Under the pieces are notes generated by a model. That model made no database searches, was not told the DNA's origin, and saw nothing but the letters and a program-made list of their open reading frames with translations. From Kaistia terrae (GTDB taxonomy: Bacteria > Pseudomonadota > Alphaproteobacteria > Rhizobiales > Kaistiaceae), in assembly GCF_026344005.1 (NCBI RefSeq), contig NZ_JAPKNH010000002.1:558001-622000 (forward strand): 64,000 nucleotides of DNA, given 5' to 3'. Both the position numbers and the translations under genes were made by a program. This document shows, piece by piece, positions 1 to 64,000 of the stretch. Within the stretch, counting starts at the first letter, position 1. The number at the start of each line of letters is the position of its first letter.

Positions 1-971
1 ATGTCGACAAGCTGACCTATGCCGCCAACCTCGCCTCGCTGGCGCCGATCACCGATCACTCGCTGTACAGCTTTGTCCACGCGGATGTGTGCGACGCGAC
101 CGCCATGGCCGACGTGTTTCGCCGGTATGAGCCGGATGCCGTGATTCACCTCGCGGCCGAAAGCCATGTCGATCGTTCGATCGGCAATCCGGGCGAGTTC
201 CTGCAGACCAACATCATGGGCACCGCGACGCTGCTTGAAGCGACGCGCGCGTATCTCGACCGGCTCGGCGCCGAGAAGCGTACGGCGTTCCGTTTCCTGC
301 ATGTCTCGACGGACGAAGTGTTCGGCTCGCTCGGGGCGGACGGATTGTTTCATGAGGCGACGCCCTATGATCCGTCCTCGCCCTATTCGGCCAGCAAGGC
401 GGCGTCCGACCATCTGGTCCGCGCCTGGCAGCGCACCTATGGCGTGCCGGCGCTGATTTCCAACTGCTCGAACAATTACGGGCCGTATCATTTCCCGGAA
501 AAGCTGATCCCGCTCGTCATCCTCAATGCCATCGAAGGCAAGCCGATCCGCGTCTATGGCGACGGGCTAAACGTGCGCGACTGGCTCTATGTCGAGGACC
601 ATGCCCGCGCGCTGTTCCTCGCGCTGACGCGTGGAACGCCGGGCGAGAGCTACAATATCGGCGGCCGCAACGAGCGGACCAATCTCGACGTGGTGCGCAG
701 CATCTGCGCCATCCTCGACCGCCGGCGCGATGCCGGGGCTCCGCATGAAGAACTGATCGAGTTCGTCGCCGACCGGCCCGGTCATGATCACCGCTATGCG
801 ATCGACCCGACCAAGGCTGAGGCGGAACTGGGCTGGCAGGCGGCGGAAAGCTTCGACAGCGGCATCGAAAAGACCGTTGTATGGTATCTCGACCGGCGCG
901 ACTGGTGGGAGCCGATCCGCAGCGGTACCTATCAGGGCCAACGGCTCGGCCTGCTGGCGAGCGTGCCGTGA
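1..971 (+). CDS. rmlB: dTDP-glucose 4,6-dehydratase, 5' end cut by window
   Basis: Converts dTDP-glucose to dTDP-4-keto-6-deoxyglucose, the second step of dTDP-L-rhamnose synthesis. The reading frame is open from base 3 with no stop, and the visible part reads [13 protein letters not shown], a typical early stretch of RmlB, so about 30 residues carrying the GxxGxxG NAD motif lie outside the window. Visible signatures are AAESHVDRS, the catalytic YSASK (Tyr-x-x-x-Lys), and [14 protein letters not shown]. The stop TGA overlaps the rmlD start by one base, so the genes are translationally coupled. The first internal ATG near base 87 is not the real start. Identification is secure; only the N-terminus is unknown. 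Confidence 0.95.
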
Positions 972-1855
972 TGCGGATTTTTGTCGCCGGTTCCGCCGGT
1001 CAGTTGGCGCGCGCTTTGACGTCGCGGGCCGCCGCGCACGACCAGGTCGTCGCCACGTTCGGCCGGCCGGAGTTCGACCTGGCCCGTCCCGCCGAGATGG
1101 CGCGGGTGATCGCCGGCTTCGAGCCGGATCTCGTCATCAATGCCGCAGCCTATACAGCCGTCGACCGGGCGGAGAGCGAGGCCGATCTGGCCATGGCGAT
1201 CAATCGCGATGGCGCAGCGCAGCTTGCCGTGGTTTCGCGCCAGCTGGGCCTGCCGTTCCTGCATGTTTCGACGGACTATGTCTTCGATGGCGAGAAGGGC
1301 GCGCCCTATGTCGAGACCGACGCGACCCATCCGCTCGGCGTCTATGGCCATACCAAGCTTGCGGGCGAGAACGCGGTCCTGTCCCAAAATCCCGATGCGC
1401 TGATCTTCCGCACCGGCTGGGTCTATGGCCCGGACGGCGGCAATTTTGTCCGCACGATGGTCCGTCTCGCCGGAGAGAAAGAGCATCTGGATATCGTCGC
1501 CGATCGCTTCGGCAATCCGACATCGGCGTCCGATCTCGCAGATGCCTTGCTGGCCATCGCCCATCGGGCGAAGGGCGCGGCCGGCGGCGTGTTTCATCTT
1601 GCTGGCGGCGCCGAGGCGAGCTGGTTCGATCTCGCCAGCGGCGTCATGGCGCGGCTCGCGGAAACCGGGCGCAAGGTGCCGACGCTAGGAAAAATATCGG
1701 GCGACGCCTATGTCGCCCCTGCCGCGCGACCGCGTGATTCAAGGCTCGATGGCTCGCTTGCGGAGCGAACTTTTGGCGTCCGCCTGCCCGGCTGGACGGA
1801 CAGTCTCGGTGTCACTGTCGACGCCATCCTCAATCCCGAACGGAATGCTGCATGA
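971..1855 (+). CDS. rmlD: dTDP-4-dehydrorhamnose reductase
   Basis: NAD(P)H-dependent reductase making dTDP-L-rhamnose, the last step of the pathway. The 294-residue product starts [16 protein letters not shown], with a nucleotide-binding GxxGQL motif at the very N-terminus as usual for RmlD, followed by STDYVFDG and the catalytic YGHTK (Tyr-x-x-x-Lys). Length is normal for the family. The start at 971 was preferred over an upstream in-frame codon because it overlaps the rmlB stop (TGATG) and places the Rossmann motif correctly. The gene ends in an ATGA overlap with rmlA, so rmlB-rmlD-rmlA form one tightly coupled operon. Confidence 0.95.
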
Positions 1856-2724
1856 AGGGTATCGTACTCGCCGGCGGCGCCGGCACGCGGTTGCATCCGA
1901 TGACGATGGTCACCAGCAAGCAATTGCTGCCGATCTACGACAAGCCGATGATCTACTATCCGCTGTCGACGCTGATGCTGGCAGGCATCCGCGACATCCT
2001 GCTCATCTCGACGCCGCAGGACCTGCCGAATTTCCAGGCGCTGCTGGGCGATGGCTCGCAGTGGGGCATTTCGCTTTCCTACGCCGTGCAGCCGACGCCC
2101 GATGGGCTGGCGCAGGCCTATCGGATCGGCGCCGATTTCGTTGCCGGCCAGCGGTCCGCCCTGGTCCTGGGCGACAACATCTTCTTTGGTCATGGCCTGA
2201 CGGCACTACTCGCCCGGGCGCAGGCACGGGAAACCGGGGCGACGGTGTTCGCCTATCACGTGCAAGACCCCGAGCGGTATGGCGTTGTGGCACTGGATGC
2301 CCAGCAGCGGGCTGTCTCGCTCGAGGAGAAGCCGAAGCGGCCGCTGTCCAACTGGGCGGTTACCGGCCTCTATTTCTATGACGAGACGGTGGTCGATATC
2401 GCCGCCGACCTCAAGCCATCGGCGCGCGGTGAACTGGAGATCACCGACATCAACAGCGTCTATCTGGAGCGCGGCGCGCTGCATGTCGAGAAGATGGGCC
2501 GTGGCTATGCCTGGCTCGATACCGGCACGCCCGATAGCCTGATCGAGGCGTCCAAGTTCGTGCGCATTCTCGAACAACGCCAGGGTTTGAAGATCTGCTG
2601 CCCGGAAGAAATCGCCTACCAGATGGGCTTCATCGACGCCGCCGCCCTGGAACGCCTCGGCGTGGCACTCGGCAAGAGCTCATACGGCCAGTACCTGCTC
2701 AAAATGGTTCTCGCCGAACGCTGA
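1852..2724 (+). CDS. rmlA: Glucose-1-phosphate thymidylyltransferase
   Basis: First enzyme of dTDP-rhamnose synthesis: dTTP plus glucose-1-phosphate gives dTDP-glucose and pyrophosphate. The 290-residue product opens [18 protein letters not shown], the nucleotidyltransferase signature GGxGTRLxPxT, followed by [17 protein letters not shown] and LGDNIFFG, all typical of RmlA. Length is as expected. It overlaps rmlD by four bases (ATGA). No strong terminator is seen behind it. The fourth gene, rmlC, is not next but about 1.7 kb away on the opposite strand, separated by the TetR/SDR pair. Confidence 0.96.
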
Positions 2725-2900
2725 ATTGGATGCGTGGCTTCCTGGCATGCCTCGAAGATCGGCCGGCAAGGGCAGGGGATTCGCGCGATCCAATTATCTG
2801 ATTTCCGAAGCATATCGGCGCGAGCCGGCCTTACCGGCTCCAAAAATCCGACTCGCATGACGAGACGCCCTTGAAAGGACACAGAGCCTGATCCAATTAA

Positions 2901-2918
2901 TGAGCAAGCACTCGCTCA
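2901..2918. promoter_or_regulatory. Candidate TetR operator, copy 1
   Basis: An 18-bp near-palindrome, TGAGCAAGCACTCGCTCA, just upstream of the tetR start. The same outer half-sites TGAG/CTCA and a similar core recur at 3513-3540 in front of the SDR gene. Two copies flanking a TetR gene, each before a start codon, are the usual arrangement for autoregulation plus control of a target gene. A TTGAAA at 2871-2876 could be a -35 element, which would put the operator near the -10 region. Function is inferred from symmetry and position. Confidence 0.65.
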
Positions 2919-2931
2919 TCAGGTTGTTGGA

Positions 2932-3501
2932 ATGGCTCGTCCCCTCAGTGAAGAAAAGCGCGAAGCGATCCTCACCGCTGCCATCGAACTGGTGGCGACG
3001 CAGGGAACCGGTGCGCCCACGGCGAAGATTGCCAAGGCGGCCGGCTTTGCCGAGGGAACGCTGTTCACCTATTTCGCCACCAAGGACGATCTGCTCAACC
3101 AGGTTTTCCTCGAAATCGAGGCGGAGCTGGCGGCTGCGCTTCTCGATGGCTACCCGGGGGACGGCAGCCCCTATGAGCGGACCCGGCATCTCTGGGATCG
3201 GCTGATCGACTGGGGGGCGGCGAACCCCGCAAAACGCAAGGCAATGCGCCAGCTCAAGGTCTCCGATCGCGTCTCCGAGGACAGCCGCTGCCGTGCCGGC
3301 GAACTATTCCAGGAGATCACTGGAGTGCTGGAGCAGAACCTCGCCGACCATGCGCCGGTCGGACAAAAGGTGACCTATGTCGCCGCCATACTCGACACGC
3401 TGGCCGAGACAACGCTGGAGTTCATCCTGCGCGATCCCGAAAAGCGCGAACACTACAAACAGTCCGGCTTCGAGATATTCTGGAAGGGGATCGCCCGCTG
3501 A
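2932..3501 (+). CDS. TetR/AcrR family transcriptional regulator
   Basis: A 189-residue one-component repressor. Residues about 8-55 form the TetR DNA-binding domain, ending in the characteristic GTLFTYFATKDDLLNQVF; the C-terminal ligand domain is not recognisable to a named subfamily. Matching palindromes lie at 2901-2918 before this gene and 3513-3540 before the following SDR gene, so it probably represses itself and the SDR, released by a small aldehyde, ketone or lipophilic compound. The ATG at 2932 has only a weak ribosome site (AGGTTGTTGGA). The gene sits between rmlA and rmlC, with which it has no obvious functional link. Confidence 0.9.
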   Translation: MARPLSEEKREAILTAAIELVATQGTGAPTAKIAKAAGFAEGTLFTYFATKDDLLNQVFLEIEAELAAALLDGYPGDGSPYERTRHLWDRLIDWGAANPAKRKAMRQLKVSDRVSEDSRCRAGELFQEITGVLEQNLADHAPVGQKVTYVAAILDTLAETTLEFILRDPEKREHYKQSGFEIFWKGIAR

Positions 3502-3512
3502 TTTTTTGTCCT

Positions 3513-3540
3513 TTTAATGAGTGCGTGCTCGCTCATTAAA
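3513..3540. promoter_or_regulatory. Candidate TetR operator, copy 2
   Basis: A 28-bp palindrome with perfect 9-bp outer arms TTTAATGAG / CTCATTAAA around a TGCGTGCTCG core. It lies 12 bases behind the tetR stop and 18 bases before the SDR start at 3559. It shares TGAG...CTCA and the CTCGCTCA half with the copy at 2901-2918. A repressor bound here would cover the SDR promoter or its leader. Role inferred. Confidence 0.65.
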
Positions 3541-3558
3541 CATAGAAAGAAAGATCCG

Positions 3559-4452
3559 ATGTCCAATACTCAAACGTCCAAGGCTTCCATGTCCAAGATC
3601 TGGTTGATTACCGGCAGCGCTCACGGGCTCGGCCGCTCGATCGTAGAAGCCGCTCTCGCTGCGGGAGATTGCGTTGTCGCCACGGCGCGCAATCCCGAAA
3701 GGCTTGGTGATCTGGAGGCAAAACACGGCGGCAATCTACGCAGCTTCGCGCTTGACGTGACCGATGCCGAGGCGGCGCAAGCGGCCGTCGATTTCGCGAT
3801 CCAGACGTTTGGCCGGCTCGACGTTCTCGTCAACAATGCGGGTTATGGCCATCTCATCCCGTTCGAGCAGACGGACGCTGCGGATTTTCGCGCTCAGATC
3901 GATACGAACTTCTATGGCGTCGTCAACCTGACGCGAGCGGCGCTGCCCGCGATGCGCCGGCAGCGTGCCGGCCATATCATCAATATCTCGTCGGTCGGCG
4001 GACGTACCAGTGCGCCGGGCATGGCCGCCTATCAGGCGGCGAAATGGGCGGTAGGTGGCTTCACCGAGGTGATCGCCAAGGAAACCGCGTCGTTCGGCGT
4101 CAAGATCGTCGCGGTCGAGCCGGGCGGTATGCGCACGGCCTGGGCTCAGGTCGCTGGGAGGGCTGCGCCCGACTTGCTGCCAGACTACGAGCCGACCGTC
4201 GGGGCCTTGCTTGGTATGATCAAGGCCTATGCAGGCAATGAGGTCGGGGACCCAGCCAGGATCGCCGATGTCGTCGTCGACCTCGCCGGTCGCAATACGG
4301 TTCCGGCGCATCTGATCTTGGGCAGCGACGCCCTGCATATCTATGAACTTGCCGAGGCGGCGCGCCAGGCCGAGGCGAAGGAATGGGCAGCCGTTAGCGC
4401 CTCGACCGATTTCGAGGGCTCGGAACTGTCAATCCTGGAAGGCTGGAAATAA
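3559..4452 (+). CDS. SDR family oxidoreductase, TetR-linked
   Basis: Classical short-chain dehydrogenase/reductase of 297 residues. It has the cofactor motif TGSAHGLG near residue 15, the NNAGYG motif, the catalytic Ser in ISSVGG and YQAAK (Tyr-x-x-x-Lys). The ATARNP stretch at the end of the second strand, with an Arg, suggests NADP preference. The start at 3559 follows an AGAAAGAAAG ribosome site; an earlier in-frame codon at 3517 lies inside the operator and is unlikely. It resembles the stand-alone carbonyl reductases often adjacent to TetR regulators. The substrate is unknown. It converges with rmlC, with only six bases between the two stops. Confidence 0.9.
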   Translation: MSNTQTSKASMSKIWLITGSAHGLGRSIVEAALAAGDCVVATARNPERLGDLEAKHGGNLRSFALDVTDAEAAQAAVDFAIQTFGRLDVLVNNAGYGHLIPFEQTDAADFRAQIDTNFYGVVNLTRAALPAMRRQRAGHIINISSVGGRTSAPGMAAYQAAKWAVGGFTEVIAKETASFGVKIVAVEPGGMRTAWAQVAGRAAPDLLPDYEPTVGALLGMIKAYAGNEVGDPARIADVVVDLAGRNTVPAHLILGSDALHIYELAEAARQAEAKEWAAVSASTDFEGSELSILEGWK

Positions 4453-4458
4453 GGCGCC

Positions 4459-5013
4459 CTAGCGGATCGCGAGGTCGGCGAGCCTGGGATGAAGTCGGTC
4501 GCGATCTGAAAGGGTCGCGTCTGCTTCACTGACGGGCCAGACGATGCCGAGCGCCGGGTCGTTCCAGGCGAGGCCGCGATCATGCGTCGGACTATAGAAA
4601 TCCGACGTCTTGTAGAAGACCTCGGTATCCGGCTCAAGCGTGCAGAAACCATGGGCGAATCCGGTCGGCACATAGAGTTGCGCCCGGTTTTCGGCTGAAA
4701 GCGTCACCGCGACATGCTGGCCGAAGGTGGGCGATCGCGGGCGGATATCGACGGCGACGTCGAGGATTGAGCCCCGGAGCACGCGAACCAGCTTGGCCTG
4801 TGCGCGCGGATCGAGTTGGAAATGCAGTCCGCGCAGCGTCCCGGCCGGACGTGACAGCGACTGGTTGTCCTGGACGAAGGGAACGCCGGGCGCGACGTTG
4901 CGCTCGAAAAGATCCTGCCGAAACGCCTCAAAGAAGCAGCCGCGTGCATCCCCATGTACCGTCGGGTGGATGAGGGCTGGTCCTTCGATGGCAAAGCGTT
5001 CGACGGTCGTCAT
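4459..5013 (-). CDS. rmlC: dTDP-4-dehydrorhamnose 3,5-epimerase
   Basis: Epimerises C3 and C5 of dTDP-4-keto-6-deoxyglucose, the third step of dTDP-rhamnose synthesis. The 184-residue cupin protein shows HPTVHGDARGCFFEAF near the N-terminus, FVQDNQSLSRPAGTLRGLHFQ with the catalytic His, VDIRPRSPTFG, and YVPTGFAHGFCTLEPD. The start MTTVERF at 5013 was chosen because the frame stays open far upstream only as antisense of the next gene. It completes the rml set started at base 1 but is inverted and separated from it by the TetR/SDR pair. Confidence 0.95.
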   Translation of the reverse strand: MTTVERFAIEGPALIHPTVHGDARGCFFEAFRQDLFERNVAPGVPFVQDNQSLSRPAGTLRGLHFQLDPRAQAKLVRVLRGSILDVAVDIRPRSPTFGQHVAVTLSAENRAQLYVPTGFAHGFCTLEPDTEVFYKTSDFYSPTHDRGLAWNDPALGIVWPVSEADATLSDRDRLHPRLADLAIR

Positions 5014-5106
5014 GGTGTGAGCGGCTCCGATCTCAAGGGAGGGCAGCTTTGACGCGATCGGGGGCAGAGTGCAAGCCGTCGGCGCATCGCCGCATGGACA
5101 GCGCGA

Positions 5107-5814
5107 TTGGCCGGCTTCATGGTGGCGGCCAAGCGCAGGACGACGGACGAATCGGCCGAGTTGGCGCGGCGCGTTACAGCGCGTTGTTCGCTCGATCCGG
5201 AAACCTTGATGTCGCTTCGGCCGCTCACCCTCTTCGTCACCAGCTTCGGCGGGCAGGCCGTCATCCTGCCGATCCTGATCCTGGTGATTTTGATCCTGTT
5301 GGTCTCCGGCCAGCGTCGCGCTGCCTTCTGGTGGGCGTTCTCGGTCGTTCTGGTGCTGGGCTTGGTGCTGGTCGCCAAGATCGGCTTCATCCCCTGCGGC
5401 AGATACTTTCCGGCCCTTGATCTTCGCAGCCCGAGCGGTCATGCGGGAGCGTCGATGGCGGTCTATGGCGGTCTCGCCGTGCTGGTGGCGCGGCTGGCGC
5501 GGACCCGGGCGCTTGGGGGATTGGCACTTCTCTGCGGATTTGGCGTCTCCCTGGCCATTGCCGTCACCCGCATCGTGCTGGGGGCGCATACGGTGTCTGA
5601 AACCGTGCTTGGCGGCGCAATCGGGTTGATCGCACCGATCCTTCTTGCTACCCGGCAGGACCTCTTCCTGCGGCCGGTCCGGCTCAAGTGGATCTGGCTG
5701 CTTGTCGCGCCGGTGATCGTTGTGGCGCTGCTGCGCGGCGTCGATCTCGGCGCCGAGACGGCCATCGAACATGTGGCCCGTCAACTCAACGCGCTGCTCG
5801 GTGTCTGCCGCTGA
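5107..5814 (+). CDS. PAP2-type membrane phosphatase
   Basis: Integral membrane phosphatase of the PAP2/undecaprenyl-pyrophosphate or lipid phosphatase family. Motifs seen are a K...R pair (KIGFIPCGR, weak phosphatase motif 1), LRSPSGHAG (motif 2, PSGH) and TRIVLGAHTVSETVLGG (motif 3, R and H present; the usual final Asp is Glu). About six hydrophobic segments follow. The start is uncertain: TTG at 5107, ATG at 5119, or ATG at 5209 (MSLRPLTLF), which gives the more usual family length and would remove the charged N-terminal extension. It is divergent from rmlC, so a link to polysaccharide or lipid-carrier recycling is possible but unproven. Confidence 0.8.
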   Translation: MAGFMVAAKRRTTDESAELARRVTARCSLDPETLMSLRPLTLFVTSFGGQAVILPILILVILILLVSGQRRAAFWWAFSVVLVLGLVLVAKIGFIPCGRYFPALDLRSPSGHAGASMAVYGGLAVLVARLARTRALGGLALLCGFGVSLAIAVTRIVLGAHTVSETVLGGAIGLIAPILLATRQDLFLRPVRLKWIWLLVAPVIVVALLRGVDLGAETAIEHVARQLNALLGVCR

Positions 5815-5928
5815 ACGGTCGCCTCAATACCGGCCGCGCAGCACCAGCTTGCAGGCCGGCGCTCCTTTTGAATGCCAAGCGGCGCCCATCGCAGCCCTCA
5901 ACGATGTCGATCCTCCGGGCGCGCGGAT

Positions 5929-6399
5929 CTAGCCGGTCTTAAGAGATCGCCGCCGCGCCAAAAGGCCATCGACGCTCCAGGCGCCGGGGCCTGCGGCGGC
6001 GATATAGAAGAAGATGAAGCAGAACAGGATCGCCTCGATACCGCCATTGCGGAGCGGAAAGAAATCCGTCGGCTGGTGGATCATGAAATAGGCGATCGCC
6101 ATTTCTCCCGAGAGGAGGAACGCGACCGGGCCGGTGAACAATCCGATCAGCAGCAGCGGCGCGCCGATGATTTCAACAAGCCCTGCGACCCAGAAGATGG
6201 AAAACCGCGGCAATTCGGAGAGCGTCTCCGAATAGGGGAAACCGAGCAGCTTCGCTGTTCCGAATTCGAGATAGACCAGCGCCGTGGCGATCCGCAGCAG
6301 CGACAGGATCTGCGGACGCCATCTGGCCAAGGCTCCTATGCGCGGCCATCCCGCTACAAGGTCCCGACCGTGGCCGACGTCGCTCCGATCAATGTCCAT
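5929..6399 (-). CDS. DoxX family membrane protein
   Basis: A 156-residue inner membrane protein with four hydrophobic segments typical of DoxX: LLRIATALVYLEFGTAKLLGFP, FWVAGLVEIIGAPLLLIGL, GPVAFLLSGEMAIAYFMIHQP and AILFCFIFFYIAAAG. DoxX-like proteins associate with redox or thiol stress functions, but the precise role is not established. The start at 6399 is set by an excellent ribosome site (TGGAGGAAGAC) on the minus strand; longer in-frame options lack one. It is divergent from the 72-aa gene that starts at 6537. Confidence 0.88.
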   Translation of the reverse strand: MDIDRSDVGHGRDLVAGWPRIGALARWRPQILSLLRIATALVYLEFGTAKLLGFPYSETLSELPRFSIFWVAGLVEIIGAPLLLIGLFTGPVAFLLSGEMAIAYFMIHQPTDFFPLRNGGIEAILFCFIFFYIAAAGPGAWSVDGLLARRRSLKTG

Positions 6400-6536
6400 G
6401 TCTTCCTCCACCGCTGTCGTCCCGACGAATGCCAGCTTGGAAATAGCGCTGTCGGTGCGATTGCTTTGCTTTGTCTGGAACGAAAACAGCGCTCGCGCCT
6501 TGTTTATTCGAAGACGCATTCTGGAGGAGACATTCC

Positions 6537-6755
6537 ATGCCTGTGAAGGAACTGCTCAAGTCGCTGGTGCCCGGTCACGCCGCGCGCCACACCCGCAAGG
6601 AAAAGGAAAGCCGCCTGGACAAGGAGCTCAAGGAAACCTTTCCGACGAGTGATACGCCGGGCAGCGTTCAGCCTGGCTCCGGCATCACGGGCGCCGAGGT
6701 GAAGCCATCGAAATTGTCCCCGTCGCAGATTGCCAAGGGCAAGACGATCGACTGA
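6537..6755 (+). CDS. Small conserved hypothetical protein (72 aa)
   Basis: Starts MPVKELLKSLVPG after a strong GGAGGAGA ribosome site at 6523. The product is 72 residues, soluble, rich in Lys, Glu and Pro, without membrane segments. It contains KELKETFPTSDTPGS, close to a short ETFPxSDPP motif that I recall from small uncharacterised alphaproteobacterial proteins. A good rho-independent terminator follows at 6827-6857, so the gene is probably transcribed alone. Function unknown; the highly charged, disordered look would suit a stress or nucleic-acid-associated protein, but that is a guess. Confidence 0.75.
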   Translation: MPVKELLKSLVPGHAARHTRKEKESRLDKELKETFPTSDTPGSVQPGSGITGAEVKPSKLSPSQIAKGKTID

Positions 6756-6826
6756 TCCGATACCGATTCTTTGCGACGAGGCTTCCCGAATCCTCCCTGA
6801 GTGCCATTGCGCGCTCCACCTCAATA

Positions 6827-6857
6827 CCCCGTTGGCCCTTCGGTCGGCGGGGTTTTT
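6827..6857 (+). terminator. Rho-independent terminator
   Basis: An 11-bp stem CCCCGTTGGCC / GGTCGGCGGGG (including G-U pairs) with a CTTC loop, followed directly by TTTTTC. It ends the 72-aa gene transcript before the deaminase gene. Confidence 0.85.
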
Positions 6858-6976
6858 CTTGATGGATGGCGGTAGCAGCGATGCAGATCGTCGACTTGAA
6901 TGTGATTTTGCAGCCCTTGGAAGCCCCTCCGATTCAAGGCAAACTCATGCCGCCATAGCTCTTTGGGGAACCGTTG

Positions 6977-7447
6977 ATGGAAAGCCACGAGCCGTTTTTA
7001 CGTGAGGCGATTGCGCTCTCGAAATCCGCAATGGATCGCGGCGACGAACCGTTTGGCTCGGTGCTGGTGAAGGACGGCGAAGTAATCCTGCGCGCCGAAA
7101 ACAGCGTCTTCACCGGCCACGATATGACGAACCACGCCGAGATGAACCTGATCAAGCTGGCGGCGCAGCACTACGATACGGCTTTTCTCGCTGACTGCAC
7201 GCTCTACACCAGCACGGAGCCGTGCGCGATGTGCTCGGGGGCGATCTACTGGTCGGGCATCGGCCGTATGGTGTTTGCGTGCTCCGAAGAGCGCCTTGGA
7301 GAGATCGCCGGGATCGGATTGAACGTGCCGAGCCGGGCGGTGTTGCAAACTGGCGCCCGCATCGTCACCGTGATTGGCCCGGCCATCGAACACGAAGCCG
7401 CTGAAGTACATCAGGAATTCTGGCCGAAGCATCTGGGCAAGGCCTAG
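6977..7447 (+). CDS. Nucleoside or guanine deaminase, CDA fold
   Basis: Zinc deaminase of the cytidine/deoxycytidylate deaminase superfamily, 156 residues. The zinc ligands and proton-shuttling Glu are visible as NHAEMNLI (HAE) and STEPCAMCSGAIYW (PCxxC). The sequence around GDEPFGSVLVKDGEVI and the lack of a tRNA-binding basic C-terminus favour a guanine deaminase or general nucleoside deaminase rather than TadA. ATG at 6977 is preferred over the TTG one codon earlier. It converges with the sugar kinase gene. Confidence 0.85.
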   Translation: MESHEPFLREAIALSKSAMDRGDEPFGSVLVKDGEVILRAENSVFTGHDMTNHAEMNLIKLAAQHYDTAFLADCTLYTSTEPCAMCSGAIYWSGIGRMVFACSEERLGEIAGIGLNVPSRAVLQTGARIVTVIGPAIEHEAAEVHQEFWPKHLGKA

Positions 7448-7493
7448 ACCCTTCGACTGAAGATCCTGCCCAACTCGACCGGATGAGTCTAGC

Positions 7494-8993
7494 TTAGGGC
7501 ATGGCGAAGACGGGCTTCAGCGCGACATAGGCGGCGCGGTAGCGCGCATAGCCATTGTCGTAGACTTCGCGATTGGCCGGGTTCGGCTGGATCAGTGCTC
7601 CCTGCGTGGCGAGGCTGGAGATCCCGCTCCACTCTGTCGCCAGGCCCGTGCCCATCGCCGCGACCCAGGCAGCGCCTACCGACGAGCCATATGGGTTATC
7701 GAGCAGCTGCACGGGCGCGCCGATGACGTCGGCCATGATCTGCATCCAGACCCGGCTCTTCGTGCCGCCATCGGAGGCGAAGAAGCGGCGCGGCGCATGG
7801 CCCATATCGGCGAGTACGTCGATGTGGTGGCGGAAGCCATAGGCGACGCCTTCGAGCAGGGCGCGCCAGATGTGGCCCTTCGTGTTGCCGAGGCTGAGGC
7901 CGATATAGGTGCCGCGCGCCAGCGGATCGTGGATCGGGGTCTTTTCGCCGAGGAAATAGGGCAGGCACAGCACCCCGTCGCTGCCGGCGGCAATCGCTCC
8001 AGCCAGCCTGTCGAGAACGACATGCGGCCGCTCTTCGGTATCTCCTTCCACGAGCAGACCGGCCATCCAGTTCAGCGCCGAGCCGGACGAGGCCATGCAG
8101 CCATTCGGCGCAAACAGGCCGGGGACAAGGTGGTAGTCCAGATAAAGCCGTGCATCCGGCATCGCCTTGTCGGCCGCCACGACGATATCGCCGGCGCCGC
8201 CGAATTTGAGCAGAACGTCGCCATTCGATGCGATACCGGCGGCAAGTGCCGAGGCGATGTGGTCGGCCGCGCCGCCGAACACCGGTAGGCCTTCCGGCAA
8301 ACCGGTTTCGCGCGCCGCCTCGGCTGTGACCGTGCCCATTTGTTCGTGTGTCACGGTGCGGTCCGGCACGGCGCTGCGCGGAATGCCAGCCAGCGCCACT
8401 AGGTCGTCGGCGATCTTTCCGCTGGCGACATCGGTGAACCCCGCTTCCAATGCCCAGTTCTGCTCGACGGCACGGCGGCCGGTCAGCCGCCAGTTGATGT
8501 AGTCATAAGAACCGAACACGGTTGCGATGCGCGAAAAGATGTCCGGCTCGTGCTTGGCGATCCAGCGAAGCTTCGCCGCGACCAGTTGCTGGTTGACGCC
8601 GTTGCCGGTGCGCTGGAGGAAGGCCGCCTCATCGATCTCGCGCTTCAGTCCCTCGACCTCTTCGCCACAACGGCCATCGCTTTGCTGGATGCTGGGGCGC
8701 AGCACCTTGCCGTCCGCATCAAGCAGGACGACGGCGGGCAGCATGCCGGTCACGCAGAGCCCGGCGAGCGATTGCGGGCCATCGGGGAGGGCGGCGATCG
8801 TCTCGCGCAGTATTTCGCGGGTGTTCGACCACCATTGCGCCGGGTCTTCCTCCGCCCAGCTTGGACGCGGCGAGGCGAGCGTCACCGGCCGCGATGCCAT
8901 GTGCAGGATCTGGTCGGGAATACGGACCGCGATCGAGATGGTCGAGGTCGTACCGATATCGAGGCCGATGACAGTGGTCTTCAAGGCAGGCAT
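7494..8993 (-). CDS. FGGY-family carbohydrate kinase (xylulokinase-like)
   Basis: ATP-dependent sugar kinase of 499 residues, the usual FGGY length. The N-terminus reads VIGLDIGTTSTISIAV (phosphate 1 motif); FGGAADHIASALAAGI and ASDGGTKSRVWMQIMADV are further FGGY landmarks, the latter the family signature. Xylulokinase-like overall, but the exact ketose is not readable from sequence. It follows the DeoR gene by 58 bases on the same strand and faces away from an SDR dehydrogenase, a set suited to oxidising a polyol to a ketose and phosphorylating it. ATG at 8993 was preferred because upstream in-frame residues overlap the deoR reading frame. Confidence 0.9.
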   Translation of the reverse strand: MPALKTTVIGLDIGTTSTISIAVRIPDQILHMASRPVTLASPRPSWAEEDPAQWWSNTREILRETIAALPDGPQSLAGLCVTGMLPAVVLLDADGKVLRPSIQQSDGRCGEEVEGLKREIDEAAFLQRTGNGVNQQLVAAKLRWIAKHEPDIFSRIATVFGSYDYINWRLTGRRAVEQNWALEAGFTDVASGKIADDLVALAGIPRSAVPDRTVTHEQMGTVTAEAARETGLPEGLPVFGGAADHIASALAAGIASNGDVLLKFGGAGDIVVAADKAMPDARLYLDYHLVPGLFAPNGCMASSGSALNWMAGLLVEGDTEERPHVVLDRLAGAIAAGSDGVLCLPYFLGEKTPIHDPLARGTYIGLSLGNTKGHIWRALLEGVAYGFRHHIDVLADMGHAPRRFFASDGGTKSRVWMQIMADVIGAPVQLLDNPYGSSVGAAWVAAMGTGLATEWSGISSLATQGALIQPNPANREVYDNGYARYRAAYVALKPVFAMP

Positions 8994-9051
8994 CCGGGGA
9001 GTTCCAGTCAGTTGCCGGGCGATAGGCCAGCGGTGGAAACAGGCGCGGCGA

Positions 9052-9939
9052 TCAGTCGAAAAGTCGTCCGGGCTCCGGCCCGGCGATGATGATCTCGACA
9101 TTGGCGGCTTCGAGGGCGCGGGCCAGATGGGCGGGCGGGGCTGCATCCGTCACCATGACGTCGACCCCGGAGAGTTCACACACCCTCGCAAGAGACCGAT
9201 GATCGAACTTGGATGCATCGCACAGGATGACCACCTGGTCGGCACGGGCGATGAAGGCGCGCTTCACCTCGGTGTCCTCGACGGAATAATCGAAGAAGCC
9301 AGCTTCGATCAGGCCCGAAACGCCGATGAAGACGCGGTCGATATTGTAGTTCTGCAATTCGCTGACAGCGCGCGAACCAACCACGGATTGTTCCGGATTG
9401 CGCACCTCGCCGCCCAGCACATAGACGGGGCTCTTCGAGGCGGAGAGCGTCATCGCGGCACGAAGGCTGTTGGTGAAGACGCGGAGATCGTGTCGTTCGA
9501 CGACAGCTTCCGCGAGCGAAAGCGTCGAGGTGCCGACATCAATGGCGATGGTCTCGCCCGGCCCGATCAGGGCCGCCGCACAGGTGGCGATGGCGGTCTT
9601 TTCGCGAGCATTTCTGTGACGTCTGCGCTTGAACGCCGGTTCCTCCAGATCGAATATTTCTCGTGGGCTGGAGGCTGAAGAGACGGCGCCGCCATGCGTG
9701 CGGGCCAGAAGGCCGCGTTCTTCCAGCAGCACCAGATCGCGCCGGATGGTCATTTCGGCGACATGAAGGTTGCCGGCGATCTTGGAGACGGAGACGAAGC
9801 CCTTGTGCTCGATCCACTCGAGGATGAGAGACTGGCGCGCGCCGGCGGGCATGCGTCCAAAACCATGTTCGCCCGAATCCGCGCGATCGCCCAATTCCCT
9901 TGGTCCGAAATCGTGGCCATGCGCTGGGTCTGATTGCAT
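9052..9939 (-). CDS. DeoR/GlpR family transcriptional regulator
   Basis: A 295-residue sugar-responsive repressor. The DeoR helix-turn-helix is clear (RQSLILEWIEHKGFVSVSKI and MTIRRDLVLLEERGLL, then RTHGGAV), followed by the C-terminal sugar-phosphate sensor of the ribose-5-phosphate-isomerase type (KTAIATCAAALIGPGETI, DVGTSTLSLAEAV). About 40 residues before the HTH form an unusual, probably disordered leader. The start at 9939 has an AGGAGC ribosome site. It leads an operon with the FGGY kinase and is divergent from the SDR gene; direct repeats at 9974-10025 are its likely operators. Confidence 0.92.
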   Translation of the reverse strand: MQSDPAHGHDFGPRELGDRADSGEHGFGRMPAGARQSLILEWIEHKGFVSVSKIAGNLHVAEMTIRRDLVLLEERGLLARTHGGAVSSASSPREIFDLEEPAFKRRRHRNAREKTAIATCAAALIGPGETIAIDVGTSTLSLAEAVVERHDLRVFTNSLRAAMTLSASKSPVYVLGGEVRNPEQSVVGSRAVSELQNYNIDRVFIGVSGLIEAGFFDYSVEDTEVKRAFIARADQVVILCDASKFDHRSLARVCELSGVDVMVTDAAPPAHLARALEAANVEIIIAGPEPGRLFD

Positions 9940-9973
9940 CGCAGCTCCTGCTGGACGTTTATTCTGCAACAAG

Positions 9974-10025
9974 TTCGAACATAAGCGAACATTAGCGCGA
10001 AGTGGGGCGTTGTAAAGTGTTCGAA
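9974..10025. promoter_or_regulatory. Candidate DeoR operator region
   Basis: Between deoR and the SDR gene lie two adjacent 10-bp direct repeats, GAACATAAGC (9977-9986) and GAACATTAGC (9987-9996), with a TTCGAA at 9974-9979 and another at 10020-10025. Direct repeats in a divergent promoter are common for DeoR regulators. One site could control both directions. Assignment by position and repetition only. Confidence 0.55.
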
Positions 10026-10069
10026 ACTGCGATTTGTTTGGTCCATCAAACGAGCAGGGAACGCACGAC

Positions 10070-10852
10070 ATGGCCGGTACTTTTGATCTTCAAGGACGCA
10101 AGGCAATCGTTACCGGTGGGTCGAAAGGCATCGGCGCGGCCATCGCGCGGGCGCTCGACAGGGCCGGCGCGACCGTGACCATCGCCGATCTCGACGTGAT
10201 GGCGGCGCAAGCCGTCGTGGCCGAGCTGGAGAATGGCGGTTTCGCTGTCGAGGTCGACGTCACCAAGCGGGATTCGGTCGACCGGGCCATGCAGAAGGCG
10301 ATCGACGGCATGGGCGGCTTCGACCTGCTTTGCGCCAATGCCGGCGTCTCGACGATGCGGCCGGCCGTCGACATCACCGACGAGGAATGGGACTTCAATT
10401 TCGACGTCAACGCGCGCGGCGTCTTCCTTGCCAACCAGATCGCCTGCCGACACTTTCTGGCCAATCGGACCAAGGGCGTGATCGTCAACACCGCCTCGCT
10501 GGCTGCCAAGGTCGGCGCGCCTCTGCTGGCACACTACTCGGCTTCGAAATTCGCCGTGTTCGGCTGGACCCAGGCCCTTGCCCGCGAAATGGCGCCGAAG
10601 AACATCCGCGTTAATTGCGTCTGCCCGGGCTTCGTCAAGACGGCGATGCAGGAGCGCGAGATCATCTGGGAAGCGGAGCTGCGCGGCATGACGCCGGAAG
10701 CGGTGCGCGCCGAATATATCTCGCTGACCCCGCTCGGCCGTATCGAGGAACCGGAAGACGTTGCCGACGTCGTCGTGTTCCTCGCCTCGGACGCGGCCCG
10801 TTTCATGACTGGCCAGGGCATCAACGTCACCGGCGGCGTCCGTATGGACTGA
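10070..10852 (+). CDS. SDR family dehydrogenase, probably polyol/sugar
   Basis: Short-chain dehydrogenase of 260 residues. TGGSKGIGAAIA gives the cofactor loop, ADLD at the end of the second strand favours NAD(H), CANAGVST is the NAG motif, and HYSASKFAV holds the catalytic Tyr and Lys. GRIEEPEDVADVVVFLAS and GQGINVTGGVRMD are the usual SDR C-terminus. The start at 10070 follows GCAGGGA. Divergent from the deoR-kinase operon, it likely oxidises the substrate whose keto product the kinase phosphorylates. A strong terminator follows. Confidence 0.9.
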   Translation: MAGTFDLQGRKAIVTGGSKGIGAAIARALDRAGATVTIADLDVMAAQAVVAELENGGFAVEVDVTKRDSVDRAMQKAIDGMGGFDLLCANAGVSTMRPAVDITDEEWDFNFDVNARGVFLANQIACRHFLANRTKGVIVNTASLAAKVGAPLLAHYSASKFAVFGWTQALAREMAPKNIRVNCVCPGFVKTAMQEREIIWEAELRGMTPEAVRAEYISLTPLGRIEEPEDVADVVVFLASDAARFMTGQGINVTGGVRMD

Positions 10853-10896
10853 GGCGGACCGGAAGGTCGCTTCGGCAGCTTTGACTGAAGGACGTT

Positions 10897-10929
10897 GGGG
10901 GCGGATCGATCAGCGATCCGCCCCCGTTT
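10897..10929 (+). terminator. Rho-independent terminator after SDR gene
   Basis: A perfect 12-bp stem GGGGGCGGATCG / CGATCCGCCCCC with a five-base loop ATCAG, followed by GTTTC. The T run is short but the stem is very stable. It separates the SDR gene from the convergent MFS gene. Confidence 0.8.
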
Positions 10930-10940
10930 CATTAGCGCGC

Positions 10941-12152
10941 CTAGGTGGGGCGTCCAAACAGTTCGGTCAGGTAGAAGAGGAAGGCAGCCAGCGGGAAGGC
11001 GAGGCCTGCCACGAGGATGCCGTTCCAGCCGAAGGTCTCATAAAGCGGGCTGGCGATGGCCGAGCCGACGGCGCCGCCCATGAAGATGGTGGCGACATAG
11101 ATGCCGCTCAGCCGGCTGCGGATCGCCGGCTCCATCATGAACAGCGAACGCTGGCCGAACACCATGTTCGCCTGCACGCAGAAATCGAGCAGGATTGCCG
11201 CCACCACCAGGGCTGCGATCGAGCCGACGGAGACTAGGCCGGACAGGGCGAAGGCGACGAAGACGCCGGCAATGGCGAGACCAGTGCCGATGCGGCCGAA
11301 ACCGCGATCGGCCAGGCGTCCGGCAAAGGGCGCCGAGATCGCGCCTGCGGCGCCGGCCAGCGCGAAGACCGCAATCTGCGTCTGCGACAGATGGAACGGC
11401 TCGCCGGCCAGTTCGAGCGGGGCGCTGGTCCAGAACAGGCTGAAATCGGCGAACAAGGCGAACTGGTAGAAGCCGCGCCGACGCAGCACCGGGGTGTCGC
11501 GGAAAATCGACCAGAGCGAGCCGATCAGCTGCGTATAGGTGTGGCCCGAATGTGGGTGGCGTTGCGGCAGAAAGCGCATCAGCAGGAGCGCCAGTGCCAG
11601 CATGAAGGCGGCGGAGAAGAAGAATACGCCGCGCCAGCCGATCTGGTCGGCCAGCACGCCGGCGAGCGGCCGGGCGAACAGGATGCCGACCATCAGGCCG
11701 CCCATCACATTGCCGACCGTCCGGCCACGGGTCTCGTCGCTCGCCATGTGGGCGGCCATCGGCACCAGCACCTGCGCGATGCTGGAACAGATGCCGATGA
11801 ACAACACCGCGCCCAGGAAGGGCAGCGCGCTGGGAGCGACGGCCGCGAGCAGCAGCGCGAAGGCCGTCACGCCGACGGCGATCAGCACCAGCTTCTTGTT
11901 CTCGATGATGTCGCCGAGCGGCACCATCAGCATCAGGCCGACGCCGTAGCCGATCTGGGTCAGCGTCACGACGAGGCTGGCCATGGCCGGCGGCAGGCCG
12001 ACATCCGGGCCGATCAGGGCGATCAGCGGCTGGGCGTAATAGAGATTGGCGACGATGGCGCCGCAGGCTGCCGCCATCAGGAAAGTCAGCGGCGCGGAAA
12101 TCGTGGCGGGCGCCGGCGCGGGGCCGACGCCGGATGGATCTGGCAGACGCAT
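10941..12152 (-). CDS. MFS transporter, last gene of the oxygenase cassette
   Basis: Major facilitator superfamily permease of 403 residues with about 12 hydrophobic segments. After the second helix comes GDIIENKKLVLIAV, the MFS motif A region, and GRLADRGFGRIGTGLAI marks the matching loop in the second half. It resembles small-molecule or drug exporters of the DHA1 type; direction is not readable. The start at 12152 (MRLPDPSG) avoids a charged upstream extension. It lies 135 bases behind the cytosine-deaminase-like gene, same strand, so it may move the cassette's substrate or product. Confidence 0.85.
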   Translation of the reverse strand: MRLPDPSGVGPAPAPATISAPLTFLMAAACGAIVANLYYAQPLIALIGPDVGLPPAMASLVVTLTQIGYGVGLMLMVPLGDIIENKKLVLIAVGVTAFALLLAAVAPSALPFLGAVLFIGICSSIAQVLVPMAAHMASDETRGRTVGNVMGGLMVGILFARPLAGVLADQIGWRGVFFFSAAFMLALALLLMRFLPQRHPHSGHTYTQLIGSLWSIFRDTPVLRRRGFYQFALFADFSLFWTSAPLELAGEPFHLSQTQIAVFALAGAAGAISAPFAGRLADRGFGRIGTGLAIAGVFVAFALSGLVSVGSIAALVVAAILLDFCVQANMVFGQRSLFMMEPAIRSRLSGIYVATIFMGGAVGSAIASPLYETFGWNGILVAGLAFPLAAFLFYLTELFGRPT

Positions 12153-12287
12153 GAGATGGGCTCTTGTTGTGGTGGCGGGCGCTCGCGCGAAGCAGCGTCG
12201 GCCGATCGACAAGACATGGCAGCTTTCGCCGGCCAATCCAATCATCCGTAGGGATTAACACCGTTCACGATCGCGAGGGGATGTCGG

Positions 12288-13493
12288 TCAGTCCCGCGCC
12301 GCCAGTACGCCCTCGAGCGCCACCAGCCGACCGCGCTTGATCACCGTTCGGCGCGGCGGTACGCCGGCGAGGGCTTCCGGCACCGAGGCGGCGTCCAGCA
12401 GCACGATATCGGCGCGCTTGCCGGGCGCGAGGCCATAATGCGCGACGCCGAGAACGGCGGCAGGAATCTCGGTCACCATGGCAAAGGCGTGGACGAGATC
12501 GGGATCGGCGAGGAATTCCTGCCGGTAGCCGATGATCTGGGCGCGGCGCAGCAGATCGCCATCGCCATAGGGCGACCAGGCATCGCGGATGTTGTCGGAG
12601 CCGGCGAAGACGGTGACGCCGGCAGCCTTCAGGCGCTTGACCGGCGGCATGGCGACGGGACCGGGGCCGTTGGTCATGATGGCGATCTTTGCCTCGGCGA
12701 GCGCCTCCGCCGTGCGGCCGAATTCGAAATCGTCGATCTGGCCGAGCGCGAAGGCGTGGCTGACCGCGACCTTGCCCTGGAGACCGAGTGCGATCGTGCG
12801 GGACGCGATATCCCGCATTTCGGAGGCGCCGAGAGCGCCGGAATCATGCAGGTGAATGTCGACGCCGACGTCGTGCTTCGATGCGACCGCGAAAATGGCG
12901 TCGAGATGGCCGGTGGCGTCCTGGTCGATGCCAGCGGGATCGAGGCCGCCGACAAGATCGGCACCTTCGCTGATCGCCGCGTCAAGCAGGTCGGCGACGC
13001 CGGGATCGATCATGACGCCGCTCTGCGGAAACGCCACGATCTGGATGTCGACCAGATCCCAGTAGCGCTCCTTCAGGCGCAACAGGGAATGCAGGCCCTT
13101 GAGGCCGACTTCCGTATCGATGTCGACGTGGCTCCGGAGGCTGCCGGTGCCGAAGGCGGCGATCTGCTCGATCAGCCTGCCGCCGCGTTCCTCCACCGGC
13201 AGCGCCACAGTGCGGCGCAGTTCTTTCTCGGCCGCGATGCGAAGCGCGACGGTGTCGCCCGGCAGATGCGGAATGAAGGGCAGGCCTAGCAGCGTCTTGT
13301 CTAGATGAATGTGGCCTTCGACAAAGGAGGGCGCGGCGAGTTGGCCGGCGGCGTCGATACGGTCGCAATCAACCGGGGCTTGGCCGGCCGGGACGATGGC
13401 GGCGATGGTCTCGCCGGCGATGACGATATCGACACGGCGAGCGTCGGCCGTGGTCGCGCCGGCGATGACGAGGGTCGGCAGCATGGCAGCCAT
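12288..13493 (-). CDS. Cytosine-deaminase-like amidohydrolase
   Basis: Metal-dependent amidohydrolase of 401 residues. Metal ligands are visible as FVEGHIHLDKTLLG, VDIHLHDSG, VSHAFALGQ and the Asp in FAGSDNIRDAWSPYG, which matches the CodA subgroup with its GxxD...W.P.G segment rather than dihydroorotase. The family acts on cytosine, creatinine-like rings or N-substituted triazines; the substrate here cannot be read. The start overlaps the stop of the questin-oxidase-like gene by one base (TGATG), proving co-translation with it. Two nearby in-frame ATGs (13493 and 13484) are possible; the overlapping one is preferred. Confidence 0.88.
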   Translation of the reverse strand: MAAMLPTLVIAGATTADARRVDIVIAGETIAAIVPAGQAPVDCDRIDAAGQLAAPSFVEGHIHLDKTLLGLPFIPHLPGDTVALRIAAEKELRRTVALPVEERGGRLIEQIAAFGTGSLRSHVDIDTEVGLKGLHSLLRLKERYWDLVDIQIVAFPQSGVMIDPGVADLLDAAISEGADLVGGLDPAGIDQDATGHLDAIFAVASKHDVGVDIHLHDSGALGASEMRDIASRTIALGLQGKVAVSHAFALGQIDDFEFGRTAEALAEAKIAIMTNGPGPVAMPPVKRLKAAGVTVFAGSDNIRDAWSPYGDGDLLRRAQIIGYRQEFLADPDLVHAFAMVTEIPAAVLGVAHYGLAPGKRADIVLLDAASVPEALAGVPPRRTVIKRGRLVALEGVLAARD

Positions 13494-14539
13494 CAGGCGA
13501 TCAATCCCATCCGACGGGCGGCGACGACGCGGTAGAGCCGGTCGCCATAGATGCTTTCCTCCTCGCGGGCGGAGAAGACTAGGCTGATATCGTGCTCGTC
13601 GTCGGAGGCGATGGCCGCTTCGGCGATTTCGGGCCAGCCGGGCGCTGGCAGATGCCGCCACGCGTCGAGCTGCTCCGCGCTGGGCAGGCTCGGAAAGCCG
13701 ATCTTAGGCACCAGCGAGGCGATGATCTGCCAGAAATAGCGCTGCAGCGCCGGGCGGTCTGCCTCGGCGAGATGCGGACCGATCAGGCGGATCCAGTGCG
13801 AACCAGTCAAAGCGTGCAGCGAGGAGAAATCCATCGTTGCGGCGAAGAGAGCCAGCGAGGTCTCGGCCAGCTTGCGGCCGGTATCGGGGCCGATCGCGAG
13901 CCAGTCGACGACGGGTGCAAAGGATTCCTTTTCGCCGGCGGCGCGAATGTTGTGCCAGAGCAAGTCGGTCTCGGGCTCGACCTCGCGCAGGCAGGGCAGG
14001 GTGCAGGCGCGGGCCAGCACTTCGCCTGGATCATCCGTGATCGGCGCAGCGCCGGTGGCGCGCGGCATGGTGAGATAGGTGGCGGACCAATAGCCGAGCG
14101 CCGTGCCGACTTCGCTGGGGTCCATCCGCATCAGGCCATAGGCGGTGCGCATCATGCCGTGCATCGCGCTCGCGCCAATTCCGGGGAGCAGCGTCGGCAG
14201 ATAGGTCTGGATCGCGGCATCGATGCCGATGCGTCGGACCTCGTTCTCGAAGAAGGCGCGATAGTCGTATTCGCGCGTGCGATCTCCAAGCGCATCTGTC
14301 CAGCGCTCGCGCTCGATTGGCGCGACGGGTGGCGGCGTCGGCACTAGCCCGTTGGTTGTGCAATACGTCTCGAAATACTCGGCGAGCCGCTCGCTCGTTG
14401 CGCCGAGCCGGTCGAGGGCTACGAGGATCATCGGCAAGTGGCTGGCCAGCAGAATGGGGAACTCGGCGCTGTACAGCCGGGTTTCGACAAGCAACTCGTC
14501 GAGCGTGTCGGGCCGGGTGCGCGGTGAAAGGGCCATCAT
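13493..14539 (-). CDS. Questin oxidase family (DUF4243) protein
   Basis: A 348-residue protein that matches the questin oxidase/DUF4243 family known from fungal anthraquinone ring opening. The N-terminus has LDELLVETRLYSAEFPILLA followed by SHLPMILVAL, the recognisable family opening, and a His-rich helical body follows (TYLPTLLPGIGASAMHGMMR, ALTGSHWIRLIGPHL). Known members are cofactor-poor Baeyer-Villiger-type oxygenases. It starts with two adjacent ATGs behind CGAGGAAAC, 13 bases after the flavin monooxygenase stop, and overlaps the amidohydrolase. The reaction in this bacterium is unknown. Confidence 0.8.
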   Translation of the reverse strand: MMALSPRTRPDTLDELLVETRLYSAEFPILLASHLPMILVALDRLGATSERLAEYFETYCTTNGLVPTPPPVAPIERERWTDALGDRTREYDYRAFFENEVRRIGIDAAIQTYLPTLLPGIGASAMHGMMRTAYGLMRMDPSEVGTALGYWSATYLTMPRATGAAPITDDPGEVLARACTLPCLREVEPETDLLWHNIRAAGEKESFAPVVDWLAIGPDTGRKLAETSLALFAATMDFSSLHALTGSHWIRLIGPHLAEADRPALQRYFWQIIASLVPKIGFPSLPSAEQLDAWRHLPAPGWPEIAEAAIASDDEHDISLVFSAREEESIYGDRLYRVVAARRMGLIA

Positions 14540-14552
14540 GTTTCCTCGGAAA

Positions 14553-15977
14553 TTATTTTTCTAAGTTCGCAGCGCTGAAGTGAACTTCGTCATAGGCCAT
14601 CAGCTCAGCATAATGCCGGTCCGCGTCGTCGAGGAAGAGGCCTTTTGTCAAAGCCGCAATCATTCTCGGGACGCCATATTTGAGCCCGGTAATGCCGTTG
14701 CAGATCGGGCCGAGGCTCGGCACTGCGCCATTGTTGAAGATATGGATATTGGCGAGATGCGGCGCTCGTCCGGGAACTTTCTCGGTGAACTCGAAGGCGC
14801 CCCCGAGGTAGGGATAGCGGCCGAGATTGGCATCTTCCTCTCCCGTCGGCGCTGCGAAGCGATCGGACCAGAGCGCGATATCGTCGACGAGGCTCGCAAG
14901 CTCTGGCCGGCGGCGAAGGTCGATGTCGTAGCCCGTTCCCAGCAGCAGATGGTCGAAGTCGAACCGGCCGCGCGGTGTGTCGAGGCGGATCCGGCCGTCC
15001 TCGATGCCCAGTCGCTCCGGCGGGCAGCCGAGCTCCAGTCGAAAATTCGGAAAGGCGCGTGCGGCGTTGAACATCTCCGTCGTTGGCGGCGTCTTGAAAT
15101 CGAAGAAGCGGCGCATGAAGCGCCAGCGGCGCAGATCGTCGAGATCGGCGAAATGCCCGAGGAAGCCGGGGAAATTCGTCCAGGCCAATACTTCGGTCTT
15201 GGCAAATTCCGTCGCGCGACCGAACAGGGTGGCCGTTTTGGCGCCGGCCCGCAGCGCCGCCGTTGCCCAGTCGAAAGCGGAAGAGGACGAGCCGAGAATG
15301 CCGACATCGCGGCCGGCCAGCCGCGCCACGTCGATCGTCTCGCCGCTGTGGGTCCAGAATTCGCGCGGCAGGCTTTCCGAGACGATCGCCGGCACCGCAT
15401 GTCCCCCTGCGCCTTCGATGCCCGTGGCCAGCACGATCTTGCGCGCATGGATCCGCTCATGGCCGTTCGGCCCGTCGACCGAGAGCACCAAGCCGTCACG
15501 AGAGGGCTCTATCGCGGTGAGGGTGGTCTCGTTGCGCACGGAGAGATCGGTGACGCGGCGATACCAGCGCAGATATTCCATCCAGTCGGCCCGGCCGATC
15601 TTGCCGACATTGTCCCATGCCTCGGCGCCATGGATCGCCTCATGCCAGGACCTGTAAGTCAGGCTCGGTACGCCGAGATCGGGGCCGGCGAGATGCTTGG
15701 GCGAGCGCAACGTGTCCATGCGCGCGCAGGTCAGCCACGGCCCCTCCTGCCCCTCGGCGCGGGAATCGAGCAGCAGCACGTTGACCACGCCCTGTCGTTT
15801 CAGCCCAAAGCCGATCGAGAGCCCCGACAGGCCGGCGCCGACGATGACGACATCGTGGATCGGCGCTCCTTCCGGGCCGCCGCGGGCCGGGATCCAGGCT
15901 GTCGGCGTTGCTTCGATCCGCGCCAGATCGGCGGCAATCTTCCGTTCCAGTTCGATGAGTTGGGGACAAACGGTCAT
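14553..15977 (-). CDS. Flavin-dependent (FMO/BVMO-like) monooxygenase
   Basis: A 474-residue class-B-like flavoprotein. The FAD Rossmann motif is VVIVGAGLSGLSIGFGL near residue 50; a second nucleotide-binding segment is GRDVGILGSSSSAFDWATAA, and before it lies FWTHSGETIDV, which resembles the FMO/Baeyer-Villiger fingerprint. GTGYDIDL is the usual C-terminal ATG-type motif. First gene of a four-gene minus-strand cassette. The start at 15977 has an AGGAAG ribosome site; further upstream codons do not. Substrate unknown. It could also be an amine N-oxygenase. Confidence 0.85.
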   Translation of the reverse strand: MTVCPQLIELERKIAADLARIEATPTAWIPARGGPEGAPIHDVVIVGAGLSGLSIGFGLKRQGVVNVLLLDSRAEGQEGPWLTCARMDTLRSPKHLAGPDLGVPSLTYRSWHEAIHGAEAWDNVGKIGRADWMEYLRWYRRVTDLSVRNETTLTAIEPSRDGLVLSVDGPNGHERIHARKIVLATGIEGAGGHAVPAIVSESLPREFWTHSGETIDVARLAGRDVGILGSSSSAFDWATAALRAGAKTATLFGRATEFAKTEVLAWTNFPGFLGHFADLDDLRRWRFMRRFFDFKTPPTTEMFNAARAFPNFRLELGCPPERLGIEDGRIRLDTPRGRFDFDHLLLGTGYDIDLRRRPELASLVDDIALWSDRFAAPTGEEDANLGRYPYLGGAFEFTEKVPGRAPHLANIHIFNNGAVPSLGPICNGITGLKYGVPRMIAALTKGLFLDDADRHYAELMAYDEVHFSAANLEK

Positions 15978-16319
15978 GCGGCGCTTCCTCGCTCGGGAGG
16001 CATGTATCGTACCGCACTGATGCGAAACTGCGCGTGATGTAAAAGTAGGCACTCACCGATTATTGCTGTCGCGCGGCGCGCCTCGTGTTTTCGCGGCAAT
16101 ATGCGCGCCCGAATGCTTCAAGCGAACATCGTTGTTGTTTCGGATGGAACATCGCGACTCAAGCTGACTGTAAGTTAGGCAGGCTGCCAATTGATAGAAC
16201 AGCTTGACGAAAGCTGTTCATCTTGGGTTTCTCAGGAATAAAAGGTAGTTCTTGAGCATGGTGTTGTTTGATGTAAGCTGCGCCATCGTCTGTCGTCCGC
16301 ATGAAAGAGAGTCACAGGA
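15978..16319. other. Divergent intergenic region, oxygenase cassette / ABC operon
   Basis: This 342-bp gap separates the minus-strand oxygenase cassette from the plus-strand ABC importer and must hold both promoters. It is less GC-rich than the genes. It contains an inverted repeat at 16197-16219 (annotated separately). No open frame with a ribosome site was found. Confidence 0.7.
16197..16219. promoter_or_regulatory. Inverted repeat upstream of ABC operon
   Basis: Perfect 9-bp arms GAACAGCTT / AAGCTGTTC around GACGA. It lies about 100 bases before the binding-protein start and could be an operator for the sugar importer or a leader hairpin. No T run follows, so it is not a terminator. Confidence 0.45.
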
Positions 16320-17600
16320 ATGAGCACTGCATCGCTGTTGAAGCTCGGGGTTGCCGGGCTCGTCTCCATGGGTGTCGCGGGCTCGGCGCTCGCGGCCGAC
16401 AAGCCTCTGGCCGGCATCACGCTCAACCTCGCTTCCCAGAACGATCAGTTCGCGCCGGTGATCGCGAAGCTGGCGCCGAAGTTCGAAGAGGCGACGGGAG
16501 CAACGGTCAAAGTTGATATTCTCGACTACGGCTCACTGCTGACCAAGACCCAGGCCGACTTCGTCGGTCATACCAAGAGCTATGACCTGGTGACGATGGA
16601 TATCGTCTGGGCCGGGCAATATGCCGACAATAAATACACCGTCGACCTGACCGACTGGATCAAGCGCGACGCTGCCGAGATGAAGCTCGACGATATCTAT
16701 CCGTCGACGATCAAGTATATCGGCCAATATGACGGCAAGCAGGTTGCTTTCCCGTTCGCCGGCTATGCGGCGGTGCTTGCCTATCGCAAGGATCTGCTCG
16801 AGGCGGCTGGACTGAAGGTTCCCGAGACGGCCGAAGAGTTCGTCGAGACAGCGATCAAGCTGACCAATCCAGACAAGAAGCAGTATGGCTTCGTCGCCAA
16901 CGGCCAGAAGGGCCCGGCGGTGGCGCAGGATTGGCTGCAGTACAATTCGCAACTCGGCGGCTCGGTGCTCGATGCGTCCGGTAAGCCGGCGATCAATTCG
17001 GAAGCCAACATCAACAGCCTCAAGATCTACAAGGAGCTGTTCGACAAGGCAGCCCCTCCCGGCGCCGTCGATTATGACTGGGGCGGTCGCGAGGAGAGCT
17101 TCCGGCAGGGGATCGCCGCGATGATGGAAACCTGGTCGGTCGGCGCGCCGGGCTACTACGACCCGTCCATGTCGAAGATCGTTGATCATGTCGCCATCAC
17201 GACGACGCCCGGCGCCAAGGGCATGCCGGTCAAGTATGGCCTCGGCGGCTGGGGCATGGGCATCAACGCCGATATCGATCCGGCTCAGCAGGAAGCCGCC
17301 TGGCAGTTCATCAAGTGGCTGACCAGCCCGGAGATCCAGAAGGAATTCAACATGGAGGGCGCCGGCAGCTATATCCGCAAGTCGACGCTGGCCGATCCGG
17401 ACCTCAACAAGAAATTCCCCTACCTTCCGGTGATCGCGAAATCGTTCGAGAACGCCGACGGCGACTATCGTCCCCGCATTCCGCAGTATCCCGAGATCCA
17501 GGATCTGCTCGGTACGGCCGTGAACGCGGTTCTGGTCGGCGGCGTCGAGCCGAAGGCCGCCCTCGATGAGGTCCAGGAAAAGGCTGCGAAGCTGTTCTGA
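16320..17600 (+). CDS. Sugar ABC transporter substrate-binding protein 1
   Basis: Periplasmic binding protein of the carbohydrate (family 1) group, 426 residues. A cleavable signal peptide is visible (LLKLGVAGLVSMGVAGSALA then AD). The mature part shows ATGATVKVDILDYGSLLTK and YDLVTMDIVWAGQYADN, and AWQFIKWLTSPEIQKEF near the C-terminus, typical of sugar binders. First gene of an importer with two permeases behind it; its ATPase is probably the minus-strand gene at 20030-21196. The neighbouring amino-sugar genes suggest an amino sugar or peptidoglycan-derived ligand, an inference from context. Confidence 0.9.
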   Translation: MSTASLLKLGVAGLVSMGVAGSALAADKPLAGITLNLASQNDQFAPVIAKLAPKFEEATGATVKVDILDYGSLLTKTQADFVGHTKSYDLVTMDIVWAGQYADNKYTVDLTDWIKRDAAEMKLDDIYPSTIKYIGQYDGKQVAFPFAGYAAVLAYRKDLLEAAGLKVPETAEEFVETAIKLTNPDKKQYGFVANGQKGPAVAQDWLQYNSQLGGSVLDASGKPAINSEANINSLKIYKELFDKAAPPGAVDYDWGGREESFRQGIAAMMETWSVGAPGYYDPSMSKIVDHVAITTTPGAKGMPVKYGLGGWGMGINADIDPAQQEAAWQFIKWLTSPEIQKEFNMEGAGSYIRKSTLADPDLNKKFPYLPVIAKSFENADGDYRPRIPQYPEIQDLLGTAVNAVLVGGVEPKAALDEVQEKAAKLF

Positions 17601-17690
17601 TCGGCCTAGTCTCCGGGCGAGGGCCTCGGGCTCTTGCCCGGCTCCTCCCCGTGAGCGGGCGAGGGGACTGGCCGTCGCTTCACTGGCGTA

Positions 17691-17726
17691 CTGCACAAGG
17701 TTGATGCCTTTCTCGACCTTGTGCAG
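17691..17726 (+). repeat. Hairpin between binding protein and permease
   Basis: Perfect 11-bp stem CTGCACAAGGT / ACCTTGTGCAG with a 14-base loop in the 152-bp gap. Such hairpins often stabilise the upstream binding-protein mRNA and lower expression of the permeases. No U tract follows. A GC-rich palindromic repeat resembling those elsewhere in the window lies just upstream at about 17611-17670. Confidence 0.55.
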
Positions 17727-17752
17727 GCGAGGACCTAGGGTGGTGTTCCGCA

Positions 17753-18703
17753 TTGGCTACGACTTCCGTCGGTTCGATCGATTTTCCCCAAAGCAAGGCG
17801 TCCGGCCTACGCTTTGCTGACCGGCGCAAGCTGTTCCTTGTCGCCCTCGCCCTGCCGGCCGTGATCTATGTCGTGCTCGTGGCGCTGTGGCCGTTGGCGC
17901 AGGGCATCTGGTACTCGTTCTTCGACTACAATTTGCTGCGCGGCGGTGGACGGCGCACCTTCGTTGGCCTAGCCAATTACGCAGAACTCTGGACGGACTC
18001 GACAGCGCGCCGGGCGCTGGTCAACACCTTCATCTTCACCTTCGCCGCGGTGACGATCGAGTTTGTCTTCGGCCTTTGCCTGGCCCTGCTGCTCTGGCGC
18101 GAGGGCCGATTCAACCGCATCTGCCTCGCCTTCCTGCTGATCCCCGTGACCATCACACCCGTCGTGGTCGGTCTGATTTTTCGCGCGCTTCTGGCCGTCG
18201 ACTACGGCTTCTTCGGCTATTATCTGGCCGAATGGGGCATTTCGGGCCCGCGCGGCTTTCTGGCCTCGACGACGGCGGCCATGCCGGTCGTGATCCTGAT
18301 CGACGTCTGGGAGTGGACACCGCTGGTCGCGCTGATCCTGCTCGCCGGGCTCAAATCGCTGCCGGGCGACATTCTCGAGGCGGCCTCTGCCGATGGCGCG
18401 ACGGCGGTTCAGCGCTTCCGGCTCGTTGTGCTGCCGCTGCTGCTGCCGACCGTATTCCTGGCGCTGGTTCTCCGGGTGATGGACGCGTTTCGTGTGTTCG
18501 ACACCATCTTTGTCACGACGGGAGGCGGGCCGGGCGACACCACCAATTCGCTGATGGTCTATGGCGTCAAGCAGGGCCTGCAATTCTTCAATATCGGCTT
18601 TGCCTCGGCGATCGGTAACGTCATGATCCTGTGCATCGTCGTCCTCTGCGCCGCGTTCACCCTGCTGATCCGTCGGGCCGATGTGAGGGCCAACGAGCGA
18701 TGA
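17753..18703 (+). CDS. Sugar ABC transporter permease 1
   Basis: MalF-type inner membrane permease, 316 residues, six hydrophobic segments. The EAA loop is clear: LPGDILEAASADGATAVQRF then LVVLPLLLP, the contact site for the ATPase. The start is a TTG at 17753 (MATTSVGS) because no ATG in a suitable place gives a full N-terminus; the ribosome site is weak (TAGGG). A four-base ATGA overlap joins it to the next permease. Confidence 0.9.
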   Translation: MATTSVGSIDFPQSKASGLRFADRRKLFLVALALPAVIYVVLVALWPLAQGIWYSFFDYNLLRGGGRRTFVGLANYAELWTDSTARRALVNTFIFTFAAVTIEFVFGLCLALLLWREGRFNRICLAFLLIPVTITPVVVGLIFRALLAVDYGFFGYYLAEWGISGPRGFLASTTAAMPVVILIDVWEWTPLVALILLAGLKSLPGDILEAASADGATAVQRFRLVVLPLLLPTVFLALVLRVMDAFRVFDTIFVTTGGGPGDTTNSLMVYGVKQGLQFFNIGFASAIGNVMILCIVVLCAAFTLLIRRADVRANER

Positions 18704-19518
18704 GAGCCCAAACCCGCCAGATCGCAATCGAGCGCACGACGCTGGTTGTCATCCTCGTCCTCTATATGATCCCGGTCCTGTGGCTGGTCTCGACCGCCTA
18801 CAAGCCGCCGCGCGAGATCTTCTCCTCGCCCCCGACCTTCACCTTCAGCCCGACGCTTTTCAATTTCGAACGCATCTTCCAGCTGTTCGATGTCTGGCAA
18901 TTGCTGAAGTCGAGCCTCGTCATGAGCCTCGGCACCACGGTGTTGTCGCTGCTGCTCGGTGTTCCGGCCGGCTATGCGCTGGCGCGGTCGAAGTCGCGCT
19001 ACGCCATCGTCGTCGCCTATTTCTTCCTGGCGATCCGCACCGTGCCGATCATCGCGACGCTGATCCCGTTCTATCTGATGATGCGCGACATCGGCCTGCT
19101 TGGCAGCTGGTGGGCGGTTATCCTGATCAACACGACACTGAACTGCGCCTTCGTCACCTGGATGATGTTCTCCTATTTCCGTGCGTTGCCGCGCGACATG
19201 GAGGAGGCGGCGCTAACAGATGGCTGCACGCTCTGGGGTGCGTTCTATCGCGTCGCCCTGCCGACCGTTGTGCCCGGTATCATCGCCAGCGCGCTGTTCT
19301 GCATCATGTTCTCGTGGAACGACTTTCTGACGCCGATGTTCCTGACCAATTCGGACACCAAGCCGCTATCGGTGGCGCTGCTGGCCTCCTTCGGCACCAA
19401 GGACATCACCTGGGGCACGCTCGGCGCGCTGGCGCATTTCTCCACCATCCCGATCGTGCTGATGGCGCTGTTCCTGAACCGCTACTTCGTCCAGGGCCTG
19501 ACCAAGGGCGTTCACTGA
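18700..19518 (+). CDS. Sugar ABC transporter permease 2
   Basis: MalG-type permease, 272 residues. EAA loop: LPRDMEEAALTDGCTLWGAF then RVALPTVVPG. Six membrane segments, with the usual SWNDFLTPMFL before the end. It overlaps permease 1 by four bases. No ATPase gene follows on this strand; the nearest is on the opposite strand at 20030-21196. Confidence 0.92.
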   Translation: MRAQTRQIAIERTTLVVILVLYMIPVLWLVSTAYKPPREIFSSPPTFTFSPTLFNFERIFQLFDVWQLLKSSLVMSLGTTVLSLLLGVPAGYALARSKSRYAIVVAYFFLAIRTVPIIATLIPFYLMMRDIGLLGSWWAVILINTTLNCAFVTWMMFSYFRALPRDMEEAALTDGCTLWGAFYRVALPTVVPGIIASALFCIMFSWNDFLTPMFLTNSDTKPLSVALLASFGTKDITWGTLGALAHFSTIPIVLMALFLNRYFVQGLTKGVH

Positions 19519-19725
19519 CAGCCACGCGACGATTGGCGGCGGCCTATCGGATCGCTGGCCAGCGCAGCTGTATTCGCGGTGATGTGGCTGGATTCGGGAA
19601 TTGCCGGAGGGCAGGCATCGCACCGCGCTTCCGACCCAATGAGCCGGTTGCGCGGTGCGGCGGGCGCGGACGACAACGCTCGGCCCCCCGACCAAACGTG
19701 CGCCCGCAGCGCCTGCTTCGTAGCC

Positions 19726-19890
19726 TCATGTCCTGGACGGACGTGCGGCTCGGATAGAGGCCCGTACTTCGACCGGCTTCTGATGAACGCTCAAATGGCG
19801 CGTCTGCCGTTCGGCCCAAGCGAGGCTGAGCATGAAGACGAGGAAGGCGCTGATGATGGCGCCTAGAGCGAGGATACTGACTGCAGACAT
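19726..19890 (-). CDS. Small membrane protein (54 aa)
   Basis: A short gene read directly from the strand. It starts MSAVSILALGAIISAFLVFM and continues LSLAWAERQTRHLS, one hydrophobic helix followed by an AWAERQT motif and a basic tail. A GGAG ribosome site lies six bases before the ATG at 19890. The pattern of one helix then AWxERQTR matches short hypothetical proteins I recall from other Hyphomicrobiales. Function unknown. It lies in the gap behind the ABC permease; the 10-bp inverted repeat at 19619-19659 downstream might end its transcript, but has no T run. Confidence 0.65.
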   Translation of the reverse strand: MSAVSILALGAIISAFLVFMLSLAWAERQTRHLSVHQKPVEVRASIRAARPSRT

Positions 19891-20029
19891 GGCGCGCTCC
19901 GTTGGATGACGGAGCCAAATATCTCACTCTAGGTTGTAGCCTGCTTTGATCGAAATCAACCGATCTCTTTGACGAGATACATGTTTTTACGACCTTAACC
20001 GCAATTTGCCGTTAATTTGCCCCGATTGC

Positions 20030-21196
20030 TCAATCGATGATCGCCTGTTCGGTCGCTTCGTCGAAGAGGTGGATGCGGGACGGGTCGACCGAGAGGCAGA
20101 TTCGATCTGCCTTCCTTACTGGCAGGGTTCCGTCGATTACGGCGCGCAGGCGCGTACGGGCGGAGCTTAGCTCCTCGCCATCTTCGGAGACTCCGGCCGC
20201 CACAACAGACGCTCCGTCGAGGTCGAGATGGACAAGCAGGCTGGCGCCGAGATCCTCGACGAAGGCAACCTTGCCAGAGAGCCTTCCCGGTCCCGGCGTG
20301 GCGTCTTCGAGGAATTGGAACGCCTCGGGGCGGATGCCGGCGATGATATTCCTGTCGGCGAATCGGGGAATCGCGGGCCGTGATTCGATCGCAGCGGCGT
20401 CGAGAGCGATGGTCAGCTGACCGAGTTTCAGCGCGTATCCCGATTCGGTCGCCTCTACTTGGCCGGGAAGCAGGTTCATCGGCGGCGAGCCGATGAAGCC
20501 GGCGACGAACAGATTGGCAGGCGCGTCATAAAGGGTGCGCGGCGCGGCGAGTTGCTGCAGCACGCCCTTGTTCATCACCGCGACGCGGTCGCCCATCGTC
20601 ATCGCCTCTACCTGATCGTGTGTGACATAGACAGTGGTGACGCCGGTCATCTTCTGCAGATGGGCGATCTCGGCTCGCATCTGGCCGCGCAGCCGCGCAT
20701 CGAGATTGGAAAGCGGCTCGTCCATCAGGAACGCCTTTGGCGAGCGCACCAGAGCACGGCCCATGGCGACGCGCTGGCGCTGGCCGCCGGAGAGTCTGCC
20801 CGGCTTGCGGTCGAGCAATTCGGTAAGCTCCAGCAGCTTCGCGGTTTCCTCGACCTTGGTGCGGATCTCCGCCTTGTTCGAGCCGCGCACCTTGAGGCCG
20901 AAGCCGATATTGTCGGCGACCGTCAAATGCGGATAGAGCGCGTAGGACTGGAACACCATGGCGATGTTGCGGTCGCGCGGCGACAGGTCGTTGGCGACGG
21001 CGCCGTCAATGACGAGCACACCATCCGAGATTTCCTCGAGGCCGGCGATCATCCGGAGTGCTGTCGACTTGCCGCAGCCTGAGGGGCCGACCAGCACCAG
21101 AAACTCGCCATCGGCGATCTTCAAATCGAGCGCGTTGACGGCAAGCTGGCCGTCATCGTAGCGCTTCGTCACTCGCTCAAAAACGATCTCGGCCAT
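20030..21196 (-). CDS. Sugar ABC transporter ATP-binding protein 1
   Basis: MalK/UgpC-type ATPase of 388 residues. Walker A is GPSGCGKST, the Q loop [10 protein letters not shown], the signature [16 protein letters not shown], Walker [13 protein letters not shown], and the switch His VTHDQVEAM. The C-terminal regulatory TOBE-type region follows. Of two ATGs, 21196 is preferred because a GAGGGA ribosome site lies six bases upstream; 21202 abuts it. It is probably the energising subunit for the permeases at 17753-19518, and heads the minus-strand amino-sugar group only in the sense of lying last in that direction. Confidence 0.93.
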   Translation of the reverse strand: MAEIVFERVTKRYDDGQLAVNALDLKIADGEFLVLVGPSGCGKSTALRMIAGLEEISDGVLVIDGAVANDLSPRDRNIAMVFQSYALYPHLTVADNIGFGLKVRGSNKAEIRTKVEETAKLLELTELLDRKPGRLSGGQRQRVAMGRALVRSPKAFLMDEPLSNLDARLRGQMRAEIAHLQKMTGVTTVYVTHDQVEAMTMGDRVAVMNKGVLQQLAAPRTLYDAPANLFVAGFIGSPPMNLLPGQVEATESGYALKLGQLTIALDAAAIESRPAIPRFADRNIIAGIRPEAFQFLEDATPGPGRLSGKVAFVEDLGASLLVHLDLDGASVVAAGVSEDGEELSSARTRLRAVIDGTLPVRKADRICLSVDPSRIHLFDEATEQAIID

Positions 21197-21314
21197 TGCC
21201 ATTCCCTCATGTCGCGCAACCAGCGTGCCACGCGCGACGACCGGCTGTCAAAGCCGAGGACTGCTGTAATTTCAATCGTTTCGGTGCCTTGCGCGTCATG
21301 TTCGGCGGCAACGT

Positions 21315-22055
21315 TCAGGTGGATGAATTCTCGAACATCCGCAGGATATCGACCAACTCGGCAACGCTTGCCTCCGATGTGACGTCGAGCAGCGAATCCG
21401 ATGCGAAACCGAGCGCCACGGCTTCCGGGGCTACCGTCTGGCGACCCGTGCGGCAGGAGGCATGGATCTCTCGCGCACCGGTTTCCGTCAGTACCTGGAG
21501 CGCGTTTTCCGGTCGGACCCCAGAGCCCGGCATGATCGAGATCCGATCGCCGGCGCGCTCGACCAGTAGCTTCAGCGCGTCGAGCGCATCCAGCGCCTTA
21601 CGCGCGCCGCCCGAGGTCAGAATGCGTTCGAAGCCGAGCGAGATCGCCGTTTCCAGCGCATCGTCGAAGTCCGGGACGAGGTCGAAGGCCCGGTGCAGCG
21701 TCGCGCCGAGGCCTTCCGCATGATGGCGCAGATGGAACAGCGCCTCCGCGTCAAGCTTGCCACGCGGCTGCGACGCGCCGAGCACGATACCGGCCAGGCC
21801 GGCTTCGCGGGCGGCATCGATATCGCGGCGCATCTGATCGATCTCGCCGGGCGAGAAGACGAAGTCGCCTTCACGCGGGCGGATCATCGCATAGACCGGC
21901 ACGGCGGTCTTGGCGGCAATGCGCATCAGGCCCGGGGAGGGCGTCAGTCCGCCGATCGATAGCGCGCTGCAAAGTTCAATTCGGTCAGCGCCGCCCTTGA
22001 TCGCGGCGGCGAGGCCGTCGGGCGTGTCGACGCAGATTTCGAGCTGGATTTTCAT
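21315..22055 (-). CDS. cutC: CutC family protein
   Basis: TIM-barrel protein of the CutC family, 246 residues from MKIQLEICV. Signatures: EICVDTPDGLAAAIKGGADR, IELCSALSIGGLTPS, VYAMIRPREGDFVFS and ILTSGGARKALD. CutC is named for copper tolerance, but a direct copper role is disputed and the fold looks enzymatic. Here it lies 52 bases behind the ROK kinase gene in the amino-sugar operon, with no copper genes near. Longer starts at 22082 and 22067 are possible; the chosen one matches the conserved N-terminus. Confidence 0.88.
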   Translation of the reverse strand: MKIQLEICVDTPDGLAAAIKGGADRIELCSALSIGGLTPSPGLMRIAAKTAVPVYAMIRPREGDFVFSPGEIDQMRRDIDAAREAGLAGIVLGASQPRGKLDAEALFHLRHHAEGLGATLHRAFDLVPDFDDALETAISLGFERILTSGGARKALDALDALKLLVERAGDRISIMPGSGVRPENALQVLTETGAREIHASCRTGRQTVAPEAVALGFASDSLLDVTSEASVAELVDILRMFENSST

Positions 22056-22107
22056 GGCGGGGTTCATTTCGCTCGTATGCATGTTCGTCTTCTTGAGCCG
22101 GATTGGA

Positions 22108-23016
22108 TCACGCGCGGAGTTCGTCCGCCAGCATCGCCGCACCGATCAGTCCGCTGGCGCCGCGTGTGCGTCCGGGAACGACCAGTGGCTCATCGTAGCG
22201 GCCGAGCACGCGCTGACGCACAGCAGTGTCGATCAAGGCCAGCAGCGCCGCGTCGGAGGAGAGGCCACCGCCAACGGGGATCACCCAGGGGCCGATCGTG
22301 TTGACGATCACTGCGAGCGATCCGGCGATCAATTCGACGAAGGTTTCGACGGTCCGCGTCGCGCCCACGTCACCGGCGTGCCAGATCTCGGTGATCGCCT
22401 GGCTGGTCAGCGTCTCGCCGGTGAGGGCCGCGTGGATGCGCTCTAGGCCTCTCGCGGAACCATAGCTATCGAGACAGCCAAGCTGACCGCAGCCGCAGCG
22501 GATGACGGGGATGCCGCGCGCCGCTACCGCCTCGGCCATGGTTGGGCCATGCCCCCATTCGCCGGTGACGCCATGTGCACCGCGCACCATGCGGCCGCCA
22601 ATGACCAGGCCGCCGCCGACGCCGGTACCCAGAATGGCGCCGAAGACGATCGGCATGCCCTTGCCGGCGCCGACCGTCGCCTCGGCCAGCGCGAAGCAAT
22701 CCGCGTCGTTGCCGACCCGGACCGGAACGCCGAGTGCTGCCGAAATTTCGTTTTCGAGATGATGGCCGTTAACGACCGGGACATTGGCCGCCTGGGCGAT
22801 GCCGGTCGCACTGTCCGTCGTGCCGGCGATCGAAATGCCGATCTGCTGCGGATTGCCGCCATCGGCCGCGACCAGCCTTTGCAGGGCGGCAACGAAATCG
22901 CCCCAGCTTGTGTGCGGCGTAGGCCACGTGGCACGGTTTGAGACCGTGCCGTCCTTGCTGACGCGTGCGAATTCGATCTTCGAGCCGCCAATGTCGAAGG
23001 CTGCGGTTTGCGACAT
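22108..23016 (-). CDS. nagK: ROK family N-acetylglucosamine kinase
   Basis: Sugar kinase of the ROK family, 302 residues. ATP motif AFDIGGSKIEFARV at the N-terminus; GTGVGGGLVIGG; GVTGEWGHGP with the substrate Glu and zinc His; and the ROK zinc motif CGCGQLGCLDSYGS. It converts GlcNAc to GlcNAc-6-phosphate, the NagA substrate. It lies 13 bases behind nagA, so co-transcribed. The start at 23016 has a GGAG ribosome site. N-acetylglucosamine is the likely substrate by context; glucose or N-acetylmannosamine are alternatives. Confidence 0.88.
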   Translation of the reverse strand: MSQTAAFDIGGSKIEFARVSKDGTVSNRATWPTPHTSWGDFVAALQRLVAADGGNPQQIGISIAGTTDSATGIAQAANVPVVNGHHLENEISAALGVPVRVGNDADCFALAEATVGAGKGMPIVFGAILGTGVGGGLVIGGRMVRGAHGVTGEWGHGPTMAEAVAARGIPVIRCGCGQLGCLDSYGSARGLERIHAALTGETLTSQAITEIWHAGDVGATRTVETFVELIAGSLAVIVNTIGPWVIPVGGGLSSDAALLALIDTAVRQRVLGRYDEPLVVPGRTRGASGLIGAAMLADELRA

Positions 23017-23029
23017 GACGGCTCCGGGC

Positions 23030-24193
23030 TCAGGCGAGCGGTGCAAAATGCTGGCGCTCGCCGCCGATGAAGACACCAGAAACGGACAGATCCGCTGCCA
23101 GATGGACGAAATCGGCGCGCGAACCCGGCGCGATCCGGCCATGCGTGCGGTCAATGCCGAGGAATTGGGCCGGATAGAGCGAGGCCATGCGCAGCGTTTC
23201 GTCGAGGCCGATGCCGACGGTGCCGGTCATGAAGCGAATGGCGCCGACCATATCGAGATCTGAGCCCGCCAGCGTGCCGTCATCCAGCGTCAGCTTGCCG
23301 TTCTCGCGGGTGATGACCCGGCCGTTCAGCTCAAACTCCGTCATGTTCGTGCCGATCGTCGACATGGCGTCGGTGACAATGAAGATCCGCCCCGGCGCGC
23401 GCTTGGCGCGCAATGCGTTGGCGATCGCCGCCGGATGCACATGCAGGCCGTCCGGGATAATGCCGCACCAGGCATCTGGACTGTCGAGCGCCGCGCCGAC
23501 AACGCCGGGAGAGCGATGGCCGAGTTGGCTCATGGCGTTGAAGAGATGCGTAATGCCGCGCGCGCCGGCGTTGAACGCTGCCATGGCGGTCTCATAAGAC
23601 GCGTCGGAATGGCCGATGGCGACATGTACGCCGGCCGCCGTCAGCCGGGCGATCTGCGCCGGCGGCACGGTTTCGGCGGCGACTGTGGTCAGCACATGTT
23701 CGAGGCCGGTCGAGATCAGCCGTTCGAGGTCGGCCTCGTCCATCGGGCGGATATAGGCGGGGTTATGGGCGCCCTTGCGCGCAATCGAGAGGTGCGGACC
23801 CTCGATATGGATGCCGAGACAGCCGGGTACGCCGGCGGCGATGGCGTCGCGCGTGGCGTTGATCGACGCTTCCGTCACGGCCGGTGTGTCGGTGATCAGC
23901 GTCGGCAGCAGCGCCGTCGTGCCGTAGCGCGCATGCGCCGTGCAGATGGTGCGGATGCCGTCGATCGTCGCGGCGCTGTTCAGCAACGCGCCGCCGCCGC
24001 CATTGACCTGCGCGTCGACGAATCCGGGGGCGAGCAGGCCGCTGCCGAGATCAATGGTCGCGATGCCCTCCGGCAAGAAGCCCGGCCCGACGATGTCGAC
24101 CACCTGGCCCGCTTCGGCCAGAACGGCAGCGTTCCGGCGACGGGTCGCGCCGTCAAACAGTTCGGCGCTCAAAAAGGCGGTCCGGCTCGACAT
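23030..24193 (-). CDS. nagA: N-acetylglucosamine-6-phosphate deacetylase
   Basis: Removes acetate from GlcNAc-6-phosphate. The 387-residue amidohydrolase has LLAPGFVDAQVNGGGG (NagA type, no HxH), the metal Glu in IHIEGPHLS, the metal His in VAIGHSDASYE and GITHLFNAMS, and the catalytic Asp in IVTDAMSTIG. Length is normal. A GGAAGAG ribosome site supports the start at 24193. Operon order on this strand is deaminase, nagA, nagK, cutC. Confidence 0.95.
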   Translation of the reverse strand: MSSRTAFLSAELFDGATRRRNAAVLAEAGQVVDIVGPGFLPEGIATIDLGSGLLAPGFVDAQVNGGGGALLNSAATIDGIRTICTAHARYGTTALLPTLITDTPAVTEASINATRDAIAAGVPGCLGIHIEGPHLSIARKGAHNPAYIRPMDEADLERLISTGLEHVLTTVAAETVPPAQIARLTAAGVHVAIGHSDASYETAMAAFNAGARGITHLFNAMSQLGHRSPGVVGAALDSPDAWCGIIPDGLHVHPAAIANALRAKRAPGRIFIVTDAMSTIGTNMTEFELNGRVITRENGKLTLDDGTLAGSDLDMVGAIRFMTGTVGIGLDETLRMASLYPAQFLGIDRTHGRIAPGSRADFVHLAADLSVSGVFIGGERQHFAPLA

Positions 24194-24270
24194 GGGGCTC
24201 TTCCTGAAAATCCGTATTGGTAGATGGATAGCACGGCTCCTCCGGGAGGATAGGGCCGCGATTTGTTGCT

Positions 24271-24300
24271 GCTTCACCCCTCTCTCGGGGAGAGGTGAAG
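24271..24300. repeat. GC-rich palindromic intergenic repeat
   Basis: Near-perfect hairpin CTTCACCCCTCTC / GAGAGGTGAAG between the SIS deaminase and nagA. Its CACC-CTCTC...GAGAG-GTG core recurs at 29580-29700 and 33801-34010, so it belongs to a dispersed repeat family. Confidence 0.7.
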
Positions 24301-24316
24301 AGCGCTCCCCAAAACC

Positions 24317-25342
24317 CTAGACGGTCTCGGTGACCTTGTTCAGGCCGCGCGGCTTATCGGGGTTGAAGCCCCGCGCCACCGCGACGGTCTCGGCGAAGCG
24401 GTAGAAGGAGAGCGCGATCGAGATCGGATCGGTCATCGCATGGCCGGTCGGCGCGATCGGCAGTCGCGGGCCGGGAATGGTCTCGGCGGTTGCCGTGAAC
24501 ACCTTGGCGCCGCGTGCATGCAGCGCCGAGACCGTGGCCACCATGCTGGGCGCGGCGGCGTCATTGGGGATGAAGGCGATGAGCGGGAAATTCTCGTCGA
24601 CCAGTGAAACCGGGCCATGCTGCAACTCGGCGCCCGAATAGGCCTCGGCGTGCAGGATCGCGGTTTCCTTGAGCTTCAGCGCCGCCTCCTGCGCGACCGC
24701 GAAGCCGGGGCCACGGCCGAGCGTATAGAGCGAGGTCGCGGCGACGACCGTGTCGCGCGCTTCGCTCCAGTCGCATTCGAGCGCGGCGTCGAGCTTGTCG
24801 GGCAGGGCGGCGATGGCGGCCTGCAGCGCCTTGTCCTGACGCCATTCGGCGAGGATCGCGAGGCCGGCGACGACCGAGGTGATGTAGGACTTGGTCGAGG
24901 CGACGCTCTTTTCCGGTCCGGCGCGTAGCGGCACGAAGATGTCGGCGAGGGCTGCCAGCGGCGCGTCCTCGACATTGACGAGCGAGATGCCGACGGCACC
25001 GCCCTTCTTGGCGGCCTCCATCATCGCCAGCAGGTCCGGGCTCTTGCCCGACTGTGAGGTGGCGAGCACGGCGGCGCCGGGGAGATGCAACGGCGTGTTG
25101 TAGATCGATGCGATCGAAGGGCCGAGCGAGGCGACCGGCACGCCGGTGGTGATTTCGCAGGCATATTTGAAGAAAGCGCTGGCGTGATCCGACGAGCCGC
25201 GAGCCACGGTTACGATAACCTTGGGGTCGAGGCTGCGCAGGCGTGAGCCAGCCTCGCGGATGGCATCGCCAGACAGGTCCAGCAGACGGCGGACGGCGGC
25301 CGGAGCTTCGTCGATCTCGGCGCGCATCAGGGTCGTTGTCAT
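24317..25342 (-). CDS. SIS-domain glucosamine-6-phosphate deaminase (NagB-II type)
   Basis: A 341-residue protein with two SIS sugar isomerase domains, equivalent to GlmS without its glutaminase half. Seen: VTVARGSSDHASAFFKYACE, ATSQSGKSPDLLAMMEAAK in domain 1 and LGRGPGFAVAQEAALKLKET in domain 2, then AEAYSGAELQHGPVSL and the C-terminal GFNPDKPRGLNKVTETV. In nag clusters this type deaminates glucosamine-6-phosphate to fructose-6-phosphate. An agaS-like or fructosamine deglycase role is possible but the neighbours favour NagB-II. It lies between the GntR regulator and nagA. Confidence 0.88.
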   Translation of the reverse strand: MTTTLMRAEIDEAPAAVRRLLDLSGDAIREAGSRLRSLDPKVIVTVARGSSDHASAFFKYACEITTGVPVASLGPSIASIYNTPLHLPGAAVLATSQSGKSPDLLAMMEAAKKGGAVGISLVNVEDAPLAALADIFVPLRAGPEKSVASTKSYITSVVAGLAILAEWRQDKALQAAIAALPDKLDAALECDWSEARDTVVAATSLYTLGRGPGFAVAQEAALKLKETAILHAEAYSGAELQHGPVSLVDENFPLIAFIPNDAAAPSMVATVSALHARGAKVFTATAETIPGPRLPIAPTGHAMTDPISIALSFYRFAETVAVARGFNPDKPRGLNKVTETV

Positions 25343-25364
25343 CGTCGTTTTCCTTTGTCCGACC

Positions 25365-26129
25365 TTAGCGGGGAGACACTTCGGCCAGGTTCAATTCTGC
25401 TACGAAATCATAGGCATCACCGCGATACAGCGAGCGGGTAAACTCGACAACGCGGCCATCGGGCAGGTAGGAGATGCGTTCGATTGCCAGAACGGCGGAC
25501 CCGGATGCCATGCCGAGAAGCGCCGCGTCGGCGCTGCCGACATTTTCGGCGTTGAGCCTCTGCACGGCGCGAACCGGGCGCATGCCAAGCGAATCCAGCG
25601 CATCGTAGAGCGAGTTCTGCACAATCGAGGGATCCGGCAGGATGCGTCCCGGAACGACGGCGCGCTCAAGCGCCATCGGCTCGTTGTCCGCCATGCGCAG
25701 GCGATGGAAGCGCGCGACGCGCTCGGTCGGTGCGAGGCCAAGGATCATCGCCTCGGCTGATGTCGGCATGCCGAAGGAGCGTTCGAGCCAGCTCGCTGTC
25801 GGCATCAGGCCGCGGCTCTTCATGTCCTCGGTGAAGGAGGAGAGGCGCGAAAGCGGCTGCTCGACACGGCCGCCGCTGCGCGAAACGAAAGTCCCGGAGC
25901 CATGGCGCTGGCGAAGCACGCCCTCGGCGACGAGGCCCTGGATCGCCTTGCGCACCGTGACGCGCGACACACCGAGCGAAGTCGCCATGTCGCGTTCAGG
26001 CGGCAAAGCGCCGTTGGCCGGCAGCTTGCCGTTGGAAATGGCTGAGCGAATCAGCGCCTGCAGGCGGGTATAGAGCGGCCCGCCTTCTTCGTCGGCCAGT
26101 TGCTCCGGCGTGAGAAGGAACTCGCTCAT
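25365..26129 (-). CDS. GntR/HutC-type regulator of the amino-sugar genes
   Basis: A 254-residue regulator with an N-terminal winged helix (MATSLGVSRVTVRKAIQGLV, EGVLRQRHGSGTFVS) and a C-terminal UTRA ligand domain (LERAVVPGRILPDPSIVQNS, SAVLAIERISYLPDGRVVEF). Members in nag clusters (NagR, NagQ, DasR) sense amino-sugar phosphates. The start overlaps the kinase stop upstream by four bases (ATGA) and it precedes the deaminase by 22 bases, so it is autoregulated within the operon. TGGTAY boxes at 27102-27298 are its probable sites. Confidence 0.9.
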   Translation of the reverse strand: MSEFLLTPEQLADEEGGPLYTRLQALIRSAISNGKLPANGALPPERDMATSLGVSRVTVRKAIQGLVAEGVLRQRHGSGTFVSRSGGRVEQPLSRLSSFTEDMKSRGLMPTASWLERSFGMPTSAEAMILGLAPTERVARFHRLRMADNEPMALERAVVPGRILPDPSIVQNSLYDALDSLGMRPVRAVQRLNAENVGSADAALLGMASGSAVLAIERISYLPDGRVVEFTRSLYRGDAYDFVAELNLAEVSPR

Positions 26130-27031
26130 GCCGGCACCTCGGCGGAAACCAGCGTGGCGGCGAGGCGAAGCGCGCCGTCTAGCGCATCGCCGGCCGGGGG
26201 CGTGACATAGGCGGAAATCGTCGGCGACAGCCGCGCTGCATAGAGCGGCGCAAGGCCGCCCAGCAGGCTGATGCGCGCCGCGCCCAGAGCGACGAGGCGG
26301 CTCAGCGCCACCTCGATGTCGCGGGTCGCTTCGTCGACGATCGCCGTTGCGTTGGCGTCGCCGGAGGCCGCACGATCAAAGACCAGCGGCGCAAAGGTGC
26401 CATAGTCGCGGGGGAGCGCCGACTTGCAAAAGGTCACCATTCGGTCGGGCTGGCCATCGAATTGCGCCAGCACGGCATCGGTCAGTCCGGACGGCCCGAT
26501 CAGTGCATCATGCGCCAGCACGGATCGCCGGAGCGCCATGTGGCCGAGCCAGGCGCCACTGCCCTGGTCGCCGAGCTGGAAGCCCCAGCCGCCAACGGTG
26601 ATGAAGACGCCGCCGGTCTGCACGACATAGGCGGTGCCGGTGCCGAGGATGGCGATGGCGCCGTTGCCGTCCGGGTGCGCACCGCGACAGGCAATCCATG
26701 CATCCATCTCAAGCGCTGTGCGTGCGAACGGGAGGTCGGAGGCGAGGAAGCGCTCGGAGAGATCCGGGATATTGGCGCCAGCGAGGCCGAGGCCGACGAA
26801 ACAGCGGCCGAGATCGGCGCTGGAAAGGCCACCTTCGACCAGAGCGCCATCGACCGCGGCAATGATGTTGTCACGCGCCGCGTCGATCCCAGCCAGGATA
26901 TTCGCCGTTCCGGTGACGCACTCGCCGATCGGGGTGCCGTCGAGCCAGCTCGCGCGTGCCCGGCACCGGGTGCCGCCGCCGTCGACGCCTACCAGAATCG
27001 GTTGGCCAGCCCTTGCTATGGATCCGGACAT
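26126..27031 (-). CDS. BadF/BadG-family amino-sugar kinase (MurK/NagK-like)
   Basis: A 301-residue ASKHA-fold kinase. ILVGVDGGGTRCRARA is the phosphate-binding motif, followed by GSGAWLGHMALR after WGFQLGDQG, and AIAILGTGTAYVV, all typical of the BadF/BadG/BcrA ATPase family that includes N-acetylglucosamine kinase and the MurK kinase of Clostridium acetobutylicum, which phosphorylates both MurNAc and GlcNAc at position 6. It is the first gene of the minus-strand nag operon and divergent from murQ, so a MurNAc kinase role is attractive. Start at 27031 is set by the DGGGT motif position; longer in-frame extension enters the promoter. Confidence 0.85.
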   Translation of the reverse strand: MSGSIARAGQPILVGVDGGGTRCRARASWLDGTPIGECVTGTANILAGIDAARDNIIAAVDGALVEGGLSSADLGRCFVGLGLAGANIPDLSERFLASDLPFARTALEMDAWIACRGAHPDGNGAIAILGTGTAYVVQTGGVFITVGGWGFQLGDQGSGAWLGHMALRRSVLAHDALIGPSGLTDAVLAQFDGQPDRMVTFCKSALPRDYGTFAPLVFDRAASGDANATAIVDEATRDIEVALSRLVALGAARISLLGGLAPLYAARLSPTISAYVTPPAGDALDGALRLAATLVSAEVPA

Positions 27032-27336
27032 ATCACCCGCTTCGAGCCAAAATGCGAGGTTGCAGGCGGCCGGAAGGCCCGATCCGGATGCCGGCACTGA
27101 TAATACCAAATTGAATCCAGTTGGGAAGAGTGAATGCTGTGCGCGGAAGGCGGAGTTTTGTATTGCGGGAAGGCGATCTGCCAAATAATTGCGCAACATG
27201 TTGAATTTTATAACGTAATTTGATTCTCGCGGTGTTCTTTTGAAAAGTCCCGATGAGCGGGTGCGTGACGTCTGGACGTAATGGTACTTTGTTGGTATCG
27301 TTTTCTTCAGAATGCATTTGGGGGAATGTCTGATCC
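27032..27336. promoter_or_regulatory. Divergent nag/mur promoter region with TGGTAY boxes
   Basis: This 305-bp gap between the kinase and murQ is AT-rich compared with its surroundings. It contains TGGTATT on the minus strand (27102-27108) and a direct pair TGGTAC (27282-27287) and TGGTAT (27293-27298) spaced 11 bases, one helical turn, on the plus strand, 50 bases before murQ. TGGTAT-type half-sites are typical of GntR/HutC regulators of amino-sugar genes. I propose that the GntR regulator controls both operons here. No coding frame found. Confidence 0.55.
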
Positions 27337-28245
27337 ATGGCAATGCCGCGCACGGAAGTGGTGGAAGACCGCTTTGATGGTATCGATCTCTGGTCATCCG
27401 TCGACGCGCTAGCCGCTTTGGCCGATGGGCAGATTCGGGGCGCGATGTCCGTCCGCGCTGCCATCCCCGCTCTCGCCGCCGCCGCGGAGCAGGCCGCTGA
27501 CCGGCTCTCCAAGGGTGGGCGTCTCGTCTATTTCGGCGCCGGTTCGTCCGGCTTGCTGGCTCTCGTCGACGCTCTCGAAATTCCGCAGACCTTCAGCATC
27601 CCGCAGGGCCAGATCCTCGTGCTGATGGCCGGCGGCATGGCCATGACCGAAACGCTGACCGGCGGGCCAGAGGATGTCGCGGAACTCGGCGTCGCCGACA
27701 TCGAGAGCGCGAAGCTCGGCCCCAATGATTGCGTTGTGGCGGCATCTGCCAGCGGCTCGACGCCCTATACGGTCGCTGGCCTCGAAGCGGCGCGGAAGAC
27801 GGGCGCTTCGACCGTGGCTATTGCCTGCAATGCCTCGGCGCCGTTGTTTGCCCATGCCGACATCGCCGTGTTCCTCGATTCCGGGCCGGAAGTGCTGGCC
27901 GGGTCGACGCGGATGGGCGCGGGCACGGCGCAGAAGGCCGCCTTCAACATGCTTTCGACGATGATCGCCATTCGGCTCGGCCATGTCGTTGACGGCATGA
28001 TGGTCAATGTCCGCGCCGACAACGCCAAGCTGCGCGGCCGCGCTGCGCGCATCATCTCGCGGATCGCAAAGGTCGACGACGCGGCCGCTATTGGCGCGCT
28101 CGACGCGGCCGAAGGCGAGGTCAAGCCCGCCATCCTGATCGCGGCCGGGGCGACCAGCCTCGCGACTGCCGGCGCCCTGCTCGCCAAGCATTCAGGCAAT
28201 CTCCGTGCGGCGCTATCCGCACTGGCAAAAAGCAGAATCGCATAA
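27337..28245 (+). CDS. murQ: N-acetylmuramic acid 6-phosphate etherase
   Basis: Cleaves the lactyl ether of MurNAc-6-phosphate, giving GlcNAc-6-phosphate and D-lactate. The 302-residue SIS protein has LVYFGAGSSGLLALVDALEI, with Glu81 matching catalytic Glu83 of E. coli MurQ, and TGGPEDVAELGV, where Glu112 matches Glu114; the preceding Glu of the usual EGAED is Gly here. CVVAASASGSTPYTVAGLEAA and GSTRMGAGTAQKAAFNMLST are diagnostic. First gene of a plus-strand operon with a sugar ABC importer. ATGs at 27337 and 27343 are both possible, behind GGGGGAA. Confidence 0.93.
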   Translation: MAMPRTEVVEDRFDGIDLWSSVDALAALADGQIRGAMSVRAAIPALAAAAEQAADRLSKGGRLVYFGAGSSGLLALVDALEIPQTFSIPQGQILVLMAGGMAMTETLTGGPEDVAELGVADIESAKLGPNDCVVAASASGSTPYTVAGLEAARKTGASTVAIACNASAPLFAHADIAVFLDSGPEVLAGSTRMGAGTAQKAAFNMLSTMIAIRLGHVVDGMMVNVRADNAKLRGRAARIISRIAKVDDAAAIGALDAAEGEVKPAILIAAGATSLATAGALLAKHSGNLRAALSALAKSRIA

Positions 28246-28296
28246 GCCGATGCTGCCGCACCAACGCGGCGGCACGGACCAGAGAGGAGTCTGTCT

Positions 28297-29568
28297 ATGA
28301 ACCATCTGAGGAAGACGTTGCTTGTGACGACAGTCGCGGCGATCGGCGCGGGCTTTGCGGCTCCGGCTTTCGCCGAAGACGTCACGCTGACCATCGAAAG
28401 CTGGCGCAATGACGATCTGCCGATCTGGCAGGAGAAGCTGATCCCGGCCTTCGAAGCCAAGAATCCGGGCATCAAGCTGAACTTCGCTCCGTCCGCCCCG
28501 ACCGAGTATGACGCGGCGCTCGGCGCCAAGCTCGATGCAGGCTCGGCCGGCGACATCATCACCTGCCGTCCGTTCGACAAGTCGCTGGCGCTGTTCCAGA
28601 AGGGCCAGTTGGCCTCGCTCAGCGATCTGCCGGGCATCGAGGGCTTCTCGCCGGTCGCCAAGTCCGCCTGGATCACCGATGACGGCAAGGACACGTTCTG
28701 CGTGCCGGTCGCCGCCGTCATCCACGGCTTCATCTACAACAAGGAAGCCTTCGACAAGCTCGGCATCACCGTGCCGCAGACCGAAGACGAGTTCTTCGCA
28801 GCGCTCGAGAAGATCAAGGCCGACGGCACCTACATCCCGCTCGCCATGGGCACCAAGGATCTCTGGGAAGCCGCGACGATGGGCTACCAGAACATCGGTC
28901 CGAACTACTGGAAGGGCGAAGAGGGCCGTCTGGCTCTGATCGCCGGCACCCAGAAGCTGACCGATCCGCAGTGGGTCGAGCCCTTCGCGACGCTCGCCAA
29001 GTGGGCGCCTTACATGGGCGACGGCTTCGAGGCCCAGACCTATCCCGATAGCCAGAACCTGTTCACGCTCGGCCGCGCCGCCATCTACCCGGCCGGTTCG
29101 TGGGAAATCTCGGGCTTCAACACCCAGGCCCAGTTCAAGATGGGTGCGTTCCCGCCGCCGGTTAAGAAGGCCGGCGACGAGTGCTTCATCTCGGACCACA
29201 CCGATCTCGCGATCGGCATGAACGCCAAGACGGCGCATCCGGAAGCTGCCAAGAAGTTCCTGTCCTGGGTTGCTTCGCCTGAGTTCGCCGACATCTACGC
29301 CAACGCGCTGCCGGGCTTCTTCAGCCTGTCCTCGACGCCGGTGAAGATGCAGGACCCGCTCGCCGAGGAGTTCGTCTCCTGGCGTGAGAAGTGCAAGCCG
29401 ACGATCCGCTCGACCTACCAGATCCTGTCGCGCGGTACGCCGAACCTCGAGAACGAGACCTGGACGGAATCGGCCAATGTGATCAACGGCACCGATACGC
29501 CGCAGGTCGCCGCCGAGAAGCTCCAGAAGGGCCTCGACGCCTGGTTCAAGCCGGCTGCTGCCAAGTAA
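28297..29568 (+). CDS. Sugar ABC transporter substrate-binding protein 2
   Basis: Periplasmic sugar-binding protein, 423 residues, with a signal peptide (LLVTTVAAIGAGFAAPAFA then ED). The mature N-terminus VTLTIESWRNDDLPIWQEKL and PAFEAKNPGIKLNF, plus GRAAIYPAGSWEISGF and KKFLSWVASPEFADIYAN, are typical of family 1 carbohydrate binders. It begins 51 bases after murQ behind GAGAGGAG, making MurNAc or a muramyl-type sugar an attractive ligand. That ligand is inferred only from gene order. Confidence 0.9.
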   Translation: MNHLRKTLLVTTVAAIGAGFAAPAFAEDVTLTIESWRNDDLPIWQEKLIPAFEAKNPGIKLNFAPSAPTEYDAALGAKLDAGSAGDIITCRPFDKSLALFQKGQLASLSDLPGIEGFSPVAKSAWITDDGKDTFCVPVAAVIHGFIYNKEAFDKLGITVPQTEDEFFAALEKIKADGTYIPLAMGTKDLWEAATMGYQNIGPNYWKGEEGRLALIAGTQKLTDPQWVEPFATLAKWAPYMGDGFEAQTYPDSQNLFTLGRAAIYPAGSWEISGFNTQAQFKMGAFPPPVKKAGDECFISDHTDLAIGMNAKTAHPEAAKKFLSWVASPEFADIYANALPGFFSLSSTPVKMQDPLAEEFVSWREKCKPTIRSTYQILSRGTPNLENETWTESANVINGTDTPQVAAEKLQKGLDAWFKPAAAK

Positions 29569-29579
29569 GGAAAAAAAAA

Positions 29580-29700
29580 GCCCTCACCCCAACCCTCTCC
29601 CGTGAACGGGAGAGGGGGCGTCAACGATCCGCCCGTGCTGATGCGAGACGCCGAAAGAAGGCCCTCGCCCGCTCGCGGGAGAGGGGGGGTGAGGGACTTC
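29580..29700. repeat. Composite palindromic repeat inside ABC operon
   Basis: Two hairpins, CCCTCTCCC..GGGAGAGGG around 29592-29616 and GCCCGCTCGCGGGAGAG around 29666-29684, are bracketed by CCCTCACCCC (29581) and GGGGTGAGGG (ending 29695), so the whole 115 bp can fold on itself. It lies between binding protein and permease, where it may end or stabilise part of the transcript. Same family as 24271-24300 and 33801-34010. Confidence 0.7.
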
Positions 29701-29772
29701 CTTCAAGACATACGTCCCGGATTCCATGGCGGAACCCGGGGCGATTTCGAAGACGCGAAAGAGATGGCCCGG

Positions 29773-30720
29773 ATGACCACGATCGACACAACCGACCCGG
29801 ATGCCGTCGCCAAGCGACCGGTGCGCTGGCATATCGCCGTCTTCCTGGCACCCGCCGTGCTGATCTACACAGCCGTGATGATCCTGCCTCTGATTGAGAC
29901 GTTGCGGCTGTCGCTGTTCAACGTCGTCGACAACCAGTCGATCTTCGTCGGCTTCGACAATTTCAAGGTGCTGTTCGGCGATGACCGCTGGTCGGTCTCG
30001 TTCTGGAACGCCCTCAAGAACAATCTCGTCTTCTTCCTGATACACATGGTCGTGCAGAACCCGATCGGCATCGCGCTGGCGGCGCTGCTGTCGCTGCCCG
30101 TTCTGCGCCTGCGCGGGTTCTACCGGACTGCGATCTTCCTGCCGACCATCCTCTCCTTCGTCATCGTCGGCTTCATCTGGAAGCTGATCCTGTCGCCGAT
30201 CTGGGGCGTCGCGCCCTTCCTGATGGATCTGGTCTGGATGAAGTCGTTCTTCGGCCCGTGGCTCGGCAAACCGGCGAGCGCGCTCGTCACGGTGTCACTG
30301 GTCTCCGTCTGGCAGAATATCGGCATCCCGATGATGCTGATCTATGCGGCGCTGCTGTCGATCCCGGACGAGGTGATCGAGGCGGCCGAATGCGACGGTG
30401 TCACCGGCTGGAGCCAGTTCTTCAAGATCAAGCTGCCTTTGATCCTGCCGACCATTGGCATCGTCTCGATCCTGACCTTCGTCGGCAACTTCAACGCCTT
30501 CGATCTCGTCTACACGATGCAGGGCGCGCTGGCCGGACCGGATGGGTCGACCGACATTCTCGGCACCTTCCTCTACCGCACCTTCTTCGGCTTCCAGCTG
30601 CAGGTCGGCGATCGCTCGATGGGCGCGACCATCGCGACCGTGATGTTCCTGATCATCCTCGCCGGCGTCAGCCTCTATCTCTTCGTCATCCAGCGGCGCA
30701 TCCGCCGCTACCAGTTCTGA
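29773..30720 (+). CDS. Sugar ABC transporter permease 3 (MalF type)
   Basis: Permease of 315 residues, six membrane segments (for example WHIAVFLAPAVLIYTAVMIL). The EAA loop reads IPDEVIEAAECDGVTGWSQF then KIKLPLILPT. Two starts are close, 29764 and 29773; the second has an AAGAG ribosome site at the right distance. The frame extends upstream through the repeat element but that is not coding. It is followed by the second permease after eight bases. Confidence 0.9.
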   Translation: MTTIDTTDPDAVAKRPVRWHIAVFLAPAVLIYTAVMILPLIETLRLSLFNVVDNQSIFVGFDNFKVLFGDDRWSVSFWNALKNNLVFFLIHMVVQNPIGIALAALLSLPVLRLRGFYRTAIFLPTILSFVIVGFIWKLILSPIWGVAPFLMDLVWMKSFFGPWLGKPASALVTVSLVSVWQNIGIPMMLIYAALLSIPDEVIEAAECDGVTGWSQFFKIKLPLILPTIGIVSILTFVGNFNAFDLVYTMQGALAGPDGSTDILGTFLYRTFFGFQLQVGDRSMGATIATVMFLIILAGVSLYLFVIQRRIRRYQF

Positions 30721-30728
30721 GGCGGGCC

Positions 30729-31568
30729 ATGTCGAAAGCACGTTCCTCTGTGGCCCGTTCCGGCTTCGTCCATCTGGCGTTGGGCGGTTACACGCTGCTG
30801 GCGCTGTTCCCGATCTTCCTGGTCGTCGCCAACTCGTTCAAGGCGCGCGCGGGCATCTTTTCCGCGCCGCTGCAATTGCCGAACGCCACCACCTTCAGCC
30901 TCATAGGCTACCAGACCGTCCTGAAGCAGGGCGATTTCCTCGGCTATTTCCAGAACAGCCTGATCGTCACCATCCTGTCGATCTTTTTGGTGCTGCTGTT
31001 CGGCGCAATGGCGGCGTTTGCGCTGTCGGAATACCGCTTTCGCGGCAACACGATGATGGGGCTCTATCTGGCGCTCGGCATCATGATCCCGATCCGTCTC
31101 GGCACGGTGGCGATCCTGCAGGGCATGGTCGCGACCGGACTCGTCAACACGCTGACGGCGCTGATCCTCGTCTATACGGCGCAAGGTTTGCCGCTCGCGG
31201 TGTTCATCCTGTCGGAATTCATGCGGCAGGTGTCGGCCGATCTCAAAAACGCCGGCCGGGTCGACGGGCTTTCGGAATACACGATCTTCTTCCGCCTGGT
31301 GCTGCCGCTGGTGCGGCCGGCGATGGCGACGGTCGCCGTCTTCACCATGATCCCGATCTGGAACGATCTCTGGTTCCCGCTGATCCTGGCGCCGAGCGAG
31401 GCGACCAAGACGGTCACGCTGGGCGCGCAGATGTTCATCGGCCAGTACGTCACCAACTGGAACGCTGTGCTCTCTACGCTGTCGCTGGCGATCCTGCCGG
31501 TGCTCATCCTCTATCTGATCTTCTCGCGCCAGCTCATCCGCGGCATCACCGCCGGAGCGGTGAAGTGA
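30729..31568 (+). CDS. Sugar ABC transporter permease 4 (MalG type)
   Basis: Permease of 279 residues. EAA-type loop: VSADLKNAGRVDGLSEYTIF then RLVLPLVRPA; here the EAA itself is replaced by KNAGRVDG, an accepted variant in this subfamily. Six segments including FVHLALGGYTLLALFPIFLV. Starts eight bases after permease 3 with GGCGGG as ribosome site. The Gfo/Idh/MocA gene follows after 74 bases. Confidence 0.9.
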   Translation: MSKARSSVARSGFVHLALGGYTLLALFPIFLVVANSFKARAGIFSAPLQLPNATTFSLIGYQTVLKQGDFLGYFQNSLIVTILSIFLVLLFGAMAAFALSEYRFRGNTMMGLYLALGIMIPIRLGTVAILQGMVATGLVNTLTALILVYTAQGLPLAVFILSEFMRQVSADLKNAGRVDGLSEYTIFFRLVLPLVRPAMATVAVFTMIPIWNDLWFPLILAPSEATKTVTLGAQMFIGQYVTNWNAVLSTLSLAILPVLILYLIFSRQLIRGITAGAVK

Positions 31569-31642
31569 ATTTCCCGCCAACTCTGCGCCCGTCGATTTTG
31601 CAAAGACTGCGCCCGTCCATTTTGAATGCAGGTTGCTGACCC

Positions 31643-32695
31643 ATGACCAGTCCTCTCCGCGTCTTCGTTGCCGGCCTTGGCCAGATGGGGCGCAGCCACG
31701 CGCTCGCCTATCACGCCAATCCGGGCTTCGAGATCGTCGGCCTGTACAACCGCTCGGAAGTCGACCTGCCGGATGAGTTGAAGGCCTATCCGCGCGTCGA
31801 AAGCTTTGATGCGGGCCTGGCGCTGAAGCCGGACGTTGTTTCGGTCAACACCTATACCGACAGCCACGCTCCCTTCGCCATCGCGGCGATGGAAGCCGGC
31901 GCGCATGTCTTCGTCGAGAAGCCTCTGGCCGCCAACGCGGAAGCGGCGCGCGCGGTCGTCGACGCGGCGAAGCGCACCGGCAAGAAGCTCGTCATCGGCT
32001 ACATCTTGCGCCATCACCCGTCCTGGATCGGCTTCATCGCCAAGGCGCGCGAACTCGGCCCGCCCTTCGTCATGCGGATGAACTTGAACCAGCAGTCTTC
32101 CGGCCCGAGCTGGCACATCCACAAACAACTGATGCAGACGACCTCACCGCTGGTCGATTGCGGCGTCCATTATGTCGACGTCATGTGCCAGATCACCGAT
32201 GCGAAGCCGGTCGAGGTTCGCGGTATGGGCGTGCGCCTCTCCAGCGAGATCGCCGAGACGCAGGTCAATTACGGGCACCTGCAGGTCATCTTCGAGGACG
32301 GTTCGGTCGGCTGGTACGAGGCCGGCTGGGGCCCGATGATTTCGGAAACCGCCTTTTTCGTGAAGGACGTGATGAGCCCGAAGGGCTCCGTCTCGATCGT
32401 CATGGACGAGGGCGCGAAGTCGGACGATGTCGACACCCACACCAAGACGGCGCGCATCCGCGTCCATCATTCGGAACTCAAGGCCGACGGCTCGTTCGAG
32501 CGCTCCGACGAGTGGTTTTCCACGGAGGACGAGCCCGGACACCAGGCACTTTGCGACCGCGAACAGGCTTATCTGCTGAAGGCGATCCGTGAGGATATCG
32601 ATCTCACCCGCCACATGCAGGACGCCGTCACCTCGCTCGAAATCGCGCTGGCCGCCGAGGTCAGCATGCGTGAGGGCAGGGTGGTGAAGCTGTGA
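31643..32695 (+). CDS. Gfo/Idh/MocA family sugar dehydrogenase
   Basis: NAD(P)-dependent oxidoreductase of 350 residues. [19 protein letters not shown] gives the Rossmann motif, [11 protein letters not shown] the catalytic Glu-Lys-Pro at residues 92-94, and [20 protein letters not shown] the second-domain catalytic region. Members act on sugars, inositols, or hydrolyse glycosides by an oxidation step. It is placed between the permeases and the ATPase of the second importer, so it probably acts on the imported sugar. Substrate not determined. Confidence 0.9.
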
Positions 32696-32756
32696 TCCAT
32701 TCGATGAACACGGCGCCTTCGCGCGCCCTTCAGGCAGACCTGCGAGGGAGCATCTC

Positions 32757-33755
32757 GTGAGCGCACTTACCCTTCAGAACGTCACCAAGCGCTTTGGATC
32801 GACGGATGTCATCCGTGGCGTCGATCTCGAGGTCGCCGAGGGCGAGTTCGTCGTTTTCGTCGGGCCTTCAGGCTGTGGAAAGTCGACGCTGCTTCGCATT
32901 ATCGCGGGGCTGGAGGACCAGACCTCCGGCCATGTGACCATTGCGGGTAAAAATGTCGACGTGACGCCGCCGGCCAAGCGCGGCATCGCCATGGTGTTCC
33001 AGAGCTACGCGCTCTACCCGCATCTGACGGTGAAGGGCAACATGGGGCTGGCGCTGAAGCAGGAGGGCGTCGAGAAGAGCGAGATCGAGCGTCGCATCGC
33101 CTCGGCCGCCAAGATGCTGCATCTCGACACGCTGCTCGGTCGCCGTCCGTCGGAGCTTTCGGGCGGCCAGCGCCAGCGCGTCGCTATCGGCCGCGCCATC
33201 GTGCGCCAGCCAAAGCTGTTCCTGTTCGACGAACCGCTTTCCAATCTTGACGCAGCGCTGCGCGTCAACACGCGCATCGAGATCGCCAACCTGCACCGCC
33301 TGCTCGGCGCGACGATGATCTACGTCACGCATGATCAGGTCGAGGCGATGACGCTGGCCGACAAGATCGTCGTGCTCAGCGCCGGCAAGATCGAGCAGGT
33401 CGGCCGTCCGATCGACCTCTACAACAAACCCGCCAATCTCTTCGTCGCCGGCTTCATTGGCTCGCCGAAGATGAACTTCCTCACCGGTGCGGCCGCCACG
33501 AAGCTTGGCGCGGAAACGATCGGCATTCGACCCGAGCACGTTCGGGTTGTGCCGACCGGCGGCAATTGGGAAGGCAAGGTCAGCCATCTCGAAAAGCTGG
33601 GCTCGGACACTTTCGTCTATGTCGCCGTCGAGGGCGCCGATATGGTCACGGTCCGGATCGTTGGCCAGGAAGACTTTGAAATTGGCTCGACCATCGGTCT
33701 ATCGGCCGACGAGGGGCATATCCACCGCTTCGGCAAGGACGGCCGGGCGCTCTGA
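32757..33755 (+). CDS. Sugar ABC transporter ATP-binding protein 2
   Basis: MalK/UgpC-type ATPase, 332 residues: Walker [11 protein letters not shown] loop [10 protein letters not shown], signature [16 protein letters not shown], Walker [13 protein letters not shown], switch VTHDQVEAM, and a shortened C-terminal regulatory region compared with the first ATPase. It starts with GTG at 32757 behind GCGAGGGAG. Last gene of the murQ-led operon; a block of palindromic repeats follows. Confidence 0.93.
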
Positions 33756-34091
33756 TTTAGGTGTCGTTTCATCCCGGGCACTTCCGCAAAGCGGCCTTGC
33801 TTCACCTCTCCCTGAGGGAGAGGTCGACGGCCGAAGGCCGGCGGGTGAGGGTTTACGGCCTCGCTCGCGTGTCTGCATCGATTGCGCCTTGTTCGGAAGG
33901 TTCCCTAAACCCTCACCCCGCCCTTCGAGCCGACCTCTCCCTTAGGGAGAGGTGAGAGGGTATGCGTTCCCTCGCCCGCTTGCGGGAGAGGGCAGGGTGA
34001 GGGGCTTTCTATCCTTCTCAGGACGCGCCGCCCCCTTGCACCCACCCGTCCGCCGGTGCGACTGTCGCGCGGAATCGGACTGGCGGGTGAC
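33756..34091. other. Intergenic region filled with palindromic repeats
   Basis: The 336 bp between the ATPase and the FAD reductase contain three related palindromic units (33801-33853, 33908-33960, 33967-34010) and no supported gene. The first two are in inverted orientation to each other. No clear U-tract terminator was seen. Confidence 0.7.
33801..34010. repeat. Cluster of three GC-rich palindromic repeats
   Basis: Unit a: CACCTCTCCCTGAGGGAGAG with flanking GGGTGAGGG. Unit b: CCTCACCCC, then CCTCTCCCTTAGGGAGAGG. Unit c: CCTCGCCCGCTTGCGGGAG then GGGTGAGGGG. All have a CTCTCCC/GGGAGAG-type hairpin next to a CCCTCACC/GGTGAGGG box, like 29580-29700. Units a and b together form a larger inverted repeat. 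Confidence 0.75.
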
Positions 34092-35315
34092 ATGACCAAG
34101 AACATCGTAATCATCGGCGGCGGCCACGCCGGAGCGCAGGCCGCAGCCAGCCTCCGCTCGGACGGATTTGACGGCAAGGTCACGCTCGTCTCGGCCGAAC
34201 GCGAGATCCCCTATCACCGCCCGCCACTGTCGAAGGGGTTCATCAAGGCTGAGAGCGACGAGCTGCAGGAACTGCGTCCGGCCGCCTTCTACGAGAAGAA
34301 CGCCGTCGACCTGGTTCTGGGTTCGGAAGTGACCGCCATCGACCGCGACGCCGGCCTGGTGCGACTCGGCACCGACAGCCTGCCATTCGACGGCCTCGTT
34401 CTGGCAACCGGCGCGCGCGTCCGCGTCCCACCCGTTCCCGGCATCGAGCTTGAAAACATCTTCCTGCTGCGCACGGCGGAAGACGCGCGCCGGCTGAAGG
34501 AGCGCTTCGTCGTCGCCAAGGACGTCGTCGTGGTCGGCGGCGGTTTCATCGGGTTGGAGCTGGCCGCGACCGCGCGCCTGCTCGGCAAGACCGTCACCGT
34601 ACTGGAAGCTGCGCCGCGCCTGATGGGCCGCGTCGTTGCGCCGGCGATCTCCGCCTATTTCCTCGATCTGCACCGGGCCATGGGCACGACGATCCGGCTG
34701 GAAACGCCGGTGCACGGCATCCTCGGCGAGAACGGCCGCGCCGTCGCCGTAGAGACGCTTTCGGGTGAGCGTATTCCGGCCGATACGGTGATTGTCGGCG
34801 TTGGCGTGGTGCCGAATGTCGAACTCGCGGAAGCGGCCGGTCTGCATGTCTCGAATGGCATCGTCGTCGATGAGGCGATGCGGACCAGCGATCCCCGAAT
34901 TGTTGCCGCCGGCGACGCCGTGTCGTTCCATCATTGGGCGCTCGGCCGTTCCGTCCGGCTGGAAAGCGTGCAGAACGCCGTCGACCAGGCCAAGACCGGC
35001 GTCGCGGCGCTGCTGGGCAAGGCCGAGCCTTATCGTGCCGTGCCGTGGTTCTGGTCGGATCAGGGCGATGCCAAGCTGCAGATGGTCGGCCTTCCCAACG
35101 ACGCCAATTCCAGCATCCTGCGTGGAAAGCCGGAAGACGGCAGCTTCTCGGTCTTCCACTATCGCAATGACGATCTGGTGGCGATTGACTCGGTCAATCG
35201 CGCCGGTGACCATATGCTCGGCCGACGTATGCTCGCTTCCGGCTTCGCGCTCGACAAGGCGGTCGCTGCCGACGAGAGCGTCGATCTGAAAAAGATGGTG
35301 CTTTCCGCAGGCTGA
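34092..35315 (+). CDS. FAD-dependent pyridine nucleotide-disulfide-type reductase
   Basis: A 407-residue ferredoxin/rubredoxin reductase of the BphA4 type. FAD motif NIVIIGGGHAGAQAAASLRS; PYHRPPLSKGFI; second Rossmann motif DVVVVGGGFIGLELAATARL; FAD motif IVAAGDAVS; and the C-terminal reductase domain VPWFWSDQGDAKLQMVG. It would pass electrons from NAD(P)H to a small iron-sulfur protein, but no ferredoxin or oxygenase gene is adjacent, so its partner is unknown. Start at 34092 set by the motif position and GGCGGGTGA. Confidence 0.92.
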   Translation: MTKNIVIIGGGHAGAQAAASLRSDGFDGKVTLVSAEREIPYHRPPLSKGFIKAESDELQELRPAAFYEKNAVDLVLGSEVTAIDRDAGLVRLGTDSLPFDGLVLATGARVRVPPVPGIELENIFLLRTAEDARRLKERFVVAKDVVVVGGGFIGLELAATARLLGKTVTVLEAAPRLMGRVVAPAISAYFLDLHRAMGTTIRLETPVHGILGENGRAVAVETLSGERIPADTVIVGVGVVPNVELAEAAGLHVSNGIVVDEAMRTSDPRIVAAGDAVSFHHWALGRSVRLESVQNAVDQAKTGVAALLGKAEPYRAVPWFWSDQGDAKLQMVGLPNDANSSILRGKPEDGSFSVFHYRNDDLVAIDSVNRAGDHMLGRRMLASGFALDKAVAADESVDLKKMVLSAG

Positions 35316-35402
35316 GAGTGCTTCCGGCTCGCCGCCTGACGCCGAGCCGCTTCCATGCTAGCCTTTGTGACCGGGATGTTTCCCCGACGCAGGGCTTTGA
35401 AC

Positions 35403-36596
35403 ATGGGGTCGATCATGTCCGAGACGCAGGGTTCCAGGCCGCACGTTTCCAGACCGCCAGTATCCGAGTTGCCAGCATCCGAGCCGCAAGTCGTTGAGCC
35501 CATCCAGCCTCGGGCCAACGGTGTGAGCAAAACGCCGGGCAAGGGGCCTACCGACGGGCCGCTTACCGTCGAGGAATTACAACTCGCCGTGCGCAACCAC
35601 TCCATGCCCCTCGAAGCGCTGCGCTATGACATCACGCCGGCCGGCCTGCATTACCTGCTTATCCATTTCGACATTCCGGTGATCGACGCGGCCGACTGGC
35701 GGCTTTCGATTTATGGCCGGGTCGGGCGGGTGCTGGAATTGAGCCTCGACGATATTCGCGCCCGACCGAAGGTGAGCCTGCCGGTGACGCTCGAATGCGC
35801 CGGCAATGGCCGGTCGAGGCTGCATCCGCGGCCGGTCAGCCAGCCCTGGGTGACGGAGGCGGTCGGCACGGCGCTCTGGACCGGGACGCCCCTGTCCGGC
35901 CTGCTGGCCGAAGCGGGCCTGCTCGACGACGCGGTCGAGATTGTCTTCAGCGGTGCCGATCATGGTTTCGAGAAGGGCGAGGAACTGGACTACGCCCGCA
36001 GCCTCTCCATCGCCGACGCCAGCCGGCCCGAAATCCTGCTCGCCTATGAGATGAACGGCCAGCCCTTGCTGCCGCAGCACGGCTTTCCGCTACGCCTGCT
36101 GGTGCCGGGCTGGTATGGAATGGCGAGCGTCAAATGGCTGGATCGGATCGAGGCGGTGAACCGCCCGTTCGATGGCTACTATCAGGCGACCAACTACCAT
36201 TATCGAAGCGGCCCGGACGATCCCGGCGTGCCGGTCCGGCGCATTCGCCCGCGCGCGCTGCTGGTACCGCCCGGCTACCCCGACTTCTTGACACGGCAGC
36301 GAACGCTATCGGCTGGGCTATGCCGGATCGAGGGACGGGCATGGTCGGGCGAGGCGCCGATCGAACGCGTGGAGTTCGGCGTCGATGGCGGCTGGATGCC
36401 AGCCGAGCTTGATCCGCCTCAGGGCGCGTTTGCATGGCGGCGCTGGAGTTGCATCTGGAGCGCGGAGCCGGGCGAGCATGTGCTCTCCTGTCGGGCGACC
36501 GATGCGGCGGGAAATGTTCAGCCGATCGAGCAGAACTGGAACTGGATCGGTGTCGGCAACAATATGGCGCAGGCGATTCCCGTCATGGTGCGCTGA
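35403..36596 (+). CDS. Sulfite-oxidase-family molybdoenzyme, no Tat signal
   Basis: A protein of about 397 residues with the Mo-pterin domain of sulfite oxidases: VTLECAGNGRSRLHPRP holds the Mo-ligand Cys (ECAGN), then GADHGFEKGEELDYARSLS, MNGQPLLPQHGFPLRLLVPG and WYGMASVKWLDRIEAV. A C-terminal dimerisation domain follows. No twin-arginine signal is present, so it may be cytoplasmic, unlike SorA or MsrP. The N-terminus holds a short tandem repeat (35456-35500). Start uncertain: 35403 or 35415, rather than 35355. A terminator follows. Confidence 0.88.
   Translation: MGSIMSETQGSRPHVSRPPVSELPASEPQVVEPIQPRANGVSKTPGKGPTDGPLTVEELQLAVRNHSMPLEALRYDITPAGLHYLLIHFDIPVIDAADWRLSIYGRVGRVLELSLDDIRARPKVSLPVTLECAGNGRSRLHPRPVSQPWVTEAVGTALWTGTPLSGLLAEAGLLDDAVEIVFSGADHGFEKGEELDYARSLSIADASRPEILLAYEMNGQPLLPQHGFPLRLLVPGWYGMASVKWLDRIEAVNRPFDGYYQATNYHYRSGPDDPGVPVRRIRPRALLVPPGYPDFLTRQRTLSAGLCRIEGRAWSGEAPIERVEFGVDGGWMPAELDPPQGAFAWRRWSCIWSAEPGEHVLSCRATDAAGNVQPIEQNWNWIGVGNNMAQAIPVMVR
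35456..35500 (+). repeat. 15-bp tandem repeat, three copies, in coding sequence
   Basis: GCCAGTATCCGAGTT, GCCAGCATCCGAGCC and a degenerate GCAAGTCGTTGAGCC follow each other directly. They encode PVSEL, PASEP and QVVEP, a Pro/Ser/Glu linker before the molybdopterin domain. The 15-bp unit keeps frame, so copy number could vary without breaking the gene. Confidence 0.7.
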
Positions 36597-36614
36597 ACTG
36601 CAACGACCAGAAAA

Positions 36615-36650
36615 CGGGCGGACCTTTCGGACCGCCCGCTTTCTTTTATT
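36615..36650. terminator. Terminator between convergent genes
   Basis: Stem CGGGCGG-A-CC / GG-A-CCGCCCG with an A-A mismatch and a TTTC loop, followed by GCTTTCTTTT. It lies between the sulfite-oxidase gene and the stop of the HlyD gene and could serve both strands. Confidence 0.75.
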
Positions 36651-37719
36651 GGGCCGATGCAAGCTCCGGCAGCGGCTTGTCGGCAGTGTCGATCCGGACG
36701 ATCACCGACATGCCGGGGCGCAGATCTGCCGCAGCAGCCTGGCCGCCATCAATCGCGATGCGAAGCGAGAGGCGTTGGGCAACCTTGGTGAAGTTGCCGG
36801 TGGCGTTGTCCGCCTTCAACACGCTGAACTCCGAGCCGGCGGCAGGCGCGATCCGCTCGACGCGACCGGACAGCTCGACATCGCCGAGGCCATCCACCGT
36901 GAAGGTTGCCGGTAGGCCGACACCGATTTGGGCGAGTTGCGTTTCCTTGAAGTTGGCGATCACCCAGACCGTCGCGGGCGTGATCGAGGTCAGCTGCGTG
37001 CCGGCAGCTGCATATTGACCGACATGGGCTGCGACCTCGCCGAGCTTGCCATCGACCGGCGCCACGATGCGGGTGTTGCCCAAATTGATCTGGGCAAGTT
37101 CCACCGAGGCTTCGGCACTGGCAACGGCGGCTTCGAGCGAACTCTTGCCGGCGTCGGTCAAAGCGAGGTTCTGCTCGGCGATCTTCACCGAGGCTTCCGC
37201 CTGCGCGACTGTTGATTGCGCCTGCAGCAGGGCGACGCGGGTCTGGTCGCCGGAGGACTGGGTCGAGAAACCGCGATCGACCAGAGTCCCGGTCCGTTTG
37301 TCGTCGAGCTCGGCCTTTTCCTGTCCTGCCTCGGCGCTTTGAAGCTGTGCCTTGGCGAGGTCGAGACTGGCCTGTTTGGCGAGGCGGTTTTCGGCAAAAT
37401 TGGCGAGCGCTGCCTTCTGTTGCAACAGGGTCGCCTGCGCCTGCGCCAGTTGCTGCTGGTACATGCGGTCATCGATCTGGACGAGCAGGTCGCCCTTCTT
37501 GACGGTCATGTAGTCCTGCACCGGCACGGCGACGACATAGCCGGGGATCTGTGGGCTGAGCAGCGTCACCTGGCCTTTGACATAGGCGTTGTTGGTTGTC
37601 TGCACCGAGGAAGCGAAGGGTGGCAGCTGCCATGAATAAAGCACGAGCAGCACGCCGAGAATGCCGACGGCGAGCGCGACGAAGGTCGTTTTGGATTTGA
37701 GTATCTGTTGGATCTGCAT
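36646..37719 (-). CDS. HlyD/EmrA-type membrane fusion protein
   Basis: Periplasmic adaptor of a tripartite or two-part efflux pump, 357 residues. One N-terminal membrane helix (TFVALAVGILGVLLVLYSW), then TNNAYVKGQVTLLSPQIPG, the lipoyl-like half, a long coiled coil rich in Ala and Gln (about residues 85-210), and RIVAPVDGKLGEVAAHVGQY, the second half of the lipoyl domain. Directly behind the DHA2 transporter by 27 bases on the same strand, forming an EmrAB-like pump controlled by the MarR gene. Confidence 0.9.
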   Translation of the reverse strand: MQIQQILKSKTTFVALAVGILGVLLVLYSWQLPPFASSVQTTNNAYVKGQVTLLSPQIPGYVVAVPVQDYMTVKKGDLLVQIDDRMYQQQLAQAQATLLQQKAALANFAENRLAKQASLDLAKAQLQSAEAGQEKAELDDKRTGTLVDRGFSTQSSGDQTRVALLQAQSTVAQAEASVKIAEQNLALTDAGKSSLEAAVASAEASVELAQINLGNTRIVAPVDGKLGEVAAHVGQYAAAGTQLTSITPATVWVIANFKETQLAQIGVGLPATFTVDGLGDVELSGRVERIAPAAGSEFSVLKADNATGNFTKVAQRLSLRIAIDGGQAAAADLRPGMSVIVRIDTADKPLPELASAQ

Positions 37720-37746
37720 GATGCGAGACTCGGGTTTTGGGTACCG

Positions 37747-39447
37747 TCAGGCCGGGTTGAGCGCGGCGAGGCGGGTGGCGCGATGGCGGACATAGAAGGT
37801 GTGAGCGGCGAGCAGGGCCATGCCGGCCAGCGCGACGTAGAAGATCAGCAGGAACATGTCCTGATAGGCGAGGATGCTCGCCTCCTGGCTCGCCACCCTG
37901 CCGAGTGCGACGACGCCCTCGGCATTCTGTAGCGACGGATCGGGTAGGACCTTCGAATAGGCGGCGCCGTAGGCCCGGATGCGCTGGGCGACCAGCGGAT
38001 CCTGCAACGTCAGGTGCTCGACGATGACGCTCGAATGGAACTTCTCGCGGATCGTCTGGAAGGTGCCGAGAATGGCGGAGGCAAGGATGCCGCCCATGCT
38101 CTGGGTGCCGAGGAAGACGACCAGGAAGCTCAATATGCCCATCGGTCCCCTGGCGATCGCCTTGCCGAAGCCGACGAGCAGCGCCGGCGGCAGGAACATC
38201 GCGCCGGCAAAGGCGACCATCGCCTGGCTGACATAGAACTGTTCCGGCCGGGTCAGGTTGGTGACCCGCGCATCCATCCATGAGCCGGCGGCGATCAGGA
38301 TCAGCGCCGCCAGATGTAGCCGGGGACCGTTGGCCGGGCTGATGACGGCGGCGGTGAACAGGTAACCGACCAGCGTGGCGATCAGGATGATCGTGAACAG
38401 GGGGATCAACTGGTCGTTCTGCAGGCCGATCGCATTGAACAGGCCGATGGCGCCGACCGATTGCTCGGACAGCAGGAAGCGGAACAACAGGAAGGATCCC
38501 GTCAACGTCAGCATGTCGTAGGACGACAGCCAGCGCAGGTCGATGACCGGGTGGGCGCGATGCCATTCGATGATGACGACGAGCGTCAGCGAGGCAATCG
38601 ACACGGCGAGCAGCACGCCGATCCACGGCGCATCGAACCACCAATAGAGCCGACCGACCGAGAGAATGATGGCCATCGAGCCGAAGCCGGCGGCGATCAG
38701 CGGAAAGCTGATCCAGTCTTCGCGGTCGAACACCTTGAAGCGCGGCGGATGTGTGATCGGCAGCAGGAAGATGACGGCCAGGCTCATCATCGCGAGGCCG
38801 GCCTCGATCAGATAGAGGCCGTGCCAATCGCCCAGTTGGAGCAAGTCCGGTGAGATGACGCGGGCGAGAGGAACCGCCAACTGACCACCGAGGACGCCGA
38901 ACGTGACGCCGAGCGTCAGCTTGCGGGCCGGCGGCAACCATTCGAGCATGTAGTAGAAGGCGAGCGTCGAGAGCGGCGCGGCGGCGATGCCCATGACGGC
39001 GCGAACAGCCAGGGCCGAGCGCAGATCGTTGCTGAACAGATGCGCAATTGTGACCAGCGCATAAATGATCAGGCCGATTTCGGCGAAGCGGCGCAGGCCG
39101 AACTGGGTCCGCACCTTGTAGAGCAGCATGGTGCCGGTGATGTTGGTCGCCATGTAGGCGGCCGTAAGCCAGGCGATCTCGACCTGCGTCGCGTGCAGGG
39201 CACCCTGAAGACCTGTCAGATTGGCCGAGACCAGATTAAGGCCAAGGCCCTGCGTCAGGCCGAGCAGGATTGAAGCGCTGGCATAGATGGCAGCGCGCAA
39301 GGGCGGCATAGGCACGAAAGCCGGAGCGGCCGGCGGCGCAGGCTGAGCGACGACGGCAGGGACAGCTGTCAGGGCAGGAATGGTTGTTGGCGTCGCCGGA
39401 GCAATAGCCTCTTGCTGGGGCGCCACCGCGAGGATGGCGTTGCTCAT
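37747..39447 (-). CDS. DHA2-family multidrug MFS transporter (EmrB-like)
   Basis: A 566-residue MFS exporter with about 14 hydrophobic segments, the DHA2 pattern. The N-terminal 45 residues are an Ala/Pro-rich cytoplasmic stretch. GLNLVSANLTGLQGALHATQ replaces the usual EmrB helix 1 start; AYMATNITGTMLLYKVRTQF and GVTFGVLGGQLAVPLARVIS lie in later segments. It begins in a four-base ATGA overlap with the MarR stop. The pump substrate is unknown. Confidence 0.9.
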   Translation of the reverse strand: MSNAILAVAPQQEAIAPATPTTIPALTAVPAVVAQPAPPAAPAFVPMPPLRAAIYASASILLGLTQGLGLNLVSANLTGLQGALHATQVEIAWLTAAYMATNITGTMLLYKVRTQFGLRRFAEIGLIIYALVTIAHLFSNDLRSALAVRAVMGIAAAPLSTLAFYYMLEWLPPARKLTLGVTFGVLGGQLAVPLARVISPDLLQLGDWHGLYLIEAGLAMMSLAVIFLLPITHPPRFKVFDREDWISFPLIAAGFGSMAIILSVGRLYWWFDAPWIGVLLAVSIASLTLVVIIEWHRAHPVIDLRWLSSYDMLTLTGSFLLFRFLLSEQSVGAIGLFNAIGLQNDQLIPLFTIILIATLVGYLFTAAVISPANGPRLHLAALILIAAGSWMDARVTNLTRPEQFYVSQAMVAFAGAMFLPPALLVGFGKAIARGPMGILSFLVVFLGTQSMGGILASAILGTFQTIREKFHSSVIVEHLTLQDPLVAQRIRAYGAAYSKVLPDPSLQNAEGVVALGRVASQEASILAYQDMFLLIFYVALAGMALLAAHTFYVRHRATRLAALNPA

Positions 39448-39917
39448 GCTGCCGGCTCTTGCTCTGTTTCTTCGCCGAAGGCCCGGGCGATATTATCGGA
39501 AAGCGCGACCAGAACCCGTTCTGCGACGTCGATGTCCGCCGGGGCGATTCCAGCCAGCAGGCGATCGCTAAGAGTGTCGGTCATGCGCAGGACGCGCTCG
39601 CCGATGACCTGGCCTTCCGCCGTCAGGACAACGGATTTGGCCCGCCGGTCACCCGGCAGGGGCTGGCGTTCGACATGGCCCGATTGTTCCAGCCCATCGA
39701 GAAGTCGCACGATCGTCGGATGCTCGACGTCCAGGACGTCGGAAAGCTCGGCCTGAGTCACGACATGTGACGCGGAAACGAGGTGGAGCATCAAGCGACC
39801 GCGCGCAAGCGTCAGGTCGAGCGTCTTGAGCTCTGCGTCGAAACAGGTGCGCATGGCCCGGCTGGCCTGGGAAAGCCTTCCGAGGAATGTCTTGGGTCGG
39901 TTTTTGTAGGTTGCCAT
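39444..39917 (-). CDS. MarR family transcriptional regulator
   Basis: A 157-residue winged-helix regulator: LDLTLARGRLMLHLVSASH, VVTQAELSDVLDVEHPTIVR (recognition helix), LLDGLEQSGHVERQPLPGDR and RAKSVVLTAEG form the MarR core. It leads the minus-strand efflux operon and overlaps the transporter gene. The ATG at 39917 is preferred over 39950, since the latter would place the palindrome at 39935-39950 in coding sequence. Likely releases the promoter when a toxic compound binds. Confidence 0.9.
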   Translation of the reverse strand: MATYKNRPKTFLGRLSQASRAMRTCFDAELKTLDLTLARGRLMLHLVSASHVVTQAELSDVLDVEHPTIVRLLDGLEQSGHVERQPLPGDRRAKSVVLTAEGQVIGERVLRMTDTLSDRLLAGIAPADIDVAERVLVALSDNIARAFGEETEQEPAA

Positions 39918-39934
39918 AACAGTCGCTTCATACA

Positions 39935-39950
39935 ATGTATTAAGATACAT
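39935..39950. promoter_or_regulatory. Candidate MarR operator
   Basis: Palindrome ATGTATTAAGATACAT: perfect 6-bp arms ATGTAT/ATACAT around TAAG, about 18 bases upstream of the marR start, in an AT-rich stretch. Size and position fit a MarR-family site controlling marR and the efflux genes. Inferred. Confidence 0.6.
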
Positions 39951-40165
39951 ATATGCTCGGCTTTGTGAGTTGTCGAGAGGCTATTGGAGGGCAGGGAAAA
40001 TTCTCACCGCAGCCGTGGTCGGCCTTGTCAGTGGTAGGATTGGGAGTTGGGAGCGGTTGACGCGGCATTGAATCCGGATCGTCGGAAGATCCAAATATCG
40101 ACGGATTTTGAGGCGATCTTGCTGTATGTACAGATCGCTACCCGATCCCCCCGGATTCACGCTCT

Positions 40166-41557
40166 ATGCAAAAAATCTATTTCGACGCGACTCAACCGCT
40201 GCGTTGGGGGCCCCATCCGCCGGTGGGCATCCCTCGCGTCGAAAGTGCGCTGATCCGGCAGGTGCTGCGTCGGAACGATTTCGACGCCGAGTTTTTCCTG
40301 ATTGAGGGCGACGGAACCAGTCGGCTTCTCACAATTTCCGAGCGGCGCTATCTCGAGGGTTTGGTCGAGCAGAGCGTTCCCTCCCTCGATGGGATGGAGG
40401 ACGCGACGTATCTGGCGCGCATGAGGGTGGTCCACCGGATAATCCAAGTCGGTGGCAGTGCATCCGGCAAGGAATTCGACCGCGTAGCGGCGGCCTTTCT
40501 TTCGCAGCGTCCGGGTCGCAATGGTGCGCGGTACGCCCTGGCGAAGCTGGCCGTTCGGATCGACAAGCTTCTGACGAGACCAGAAAGTTCCCCAGGCCTC
40601 ACCGGTGATCCGCTCGCGGATCCGAAGGCCAATTGCTTTGTTTCGAATGTCGGGCTTCACACGATGGCCGCGCATCGGTCCAAGCCGATCCGCGCCAACG
40701 CATCGGCGATACTGCACGACATGATACCGATCGCCATGCCGCAATACTTCAACAAGTCCCACACGGCCGCATTCGAACGGGACTTGAATTGGAAGCTCAC
40801 GCGATGCGCCAGCCTGATATGCGTGTCGGAGTTTACGGCGCGAAGCGCGAGGGGGTTGCTCGAGAGCCGCGCGGCCGATGGTCCCGTTTCCTCGATAACC
40901 GTCAACCCTCTGGGGTCGTTTCTACGGGAGGGGCTGGATGTGGATTCCGAGAATTCGGTCCAGCCGCTCGTCGATCGTTCGTTCGCGATCTATTGCTCAA
41001 CCATCGAGATCCGCAAGAATCACATCGTCCTGCTGCGCGCGTGGTTGAAGCTGATGCCGGTGCTTGGCGATCGTCTTCCGGATCTGGTGATCTGCGGCCG
41101 CTGGGGCTGGAAGGTGGACGAGGTAAGGCAGTTTTTGGCGGACCATCCGGAACTGCTGGATAAAGTTCATTTCCTGACGGGGATCAGCGATCCTCAACTC
41201 GCATGGCTCTACAAGAATGCCCGTTTCGGCGTGTTCCCTTCCCATGTCGAAGGCTGGGGGCTTGGCGCGGCGGAGTGCCTCGATTTTGGCCTGCCGGTGC
41301 TGATCTCGGATGCCGAGGCTCTGTCGGAGGCGACGCAGGGCCTGATGCCCGTCATCGCGGCCGAGGATGCGGACGGCTGGTGCGCCGCGATCGAGCGCGC
41401 GTCGACCGACGATGAGTGGCTCGCCACGCTCCGTTCGGCGATCGCGGACGGCTACAGGCCGACGTCGGAGGCGGCATTCGCAGATCGACTGCTGACGCTA
41501 ATGGGCGTTGCCACCGCCCATCAGGAAAAAAATGCTGAACTGGTTCGGGTGTTGTAA
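40166..41557 (+). CDS. Glycosyltransferase family 4 (GT-B) protein
   Basis: A 463-residue glycosyltransferase. The C-terminal GT1-type domain is clear: RSFAIYCSTIEIRKNHIVLL (nucleotide-sugar domain entry), RLPDLVICGRWGWKVDEV, DKVHFLTGISDPQLAWLYKN, then FPSHVEGWGLGAAECLDFGL with the EGWGLGAAE donor motif. The N-terminal half has DATQPLRWGPHPPVGIPRVE, common in family 4 transferases near O-antigen or capsule genes. No polysaccharide cluster is adjacent; the acceptor is unknown. The ribosome site is weak. Confidence 0.85.
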   Translation: MQKIYFDATQPLRWGPHPPVGIPRVESALIRQVLRRNDFDAEFFLIEGDGTSRLLTISERRYLEGLVEQSVPSLDGMEDATYLARMRVVHRIIQVGGSASGKEFDRVAAAFLSQRPGRNGARYALAKLAVRIDKLLTRPESSPGLTGDPLADPKANCFVSNVGLHTMAAHRSKPIRANASAILHDMIPIAMPQYFNKSHTAAFERDLNWKLTRCASLICVSEFTARSARGLLESRAADGPVSSITVNPLGSFLREGLDVDSENSVQPLVDRSFAIYCSTIEIRKNHIVLLRAWLKLMPVLGDRLPDLVICGRWGWKVDEVRQFLADHPELLDKVHFLTGISDPQLAWLYKNARFGVFPSHVEGWGLGAAECLDFGLPVLISDAEALSEATQGLMPVIAAEDADGWCAAIERASTDDEWLATLRSAIADGYRPTSEAAFADRLLTLMGVATAHQEKNAELVRVL

Positions 41558-41599
41558 GGGCTCTCAGCCCTGCGCTATCCCGCAAGCTCGCAGGGCAAA

Positions 41600-42181
41600 A
41601 TGATGAATGTGCCGCTCTACGATCTCAGCATTCGACCGTTCAGCCGGATGCTCGACAATCTTCAAAACATCCTCGGCAAGGCAGCAGCCCATGCGGGCGG
41701 AGATGAAGATACGGAGCGTGAGTTGCTCGCAGCGCGGTTGGCACCGGACATGCTCCCCTTGAGCTATCAGGTCCAGATTGTGATCGATGGCGCGCGGGGC
41801 GCAGCCCTGCGATTGGCGGGAGGCATGCTTCCCGATCCCGAGGCCCCTGACTATGCGGTTTTCAACCGCGGTGAGGGCGCTCCCTTTCGATCTTCGCCGA
41901 GATCCTTTCGAGAGCTTGCCGACCGAGTTCGGTTGGCCATGGATGAGCTTCAGACATACGCTCCAGCTCAGATAAACGATAGCTGCGTGCAGGAGATCGT
42001 GGTGAAGTCGCGTCAGCAAACTCGCATATTTGAGCCTGAAGCTTTCATTCTCGATTACGTGGTGCCCAACTTCTATTTCCACATCTCTGTTGCCTATGCA
42101 ATTTTACGCCATTGCGGGGTAGGTCTTGGGAAACAGGACTTTGAAGGACCCAAGTGTTATCAATTGGAGACACCCACCTAG
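41600..42181 (+). CDS. DUF1993 family protein
   Basis: A 193-residue protein matching DUF1993, a DinB-like four-helix family. Typical segments are LGKAAAHAGG, ERELLAARLAPDMLPLSYQV, QIVIDGARGAALRLAG and VPNFYFHISVAYAILRHCGV followed by GLGKQDFEG. Function in the family is unknown. Two adjacent ATGs (41600 and 41603) are possible. It follows the glycosyltransferase by 42 bases but a shared role is not evident. Confidence 0.85.
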   Translation: MMNVPLYDLSIRPFSRMLDNLQNILGKAAAHAGGDEDTERELLAARLAPDMLPLSYQVQIVIDGARGAALRLAGGMLPDPEAPDYAVFNRGEGAPFRSSPRSFRELADRVRLAMDELQTYAPAQINDSCVQEIVVKSRQQTRIFEPEAFILDYVVPNFYFHISVAYAILRHCGVGLGKQDFEGPKCYQLETPT

Positions 42182-42423
42182 ATCGTGAGGTCGCTTGGCA
42201 TCGGGCGCATCCGATGGCGTGTTGCGATGCGCCGGATCGGCTTTGCTTGTCGGATCGGTAGCTGGTTGTCCGGTCGGGGCGATGTCGTGATGCTGAAAAT
42301 CCTGCATCTCGCTGCGTGGCGCTGTCTCTCCGCGTTGCCCCTTGGCGGCGCTTCGACTAGAAGAACGGCAACCTAATCCCTACATCCTGCCCTTTTGGCG
42401 AAGAGGGCCTTCGGAGCGAATTC

Positions 42424-44076
<1,653 letters not shown>

Positions 44077-44099
44077 TCGTTTCTACGTCACGGTCGCGC

Positions 44100-44150
44100 G
44101 GGCGGGTCGGTCCTATCCCTTCGGGTAGGCGGGTCCGCCCGTTTCTTTTT
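44100..44150 (+). terminator. Rho-independent terminator after ettA
   Basis: A compound hairpin with outer GGGCGG / CCGCCC and inner CCTATCCC / GGGTAGG around TTC, followed by GTTTCTTTTT. Located 24 bases after the ettA stop. Confidence 0.8.
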
Positions 44151-44195
44151 GGGTTGGCCTTCGATTGAGCGAGGCCGAATGTCGGAGATAAGGCC

Positions 44196-44897
44196 GTGGC
44201 GCAAAAGGTGATCGGATTGATCGGCGGACTGAGCTGGGAAAGCTCGGCCGAGTATTATCGCCTGATCAACGAGGCGGTGCGCGCACGGCTCGGCGGGCTG
44301 CATTCGGCCCGCCTGCTGATGTGGTCGTTCGACTTTGCCGAGATTGAAGCGCTGCAGCATGTCGGGCGCTGGGACGAGGCGACGAAACGGATGATCGACG
44401 CGGCGCAGCGGCTGGAGCGCGGCGGCGCCGATTTCCTGATGATCTGCTCCAACACCATGCACCGGATGGCGGACGACGTTCAGAAGGCCATTGGCATTCC
44501 GCTGATTCACATCGCCGACCCGACTGCCGAGCGCATCCAGGCTTCCGGCTTTTCCCGCGTCGGCCTGCTTGGGACGGCGTTTACGATGGAGCAGGACTTC
44601 TACAAGGGCCGGCTCACCGATCGCTACCGGCTGGACGTGTTGGTGCCAGACGAAGCCGACCGGGCCGCGGTGCATCGGATCATTTACGAGGAGCTCGTGC
44701 GCGGTAAGGTCGAACCGCAGTCGCGGCAGATCTATCGCGATGTCATGGCGCGGCTAATCGAGCGCGGCGCCGAGGCGATCATCCTCGGCTGCACCGAGAT
44801 CATGCTGCTGGTCGCGGCAGAGGACAGCTCGGTTCCACTGTTCGACACGACGACGATTCATGCGGAGGCGGCCGTGGAGCGCTCGCTCGAAGGCTGA
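44196..44897 (+). CDS. Aspartate/glutamate racemase family protein
   Basis: A 233-residue amino acid racemase. Two catalytic Cys motifs are present: LMICSNTMHRMAD and ILGCTEIMLLV; GLIGGLSWESSAEYYRLINE is the family opening. These features fit aspartate racemase (PLP-independent), though some relatives are hydantoin racemases or decarboxylases. It starts with GTG at 44196 behind GGAGATAAGG. It converges with the kinase-fold gene, eight bases apart. Substrate not determined. Confidence 0.88.
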   Translation: MAQKVIGLIGGLSWESSAEYYRLINEAVRARLGGLHSARLLMWSFDFAEIEALQHVGRWDEATKRMIDAAQRLERGGADFLMICSNTMHRMADDVQKAIGIPLIHIADPTAERIQASGFSRVGLLGTAFTMEQDFYKGRLTDRYRLDVLVPDEADRAAVHRIIYEELVRGKVEPQSRQIYRDVMARLIERGAEAIILGCTEIMLLVAAEDSSVPLFDTTTIHAEAAVERSLEG

Positions 44898-44905
44898 GGG
44901 CAGGC

Positions 44906-45607
44906 CTACGCCGGCAGGATGATCGAGCGGTCGACTTCGTCGCGTTCGGCCGAAGCGAGCGCGGCATAGATCGCGTGGCGGTCATCGAAGCGATGGATGG
45001 CGAGACGGTGCTGGCGCCCGATGCCCTGCGGCCAATGCGGCGGGATGGGGTCGCCTTTCGCCGTGGCCCAGCCGAAATCGACCAGCGTCAGCCGACCGTC
45101 GCGAACCATCAGGTTGTCGCACTTGATGTCGTTGTGGCAGCATCCGGCCGAGGCAAGGGCGGCGAGGATCCGCTCGGCCTGCTCGCGCCAGTCAGCCGGC
45201 AGGTTGTAGTGGCGCGTCGGCTCGCCGACATATTCCATCCGCAGTAGGCCCGGAATATTCCCGAGCAGCCTTGGCACCGAGCCTGTCGCCGCCAGCGTCG
45301 TCAGCCAGTGGATTTCGCGCGCTTCGATGCCATGCTCGATGAAGCGGGCCAGCTTCTTGTGCACCTCGAACCGGTTCAGGTCGATTCGTACCGTCGAACT
45401 CGAATGCTGGTCGAAGTGCAACTCGTATAGATGCGACGTTTCGGGCTGGTGGAAATAGGCGATCTTGGCGGCGGCCGGACTGGCCGAGCAACTCACCGAC
45501 AACGCCCCGTCCTGCCCGTCATGGCAATGCAGGACAGTTCGTCCCGGCTCGACGGCGGCGAGATAGTCCAAAAGGGCCGGCGGCAGAGGCGCGCATCGAT
45601 CGTTCAT
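44906..45607 (-). CDS. Small kinase-fold protein, function unknown
   Basis: A 233-residue protein with the C-lobe hallmarks of protein-kinase-like enzymes: GCCHNDIKCDNLMVRDGRL (HxDxxxxN catalytic loop) followed by LVDFGWATAKGDP (DFG). The N-lobe is short, about 95 residues, with no clear glycine loop; KIAYFHQPETSHLYELHFDQ may supply the Lys. It resembles lipopolysaccharide-core (InaA/Kdo) kinases or aminoglycoside phosphotransferases more than Ser/Thr kinases. The start at 45607 has a weak ribosome site and is tentative. Isolated from kinase partners. Confidence 0.7.
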   Translation of the reverse strand: MNDRCAPLPPALLDYLAAVEPGRTVLHCHDGQDGALSVSCSASPAAAKIAYFHQPETSHLYELHFDQHSSSTVRIDLNRFEVHKKLARFIEHGIEAREIHWLTTLAATGSVPRLLGNIPGLLRMEYVGEPTRHYNLPADWREQAERILAALASAGCCHNDIKCDNLMVRDGRLTLVDFGWATAKGDPIPPHWPQGIGRQHRLAIHRFDDRHAIYAALASAERDEVDRSIILPA

Positions 45608-45701
45608 GGAACGGTCGTAGCAATTTTCACGACATTGTCGATGGATTGAATTGCCGGAAAGCCACTGAAGGCCGGTGACGCACGGGAAATCGGCTGGGGA
45701 A

Positions 45702-45958
45702 CCCGGCGAAGCGGGCCGGGAATAGTGATAATGGAAAATAACAGCGGACGACCCCAACCCGCGCTCTGCGGCGCTGCGGGCTGGAACCGTCCGCCGCCCC
45801 ACCGGCTCTGCCGGTATGGCGATTGGTCCGCGAGATGGACACTTGTTTCAGCGAACGGCCCTGCCTGGGTCTAGGGGGGCAGGGGCAAGGCCGTTCGCCC
45901 TTCCTCGGCCCTGTTTGGAGGGCTAAGGGTCTCGGGGTTCCCTGAGAACAGGGACCGA
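45702..45958. ncRNA. Candidate structured RNA, class unknown
   Basis: Five stems in about 257 bases: 45702-45720, 45744-45794, 45801-45815, 45851-45898 and 45932-45958, several 7-10 bp perfect. I compared it by eye with 6S, tmRNA, SRP and RNase P signatures and saw none. Strand and boundaries are open. Reported as a candidate only. Confidence 0.35.
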
Positions 45959-46071
45959 AGCGCTGTTTGAGACGACTGGCGGCAACGATCGGTACGCGGC
46001 GTCTCCTGGCGAGTTCTTGTTTTCGCTCGCTTGAACTTGATCGGAGATTGTCACGCGGCGGGTCGACTGTC

Positions 46072-46087
46072 TGTGACACGCGTCACA
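46072..46087. promoter_or_regulatory. CRP-like palindrome upstream of tam
   Basis: TGTGACACGCGTCACA: perfect TGTGA-N6-TCACA, the CRP/FNR-superfamily consensus for cAMP-receptor-type proteins, about 180 bases before the methyltransferase start. No regulator gene of this type is in the window. Binding is inferred from sequence match. Confidence 0.55.
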
Positions 46088-46265
46088 GGATGGCGGCATG
46101 GGTGAGGGCCGGTCCGGGGCGTGGTCTGGGTCAAGGCGGCGTCATCCAATTGTCGAACGCGAGGGTTATGCGGCGTGCCAGACAGGCCTATGTCTGGAAA
46201 GCTGGGAACGCAGGCAGCCTTCCAGAGTTGGGGCAGGGAACATGCAAACCGAAGAGGGGGCGACG

Positions 46266-47045
46266 ATGGATCAACTGGCATGGTCGGCGAGCCAATATGT
46301 GAAGTTCGAGGATGAGCGCACGCGCCCGGCGCGCGATCTGCTGGCGCAGGTGATGCTTTCTTCGGCGCAATCGATCGTCGACCTTGGCTGCGGCCCCGGC
46401 AATTCGACCGAGCTGCTGGTTGAGCGTTTTCCCGAAGCGTCGATCACGGGCATCGATTCGGCGCCCGATATGCTGGTCGCGGCCCGCAAGCGTCTCCCTG
46501 ATCGGTCGTTTCTGGCGGCCGACATCGCGACTTGGGCCCCGGACGAGCCCGTCGACCTCCTGTTCGCCAATGCGCTGTTCCAGTGGATCCCCGATCACCT
46601 CGCCGTACTCGTCCGGCTGATGGACAGCCTCAAGCCCGGCGGCGTGCTCGCCGTGCAGATGCCCGACAATCTCGGCGAGCCGACGCATATGCTGATGGAA
46701 GAGGTCGCCCATGCCGGCCCCTGGGCCGAAGCCTTTGCCAGTCGCAGTATCAGGCGACCGACGCTGCCGTCGCCTGCCGGCTATTTCGACGCTCTGGGGC
46801 CGAAATCGGCGCGGCTCGATGTCTGGCATACGATCTACAACCACCCGCTCGCCGACGCGGCTGCGATTGTCGAATGGGTGAAGGGGACAGGATTGCGTCC
46901 ATACCTCGAAAAGGTTCAGCCGGAACTGCGCGAGGCTTTCCTTGAAGCTTATCTGGAGCGGATTGCGGCGTGCTACCCGCCGATGTTGGATGGACGGGTG
47001 CTGCTGCGGTTTCCGAGATTGTTCCTGACCGCCGTCAAGGCGTAG
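46266..47045 (+). CDS. tam: Trans-aconitate 2-methyltransferase family protein
   Basis: SAM-dependent methyltransferase of 259 residues. Opening [20 protein letters not shown] is diagnostic for Tam; [20 protein letters not shown] is SAM motif [21 protein letters not shown] and [20 protein letters not shown] follow as in Tam. It methylates trans-aconitate formed by aconitase side reaction. ATG at 46266 behind GAGGGGGC is preferred; 46242 is an alternative. Upstream is a long hairpin-rich gap with a CRP-like site. Confidence 0.92.
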
Positions 47046-47117
47046 CGATCCGGAATCGAAGGTGTGCAAGCCCGGTTGGGCGGCGTGGGGTCGACAACTC
47101 GGCTGGCTTGTTCCGGC

Positions 47118-47417
47118 CTACTTGATCGTGCAGACGCCGTTCGCGCCATGCTTGCCGGTGTAGGACACGTCCGGTGAGCCGTCCGGGTTGATGGTGAGCG
47201 AAATCGTTACCCCGCTCCCCGTGGCCTCGAAGTAGTTGTCGTTGAACTTCTTTAACTTGCCTTCCTTGCCATTGATGTAGATCGGGCCACCCTCGTCGGC
47301 ATGGACCTCGATGTTCGTCGGGCAGGTGGCATTGACCAGGGGGATCTTGGCTTGCGCCTGGCTCCCGATGGTCGCGACCGAGACAAGGATGGCAGCGGCG
47401 AGCAGCTTGCTTTGCAT
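47118..47417 (-). CDS. Small secreted conserved protein (99 aa)
   Basis: A 99-residue exported protein with a signal peptide (LLAAAILVSVATIGSQAQA). The mature part holds two Cys, in NATCPTNIEV and GVCTIK, likely a disulfide, and conserved-looking IYINGKEGKLKKFNDNYFEA. I recall related short periplasmic proteins without assigned function. Start at 47417 with an AGGAGA ribosome site. Transcribed away from the oxyR region; function unknown. Confidence 0.75.
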   Translation of the reverse strand: MQSKLLAAAILVSVATIGSQAQAKIPLVNATCPTNIEVHADEGGPIYINGKEGKLKKFNDNYFEATGSGVTISLTINPDGSPDVSYTGKHGANGVCTIK

Positions 47418-47491
47418 TGTCTTCTCCTGTTGGCGCGGACCAGTGTCCAGACTAATTCACATGGCAGCGTGGCGCTAGAACCTGCCTGCGT

Positions 47492-48436
47492 TCAGGCCTT
47501 GGCCAGTTCGGGTACGATCCCCGGCCTTGCGCCGATGTCGGGCGCAGCGTCTCCGACCGCCGACACAAGCAGGCGGCCGAGCGCCTCGAAATCACTGCGT
47601 CGCGGCGATGACCGGCGCCAGACCAGTCCGATCTCGCGTTGCGGCTCCGGCGCGCTGAAGCGGGACAGCGCGATTCGCTCGTCCCGCGCTTCGACGGTTA
47701 CGCACATCTCCGGGAGCAGTGTCACGCCGTAGCCGTTCGCGACCATCTGCATGATGGTCGAAAGGCTGGCGGCGCCAAAGCCGCTCATCTTCTCGGAGCG
47801 CGGGATCTGGCAATAGGTGAGGGCTTGATCGCGCAGGCAGTGGCCTTCCTCCAGCAGTAGCAACCGGTCGGGCGGGATCATGTCCGGGCTGGCGAAGCTG
47901 GTGCCGGAGGCAGGCGTGCCTGCCTTGGTCGCCAGCAGAAAGCGGTCGACGAACAGCGGCATGCTAGCGAAGCTGGCGTCGCGCGCCGGCAACGCCATCA
48001 GCACCACGTCGAGCTTTCCCTGCGCCAGTTCGTCGACCAGCGCATCGGTTTGTGTTTCGCGCAGCTGCAGTTCCAGCTCCGGATAGGTGCTCTGCACCAG
48101 GGGAAGCGCCTTCGGCAAAAGGTAGGGGGCGATCGAGGGGATGACGCCGAGCCGCAACGGCCCGGTCAGCGCGCCGCCGCCATGCCGGGCATAATCGGTC
48201 AGGTCGCGAACCTCGCCCAGGATGCGCACCGCGCGACGCGCCACCTCCTCGCCCTTCGGCGTGATGGCGATCCGTCTGGCGGCGCGTTCGATCAGGGACA
48301 CGCCGAGCGTCGCCTCCAACTCCTGGATCTGCTGGGAAAGGGCCGGTTGCGTCACGGCGCACTCGATCGCTGCCTTGCCGAAATGCAGATGGCGGGCGAC
48401 GGCTTCAAAATAGCGGAGTTGGCGGAGCGTGATCAC
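47492..48436 (-). CDS. oxyR: Hydrogen-peroxide-inducible regulator OxyR
   Basis: LysR-family regulator of 314 residues. HTH: LRQLRYFEAVARHLHFGKAA, TQPALSQQIQELEATLGVSL. The redox motif GHCLRDQALTYC places Cys at about 200 and 209, matching E. coli OxyR Cys199 and Cys208, so it should sense peroxide by disulfide formation. It starts with GTG at 48436 (VITLRQLRYF) rather than an upstream ATG, to keep the family N-terminus. Divergent from katA with a palindrome between. Confidence 0.92.
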   Translation of the reverse strand: MITLRQLRYFEAVARHLHFGKAAIECAVTQPALSQQIQELEATLGVSLIERAARRIAITPKGEEVARRAVRILGEVRDLTDYARHGGGALTGPLRLGVIPSIAPYLLPKALPLVQSTYPELELQLRETQTDALVDELAQGKLDVVLMALPARDASFASMPLFVDRFLLATKAGTPASGTSFASPDMIPPDRLLLLEEGHCLRDQALTYCQIPRSEKMSGFGAASLSTIMQMVANGYGVTLLPEMCVTVEARDERIALSRFSAPEPQREIGLVWRRSSPRRSDFEALGRLLVSAVGDAAPDIGARPGIVPELAKA

Positions 48437-48470
48437 GAATTTTGCCGTTTGGAATTGATCTGGATCATGT

Positions 48471-48489
48471 CGATAAGTTATTCTTATCG
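48471..48489. promoter_or_regulatory. Candidate OxyR-binding palindrome
   Basis: CGATAAG-TTATT-CTTATCG: perfect 7-bp arms, in the 154-bp gap between oxyR and katA, about 100 bases before katA and 35 bases before oxyR. LysR regulators bind interrupted palindromes of this type (T-N11-A), and GATAR half-sites suit OxyR. Inferred. Confidence 0.6.
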
Positions 48490-48590
48490 CTAATCGCATT
48501 CAATATGATTTGGAACCGATCTAATCGCGTGGCATCTTGCGGCCATGTCGAAGGCGGCTCGGATGTCGCCAAATACCCTTGGAGGGCGCC

Positions 48591-50054
48591 ATGACTGACA
48601 AACTCACGACGACGGCGGGCGCGCCGGTCGCTGACAACCAGAATTCTCTGACGGCGGGCGAGCGTGGTCCGGTCCTGATGCAGGATTGGCAGCTGGTCGA
48701 GAAGCTTGCGCACCAGAACCGCGAGCGCATCCCGGAGCGCGTCGTTCATGCCAAGGGCTGGGGTGCATACGGCACGCTGACCATCACCAACGACATCTCG
48801 CAGTACACCAAGGCCAGCGTGTTCTCGCAGGTCGGCAAAACCACCCCGATGATCGCCCGTTTCTCGACGGTGGCCGGCGAACTGGGTGCTGCCGACGCCG
48901 AGCGCGACGTGCGCGGTTTCGCGCTGAAGTTCTACACGGAAGAGGGCAACTGGGACCTCGTCGGCAACAACACGCCGGTGTTCTTCGTCCGCGATCCGCT
49001 GAAGTTCCCCGACTTCATCCACACGCAGAAGCGCCATCCGAAGACCAATCTGCGTTCGCCGACGGCAATGTGGGATTTCTGGTCCCTTTCGCCGGAGAGC
49101 CTGCACCAGGTGACGATCCTGTTCTCGGATCGCGGCCTGCCGACCTCCGTTCGCAAGATGAATGGATACGGCTCGCACACCTATTCGTTCATCAACGCGC
49201 AGAACGAGCGCTTTTGGGTAAAGTTCCATTTCAAGACCCTGCAGGGTCATGAGCATTGGACCAATGCCGAAGCGTCGGATGTCGTCGGCAAGACCCGCGA
49301 ATCGACCCAGGAAGATCTGTTCGGCGCGATCGAGAAGAGCGAGTTCCCGCGCTGGAAGGTGCAGGTCCAGGTCATGCCCGAGACCGACGCCGACAAGACG
49401 TCCTACAACCCGTTCGACCTCACCAAGGTCTGGCCGCACGCTGAATATCCGCCGATCGACGTCGGAATTCTCGAGCTGAACCGCAATCCGGAAAACTACT
49501 TCGCTGAAATCGAGCAGGTTGCCTTCTCGCCGTCGAACATCGTTCCCGGCATCGGCTTCTCGCCCGACAAGATGCTGCAGGCGCGTATCTTCTCCTATGC
49601 GGACGCTCACCGTTACCGGCTCGGCACCCACTACGAGGCGCTGCCGGTCAATGCGCCGAAGGTTCCGGTGCACAACTACCACAAGGACGGAGCCATGCGC
49701 TTCTTCCCGCCGGCGACCAACAACGACGCCTATTACGAGCCGAACTCCTTCAACGGCCCGAAGGAAACACCAGCTGTCGCCGAGCCGCCGCTGAATATCG
49801 ACGGCAACGCGGATCGCTACAACCATCGTCTCGGTAATGACGATTACACCCAGGCCGGCAACCTGTTCCGCTTGTTCAATGCGGAACAGAAGGATCGCCT
49901 GTTCGGCAATCTCGCCGCCGCCATGCAGGGCGTGCCGGTCGAGATCATCAATCGCCAGCTGGTGCACTTCTACCGCGCCGATCCGGAATACGGCATCGGC
50001 GTCGCCACCAAGCTCGGCCTGCCGACTGAAGGTCTCGCCGCCGCGGCGGAGTAG
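48591..50054 (+). CDS. katA: Catalase (small-subunit, heme)
   Basis: Monofunctional heme catalase of 487 residues, clade-3 size. [18 protein letters not shown] has the distal His at 53; [20 protein letters not shown] is the NADPH/heme region; [14 protein letters not shown] carries the proximal heme-ligand Tyr near residue 336. It converts hydrogen peroxide to water and oxygen. ATG at 48591 follows GGAGG directly. Divergent from oxyR, its expected activator, and ended by a strong terminator. Confidence 0.97.
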
Positions 50055-50077
50055 GCTTTTCAACGTTTGATTGCGTA

Positions 50078-50104
50078 GGGCGGCGCCGAAAGCGCCGCCC
50101 TTTT
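50078..50104 (+). terminator. Rho-independent terminator after katA
   Basis: Perfect 9-bp stem GGGCGGCGC / GCGCCGCCC with a CGAAA loop, followed by TTTT. 24 bases after the katA stop. Confidence 0.9.
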
Positions 50105-50146
50105 GCATTTGCGGCCGGGTGGGGATCGAGCGACAATTCACTTTAC

Positions 50147-50170
50147 AGATATAAAGATATGTTTATATCT
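50147..50170. promoter_or_regulatory. Candidate SahR operator
   Basis: Palindrome with perfect 9-bp arms AGATATAAA / TTTATATCT around GATATG, 58 bases before the ArsR-methyltransferase gene. It fits the ATATAAAGATAT-type site I recall for SahR in alphaproteobacteria, which controls SAM-cycle genes in response to S-adenosylhomocysteine. The target here would be the sahR-metF-metH operon. Confidence 0.75.
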
Positions 50171-50227
50171 ACCGTCAGCTTGACGGGCGGCCTTTGCCGT
50201 CGATTTCAGGCAGGCGGAGCGAGATTC

Positions 50228-51232
50228 ATGGTGGGCCAGGCGGCTCTTTCGACGGACGCGATCATCACGGCGCTGAAAGCGGCCGGGGAGGCGACGCGCT
50301 ATCGCATCCTGGCGCTGCTGTCGGAGGGCGAATTGACGGTCAAGGATCTGACTGCGATCCTCGGCCAATCGCAGCCGCGGATCTCGCGTCATTTGAAGCT
50401 CTTGACCGAAGCCGGCCTGATCGAGCGCAATCCCGAAGGCGCCTGGGTCTATTACCGCATCTCCGAATCCGGCGCCGAGCGACGACTGGTTCAGGATTTG
50501 GTCGCCCTTGCCGATCCGGCGGATACCGCGCTGGCGCGCGACCGCGAGTGGCTCGCCGGCGTCAAGCGCGAGCACGCACAGACTGCCGCCCGCTATTTCA
50601 CCGAAAACGCCGCCGACTGGGACACGATCCGCTCGCTGCATGTGCCGGACACGGCGGTTGAAGCCGCGATGCGTGCGATACTCGGCACGCGGCCGATCGA
50701 CAGCTTCCTCGACATCGGCACCGGTACCGGCCGGATGCTGGAATTGCTCGCGCCGTTCTATCACAAGGGCGTCGGCATCGACTCCTCGACGGCGATGCTC
50801 TCGGTCGCCCGCGCCAATCTCGACAAGGCTGGCGTTTCCCATGCGCAGATCCGGCACGGCGACATCATGAAGTTGCCGATGCCGCGTGACAGCTTTGATC
50901 TCGTGGCGATCCATCAGGTTTTGCACTACCTCGACGATCCGGCGGTCGCGTTGGCGGAAGCTGCGCGCGTGCTGCGCCCGAACGGCCGGCTGCTTGTGGT
51001 CGATTTCGCCCCGCACGGGCTGGAATTCCTGCGCGAGCGCCATGCGCATCGCCGCCTTGGCTTCTCGCACGACGTCGTGCGGGGCTGGATCGAGCAGGCG
51101 GGCCTGGTGCTCGAAGAGGCAACCGATCTCGCGGCCAAGTCCGCTACCGAACAATTGACAGTAACGCTCTGGCTGGCGCGCGATCCGCGCTTTGTGGTTG
51201 CCGGGGCCTCGAAGGGGTTGGAGACGGCGTGA
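50228..51232 (+). CDS. sahR: ArsR-type regulator fused to methyltransferase fold (SahR)
   Basis: A 334-residue protein with an ArsR winged helix (residues about 10-85: TRYRILALLSEGELTVKDLT, QSQPRISRHLKLLTEAGLIE) and a C-terminal class I methyltransferase fold with FLDIGTGTGRMLELLA near residue 160 and HQVLHYLDDPAVALAEAARV. This architecture is that of SahR, which senses S-adenosylhomocysteine rather than methylating DNA. It heads an operon with metF and both halves of metH and has a matching palindrome upstream. Its stop overlaps metF by one base. Start at 50228 set by GGAGCGAG. Confidence 0.88.
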   Translation: MVGQAALSTDAIITALKAAGEATRYRILALLSEGELTVKDLTAILGQSQPRISRHLKLLTEAGLIERNPEGAWVYYRISESGAERRLVQDLVALADPADTALARDREWLAGVKREHAQTAARYFTENAADWDTIRSLHVPDTAVEAAMRAILGTRPIDSFLDIGTGTGRMLELLAPFYHKGVGIDSSTAMLSVARANLDKAGVSHAQIRHGDIMKLPMPRDSFDLVAIHQVLHYLDDPAVALAEAARVLRPNGRLLVVDFAPHGLEFLRERHAHRRLGFSHDVVRGWIEQAGLVLEEATDLAAKSATEQLTVTLWLARDPRFVVAGASKGLETA

Positions 51233-52173
51233 TGCGTGAGACAATCGATCGGGCGAGCCGCAACGGCGTCGGGACATCCGGACTGAAGGTCTCGTTCGAG
51301 TTCTTCCCGCCCAAGACCGAAGTCATGGAAGAGACGCTGTGGACGTCGATCGAGCGGCTGGCACCGCTCTCGCCGTCCTTCGTCTCGGTCACCTACGGCG
51401 CCGGCGGCTCGACCCGCGAGCGGACGCACGCCACCGTGTCGCGAATTTTGCAGGAGACGCCGCTGAAACCGGCGGCGCATTTGACCTGTGTCGGCGCCAG
51501 CAAGAGCGAGATCGACGCGGTTGTCGACGGCTATGCCGAGACGGGCGTGCGCCACATCGTGGCGTTGCGCGGCGATCCGGTCGCGGGCATCGGCACGGTC
51601 TACCAGCCGCATCCGGATGGCTACGCCCAGGCCTCCGATCTCGTCACCGCCATCCGCGATCGCCATCCCGAGATCGAAGTTTCGGTTTCCGCCTATGCCG
51701 AGCGCCATCCCGAGAGCCGGGATTGGCAGACCGAAATCGACAATCTGAAGCGCAAGGTCGATGCTGGCGCCACCCGCGCCATCACCCAGTTCTTCTTCGA
51801 CAACGATCTCTATGCCGCTTTCCTTGACCGGGTCGCGGCGGCGGGCATCAACATTCCGATCGTTCCGGGTATTGTGCCGGTGATCAATTTCACCCAGACG
51901 GCCCGTTTTGCGCAGAAGGCCGGCGCCAGCATTCCCGATTGGTTCGCGGCCCGCTTCGAAGGGCTCGAAGACGATGCTTCGACCCGCCAGCTTGTAGCCG
52001 CCGCCGTTTGCGCCGAGCAGGTGTTCGATCTGGTGGACCGTGGCGTCAACGAGTTCCATTTCTACACGATGAACCGCGCAGACCTTGTCTACGCTATCTG
52101 CCATCTGCTCGGCATGCGGCCGGTCCGGACGGCGGGGCTGGAAGCTCCCGTCGTCGGGGAGAAGGTTGCGTGA
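51232..52173 (+). CDS. metF: Methylenetetrahydrofolate reductase
   Basis: Reduces 5,10-methylene-THF to 5-methyl-THF, the methyl donor for MetH. The 313-residue TIM barrel has [55 protein letters not shown] and [20 protein letters not shown], all MetF signatures. The start overlaps the sahR stop (TGATG), so it is coupled to the regulator; metH1 begins 40 bases later. GGAG lies eight bases before the ATG. Confidence 0.95.
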
Positions 52174-52213
52174 GGGCGTTGGTTCCCGGACATATCGGGC
52201 GAAAGAGAAGAGC

Positions 52214-53275
52214 ATGAGCATTCCAGCTTCGACAGCCATCCTGAACCGCGCCGCTTCCGAGCGCATTCTCGTGCTCGATGGCGCCATGGGCACGATGATC
52301 CAGCAGCTGAAGCTCTCGGAGGCGGACTTTCGCGGCGAGCGCTTCAAGGACTGGCATCGCGACCTGAAGGGTAATAACGACCTGCTCATCCTGACGCAGC
52401 CGGACGCCATCGAAGGCATTCATCGCCAGTATTTTGAGGCCGGCGCCGACATCGTCGAGACCAACACCTTCTCGTCGACCACCATCGCCCAGGCCGATTA
52501 CGGCATGGAAGAGCTGGCCTATGAGTTGAATCTCGAAGGGGCGCGCGTCGCCAAGCGGGCGGCAGATACGGTCGCCGCGGCGACGGGTCGTCCGCGCTTC
52601 GTTGCCGGTGCGATCGGACCGACCAACCGCACCGCCTCGATCTCGCCGGACGTCAACAATCCGGGCTTTCGCGCCGTAACCTTTGACGACCTGCGAACGG
52701 CCTATGCCGACGCGACGCGCGGCCTCGTCGACGGCGGGGCCGACCTGATCCTGATCGAGACGATCTTCGACACGCTGAACGCCAAGGCTGCGGTCGCCGC
52801 CGTCGAGGACGTGTTCGAGGAAAAGGGCATCGAGCTGCCGGTGATGATCTCCGGCACGATCACCGACCTCTCGGGCCGCACGCTCTCCGGCCAGACGCCG
52901 ACGGCGTTCTGGTATTCGCTGCGCCATGCGCGGCCATTTTCCATCGGCCTGAACTGCGCACTCGGCGCTCGCGAGATGCGCGCCCATATCGACGAGATCT
53001 CGCGCATCGCCGACACGCTGGTCTGCGCCTATCCGAACGCAGGTCTCCCGAACGAATTTGGTGAATATGACGAAAGCCCGGCCGCGATGGCTGTGCTGGT
53101 CGGCGAATTCGCTCAGTCGGGCCTCGTCAACGTCGTTGGCGGCTGCTGCGGCACGACGCCGGACCACATCCACGCCATCGCAGAAGCGGTCAAGGGGCTC
53201 GCACCGCGCGTCCTGCCGACCGTTGTTCCAAAGCTGCGTCTTTCCGGCCTCGAACCGTTTGAACTCGCCTCATGA
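52214..53275 (+). CDS. metH: Methionine synthase, homocysteine-binding half
   Basis: Encodes only the N-terminal homocysteine methyltransferase domain of MetH, 353 residues. [20 protein letters not shown] opens it; the zinc Cys are in [10 protein letters not shown] (about 247) and [10 protein letters not shown] (about 309 and 310), at the E. coli MetH positions. The stop TGA overlaps the ATG of the next gene (ATGA), and the sequence runs on in MetH order in the second frame. Not a frameshift artefact in appearance: the joint falls in the domain linker and both halves are intact. Such a two-gene metH is known from other alphaproteobacteria. Confidence 0.92.
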
Positions 53276-55947
53276 CCTCTTCGACCGCCGTCTTCGTCAA
53301 TATCGGTGAACGCACCAACGTCACCGGCTCGGCCAAGTTCCGCAAGCTGATCACCGCCGGCGACTATTCGGCGGCGCTCGACGTCGCGCGCGAACAGGTC
53401 GCCAATGGCGCGCAGATCCTCGACGTCAACATGGACGAGGGCCTGCTCGACTCCGAAGCGGCGATGGTCACCTTCCTCAATTTGATGGCGGCCGAGCCCG
53501 ATATCGCGCGCGTTCCCGTCATGATCGATTCATCGAAATGGACGGTGATCGAGGCAGGCCTGAAATGCGTCCAGGGCAAACCGATCGTCAATTCGATCTC
53601 GATGAAGGAAGGCGAGGACCAGTTCCGCGAGCATGCTCGCAAGCTGCGCCGCTATGGCGCGGCCGTGGTCGTCATGGCCTTCGACGAGAAGGGGCAGGCG
53701 GACACGTTTGAGCGCAAGACGGAGATCTGCGCCCGCGCCTACAAGATCCTCGTAGAGGAAATCGGCTATCCGCCGGAAGACATCATCTTCGATCCGAACG
53801 TCTTCGCCATTGCGACCGGCATCGAGGAACACAACAACTACGGCGTCGACTTCATCGAGGCGACGCGCTGGATCCGCCAGAACCTGCCGCACGCCCATAT
53901 TTCGGGCGGCATCTCGAACCTGTCGTTCTCGTTCCGCGGCAATGAGAGTGTTCGCGCGGCGATGCACTCCGTGTTTCTCTACTATGCCATCGCCGCCGGC
54001 ATGGACATGGGCATCGTCAATGCCGGCGCACTGCCGGTTTATGACGACATCGACCCGGAACTGCGCGACCTCTGCGAGGACGTCATCCTCAACCGTCGTG
54101 CCGATGGCACGGAGCGGCTGTTGGAGATTGCCGAGCGCTTCAAGGGCGGTGCCAGCTCCAAGAAGGAAGCCGATCTCAGCTGGCGTGAGTGGCCGGTCGA
54201 AAAGCGGCTGGAACATGCGCTGGTTTCCGGCCTGACCGATTTCATCGAGCTCGACACGGAAGAGGCGCGGACGCGGTCTACCCGGACGCTCGACGTCATC
54301 GAAGGCCCGCTGATGGCCGGCATGAACGTCGTCGGCGACCTGTTCGGTGCGGGAAAGATGTTCCTGCCGCAGGTGGTGAAATCTGCTCGCGTTATGAAGC
54401 AGGCCGTTGCCTATCTGCTGCCCTTCATGGAGGAAGAAAAGCGGCGCCTCGGCACCACGGGCTCGTCCTCGGCGGGAAAAATCCTGCTGGCGACGGTCAA
54501 GGGTGACGTGCACGACATTGGCAAGAACATCGTTGGCGTCGTGCTCCAGTGCAATAATTTCGAGGTGATCGACCTCGGCGTCATGGTGCCGGCAGCGAAG
54601 ATTCTGGCCACCGCCAAGGCCGAGAACGTCGACATCATCGGTCTCTCCGGCCTGATCACGCCGTCTCTGGACGAGATGTGTCATGTCGCGGCTGAGATGG
54701 AGCGTGAAGACTTTCACGTGCCGCTGCTGATCGGCGGCGCCACGACCTCGAAAGTGCATACCGCCGTCAAGATCCATCCGAACTACGCCAAGGGCCAGGC
54801 CGTCTATGTGCTCGATGCCAGCCGCGCCGTCGGCGTCGCGTCGAGCCTGCTCGGCCGCGACAAGGCGACCTATGTCGCCGATGTGCAGGCGGATTACGTC
54901 AAGATCGCCGACGCCCATGCCCGCGCGCAGGAAAATAAGCGCCGGATCACGCTCGCCGCCGCACGCGCCGACGGGCTGAAGCTCGACTGGACCAGCTACA
55001 AGCCGGTCAAGCCGAGCTTCCTCGGCACCAAGGTGTTCAAGGATTATCCGATCGCGGAACTCGTTCCCTATATCGACTGGACGCCGTTCTTCGCGACCTG
55101 GGAGATCAAGGGCACCTATCCGTTGCTGTTCGAAGACGAGAAGGTCGGCGAAGTCGCCCGCTCGCTGTTCAACGACGCACAGGTGATGCTGAAGCAGATG
55201 GTCGAGGAGAAGTGGGTCTCGGCCAATGCGGTGATCGGTTTCTGGCCGGCCAACGCGGTCGGTGACGACATCGCGCTCTATGCCGATGATTCCCGCGACA
55301 AGGACCTCGCTACGTTCTTCACTCTGCGCCAGCAGATCGCCCGCTCGACCGACAAGCGCCGGCATGTGGCTCTGTCGGATTTCGTCGCGCCGAAGGAAAC
55401 GGGGATTGCCGACTATGTCGGCGGCTTCGCCGTCACCACCGGCATCGGCGAGGAAGTCATGGCCGAGCGTTTCAATCGCGCCAATGACGATTACTCGAAG
55501 ATCCTCAGCCAGGCTTTGACGGATCGATTGGCGGAGGCCTTTGCCGAGCGGATGCACGAGCGGGTGCGGCGCGAGTTCTGGGGCTATGCTTCCGACGAGG
55601 CGCTTTCGAGCCAGGAACTGATCCGCGAGGCCTATGCCGGCATTCGCCCGGCGCCGGGCTATCCAGCCCAACCCGACCACACCGAAAAGCGCACTTTGTT
55701 CGACCTGCTCGATGCGGAGAAAGAGGCCGGCATCCTGCTGACCGAGAGCTTCGCCATGTGGCCGGGCTCGTCGGTCTCCGGTCTCTATATCGGCCATCCC
55801 GACAGCTATTATTTCGGCGTCGGCCGGATCGAGGCTGATCAAGTCGCCGACTACGCTGCCCGCAAGGGCTGGGAAATCCGCGAGGTCGAGCGCTGGCTGG
55901 CGCCGGTGCTCAACTACGACCCGATCCGGGTCGAAGCGGCCGAGTAG
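53272..55947 (+). CDS. metH: Methionine synthase, folate/cobalamin/activation half
   Basis: The remaining domains of cobalamin-dependent MetH, 891 residues. Folate-binding barrel from [18 protein letters not shown] to about 260; cap and B12-binding region with [19 protein letters not shown] near residue 408 (DxHxxG, the lower-axial His) and [30 protein letters not shown]-dependent reactivation domain with [16 protein letters not shown] near 790. Forms a two-subunit enzyme with the preceding gene, translationally coupled by ATGA. Regulated with it from the SahR palindrome. Confidence 0.95.
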
Positions 55948-55956
55948 ATTTGAGAA

Positions 55957-55983
55957 GGCATGCCGCCGGCGTGGCGGCATGCC
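55957..55983 (+). repeat. Perfect hairpin between metH and azlC
   Basis: An 11-bp perfect stem GGCATGCCGCC / GGCGGCATGCC with loop GGCGT, nine bases after the metH stop. No T run, so termination is uncertain; it could be a partial terminator or RNA-stability element before azlCD. Confidence 0.6.
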
Positions 55984-56077
55984 AGACTCCCGCGCTGACG
56001 GCTCTGGAACCGCGAGGCGGAATCCGTTAGGGACAGCAATCGTCCCCCCACTTCGCCTCGTTTTCAGAAACAGTCCC

Positions 56078-56803
56078 ATGTCGGCCACATTCACCGCCGC
56101 CGGCTTCCGCCGCGGCTTCCTCGAAGGCCTTGCGCTTTTTCCCGGCATGGTCGCCTTCGGCGTCGTGTTCGGCGTACTCGCCGGCCAGGTCGGAATCTCG
56201 ATCCTCGGCGCCGCCTCGATGAGCGTCTTCGTCTATGCCGGTACGGCGCAGTTGCTGGCGCTGCACAGCTGGCACGCGCCCGACCTGCTGGTTGCCGTCG
56301 TGGTCGCCGTGGTCGCGATGAACTCCCGCTATGTGCTGTTCGGCGCCGCCATGCAGCCCTGGATGCGCGGCCTCTCGCCCTGGATCGCCTATCCCTCAAT
56401 GTTCCTGATGGTCGATGCGAACTGGGCGACGGCGATGCAGGAGCGCGACGCTGGCCGACGGGACGTCGCTGTTTTTGCCGGGCTCGGGCTTGGCTGCATG
56501 GTCGGCTGGGTCGCCGGCACCATTGCCGGCACGGGGTTCGGCCAGCTGCTGGGCGACACGCGCCGGCTCGGCCTCGACTTCTTCCTGCCGGCCTTTTTCC
56601 TGTCGCTGGCCTGTGGCTTCTGGAGGGGCAGGGCCGACGTCCTGCCCTTCGTCATCGGTGGCGTAGTGGCGATCATTTTCGACCGCTTCGTCGGCGGCTC
56701 GTGGCACGTGCTGGCGGGCGGTATGGCCGGCAGCCTGTCGGCGGCCTTCATGCCGCGCGGCGCAAGCCGAGGCGGGGACGGGACCGGAGGATCGCAGCCA
56801 TGA
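56078..56803 (+). CDS. azlC: AzlC family amino acid exporter, large subunit
   Basis: Membrane protein of 241 residues, the AzlC/YgaZ family, which with AzlD exports branched-chain amino acids and, in YgaZH and BrnFE, methionine. Signatures: FRRGFLEGLALFPGMVAFGV, SMSVFVYAGTAQLLALHSWH, VAMNSRYVLFGAAMQPWMRG and FFLPAFFLSLACGFWRGR. Start at 56078 (MSATFTAAG). It overlaps azlD by four bases. Its place directly behind the methionine operon suggests methionine as substrate, an inference. Confidence 0.92.
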   Translation: MSATFTAAGFRRGFLEGLALFPGMVAFGVVFGVLAGQVGISILGAASMSVFVYAGTAQLLALHSWHAPDLLVAVVVAVVAMNSRYVLFGAAMQPWMRGLSPWIAYPSMFLMVDANWATAMQERDAGRRDVAVFAGLGLGCMVGWVAGTIAGTGFGQLLGDTRRLGLDFFLPAFFLSLACGFWRGRADVLPFVIGGVVAIIFDRFVGGSWHVLAGGMAGSLSAAFMPRGASRGGDGTGGSQP

Positions 56804-57120
56804 ATCTCGATCCGAACACCACGGGCGGTTTCGCGGTCATCGTCATCGCCATGGCGATCGCCGCTTATCTGACCCGGATTGCCGGCTTTTTTCTGATGCG
56901 GTTCGTGGTGGTGACGCCGCGTGTCGAAGCGTGGCTGCGAGCGCTCCCGCTTGCCATCATGGGCTCGATCCTCGGTCCGATCGCGGCGCATGGCGGCCCG
57001 GCGGAATATGCGGCCTTTGCCGCGACGATCGCCGTCTATTTCTGGCGTCGCAGCGACATTCTGGCGGCGTTCGCGGGCATGGCGGTTGTTGCCGCAAGCC
57101 GGGCGGCATTCGGGGGCTGA
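56800..57120 (+). CDS. azlD: AzlD family amino acid exporter, small subunit
   Basis: Small membrane protein of 106 residues, three or four hydrophobic segments: FAVIVIAMAIAAYLTRIAG, WLRALPLAIMGSILGPIAAH and FAATIAVYFWRRSDILAAFA. Partner of AzlC; starts inside the azlC stop (ATGA). The YLTRI and LRALP motifs are typical of AzlD. Confidence 0.92.
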   Translation: MNLDPNTTGGFAVIVIAMAIAAYLTRIAGFFLMRFVVVTPRVEAWLRALPLAIMGSILGPIAAHGGPAEYAAFAATIAVYFWRRSDILAAFAGMAVVAASRAAFGG

Positions 57121-57235
57121 CTTGGTCTCAGGCTTTGCGTCTGCGCCCCGACTCAGAGGTCAGATAGAGCAGGCGGCGCCTGAACCAGCGCCAACCGCGA
57201 CCTTCCGGCCGATCTGGCGAGGGAAGCCGGGCAAT

Positions 57236-57272
57236 AAAAAACCGGACTGCCGAGAAAAGACTCGGCTCCGGT
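57236..57272 (-). terminator. Rho-independent terminator on the minus strand
   Basis: On the minus strand ACCGGAGCCGAG / CTCGGC-AG-TCCGGT with loop TCTTTT is followed by a run of six T. It lies 44 bases beyond the stop of the 27-aa gene and ends that transcript. Confidence 0.85.
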
Positions 57273-57315
57273 CTGTCAGATACGCTGTCGAGAATACAAG
57301 TGGCCGCGGAAGCGC

Positions 57316-57399
57316 CTAGATCGCTCCCAATACAATCGCCGCGACGAACAGAAATGCGGCACTTACGGCCAGCAGATGGAACGGTTTAGCGAGGCTCAT
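57316..57399 (-). CDS. Membrane peptide (27 aa)
   Basis: A very short gene read directly: MSLAKPFHLLAVSAAFLFVA plus AIVLGAI, a single hydrophobic helix. A GGGAG ribosome site lies six bases before the ATG at 57399 (the in-frame ATG at 57405 abuts the ribosome site), and a terminator with six T lies 44 bases downstream, so it has its own transcription unit. It resembles small one-helix proteins of unknown function in related bacteria. Reported with moderate confidence because of its length. Confidence 0.6.
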   Translation of the reverse strand: MSLAKPFHLLAVSAAFLFVAAIVLGAI

Positions 57400-57758
57400 G
57401 GACATCTCCCGGGTCTCTCTTTCACGCCCAACTTCCAGCCTAAATATTAACGTGAACGGAGTTTCTCGCAAGAGCTCAAATTGCGGGTTTTGCCGCGAAG
57501 GCGGCGCAATCCTGCCGTAAATCGGGTAAGCCGTGGAATAATCTCCCAAATCTCCTTGGGGAAAATCGGAGCGGCAGTGGCTTTGTTCCGCTGCAATGTC
57601 GCCCAAATCATCAACGGACGCTCATTTCTTGCACGCCCGGTGCGGCGATCCGTCGAATGGTTGCGGCCGTGGTAACCTCCCGGAAACCGCGCCTCTCAAT
57701 CGTTTCTTATGCTTTCGCTGCGACCGTCCGGCCATGACAACAGCGCCGGAAAACCAGC
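57400..57758. other. Divergent intergenic region
   Basis: The 359 bp between the 27-aa gene and the DUF2336 gene hold both promoters. It has an AT-rich segment at 57441-57452 (TAAATATTAACG) and no credible open frame. No repeat or operator I could support. Confidence 0.6.
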
Positions 57759-58817
57759 ATGGATGATTGCCGGACGGAGCCCGAGACCGATACCTCGCCG
57801 GCGCGTAGAGCCGAGCTGCTGGCTTCGATCACCGATCTGTTCGGCAATGCCGGCGCGGCGGTATCGCCGTCGACGGCTGCACTCTATTGCGAGATCATCG
57901 TTGGCGTCTTCGGCGCGATGCACGCGGTCGAGCGGGCGGTGCTCGTCGAGCGCATCGCAGAGCTATCCAACGCTCCGGCGGCGCTGCTGCAGTTTCTGGC
58001 GACGCAGGATATCGAGACGGCAGAGCCGGTCCTGCGCCGGTCGATGGCTTTCGCGGATGCTGATCTCGTCGCGCTGGCAGGGCGCTTGCCGCACGACCGG
58101 CTTTGCGCCATCGCTGCCCGTCCGCGTCTTTCCGAAGCGGTTTCCGACGCGCTGCTGGATCGCGGCGATCGGGCCGTGCTGCGCCTTCTGGCGCAAAACC
58201 CCGGCGTGCGTTTCTCGCAGCATGGCCTGACGATGCTGGTGGACGAGGCCACGCAGACGCTGGCGCAGCGCCAGGCCGCGCTCAAGGCAAACGAGGAGTT
58301 GCGCGGACAGGTGCTGGACATCCGCTCGGCCCCATCTGCCACGCGGTCGCGGCGGTCTTTCGCCAAGCCCTCAGGCAATGGTGTCGTCATTCCGCTTCCC
58401 TCGCGCCAGATTCGGTCGGAAGAAGCGGCCGACGCCGACATCGAGCCATCGTTCAATGCCGTCGCCGAGGTCATCGCCACGGTCGCCTCGGGCGATCGGA
58501 TGCTCGAGGTGGCTGGCCTGCTCGCCGAATTCGCCGGGCTCCCGGTCGACATGGTGAGCCGGATGATTGCGAAGCCCGACACGATGCCACTCGCCGTGCT
58601 CTGCAAGGCAGCCGGTGTCAGCGTCGAGACGTTTGCGGCTATCGCGACGATCCGGGGCCGCCGCCATGGCCATTCGGAAGAAGCCATCGGAGCTCTGGTC
58701 CGGGCCTATCAGATCCTTGGTCCCGACGACGTCGCCAATACGCTGCGCTTCCTGCGCGCCCGCCATGGCACGGATACATCGCCCGCGCAGCCTATCCTGC
58801 AGAACCCGGCCGGCTGA
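57759..58817 (+). CDS. DUF2336 domain protein
   Basis: A 352-residue helical protein of the DUF2336 family, common in alphaproteobacteria. Repeats of two-helix, HEAT-like units can be seen: PAALLQFLATQDIETAEPVL, RSMAFADADLVALAGRLPHD, ARPRLSEAVSDALLDRGDRA and LLAQNPGVRFSQHGLTMLVD. A C-terminal part (LAEFAGLPVDMVSRMIAKPD, LCKAAGVSVETFAAIATIRG) follows. No signal peptide. Function unknown. ATG at 57759 has only a weak ribosome site. Confidence 0.85.
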   Translation: MDDCRTEPETDTSPARRAELLASITDLFGNAGAAVSPSTAALYCEIIVGVFGAMHAVERAVLVERIAELSNAPAALLQFLATQDIETAEPVLRRSMAFADADLVALAGRLPHDRLCAIAARPRLSEAVSDALLDRGDRAVLRLLAQNPGVRFSQHGLTMLVDEATQTLAQRQAALKANEELRGQVLDIRSAPSATRSRRSFAKPSGNGVVIPLPSRQIRSEEAADADIEPSFNAVAEVIATVASGDRMLEVAGLLAEFAGLPVDMVSRMIAKPDTMPLAVLCKAAGVSVETFAAIATIRGRRHGHSEEAIGALVRAYQILGPDDVANTLRFLRARHGTDTSPAQPILQNPAG

Positions 58818-58890
58818 CCCCGAATGGGGTTCCCGTGGTGATCCGCCGCTGATAGCGTTCATGGGTAACCGGCATACGGGGTCGTGAACG

Positions 58891-60111
58891 ATGGATCGCT
58901 TCGAAACCGCCCGCGACGCTGCCTACAAGCTCCGTCCGGACCAGCCGCTCTACTGCTTTCGCCCAAGTGTGCTGCGCGACGATGCGCTAGCGTTCAAATC
59001 GGCCTTTCCGGGCCGCATGGCTTATGCCGTGAAGACCAATGGCGAGATGCTGGTCTTGCAGACATTGGCCGATGCCGGGGTGGACTGCTTCGATGTCGCG
59101 TCGCCGGCCGAATTCGCCGCCGCCCGCGCCGTCGCGCCGAATGCCGAGCTTCTCTACATGCATCCCGTCAAGGCGCAGTCGGACATAAGGCTGGCGCTGG
59201 AGACCTATGGCATTCGCGTCATCGCCGTGGATCATGAGGACGAGATCGCCAAGATCCTCCGCATCGTGCGGGCGCTCGATCTCGATCCGGAAGAGATCAC
59301 ACTGTTTGTGCGCCTCGCGACACGCGGCCATGCTGCCTATGAACTTTCCAAAAAATTCGGCGCGGCGCCGGGACATGCCGTCGAGCTGATCGAACGGATC
59401 GCCAAGCTCGGTTTCAAGGTCGGGCTCTGTTTCCACGTCGGCAGTCAGGTCGAGGACACCGACACGTATGAGCGCGCGCTGGCCTCCGCCGCCTGGGTGC
59501 GCTCTCGCGCCGGCGTCGAGCTCGCGGCGCTCGATATAGGCGGAGGCTTTCCGGCCGCCTATGGAAGCGACCCTCGCCGCAAGCAGGTAGTGCGGCCGGA
59601 AACCGGCGCGTTGATCGCCGATGTCGTGCGCGAGGCGCAGGAATGGGGCTTTGGCGACGTGCCGCTGGTAGCCGAGCCCGGCCGCGTTATCGTCGCGCGC
59701 TGTCTCTCTGTCGTCGTGCGCGTGCTGTTGAAGAAGGGCAGGCGCCTCTACATCAATGACGGGATCTGGTCGTCGCTTTCCGATTCCTGGACGGGCAAGA
59801 TCACGCTGCCGGCGCGCCACCTGCCCGATCCCGCGCGGCGGAAACGCAGCGTCGACGGGGAGAAGGTCGTGCCATTCCGCGTCTGCGGCGCGACCTGCGA
59901 TTCCGTCGATATCCTGTCACGGCCGTTCTACCTGCCGGAAAGTATCGGCATGGGCGATTGGATCGAGATCGGCCATATCGGCGCCTATTCGTTGTCACTG
60001 CGCACCCGCTTCAACGGCTTCTATCCAGACAGCTTCGTCGAGGTGACGACCCCCTTCGAGGCGGCCGGCCCTGTCGAGGGCTTTGCCAGCATCGAGACCA
60101 TGGGCGAGTAG
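58891..60111 (+). CDS. Type III (alanine-racemase-fold) PLP decarboxylase
   Basis: Ornithine/diaminopimelate-type decarboxylase of 406 residues. PLP Lys is in MAYAVKTNGE (about residue 48); LCFHVGSQVED, LDIGGGFPAAYGSD and LVAEPGRVIV are fold IV motifs; VCGATCDSVDILS holds the catalytic Cys near 336. The lack of a DapDC-specific GExC motif favours ornithine or lysine decarboxylase, making putrescine or cadaverine. No polyamine genes are adjacent. Starts 73 bases after the DUF2336 gene. Confidence 0.88.
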   Translation: MDRFETARDAAYKLRPDQPLYCFRPSVLRDDALAFKSAFPGRMAYAVKTNGEMLVLQTLADAGVDCFDVASPAEFAAARAVAPNAELLYMHPVKAQSDIRLALETYGIRVIAVDHEDEIAKILRIVRALDLDPEEITLFVRLATRGHAAYELSKKFGAAPGHAVELIERIAKLGFKVGLCFHVGSQVEDTDTYERALASAAWVRSRAGVELAALDIGGGFPAAYGSDPRRKQVVRPETGALIADVVREAQEWGFGDVPLVAEPGRVIVARCLSVVVRVLLKKGRRLYINDGIWSSLSDSWTGKITLPARHLPDPARRKRSVDGEKVVPFRVCGATCDSVDILSRPFYLPESIGMGDWIEIGHIGAYSLSLRTRFNGFYPDSFVEVTTPFEAAGPVEGFASIETMGE

Positions 60112-60190
60112 CGAAGCCTGTTCGGCTGCTCGCTTGAGTTGAAGTTATGGTTGACTATTCTTTAAGAGCTTCGGACGCATTCTACGCAGC

Positions 60191-61123
60191 ATGTTCAGTT
60201 GCGTAGCGTTGCGTACCGCGTCTGTGCTCGCTCTCGTCTCACTCTCCGGCTGTGCCCTTAACTTCCTTGGGGAGGAAAGGGAAAGCTGGCGGGATGCGAC
60301 GGAGCGAGCCTGTTACGCTCAAAAGCTCGTTGTCCCGTCCTACTTCCAGCGCCCGGCGAAGGAAGTGGAAGGGAAGGGCACGTGCGGCATCGAACGGCCG
60401 CTGAAGGTCAACGCATTCGAGCGCGGAATCGTCGCCGTCACCGGCGGCGATGTGGTGCTTGGCTGCATGATGACCAATGCCATGGAACGCTGGATCCGCC
60501 TGTCGGTCCAGCCGGCGGCGCAGGCTCGCTTCGGCATGCCAGTCACCGAAGTCTTGACCATGGGCACTTACTCCTGCCGGTCACGCAACAACCGCCATGG
60601 CGCCAAGCTTTCGGAACATTCCTTCGCCAATGCCTTCGATGTCGCCGGCTTCCGTCTCGCCGATGGTCGTACGATCCGCGTCAAGACCGACTGGCGGCGC
60701 GGCGATCCGGCCAGCCAGGCGTTTCTGCGTGAGACGCTGATCTCTGCTTGCGAATACTTCACCACCGTGCTCGGGCCGGGCTCCAACCGCCTGCACGAGG
60801 ACCACATCCACATCGATCTGGCCCGCCACAACGCAGCCGGCACGTCCCGCTATTGCCGGCCGAAGCTCGACATGCCGGGCCCGACACCGCTCGATCCGAA
60901 TACCGGCATCCCGATGGCGACGCTGCTGCAGACGCCGCCACCCGCAGCACCAGCCAATATGGAGCAGCGGGCCTTCACCTATCGCTTCGACGACAATCTC
61001 GGTGCGCCGGACGCCTCCGCGCCCTATCCGGGCGACCAGATTCTCCAGGGCCAAGCGCCTTCGGTTCCGGCCTCTGGCCCCTATACGCCGCCGGCCAGCA
61101 TCCCGATGTCCTACGCGCAATGA
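60191..61123 (+). CDS. Extensin-like lipoprotein
   Basis: A 310-residue lipoprotein: signal ending LVSLSGC (lipobox). The extensin-like C-terminal domain has GYSC-type CRSRNNRHGAKLSEHSFANA, FDVAGFRLADG, LISACEYFTTVLGPG and HEDHIHIDLARHN, with the SEHSFANAFDV and DHIHID residues arranged as in metal-dependent M15-like peptidases. A Pro-rich tail follows. Likely periplasmic and acting on the cell wall, but activity is unproven for the family. Confidence 0.85.
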   Translation: MFSCVALRTASVLALVSLSGCALNFLGEERESWRDATERACYAQKLVVPSYFQRPAKEVEGKGTCGIERPLKVNAFERGIVAVTGGDVVLGCMMTNAMERWIRLSVQPAAQARFGMPVTEVLTMGTYSCRSRNNRHGAKLSEHSFANAFDVAGFRLADGRTIRVKTDWRRGDPASQAFLRETLISACEYFTTVLGPGSNRLHEDHIHIDLARHNAAGTSRYCRPKLDMPGPTPLDPNTGIPMATLLQTPPPAAPANMEQRAFTYRFDDNLGAPDASAPYPGDQILQGQAPSVPASGPYTPPASIPMSYAQ

Positions 61124-61148
61124 CGGCGAGTGCGCGCAATAAGGGCAA

Positions 61149-61162
61149 GTGATTTGCATCAC
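61149..61162. promoter_or_regulatory. FNR/CRP-like box upstream of hemerythrin-like gene
   Basis: Palindrome GTGATTTGCATCAC: perfect arms GTGAT/ATCAC with four bases between, close to the TTGAT-N4-ATCAA box of FNR/FixK/DNR regulators. It lies about 58-70 bases before the start, so it would suit class II activation of a promoter about 40 bases downstream. Inferred. Confidence 0.55.
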
Positions 61163-61222
61163 AGCCTGACCTAACGTCACATTGTACTCCGCCCTCCCTC
61201 TAGGGATTCGAGGAGTTTGATG

Positions 61223-61924
61223 ATGACCGCCACCACAGCCGTTTACGTCGATGAGACGCGCTACAACCTCTACGCCACCATCCACAAGGGCCTGCGGCGC
61301 GCCCAGGGACAATTGATGATCCGCCTCGGCGCGATCGATCCGTTGAACGAGACGGATGTCGCCGGGCTTATCCGCGATCTCCGCCTGATGGTCACGATGG
61401 GGCGCATGCACCTGAAGCATGAAGACCGGTTCGTCCATACCGAGCTCGAGAAGCGGAGCGTCGGCGCGTCCCAGCGCCTGGCCGACGACCACGACGATCA
61501 CGAGCGTGATTTCCAGGAACTCGAGGGAATGCTGTCGCAGATCGAGGCGGCAGCGCCGGATCAGCGCTCGCCCATGCTGCGGGCGCTCTACCTGCGCTAC
61601 ACTAAGTTCCAGGCGCATGATTTCGAGCACATGATCGAGGAGGAGACGGAAACCCTGTCGCTCCTCCACAAGCTGTTTCGCGATGACGAACTGGCGGCGA
61701 TCGAAGGCAGCATTGTCGGCTCGGTCGAGCCCGGCATGATGATGGAATTCATCCGCATCATGATCCCGGCGATGAACCCGGCCGAAAGGCTGGCGATGCT
61801 GGGCGGCATGAAGGCCGCCATGCCGGTGCCGGTGTTCGCGGCGATCGTCGACATGGGCGTCAAGCCGGTGTTGACGCCGTCCGACTGGCAGGCGCTTGAG
61901 GCGGCGCTGGCGAAGGCGGCCTGA
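61223..61924 (+). CDS. Hemerythrin-like HHE domain protein
   Basis: A 233-residue protein with a hemerythrin HHE four-helix core: IHKGLRRAQGQLM, MHLKHEDRFVHTELEKR, LADDHDDHERDFQELEG and KFQAHDFEHMIEEETETLS carry the His and Glu expected for a diiron site. C-terminal helices follow. Such proteins handle oxygen, nitric oxide or iron. Three start codons in a row (61217, 61220, 61223) are possible behind AGGAG; the last has the best spacing. The FNR-like box upstream fits oxygen or NO control. Confidence 0.82.
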   Translation: MTATTAVYVDETRYNLYATIHKGLRRAQGQLMIRLGAIDPLNETDVAGLIRDLRLMVTMGRMHLKHEDRFVHTELEKRSVGASQRLADDHDDHERDFQELEGMLSQIEAAAPDQRSPMLRALYLRYTKFQAHDFEHMIEEETETLSLLHKLFRDDELAAIEGSIVGSVEPGMMMEFIRIMIPAMNPAERLAMLGGMKAAMPVPVFAAIVDMGVKPVLTPSDWQALEAALAKAA

Positions 61925-61955
61925 GCCGTTACCTGCTGCAAGCCGCACGATCATC

Positions 61956-62127
61956 ATCCTGAGGCGCCGGGCGCAGCCGGGCCTCGAAGGAGCATCCAGA
62001 CAACTCATGGCGTCCGTCTGGCCCAGGCATCAAGCAGCAAGCCGCGTGATCAGAGCTAAAGGGAGGTTCCGGTGTTTCACTGGCCCCTCCTTCGAGGCTT
62101 CGCTACCGCGAGGCACCTCAGGATGAT
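61956..62127. repeat. Pair of inverted palindromic repeats
   Basis: Two copies, 61956-61992 (CCTGAGGCGCCGGGC, then CCGGGCCTCGAAGG) and 62087-62127 (CCTTCGAGGCTTCGC, then GCGAGGCACCTCAGG), in inverted orientation between the hemerythrin gene and the oxoprolinase gene. Each unit can itself fold. The CCTTCGAGGC...CCTCAGGATG pattern looks like a dispersed intergenic repeat common in these bacteria. The rest of the roughly 300-bp gap shows no gene. Confidence 0.7.
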
Positions 62128-62222
62128 GGGGGGCGGAGACGGTGGATTGCAGGTTCGGAGTTCGATCTTTTGGGAAGGTCGCCTGACGGCCAGACCAAGC
62201 CTACAGCCTGTGTCTGGCGAAG

Positions 62223-64000
62223 TTAGGCCCTTCCAAACCCGCCACCGGTCGGCGTCGTGACAATGACAGCCTCGCCGGCCGCGAGCACGGTCTGGTCGCA
62301 GCCTTCGAGTTCCTCGATGCGGCCGTCGTTGCGGCGCACCTCGGTCTTGCCGAGCGCGCCGGGATCGCCGCCCATGAGGCCATGCGGGGCAACCTGCCGG
62401 TGCGAGGCGAGGATGGCGCATTCCATTTCTTCCAGGAAGCGGATCGTCCGTTTCGTGCCGCCGCCGGCCGACCATTTTCCGCGCCCGCCCGAACCCTCGC
62501 GGATATGGAAATCCTCGAGCAGGACGGGGAAGCGGAATTCCAGCACTTCCGGATCGGTCAGGCGCGAATTGGTCATGTGGACATGTACGCCGTCGATGCC
62601 GTCAAAGCCGGTGCCGTCATTGAACACGCCGGCCGGAGCGCCGGAGCAGAGCGTCTCGTAATACTGATATGTCTGGTTGCCGAAGGTGAGGTTGTTCATC
62701 GAGCCTTGCGAGGACGACAACGCGCCCAGCGCACCAAACAGGGCGTTTGTCACCTGCTGGCTGGTCTCGACATTGCCGGCGACGACGGCGGCCGGATAGC
62801 GCGGCGCCAGCATAGAACCCTCGGGAACGACGATGTGGATCGGCCGTAGGCAGCCGGCGTTCATCGGGATGTTGCTCTCGACCATGACGCGGAACGCATA
62901 GAGCACTGCCGCGCGGGTGACGGGTTCGGGCGCGTTGAAATTGGTCTTCTGCTGGGGCGACGTGCCGGTGAAATCGACCGTCGCCTCGCGCTTGTCGCGG
63001 TCGACGCTGATTTTTACCCGGATCATCGCGCCCTGGTCAGTCTCGACAGCGAATTCGGAATCCTTGAGGCTTCCGAGCACCCGCCGCACGCTCTCGGCGG
63101 CGTTATCCTGCACATGGCCCATATAGGCGATGACGACGTCGAGCCCGAAATGCCCGACCATCTTCCTGAGCTCCTGCACGCCCTTCTCGTTGGCGGCGAT
63201 CTGCGCCTTCAGGTCGGCGATGTTCTGCGTGACGTTGCGAACGGGGCAGGGGTGGTTGGTCAAGAGTTCGACCAGCTCGGCCTCGCGGAAGTTCCCGCGA
63301 TCGACGAGGACGAAATTGTCGATGAGAACCCCTTCCTCGTCGACGGTGGTCGCGCGCGGCGTCATCGAGCCGGGCGCGGTGCCGCCGATATCGGCGTGGT
63401 GGCCGCGGCTGGCGACGAAGAACAGGATCTCCTCGCCGGCATCGTCGAAGACCGGCGAGACGACGGTGATGTCGGGGAGATGCGTGCCGCCATTATAGGG
63501 CGCGTTGAGCGCATAGACATCGCCCGGCCGCATCGTTCCCCGGTTCAACTCGATGATCGTCTCAACCGAGCGGTCCATGGAGCCTAGATGCACCGGCATG
63601 TGCGGCGCGTTGGCGACCAGCGCGCCGGTCGCGTCGAAGACGGCGCATGAAAAATCCAGCCGCTCCTTGATATTCACCGAATAGGCCGTGTTCTGTAGCG
63701 TCACGCCCATCTGCTCGGCGATCGACATGAAGAGGTTGTTGAACACCTCCAGCATGACGGGATCGGCATCGGTGCCGATGGCATGGCTGCGGTCGAGCGC
63801 CTCGACGCGGGTCAGCATGACATGGTCGCGCGGCGAGATTTGAGCCTGCCAGCCGGGCTCGACGACGATGGTCTGGTGCGGCTCGATGATCAGCGCGGGA
63901 CCGGCAATGATGGCGCCGCGCGTGAGGCTGTTGCGGGCGAAGATGCCGGCTGGATGCGCCGCGCCATTCGAGAACACCGAGACCGTCTCAGACGGCTGCG
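62223..64000 (-). CDS. 5-oxoprolinase/hydantoinase fusion, cut at window end
   Basis: ATP-dependent 5-oxoprolinase or N-methylhydantoinase type enzyme. The frame is open from the window edge; the first visible stretch ([20 protein letters not shown] then WQAQISP) is the end of a HyuA domain and runs without stop into a HyuB domain: [56 protein letters not shown] and [20 protein letters not shown]. HyuA and HyuB in one chain point to the 5-oxoprolinase layout, though a hydantoinase is possible. The N-terminal half lies outside the window. Stop TAA at 62223. Confidence 0.9.

Follow-up and report, generated by a model that had tools for sequence, protein, structure and literature searches.

A 64,000-nucleotide stretch of the Kaistia terrae genome (hereafter the window) carries a locus that is best read as a PTS-free divergon for the catabolism of N-acetylglucosamine (GlcNAc), conserved in Hyphomicrobiales, including Sinorhizobium. 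One arm holds nagA, nagB-II and the genes for a GntR regulator of NagQ-like type and for a BadF kinase, and the other holds murQ, importer 2, a Gfo/Idh gene and an ATPase gene (Table 1). We consider it probable that the locus is a NagQ-type regulon, free of a PTS, for extracellular and recycled GlcNAc, with MurQ as an accessory branch. GlcNAc (or short GlcNAc oligomers) would enter through importer 2 with ATP2, and the ROK kinase, the BadF kinase or both would phosphorylate it in the cytoplasm; NagA would then deacetylate the product and NagB-II would deaminate it to fructose-6-phosphate. MurQ would feed GlcNAc-6-phosphate into NagA, its substrate coming from recycling, in which AnmK acts on anhydroMurNAc, or from BadF, should that kinase have a side activity on MurNAc.

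The gene content given in a preliminary description of this DNA was borne out by Pfam and NCBIfam searches: two sets of binding protein (SBP) and permeases, two UgpC-type ATPases, CutC, ROK, NagA, a SIS protein of the NagB-II type, GntR-UTRA, BadF, MurQ and Gfo/Idh. The genes of that description are real, but corrections apply to its inclusion of importer 1, the strand it gave that importer and its complete MurNAc pathway. Its interpretation as a PTS-free breakdown of amino sugars to fructose-6-phosphate is supported by the genes present, whereas the two importers and the obligatory MurNAc importer and kinase are not. BadF, NagB-II and ROK score below the NCBIfam curated cut-offs, which we count against the GlcNAc reading.

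Table 1. Features of the Kaistia terrae locus, with positions in the window.
Feature	Position	Strand	Evidence
SBP1, judged not to be a nag-unit member	16320..17600	+	5iai match, 1.2e-191
Importer 1 permease a, judged not to be a nag-unit member	17753..18703	+	family profile; genus loci
Importer 1 permease b, judged not to be a nag-unit member	18700..19518	+	family profile; genus loci
ATP1, UgpC-type sugar ABC ATPase, distal gene of the Kaistia nag operon	20030..21202	-	NF008653, 445 bits (cut-off 432)
CutC family protein, beside the ROK gene	21315..22082	-	PF03932, 2e-75
ROK kinase, predicted GlcNAc kinase	22108..23016	-	NF009835 (GlcNAc kinase) 1.5e-63, below cut-off; 7p7i (GlcNAc kinase) 3.3e-48
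NagA, GlcNAc-6-phosphate deacetylase	23030..24193	-	TIGR00221, 300.6 bits, above cut-off (225.65)
NagB-II type SIS glucosamine-6-phosphate deaminase	24317..25342	-	NF046059 3.1e-93, 312.7 bits, below cut-off (430); 8eol (deaminase) 1.9e-71
GntR/UTRA regulator, NagQ-like	25365..26129	-	Pfam; in 77/77 named loci extending at least 4.5 kb to that side
BadF-family sugar kinase, predicted GlcNAc kinase, possible MurNAc activity	26126..27031	-	NF046058 (NagK_SO3507) 6.8e-62, below cut-off
Divergent promoter region, BadF/murQ	27032..27336	.	intergenic motif scan
Weaker second tandem site, BadF side	27103..27119	-	2 mismatches; chance matches of this kind expected
Tandem operator TGGTAC-N5-TGGTAT	27282..27298	+	single exact TGGTAY-N5-TGGTAY copy in the 5.59 Mb genome
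MurQ, distinct clade (N-type)	27337..28245	+	NCBIfam models, alignment, tree
SBP2, importer 2 binding protein	28297..29568	+	top fold match 7ehq (chitin-oligosaccharide binding protein), 22% identity
Importer 2 permease a	29773..30720	+	family profile match
Importer 2 permease b	30729..31568	+	family profile match
Gfo/Idh/MocA oxidoreductase	31643..32695	+	family profile match
ATP2, UgpC-type ATPase of importer 2	32757..33755	+	NF008653, 455.1 bits, above cut-off (432)

The three genes that a NagQ-type GlcNAc locus requires, nagA, a glucosamine-6-phosphate deaminase gene and a GntR-type regulator gene, were found together. A BadF start at 27397 was rejected in favour of one near 27031, which leaves a 305-bp divergent promoter region before murQ. 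There, at the predicted regulated promoter, lies a tandem-repeat operator as in NagQ-type loci, the likeness to published NagQ sites being one of tandem arrangement. The pattern TGGYAY-N5-TGGYAY is present in 48/51 BadF/murQ intergenic regions, and the strict form TGGTAY-N5-TGGTAY in 38/51. With up to two mismatches, the four matches in the window against 2.34 expected are not clearly above chance (18 of 100 shuffles gave as many), and with one mismatch the whole genome gave 10 matches, the reversed control 30. What supports the operator is that the match is exact, occurs once in the genome and is conserved. The GntR/UTRA protein, a putative repressor, would control both divergent operons from this site.

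Among the 77 named loci that extend 4.5 kb or more to the nagA side, nagA and the GntR gene were found in 77, nagB-II in 76 and BadF in 59; importer 2 was found in 59 of the 71 with at least 6 kb downstream. BadF accompanies importer 2 in 59/63 loci, as against 0/14 loci scored as lacking that importer, two of which (L019 and L039) have less than 4 kb downstream. ROK and CutC genes are adjacent and on one strand in all 26 named loci having either, and a locus outside the named set (L159) has CutC without ROK.

Importer 1 looks like a neighbour and not a part of the nag unit. It had been placed opposite murQ, but SBP1 and both permeases are encoded on the same strand as murQ, and only ATP1 lies on the other, convergent with them. 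Nor is the proposal of two ABC importers in one unit supported: the motif scan found no tandem operator at the importer 1 promoter, and the importer looks like a separate module. Permease b of importer 1 occurs in only three of the 80 named loci, all from Kaistia, and in another family (L181) the module comes with a convergent ATPase of its own, and the 20 kb read there hold no nag genes. ATP1 keeps the company of cutC-ROK-nagA in Kaistia loci even when kilobases from importer 1. A reading of importer 1 as a second importer of amino sugars that works with ATP1 and CutC is in our estimation very unlikely. It does lie near the nag operon throughout the genus, about 0.5–5 kb from ATP1, itself a gene of that operon, in 14 genus loci, and three genus genomes without importer 2 and MurQ have kept SBP1 along with nagA, nagB-II and ROK, whose enzymes importer 1 could serve there. 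The missing operator and the self-contained L181 module speak against such a role, as do the 2–5 kb that separate importer 1 from ATP1 in 8 of these 14 loci and the closeness of SBP1 to 5iai, the ligand of which is ribitol.

Of 249 genomes of the order, 50 have importer 2, with MurQ directly upstream in 34, elsewhere in 4 and absent in 12. Because those 12 genomes have no MurQ match at all, the cargo is predicted to be most probably GlcNAc rather than MurNAc. In five of the 12 (L134–L138), BadF and GntR genes lie beside importer 2, the operator is intact, and the BadFs nest within the tree of locus-type BadFs. Another (L140) keeps GntR and NagB-II with BadF absent. No nag gene was seen in the stretches examined for L139 and L141–L145, three of them shorter than 15 kb, and some of these importers may carry something else. 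That only 5 of the 12 MurQ-less loci keep BadF was counted against the preferred GlcNAc reading. The top fold match of SBP2, the chitin-oligosaccharide binder 7ehq, was counted in its favour, and the presence of raffinose, xylan and maltose binders among the sequence and fold neighbours of SBP2 against it.

The placement of murQ directly upstream of importer 2 in 34 genomes would also suit a pathway along the lines of the preliminary description, in which free MurNAc enters by importer 2 (or 1), is phosphorylated by BadF to MurNAc-6-phosphate and then, without any PTS, passes through MurQ, NagA and NagB-II. We regard this as rather improbable, given the 12 MurQ-less genomes, five of which have BadF, and the 18 of 77 loci that have MurQ without BadF. 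Evidence from BadF bears on both sides. The kinase is nearest to NagK-type models and structures (NF046058 NagK_SO3507; 1zc6, 1.7e-32), against the MurNAc pathway, and its match to the MurNAc/GlcNAc kinase MurK (8zo3, from Clostridium acetobutylicum) is weak (2.8e-11). The residue preceding the catalytic Asp is variable among locus BadFs (M, T, S, H, N, P). In Tannerella MurK, the small residues S133-P134-L135 open a lactyl pocket (PMC10465942). An alignment via human NAGK puts GGWG at this place in BadF, a motif also seen in Clostridium MurK and in the GlcNAc kinase human NAGK. GGWG does not exclude MurNAc, because Clostridium MurK, a BadF-type enzyme that also has it, acts on MurNAc and GlcNAc (PMC5790795), a parallel that favours MurNAc import.

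Also on the side of MurNAc import, BadF adjoins murQ, as expected of a MurNAc 6-kinase, in the window and in 59 of 77 loci, and in other Hyphomicrobiales locus types a related BadF lies beside MurQ, often in the company of MurA-type genes and peptide importers. The RpiR gene of one locus (L100) was identified by profile scan, and neighbouring genes in two more (L099 and L132) we also take to be RpiR; those beside the Devosia-type BadF are presumably zwf/pgl/edd. Moreover, in all 12 of the 14 Kaistia genomes that could be resolved, the locus holds either both BadF and MurQ (7) or neither (5), even where importer 2 is missing (G047); G045 and G046 were excluded for contig ends. Absence here means absence from the locus, extended to the whole genome only for MurQ and SBP2 of G039, G044 and G051, and the losses represent few events rather than 12 independent ones. 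This co-presence, G047 included, suggests that BadF serves MurQ and not only GlcNAc, and we counted it against the preferred reading; the shared fate fits a predicted dual GlcNAc/MurNAc role for the kinase.

The preliminary description had reported no PTS gene, and this was confirmed for EIIC, with no match to PF02378, the PTS family searched, in the genome of the window, which also counts in favour of the MurNAc-import pathway. The further claim, that an ABC importer and a cytoplasmic kinase must make MurNAc-6-phosphate, is not a necessary conclusion: the same genome encodes AnmK and NagZ, which can supply this compound by recycling, so a dedicated MurNAc importer and kinase are not required. 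It also has a TsaE-APH fusion (AmgK-like) and, next to it, a MurU-like gene, called as the best NF045761 match of its own genome and supported by the fusion as neighbour; NF045761 (MurU) matched in 39/39 genomes and in all 14 controls, in none above the cut-off. AnmK was found in 32 of the 39 genomes tested out of 81 (80 with named loci, plus that of the window), a further point against MurNAc import. AnmK as the general source of MurNAc-6-phosphate was rejected, since it fits 32 and fails in 7; those seven all lack BadF at the locus as well, and they were counted against the GlcNAc regulon. As for a pathway 'complete in one place', the claim stands on paper for GlcNAc, while for MurNAc it depends on a predicted kinase specificity and an atypical MurQ, the latter again speaking against MurNAc import.

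The locus looks conserved, and the MurQ from a separate branch looks like its one unusual part. Both catalytic Glu are kept (E81 and E112, corresponding to E83 and E114 of E. coli), as had been noted, in 73/73 locus sequences (the window and 72 of the 80 named loci) and in all 84 N-type sequences; together with R192 and K231 they are invariant in all 112 MurQ sequences aligned (the 73, eight named loci having been filtered out, and 39 others; L109, with an in-frame stop, and L125, not extracted, are not in the alignment). N-type MurQ shares the SIS family, the catalytic pair and other invariant residues with canonical MurQ (TIGR00274), but forms a single, separate clade with 100/100 support (tree of 55 of the 112 sequences: 27 of the 84 N-type and all 28 others). 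At positions 73, 109, 194 and 216, all 84 members depart from the canonical R/E/K/basic pattern, N-type MurQ having L/G/G/H, whereas among the other 28 sequences R is kept by all 28, E by 27, K by 24 and K or R by 25. The window MurQ misses the TIGR00274 equivalog cut-off (238.9 bits against 302) and passes the broad NF003915 (319.5 against 168).

N-type MurQ could be read not as a MurNAc-6-phosphate etherase but as a paralogue, carrying out the same C2-C3 elimination on another substrate to yield GlcNAc-6-phosphate or a relative, possibly with Gfo/Idh. We hold this to be unlikely. The clade, its four changed positions and the missed equivalog cut-off argue for it, as do the five genomes in which N-type and canonical MurQ, both read, occur together, the seven of 39 genomes where N-type MurQ has neither AnmK nor BadF at the locus, and the presence of Gfo in 58 of the 59 loci having MurQ and importer 2. 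The residues invariant in 112/112 sequences, the NF003915 score and the position beside nagA, consistent with plain MurNAc-6-phosphate, argue against it. A more specific version, which we think doubtful, is that alphaproteobacterial nag loci carry a neofunctionalised MurQ clade that would retain the elimination chemistry and act on a different 3-O-substituted (or otherwise C3-activated) amino sugar, perhaps after oxidation by the linked Gfo/Idh. If so, an unknown amino sugar would be added to GlcNAc catabolism, and annotation by the broad model, which names the window MurQ a MurNAc-6-phosphate etherase where the stricter equivalog does not, would mislead.

The substrates of importer 2, BadF and MurQ decide whether MurNAc is a food for these bacteria or is only recycled by them, and importer 2 is found in 50 of the 249 genomes of an order whose groups meet chitin and peptidoglycan. 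The question is easily testable in genomes with both MurQ types and in Kaistia genomes whose locus lacks MurQ and BadF.

The closest known system to the GlcNAc divergon is the Sinorhizobium meliloti GlcNAc locus (L025), with an identical order, nagA-nagB-II-GntR-BadF facing murQ-SBP2-permeases-Gfo-ATP2, and a ROK-CutC pair nearby; in Kaistia, ROK-CutC lies inside the nag operon and ATP1 is added. GapMind lists SMc02869 with SMc02871-02873 as the S. meliloti GlcNAc importer, reportedly on a mutant-fitness basis. This fitness basis was not found in the literature passages searched, including those of PMC9007349. NagQ occurs in alpha- and betaproteobacteria and its sites are tandem repeats, according to PMC5343134; the proteobacterial NagQ regulon described there resembles the Kaistia locus in its GntR-type regulator, tandem-repeat operator and nagA/nagB targets, but its published core has a PTS transporter where Kaistia has an ABC importer and kinases. 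The MurT-MurK-MurQ operon of Tannerella forsythia is likewise PTS-free, with a BadF-family kinase adjoining murQ, but MurT is of the sodium-symporter type (PMC5790795) and MurK has S-P-L (PMC10465942) in place of the GGWG of the Kaistia BadF. Finally, Clostridium MurK (8zo3) shares the BadF family, the GGWG motif and the catalytic Asp with the Kaistia kinase, which is nevertheless closer to 1zc6 and the NagK_SO3507 model.

The locus is best read as serving GlcNAc use without a PTS; it is well conserved, and MurQ forms a side branch of it. The gene list of the preliminary description was borne out by Pfam and NCBIfam scans of the window, and a search of the window's genome for PTS_EIIC found none. 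By NCBIfam, NagA passed its equivalog cut-off (300.6 bits against 225.65), and the SIS deaminase, of the NagB-II type, scored under its own (312.7 against 430). The BadF kinase matched a single NCBIfam model, that of Shewanella-type GlcNAc kinases, at 6.8e-62 and under its cut-off. GlcNAc kinases were likewise the closest NCBIfam models of the ROK kinase (cut-off not reached) and, after one unnamed "regulator", its nearest solved structures. BadF starts near 27031, leaving a divergent gap of 305 bp to murQ.

Positions of the features discussed and composition of the related loci and genome set
Feature	Location	Strand or remark
MFS, amidohydrolase, questin-oxidase-like, FAD oxidoreductase genes	window 10941-16052	divergent from SBP1
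SBP1 and two permeases (importer 1)	window 16320-19518	+
ATP1 to BadF	window 20030-27031	opposite strand to murQ
ROK and CutC genes	window 21315-23016	adjacent, same strand
Exact TGGTAY-N5-TGGTAY	window 27282-27298	
murQ	window 27337-28245	+
Gfo/Idh gene	window 31643-32695	
TsaE fused to APH-type (AmgK-like) kinase, then MurU-like nucleotidyltransferase	L098 719-3024	window's genome (G000), contig 37
RpiR, MurA-type, BadF, canonical MurQ, family-5 peptide binding protein, two permeases, ABC ATPase, beta-lactamase-fold protein, AnmK	L099, L100, L132	
No AnmK match, no BadF at locus	G002, G021, G023, G026, G031, G035, G037	Devosia, Arsenicitalea, one Hyphomicrobiales MAG

Among 80 named loci, the divergon was also found in Kaistia, Sinorhizobium/Ensifer, Rhizobium, Mesorhizobium and Aureimonas, and partly in Devosia. 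Named loci reaching 4.5 kb or more to the nagA side carry nagA (77/77), nagB-II (76/77), GntR (77/77) and BadF (59/77), and those reaching 6 kb or more downstream carry importer 2 (59/71) and Gfo (58/71). The closest full-length named murQ is that of Kaistia defluvii (85%); a partial murQ in a Hyphomicrobiales MAG reaches 87% to the window's. Identity to the window is about 67-95% for SBP2, the best conserved of the three, 48-87% for MurQ and 38-85% for BadF. The Gfo/Idh gene is present in 58 of the 59 named loci having MurQ and importer 2; at importer 2 loci without MurQ, it was found in L134, L135, L139 and L140 and not in L136-L138, L141, L143 and L144. This co-occurrence makes a link between Gfo and MurQ possible. 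ROK and CutC are adjacent on the same strand in all 26 named loci with either gene, and the pair shifts jointly between three places. The exception is L159, outside the named set, with CutC after MurQ and ROK absent from 19.5 kb. The pairing suggests that CutC acts on a sugar phosphate, not copper.

AATACCA or its complement occurs in 51/51 BadF/murQ intergenic regions (the window and 50 named loci), the most frequent half-site spacing being 11 bp. TGGYAY-N5-TGGYAY was found in 48 of these regions and the strict TGGTAY-N5-TGGTAY in 38; the window's exact copy is the only one in the 5.59 Mb genome. Within the genus, all 7 genomes that hold MurQ at the locus have this exact operator, against 0/5 of those lacking MurQ there, in the stretches read.

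Importer 1 had been described as part of the unit and as lying opposite murQ. SBP1 and its permeases share the + strand with murQ; only ATP1 to BadF is opposite. A motif scan found no tandem operator in the importer 1 promoter. SBP1 adjoins FAD oxidoreductase, questin-oxidase-like, amidohydrolase and MFS genes, the first three of which again accompany it in L181, a locus from another family. There the SBP1 module has its own convergent ATPase, and the 20 kb read around it hold no nag genes. SBP1 is found in 14/14 genus genomes searched and in 16/61 relatives (E 1e-60); G039, G044 and G051, genomes of the genus that lack both importer 2 and MurQ, retain it, together with nagA, nagB-II, ROK and ATP1. 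SBP1 has a very close solved relative, 5iai (1.2e-191), a ribitol-bound structure. Importer 1 is most likely a neighbour wrongly included; the earlier observation is mostly right. Importer 1 may have a role where the genus lacks importer 2. In 8/14 genus loci kilobases separate ATP1 from importer 1, yet it is still found with the nag operon, so its partner may be importer 1 or another.

Importer 2 occurs in 50 of 249 genomes of the order; 34 of these have murQ immediately upstream of it, 4 have murQ elsewhere and 12 lack it (including two genomes at 61% and 75% completeness). Five of these twelve loci (L134-L138) have BadF and GntR beside importer 2 and an exact operator, and their BadF kinases fall inside the locus-type BadFs in the tree. 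These five loci favour GlcNAc as the sugar carried by importer 2, and a GlcNAc kinase role for BadF. One locus (L140) keeps GntR and NagB-II, BadF being absent. In the other six (L139, L141-L145) the stretch covered, under 15 kb in three, was free of nag genes, and relatives of importer 2 may on this account carry other sugars. Counting against a GlcNAc-only BadF is its shared fate with MurQ at the genus locus: of 12 resolvable genomes, 7 have both and 5 have neither; moreover, G047 has both and lacks importer 2 there. In other Hyphomicrobiales a related BadF adjoins MurQ, in several cases also with a MurA-type gene, a family-5 peptide binding protein and AnmK. The BadF pocket motif is compatible with either specificity.

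MurNAc use by the locus is putative. An ABC importer plus a kinase was said to be the necessary source of MurNAc-6-phosphate, but the same genome encodes AnmK and NagZ, as well as a TsaE-APH fusion with a MurU-like gene next after it, so this compound can arise without a MurNAc importer. AmpG (TIGR00901) was not found in this genome. According to passages of PMC9790009, YejBEF-YepA brings muropeptides into Agrobacterium, where AnmK, MupP, AmgK and MurU probably process MurNAc. AnmK is missing from 7 of 39 genomes with locus MurQ, all seven also without BadF at the locus. Each holds a BadF relative that the NagK_SO3507 model detects; in the two read (L102, L103) its neighbourhood is unrelated. 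These seven give the strongest hint that a different kinase, or a different MurQ substrate, is involved. In the Devosia-type L101, L102 and L103, a diverged BadF kinase directly precedes zwf-, pgl- and edd-like genes; it may be a glucokinase.

Of the whole locus, the MurQ clade most merits experiment. Both catalytic Glu are kept, as first described, and positions 73, 109, 194 and 216 are L/G/G/H. The clade (n=84) has L in 83 sequences and M in one at the first of these, G throughout at the second, G in 83 and A in one at the third, and H throughout at the fourth; other MurQs (n=28) have R (28), E (27), K (24) and K or R (25). Clade support is 100/100 in a tree of 55 of the 112 sequences. Locus MurQ missed the TIGR00274 equivalog (238.9 against 302) and passed the broader NF003915. 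Both types were read in one genome in five cases (G027, G029, G148, G168, G350), and the canonical copy adjoins an RpiR-type gene in all four of them where it was read with its neighbours (L099, L100, L132, L160). In the first three it also lies with MurA-type, peptide-importer and AnmK genes (labels from a Pfam scan for L100 alone), and the gene content of this locus suggests a unit that imports and recycles muropeptides. L147, L151 and L152 are related to it. One distant Pseudomonadota murQ with an in-frame stop codon (L109) was excluded from every count. No account of the locus-type clade appeared in the titles, abstracts and some passages searched, subscription journals being mostly outside this scope.

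The predicted operator is a tandem repeat, the layout that passages of PMC5343134 give for NagQ sites; they place the NagQ regulator in alphaproteobacteria. Finally, a dual GlcNAc/MurNAc BadF kinase fits both L134-L138 and the BadF/MurQ pairing in the genus and in other Hyphomicrobiales, a reading modelled on Clostridium MurK, a dual kinase for these sugars according to passages of PMC5790795.
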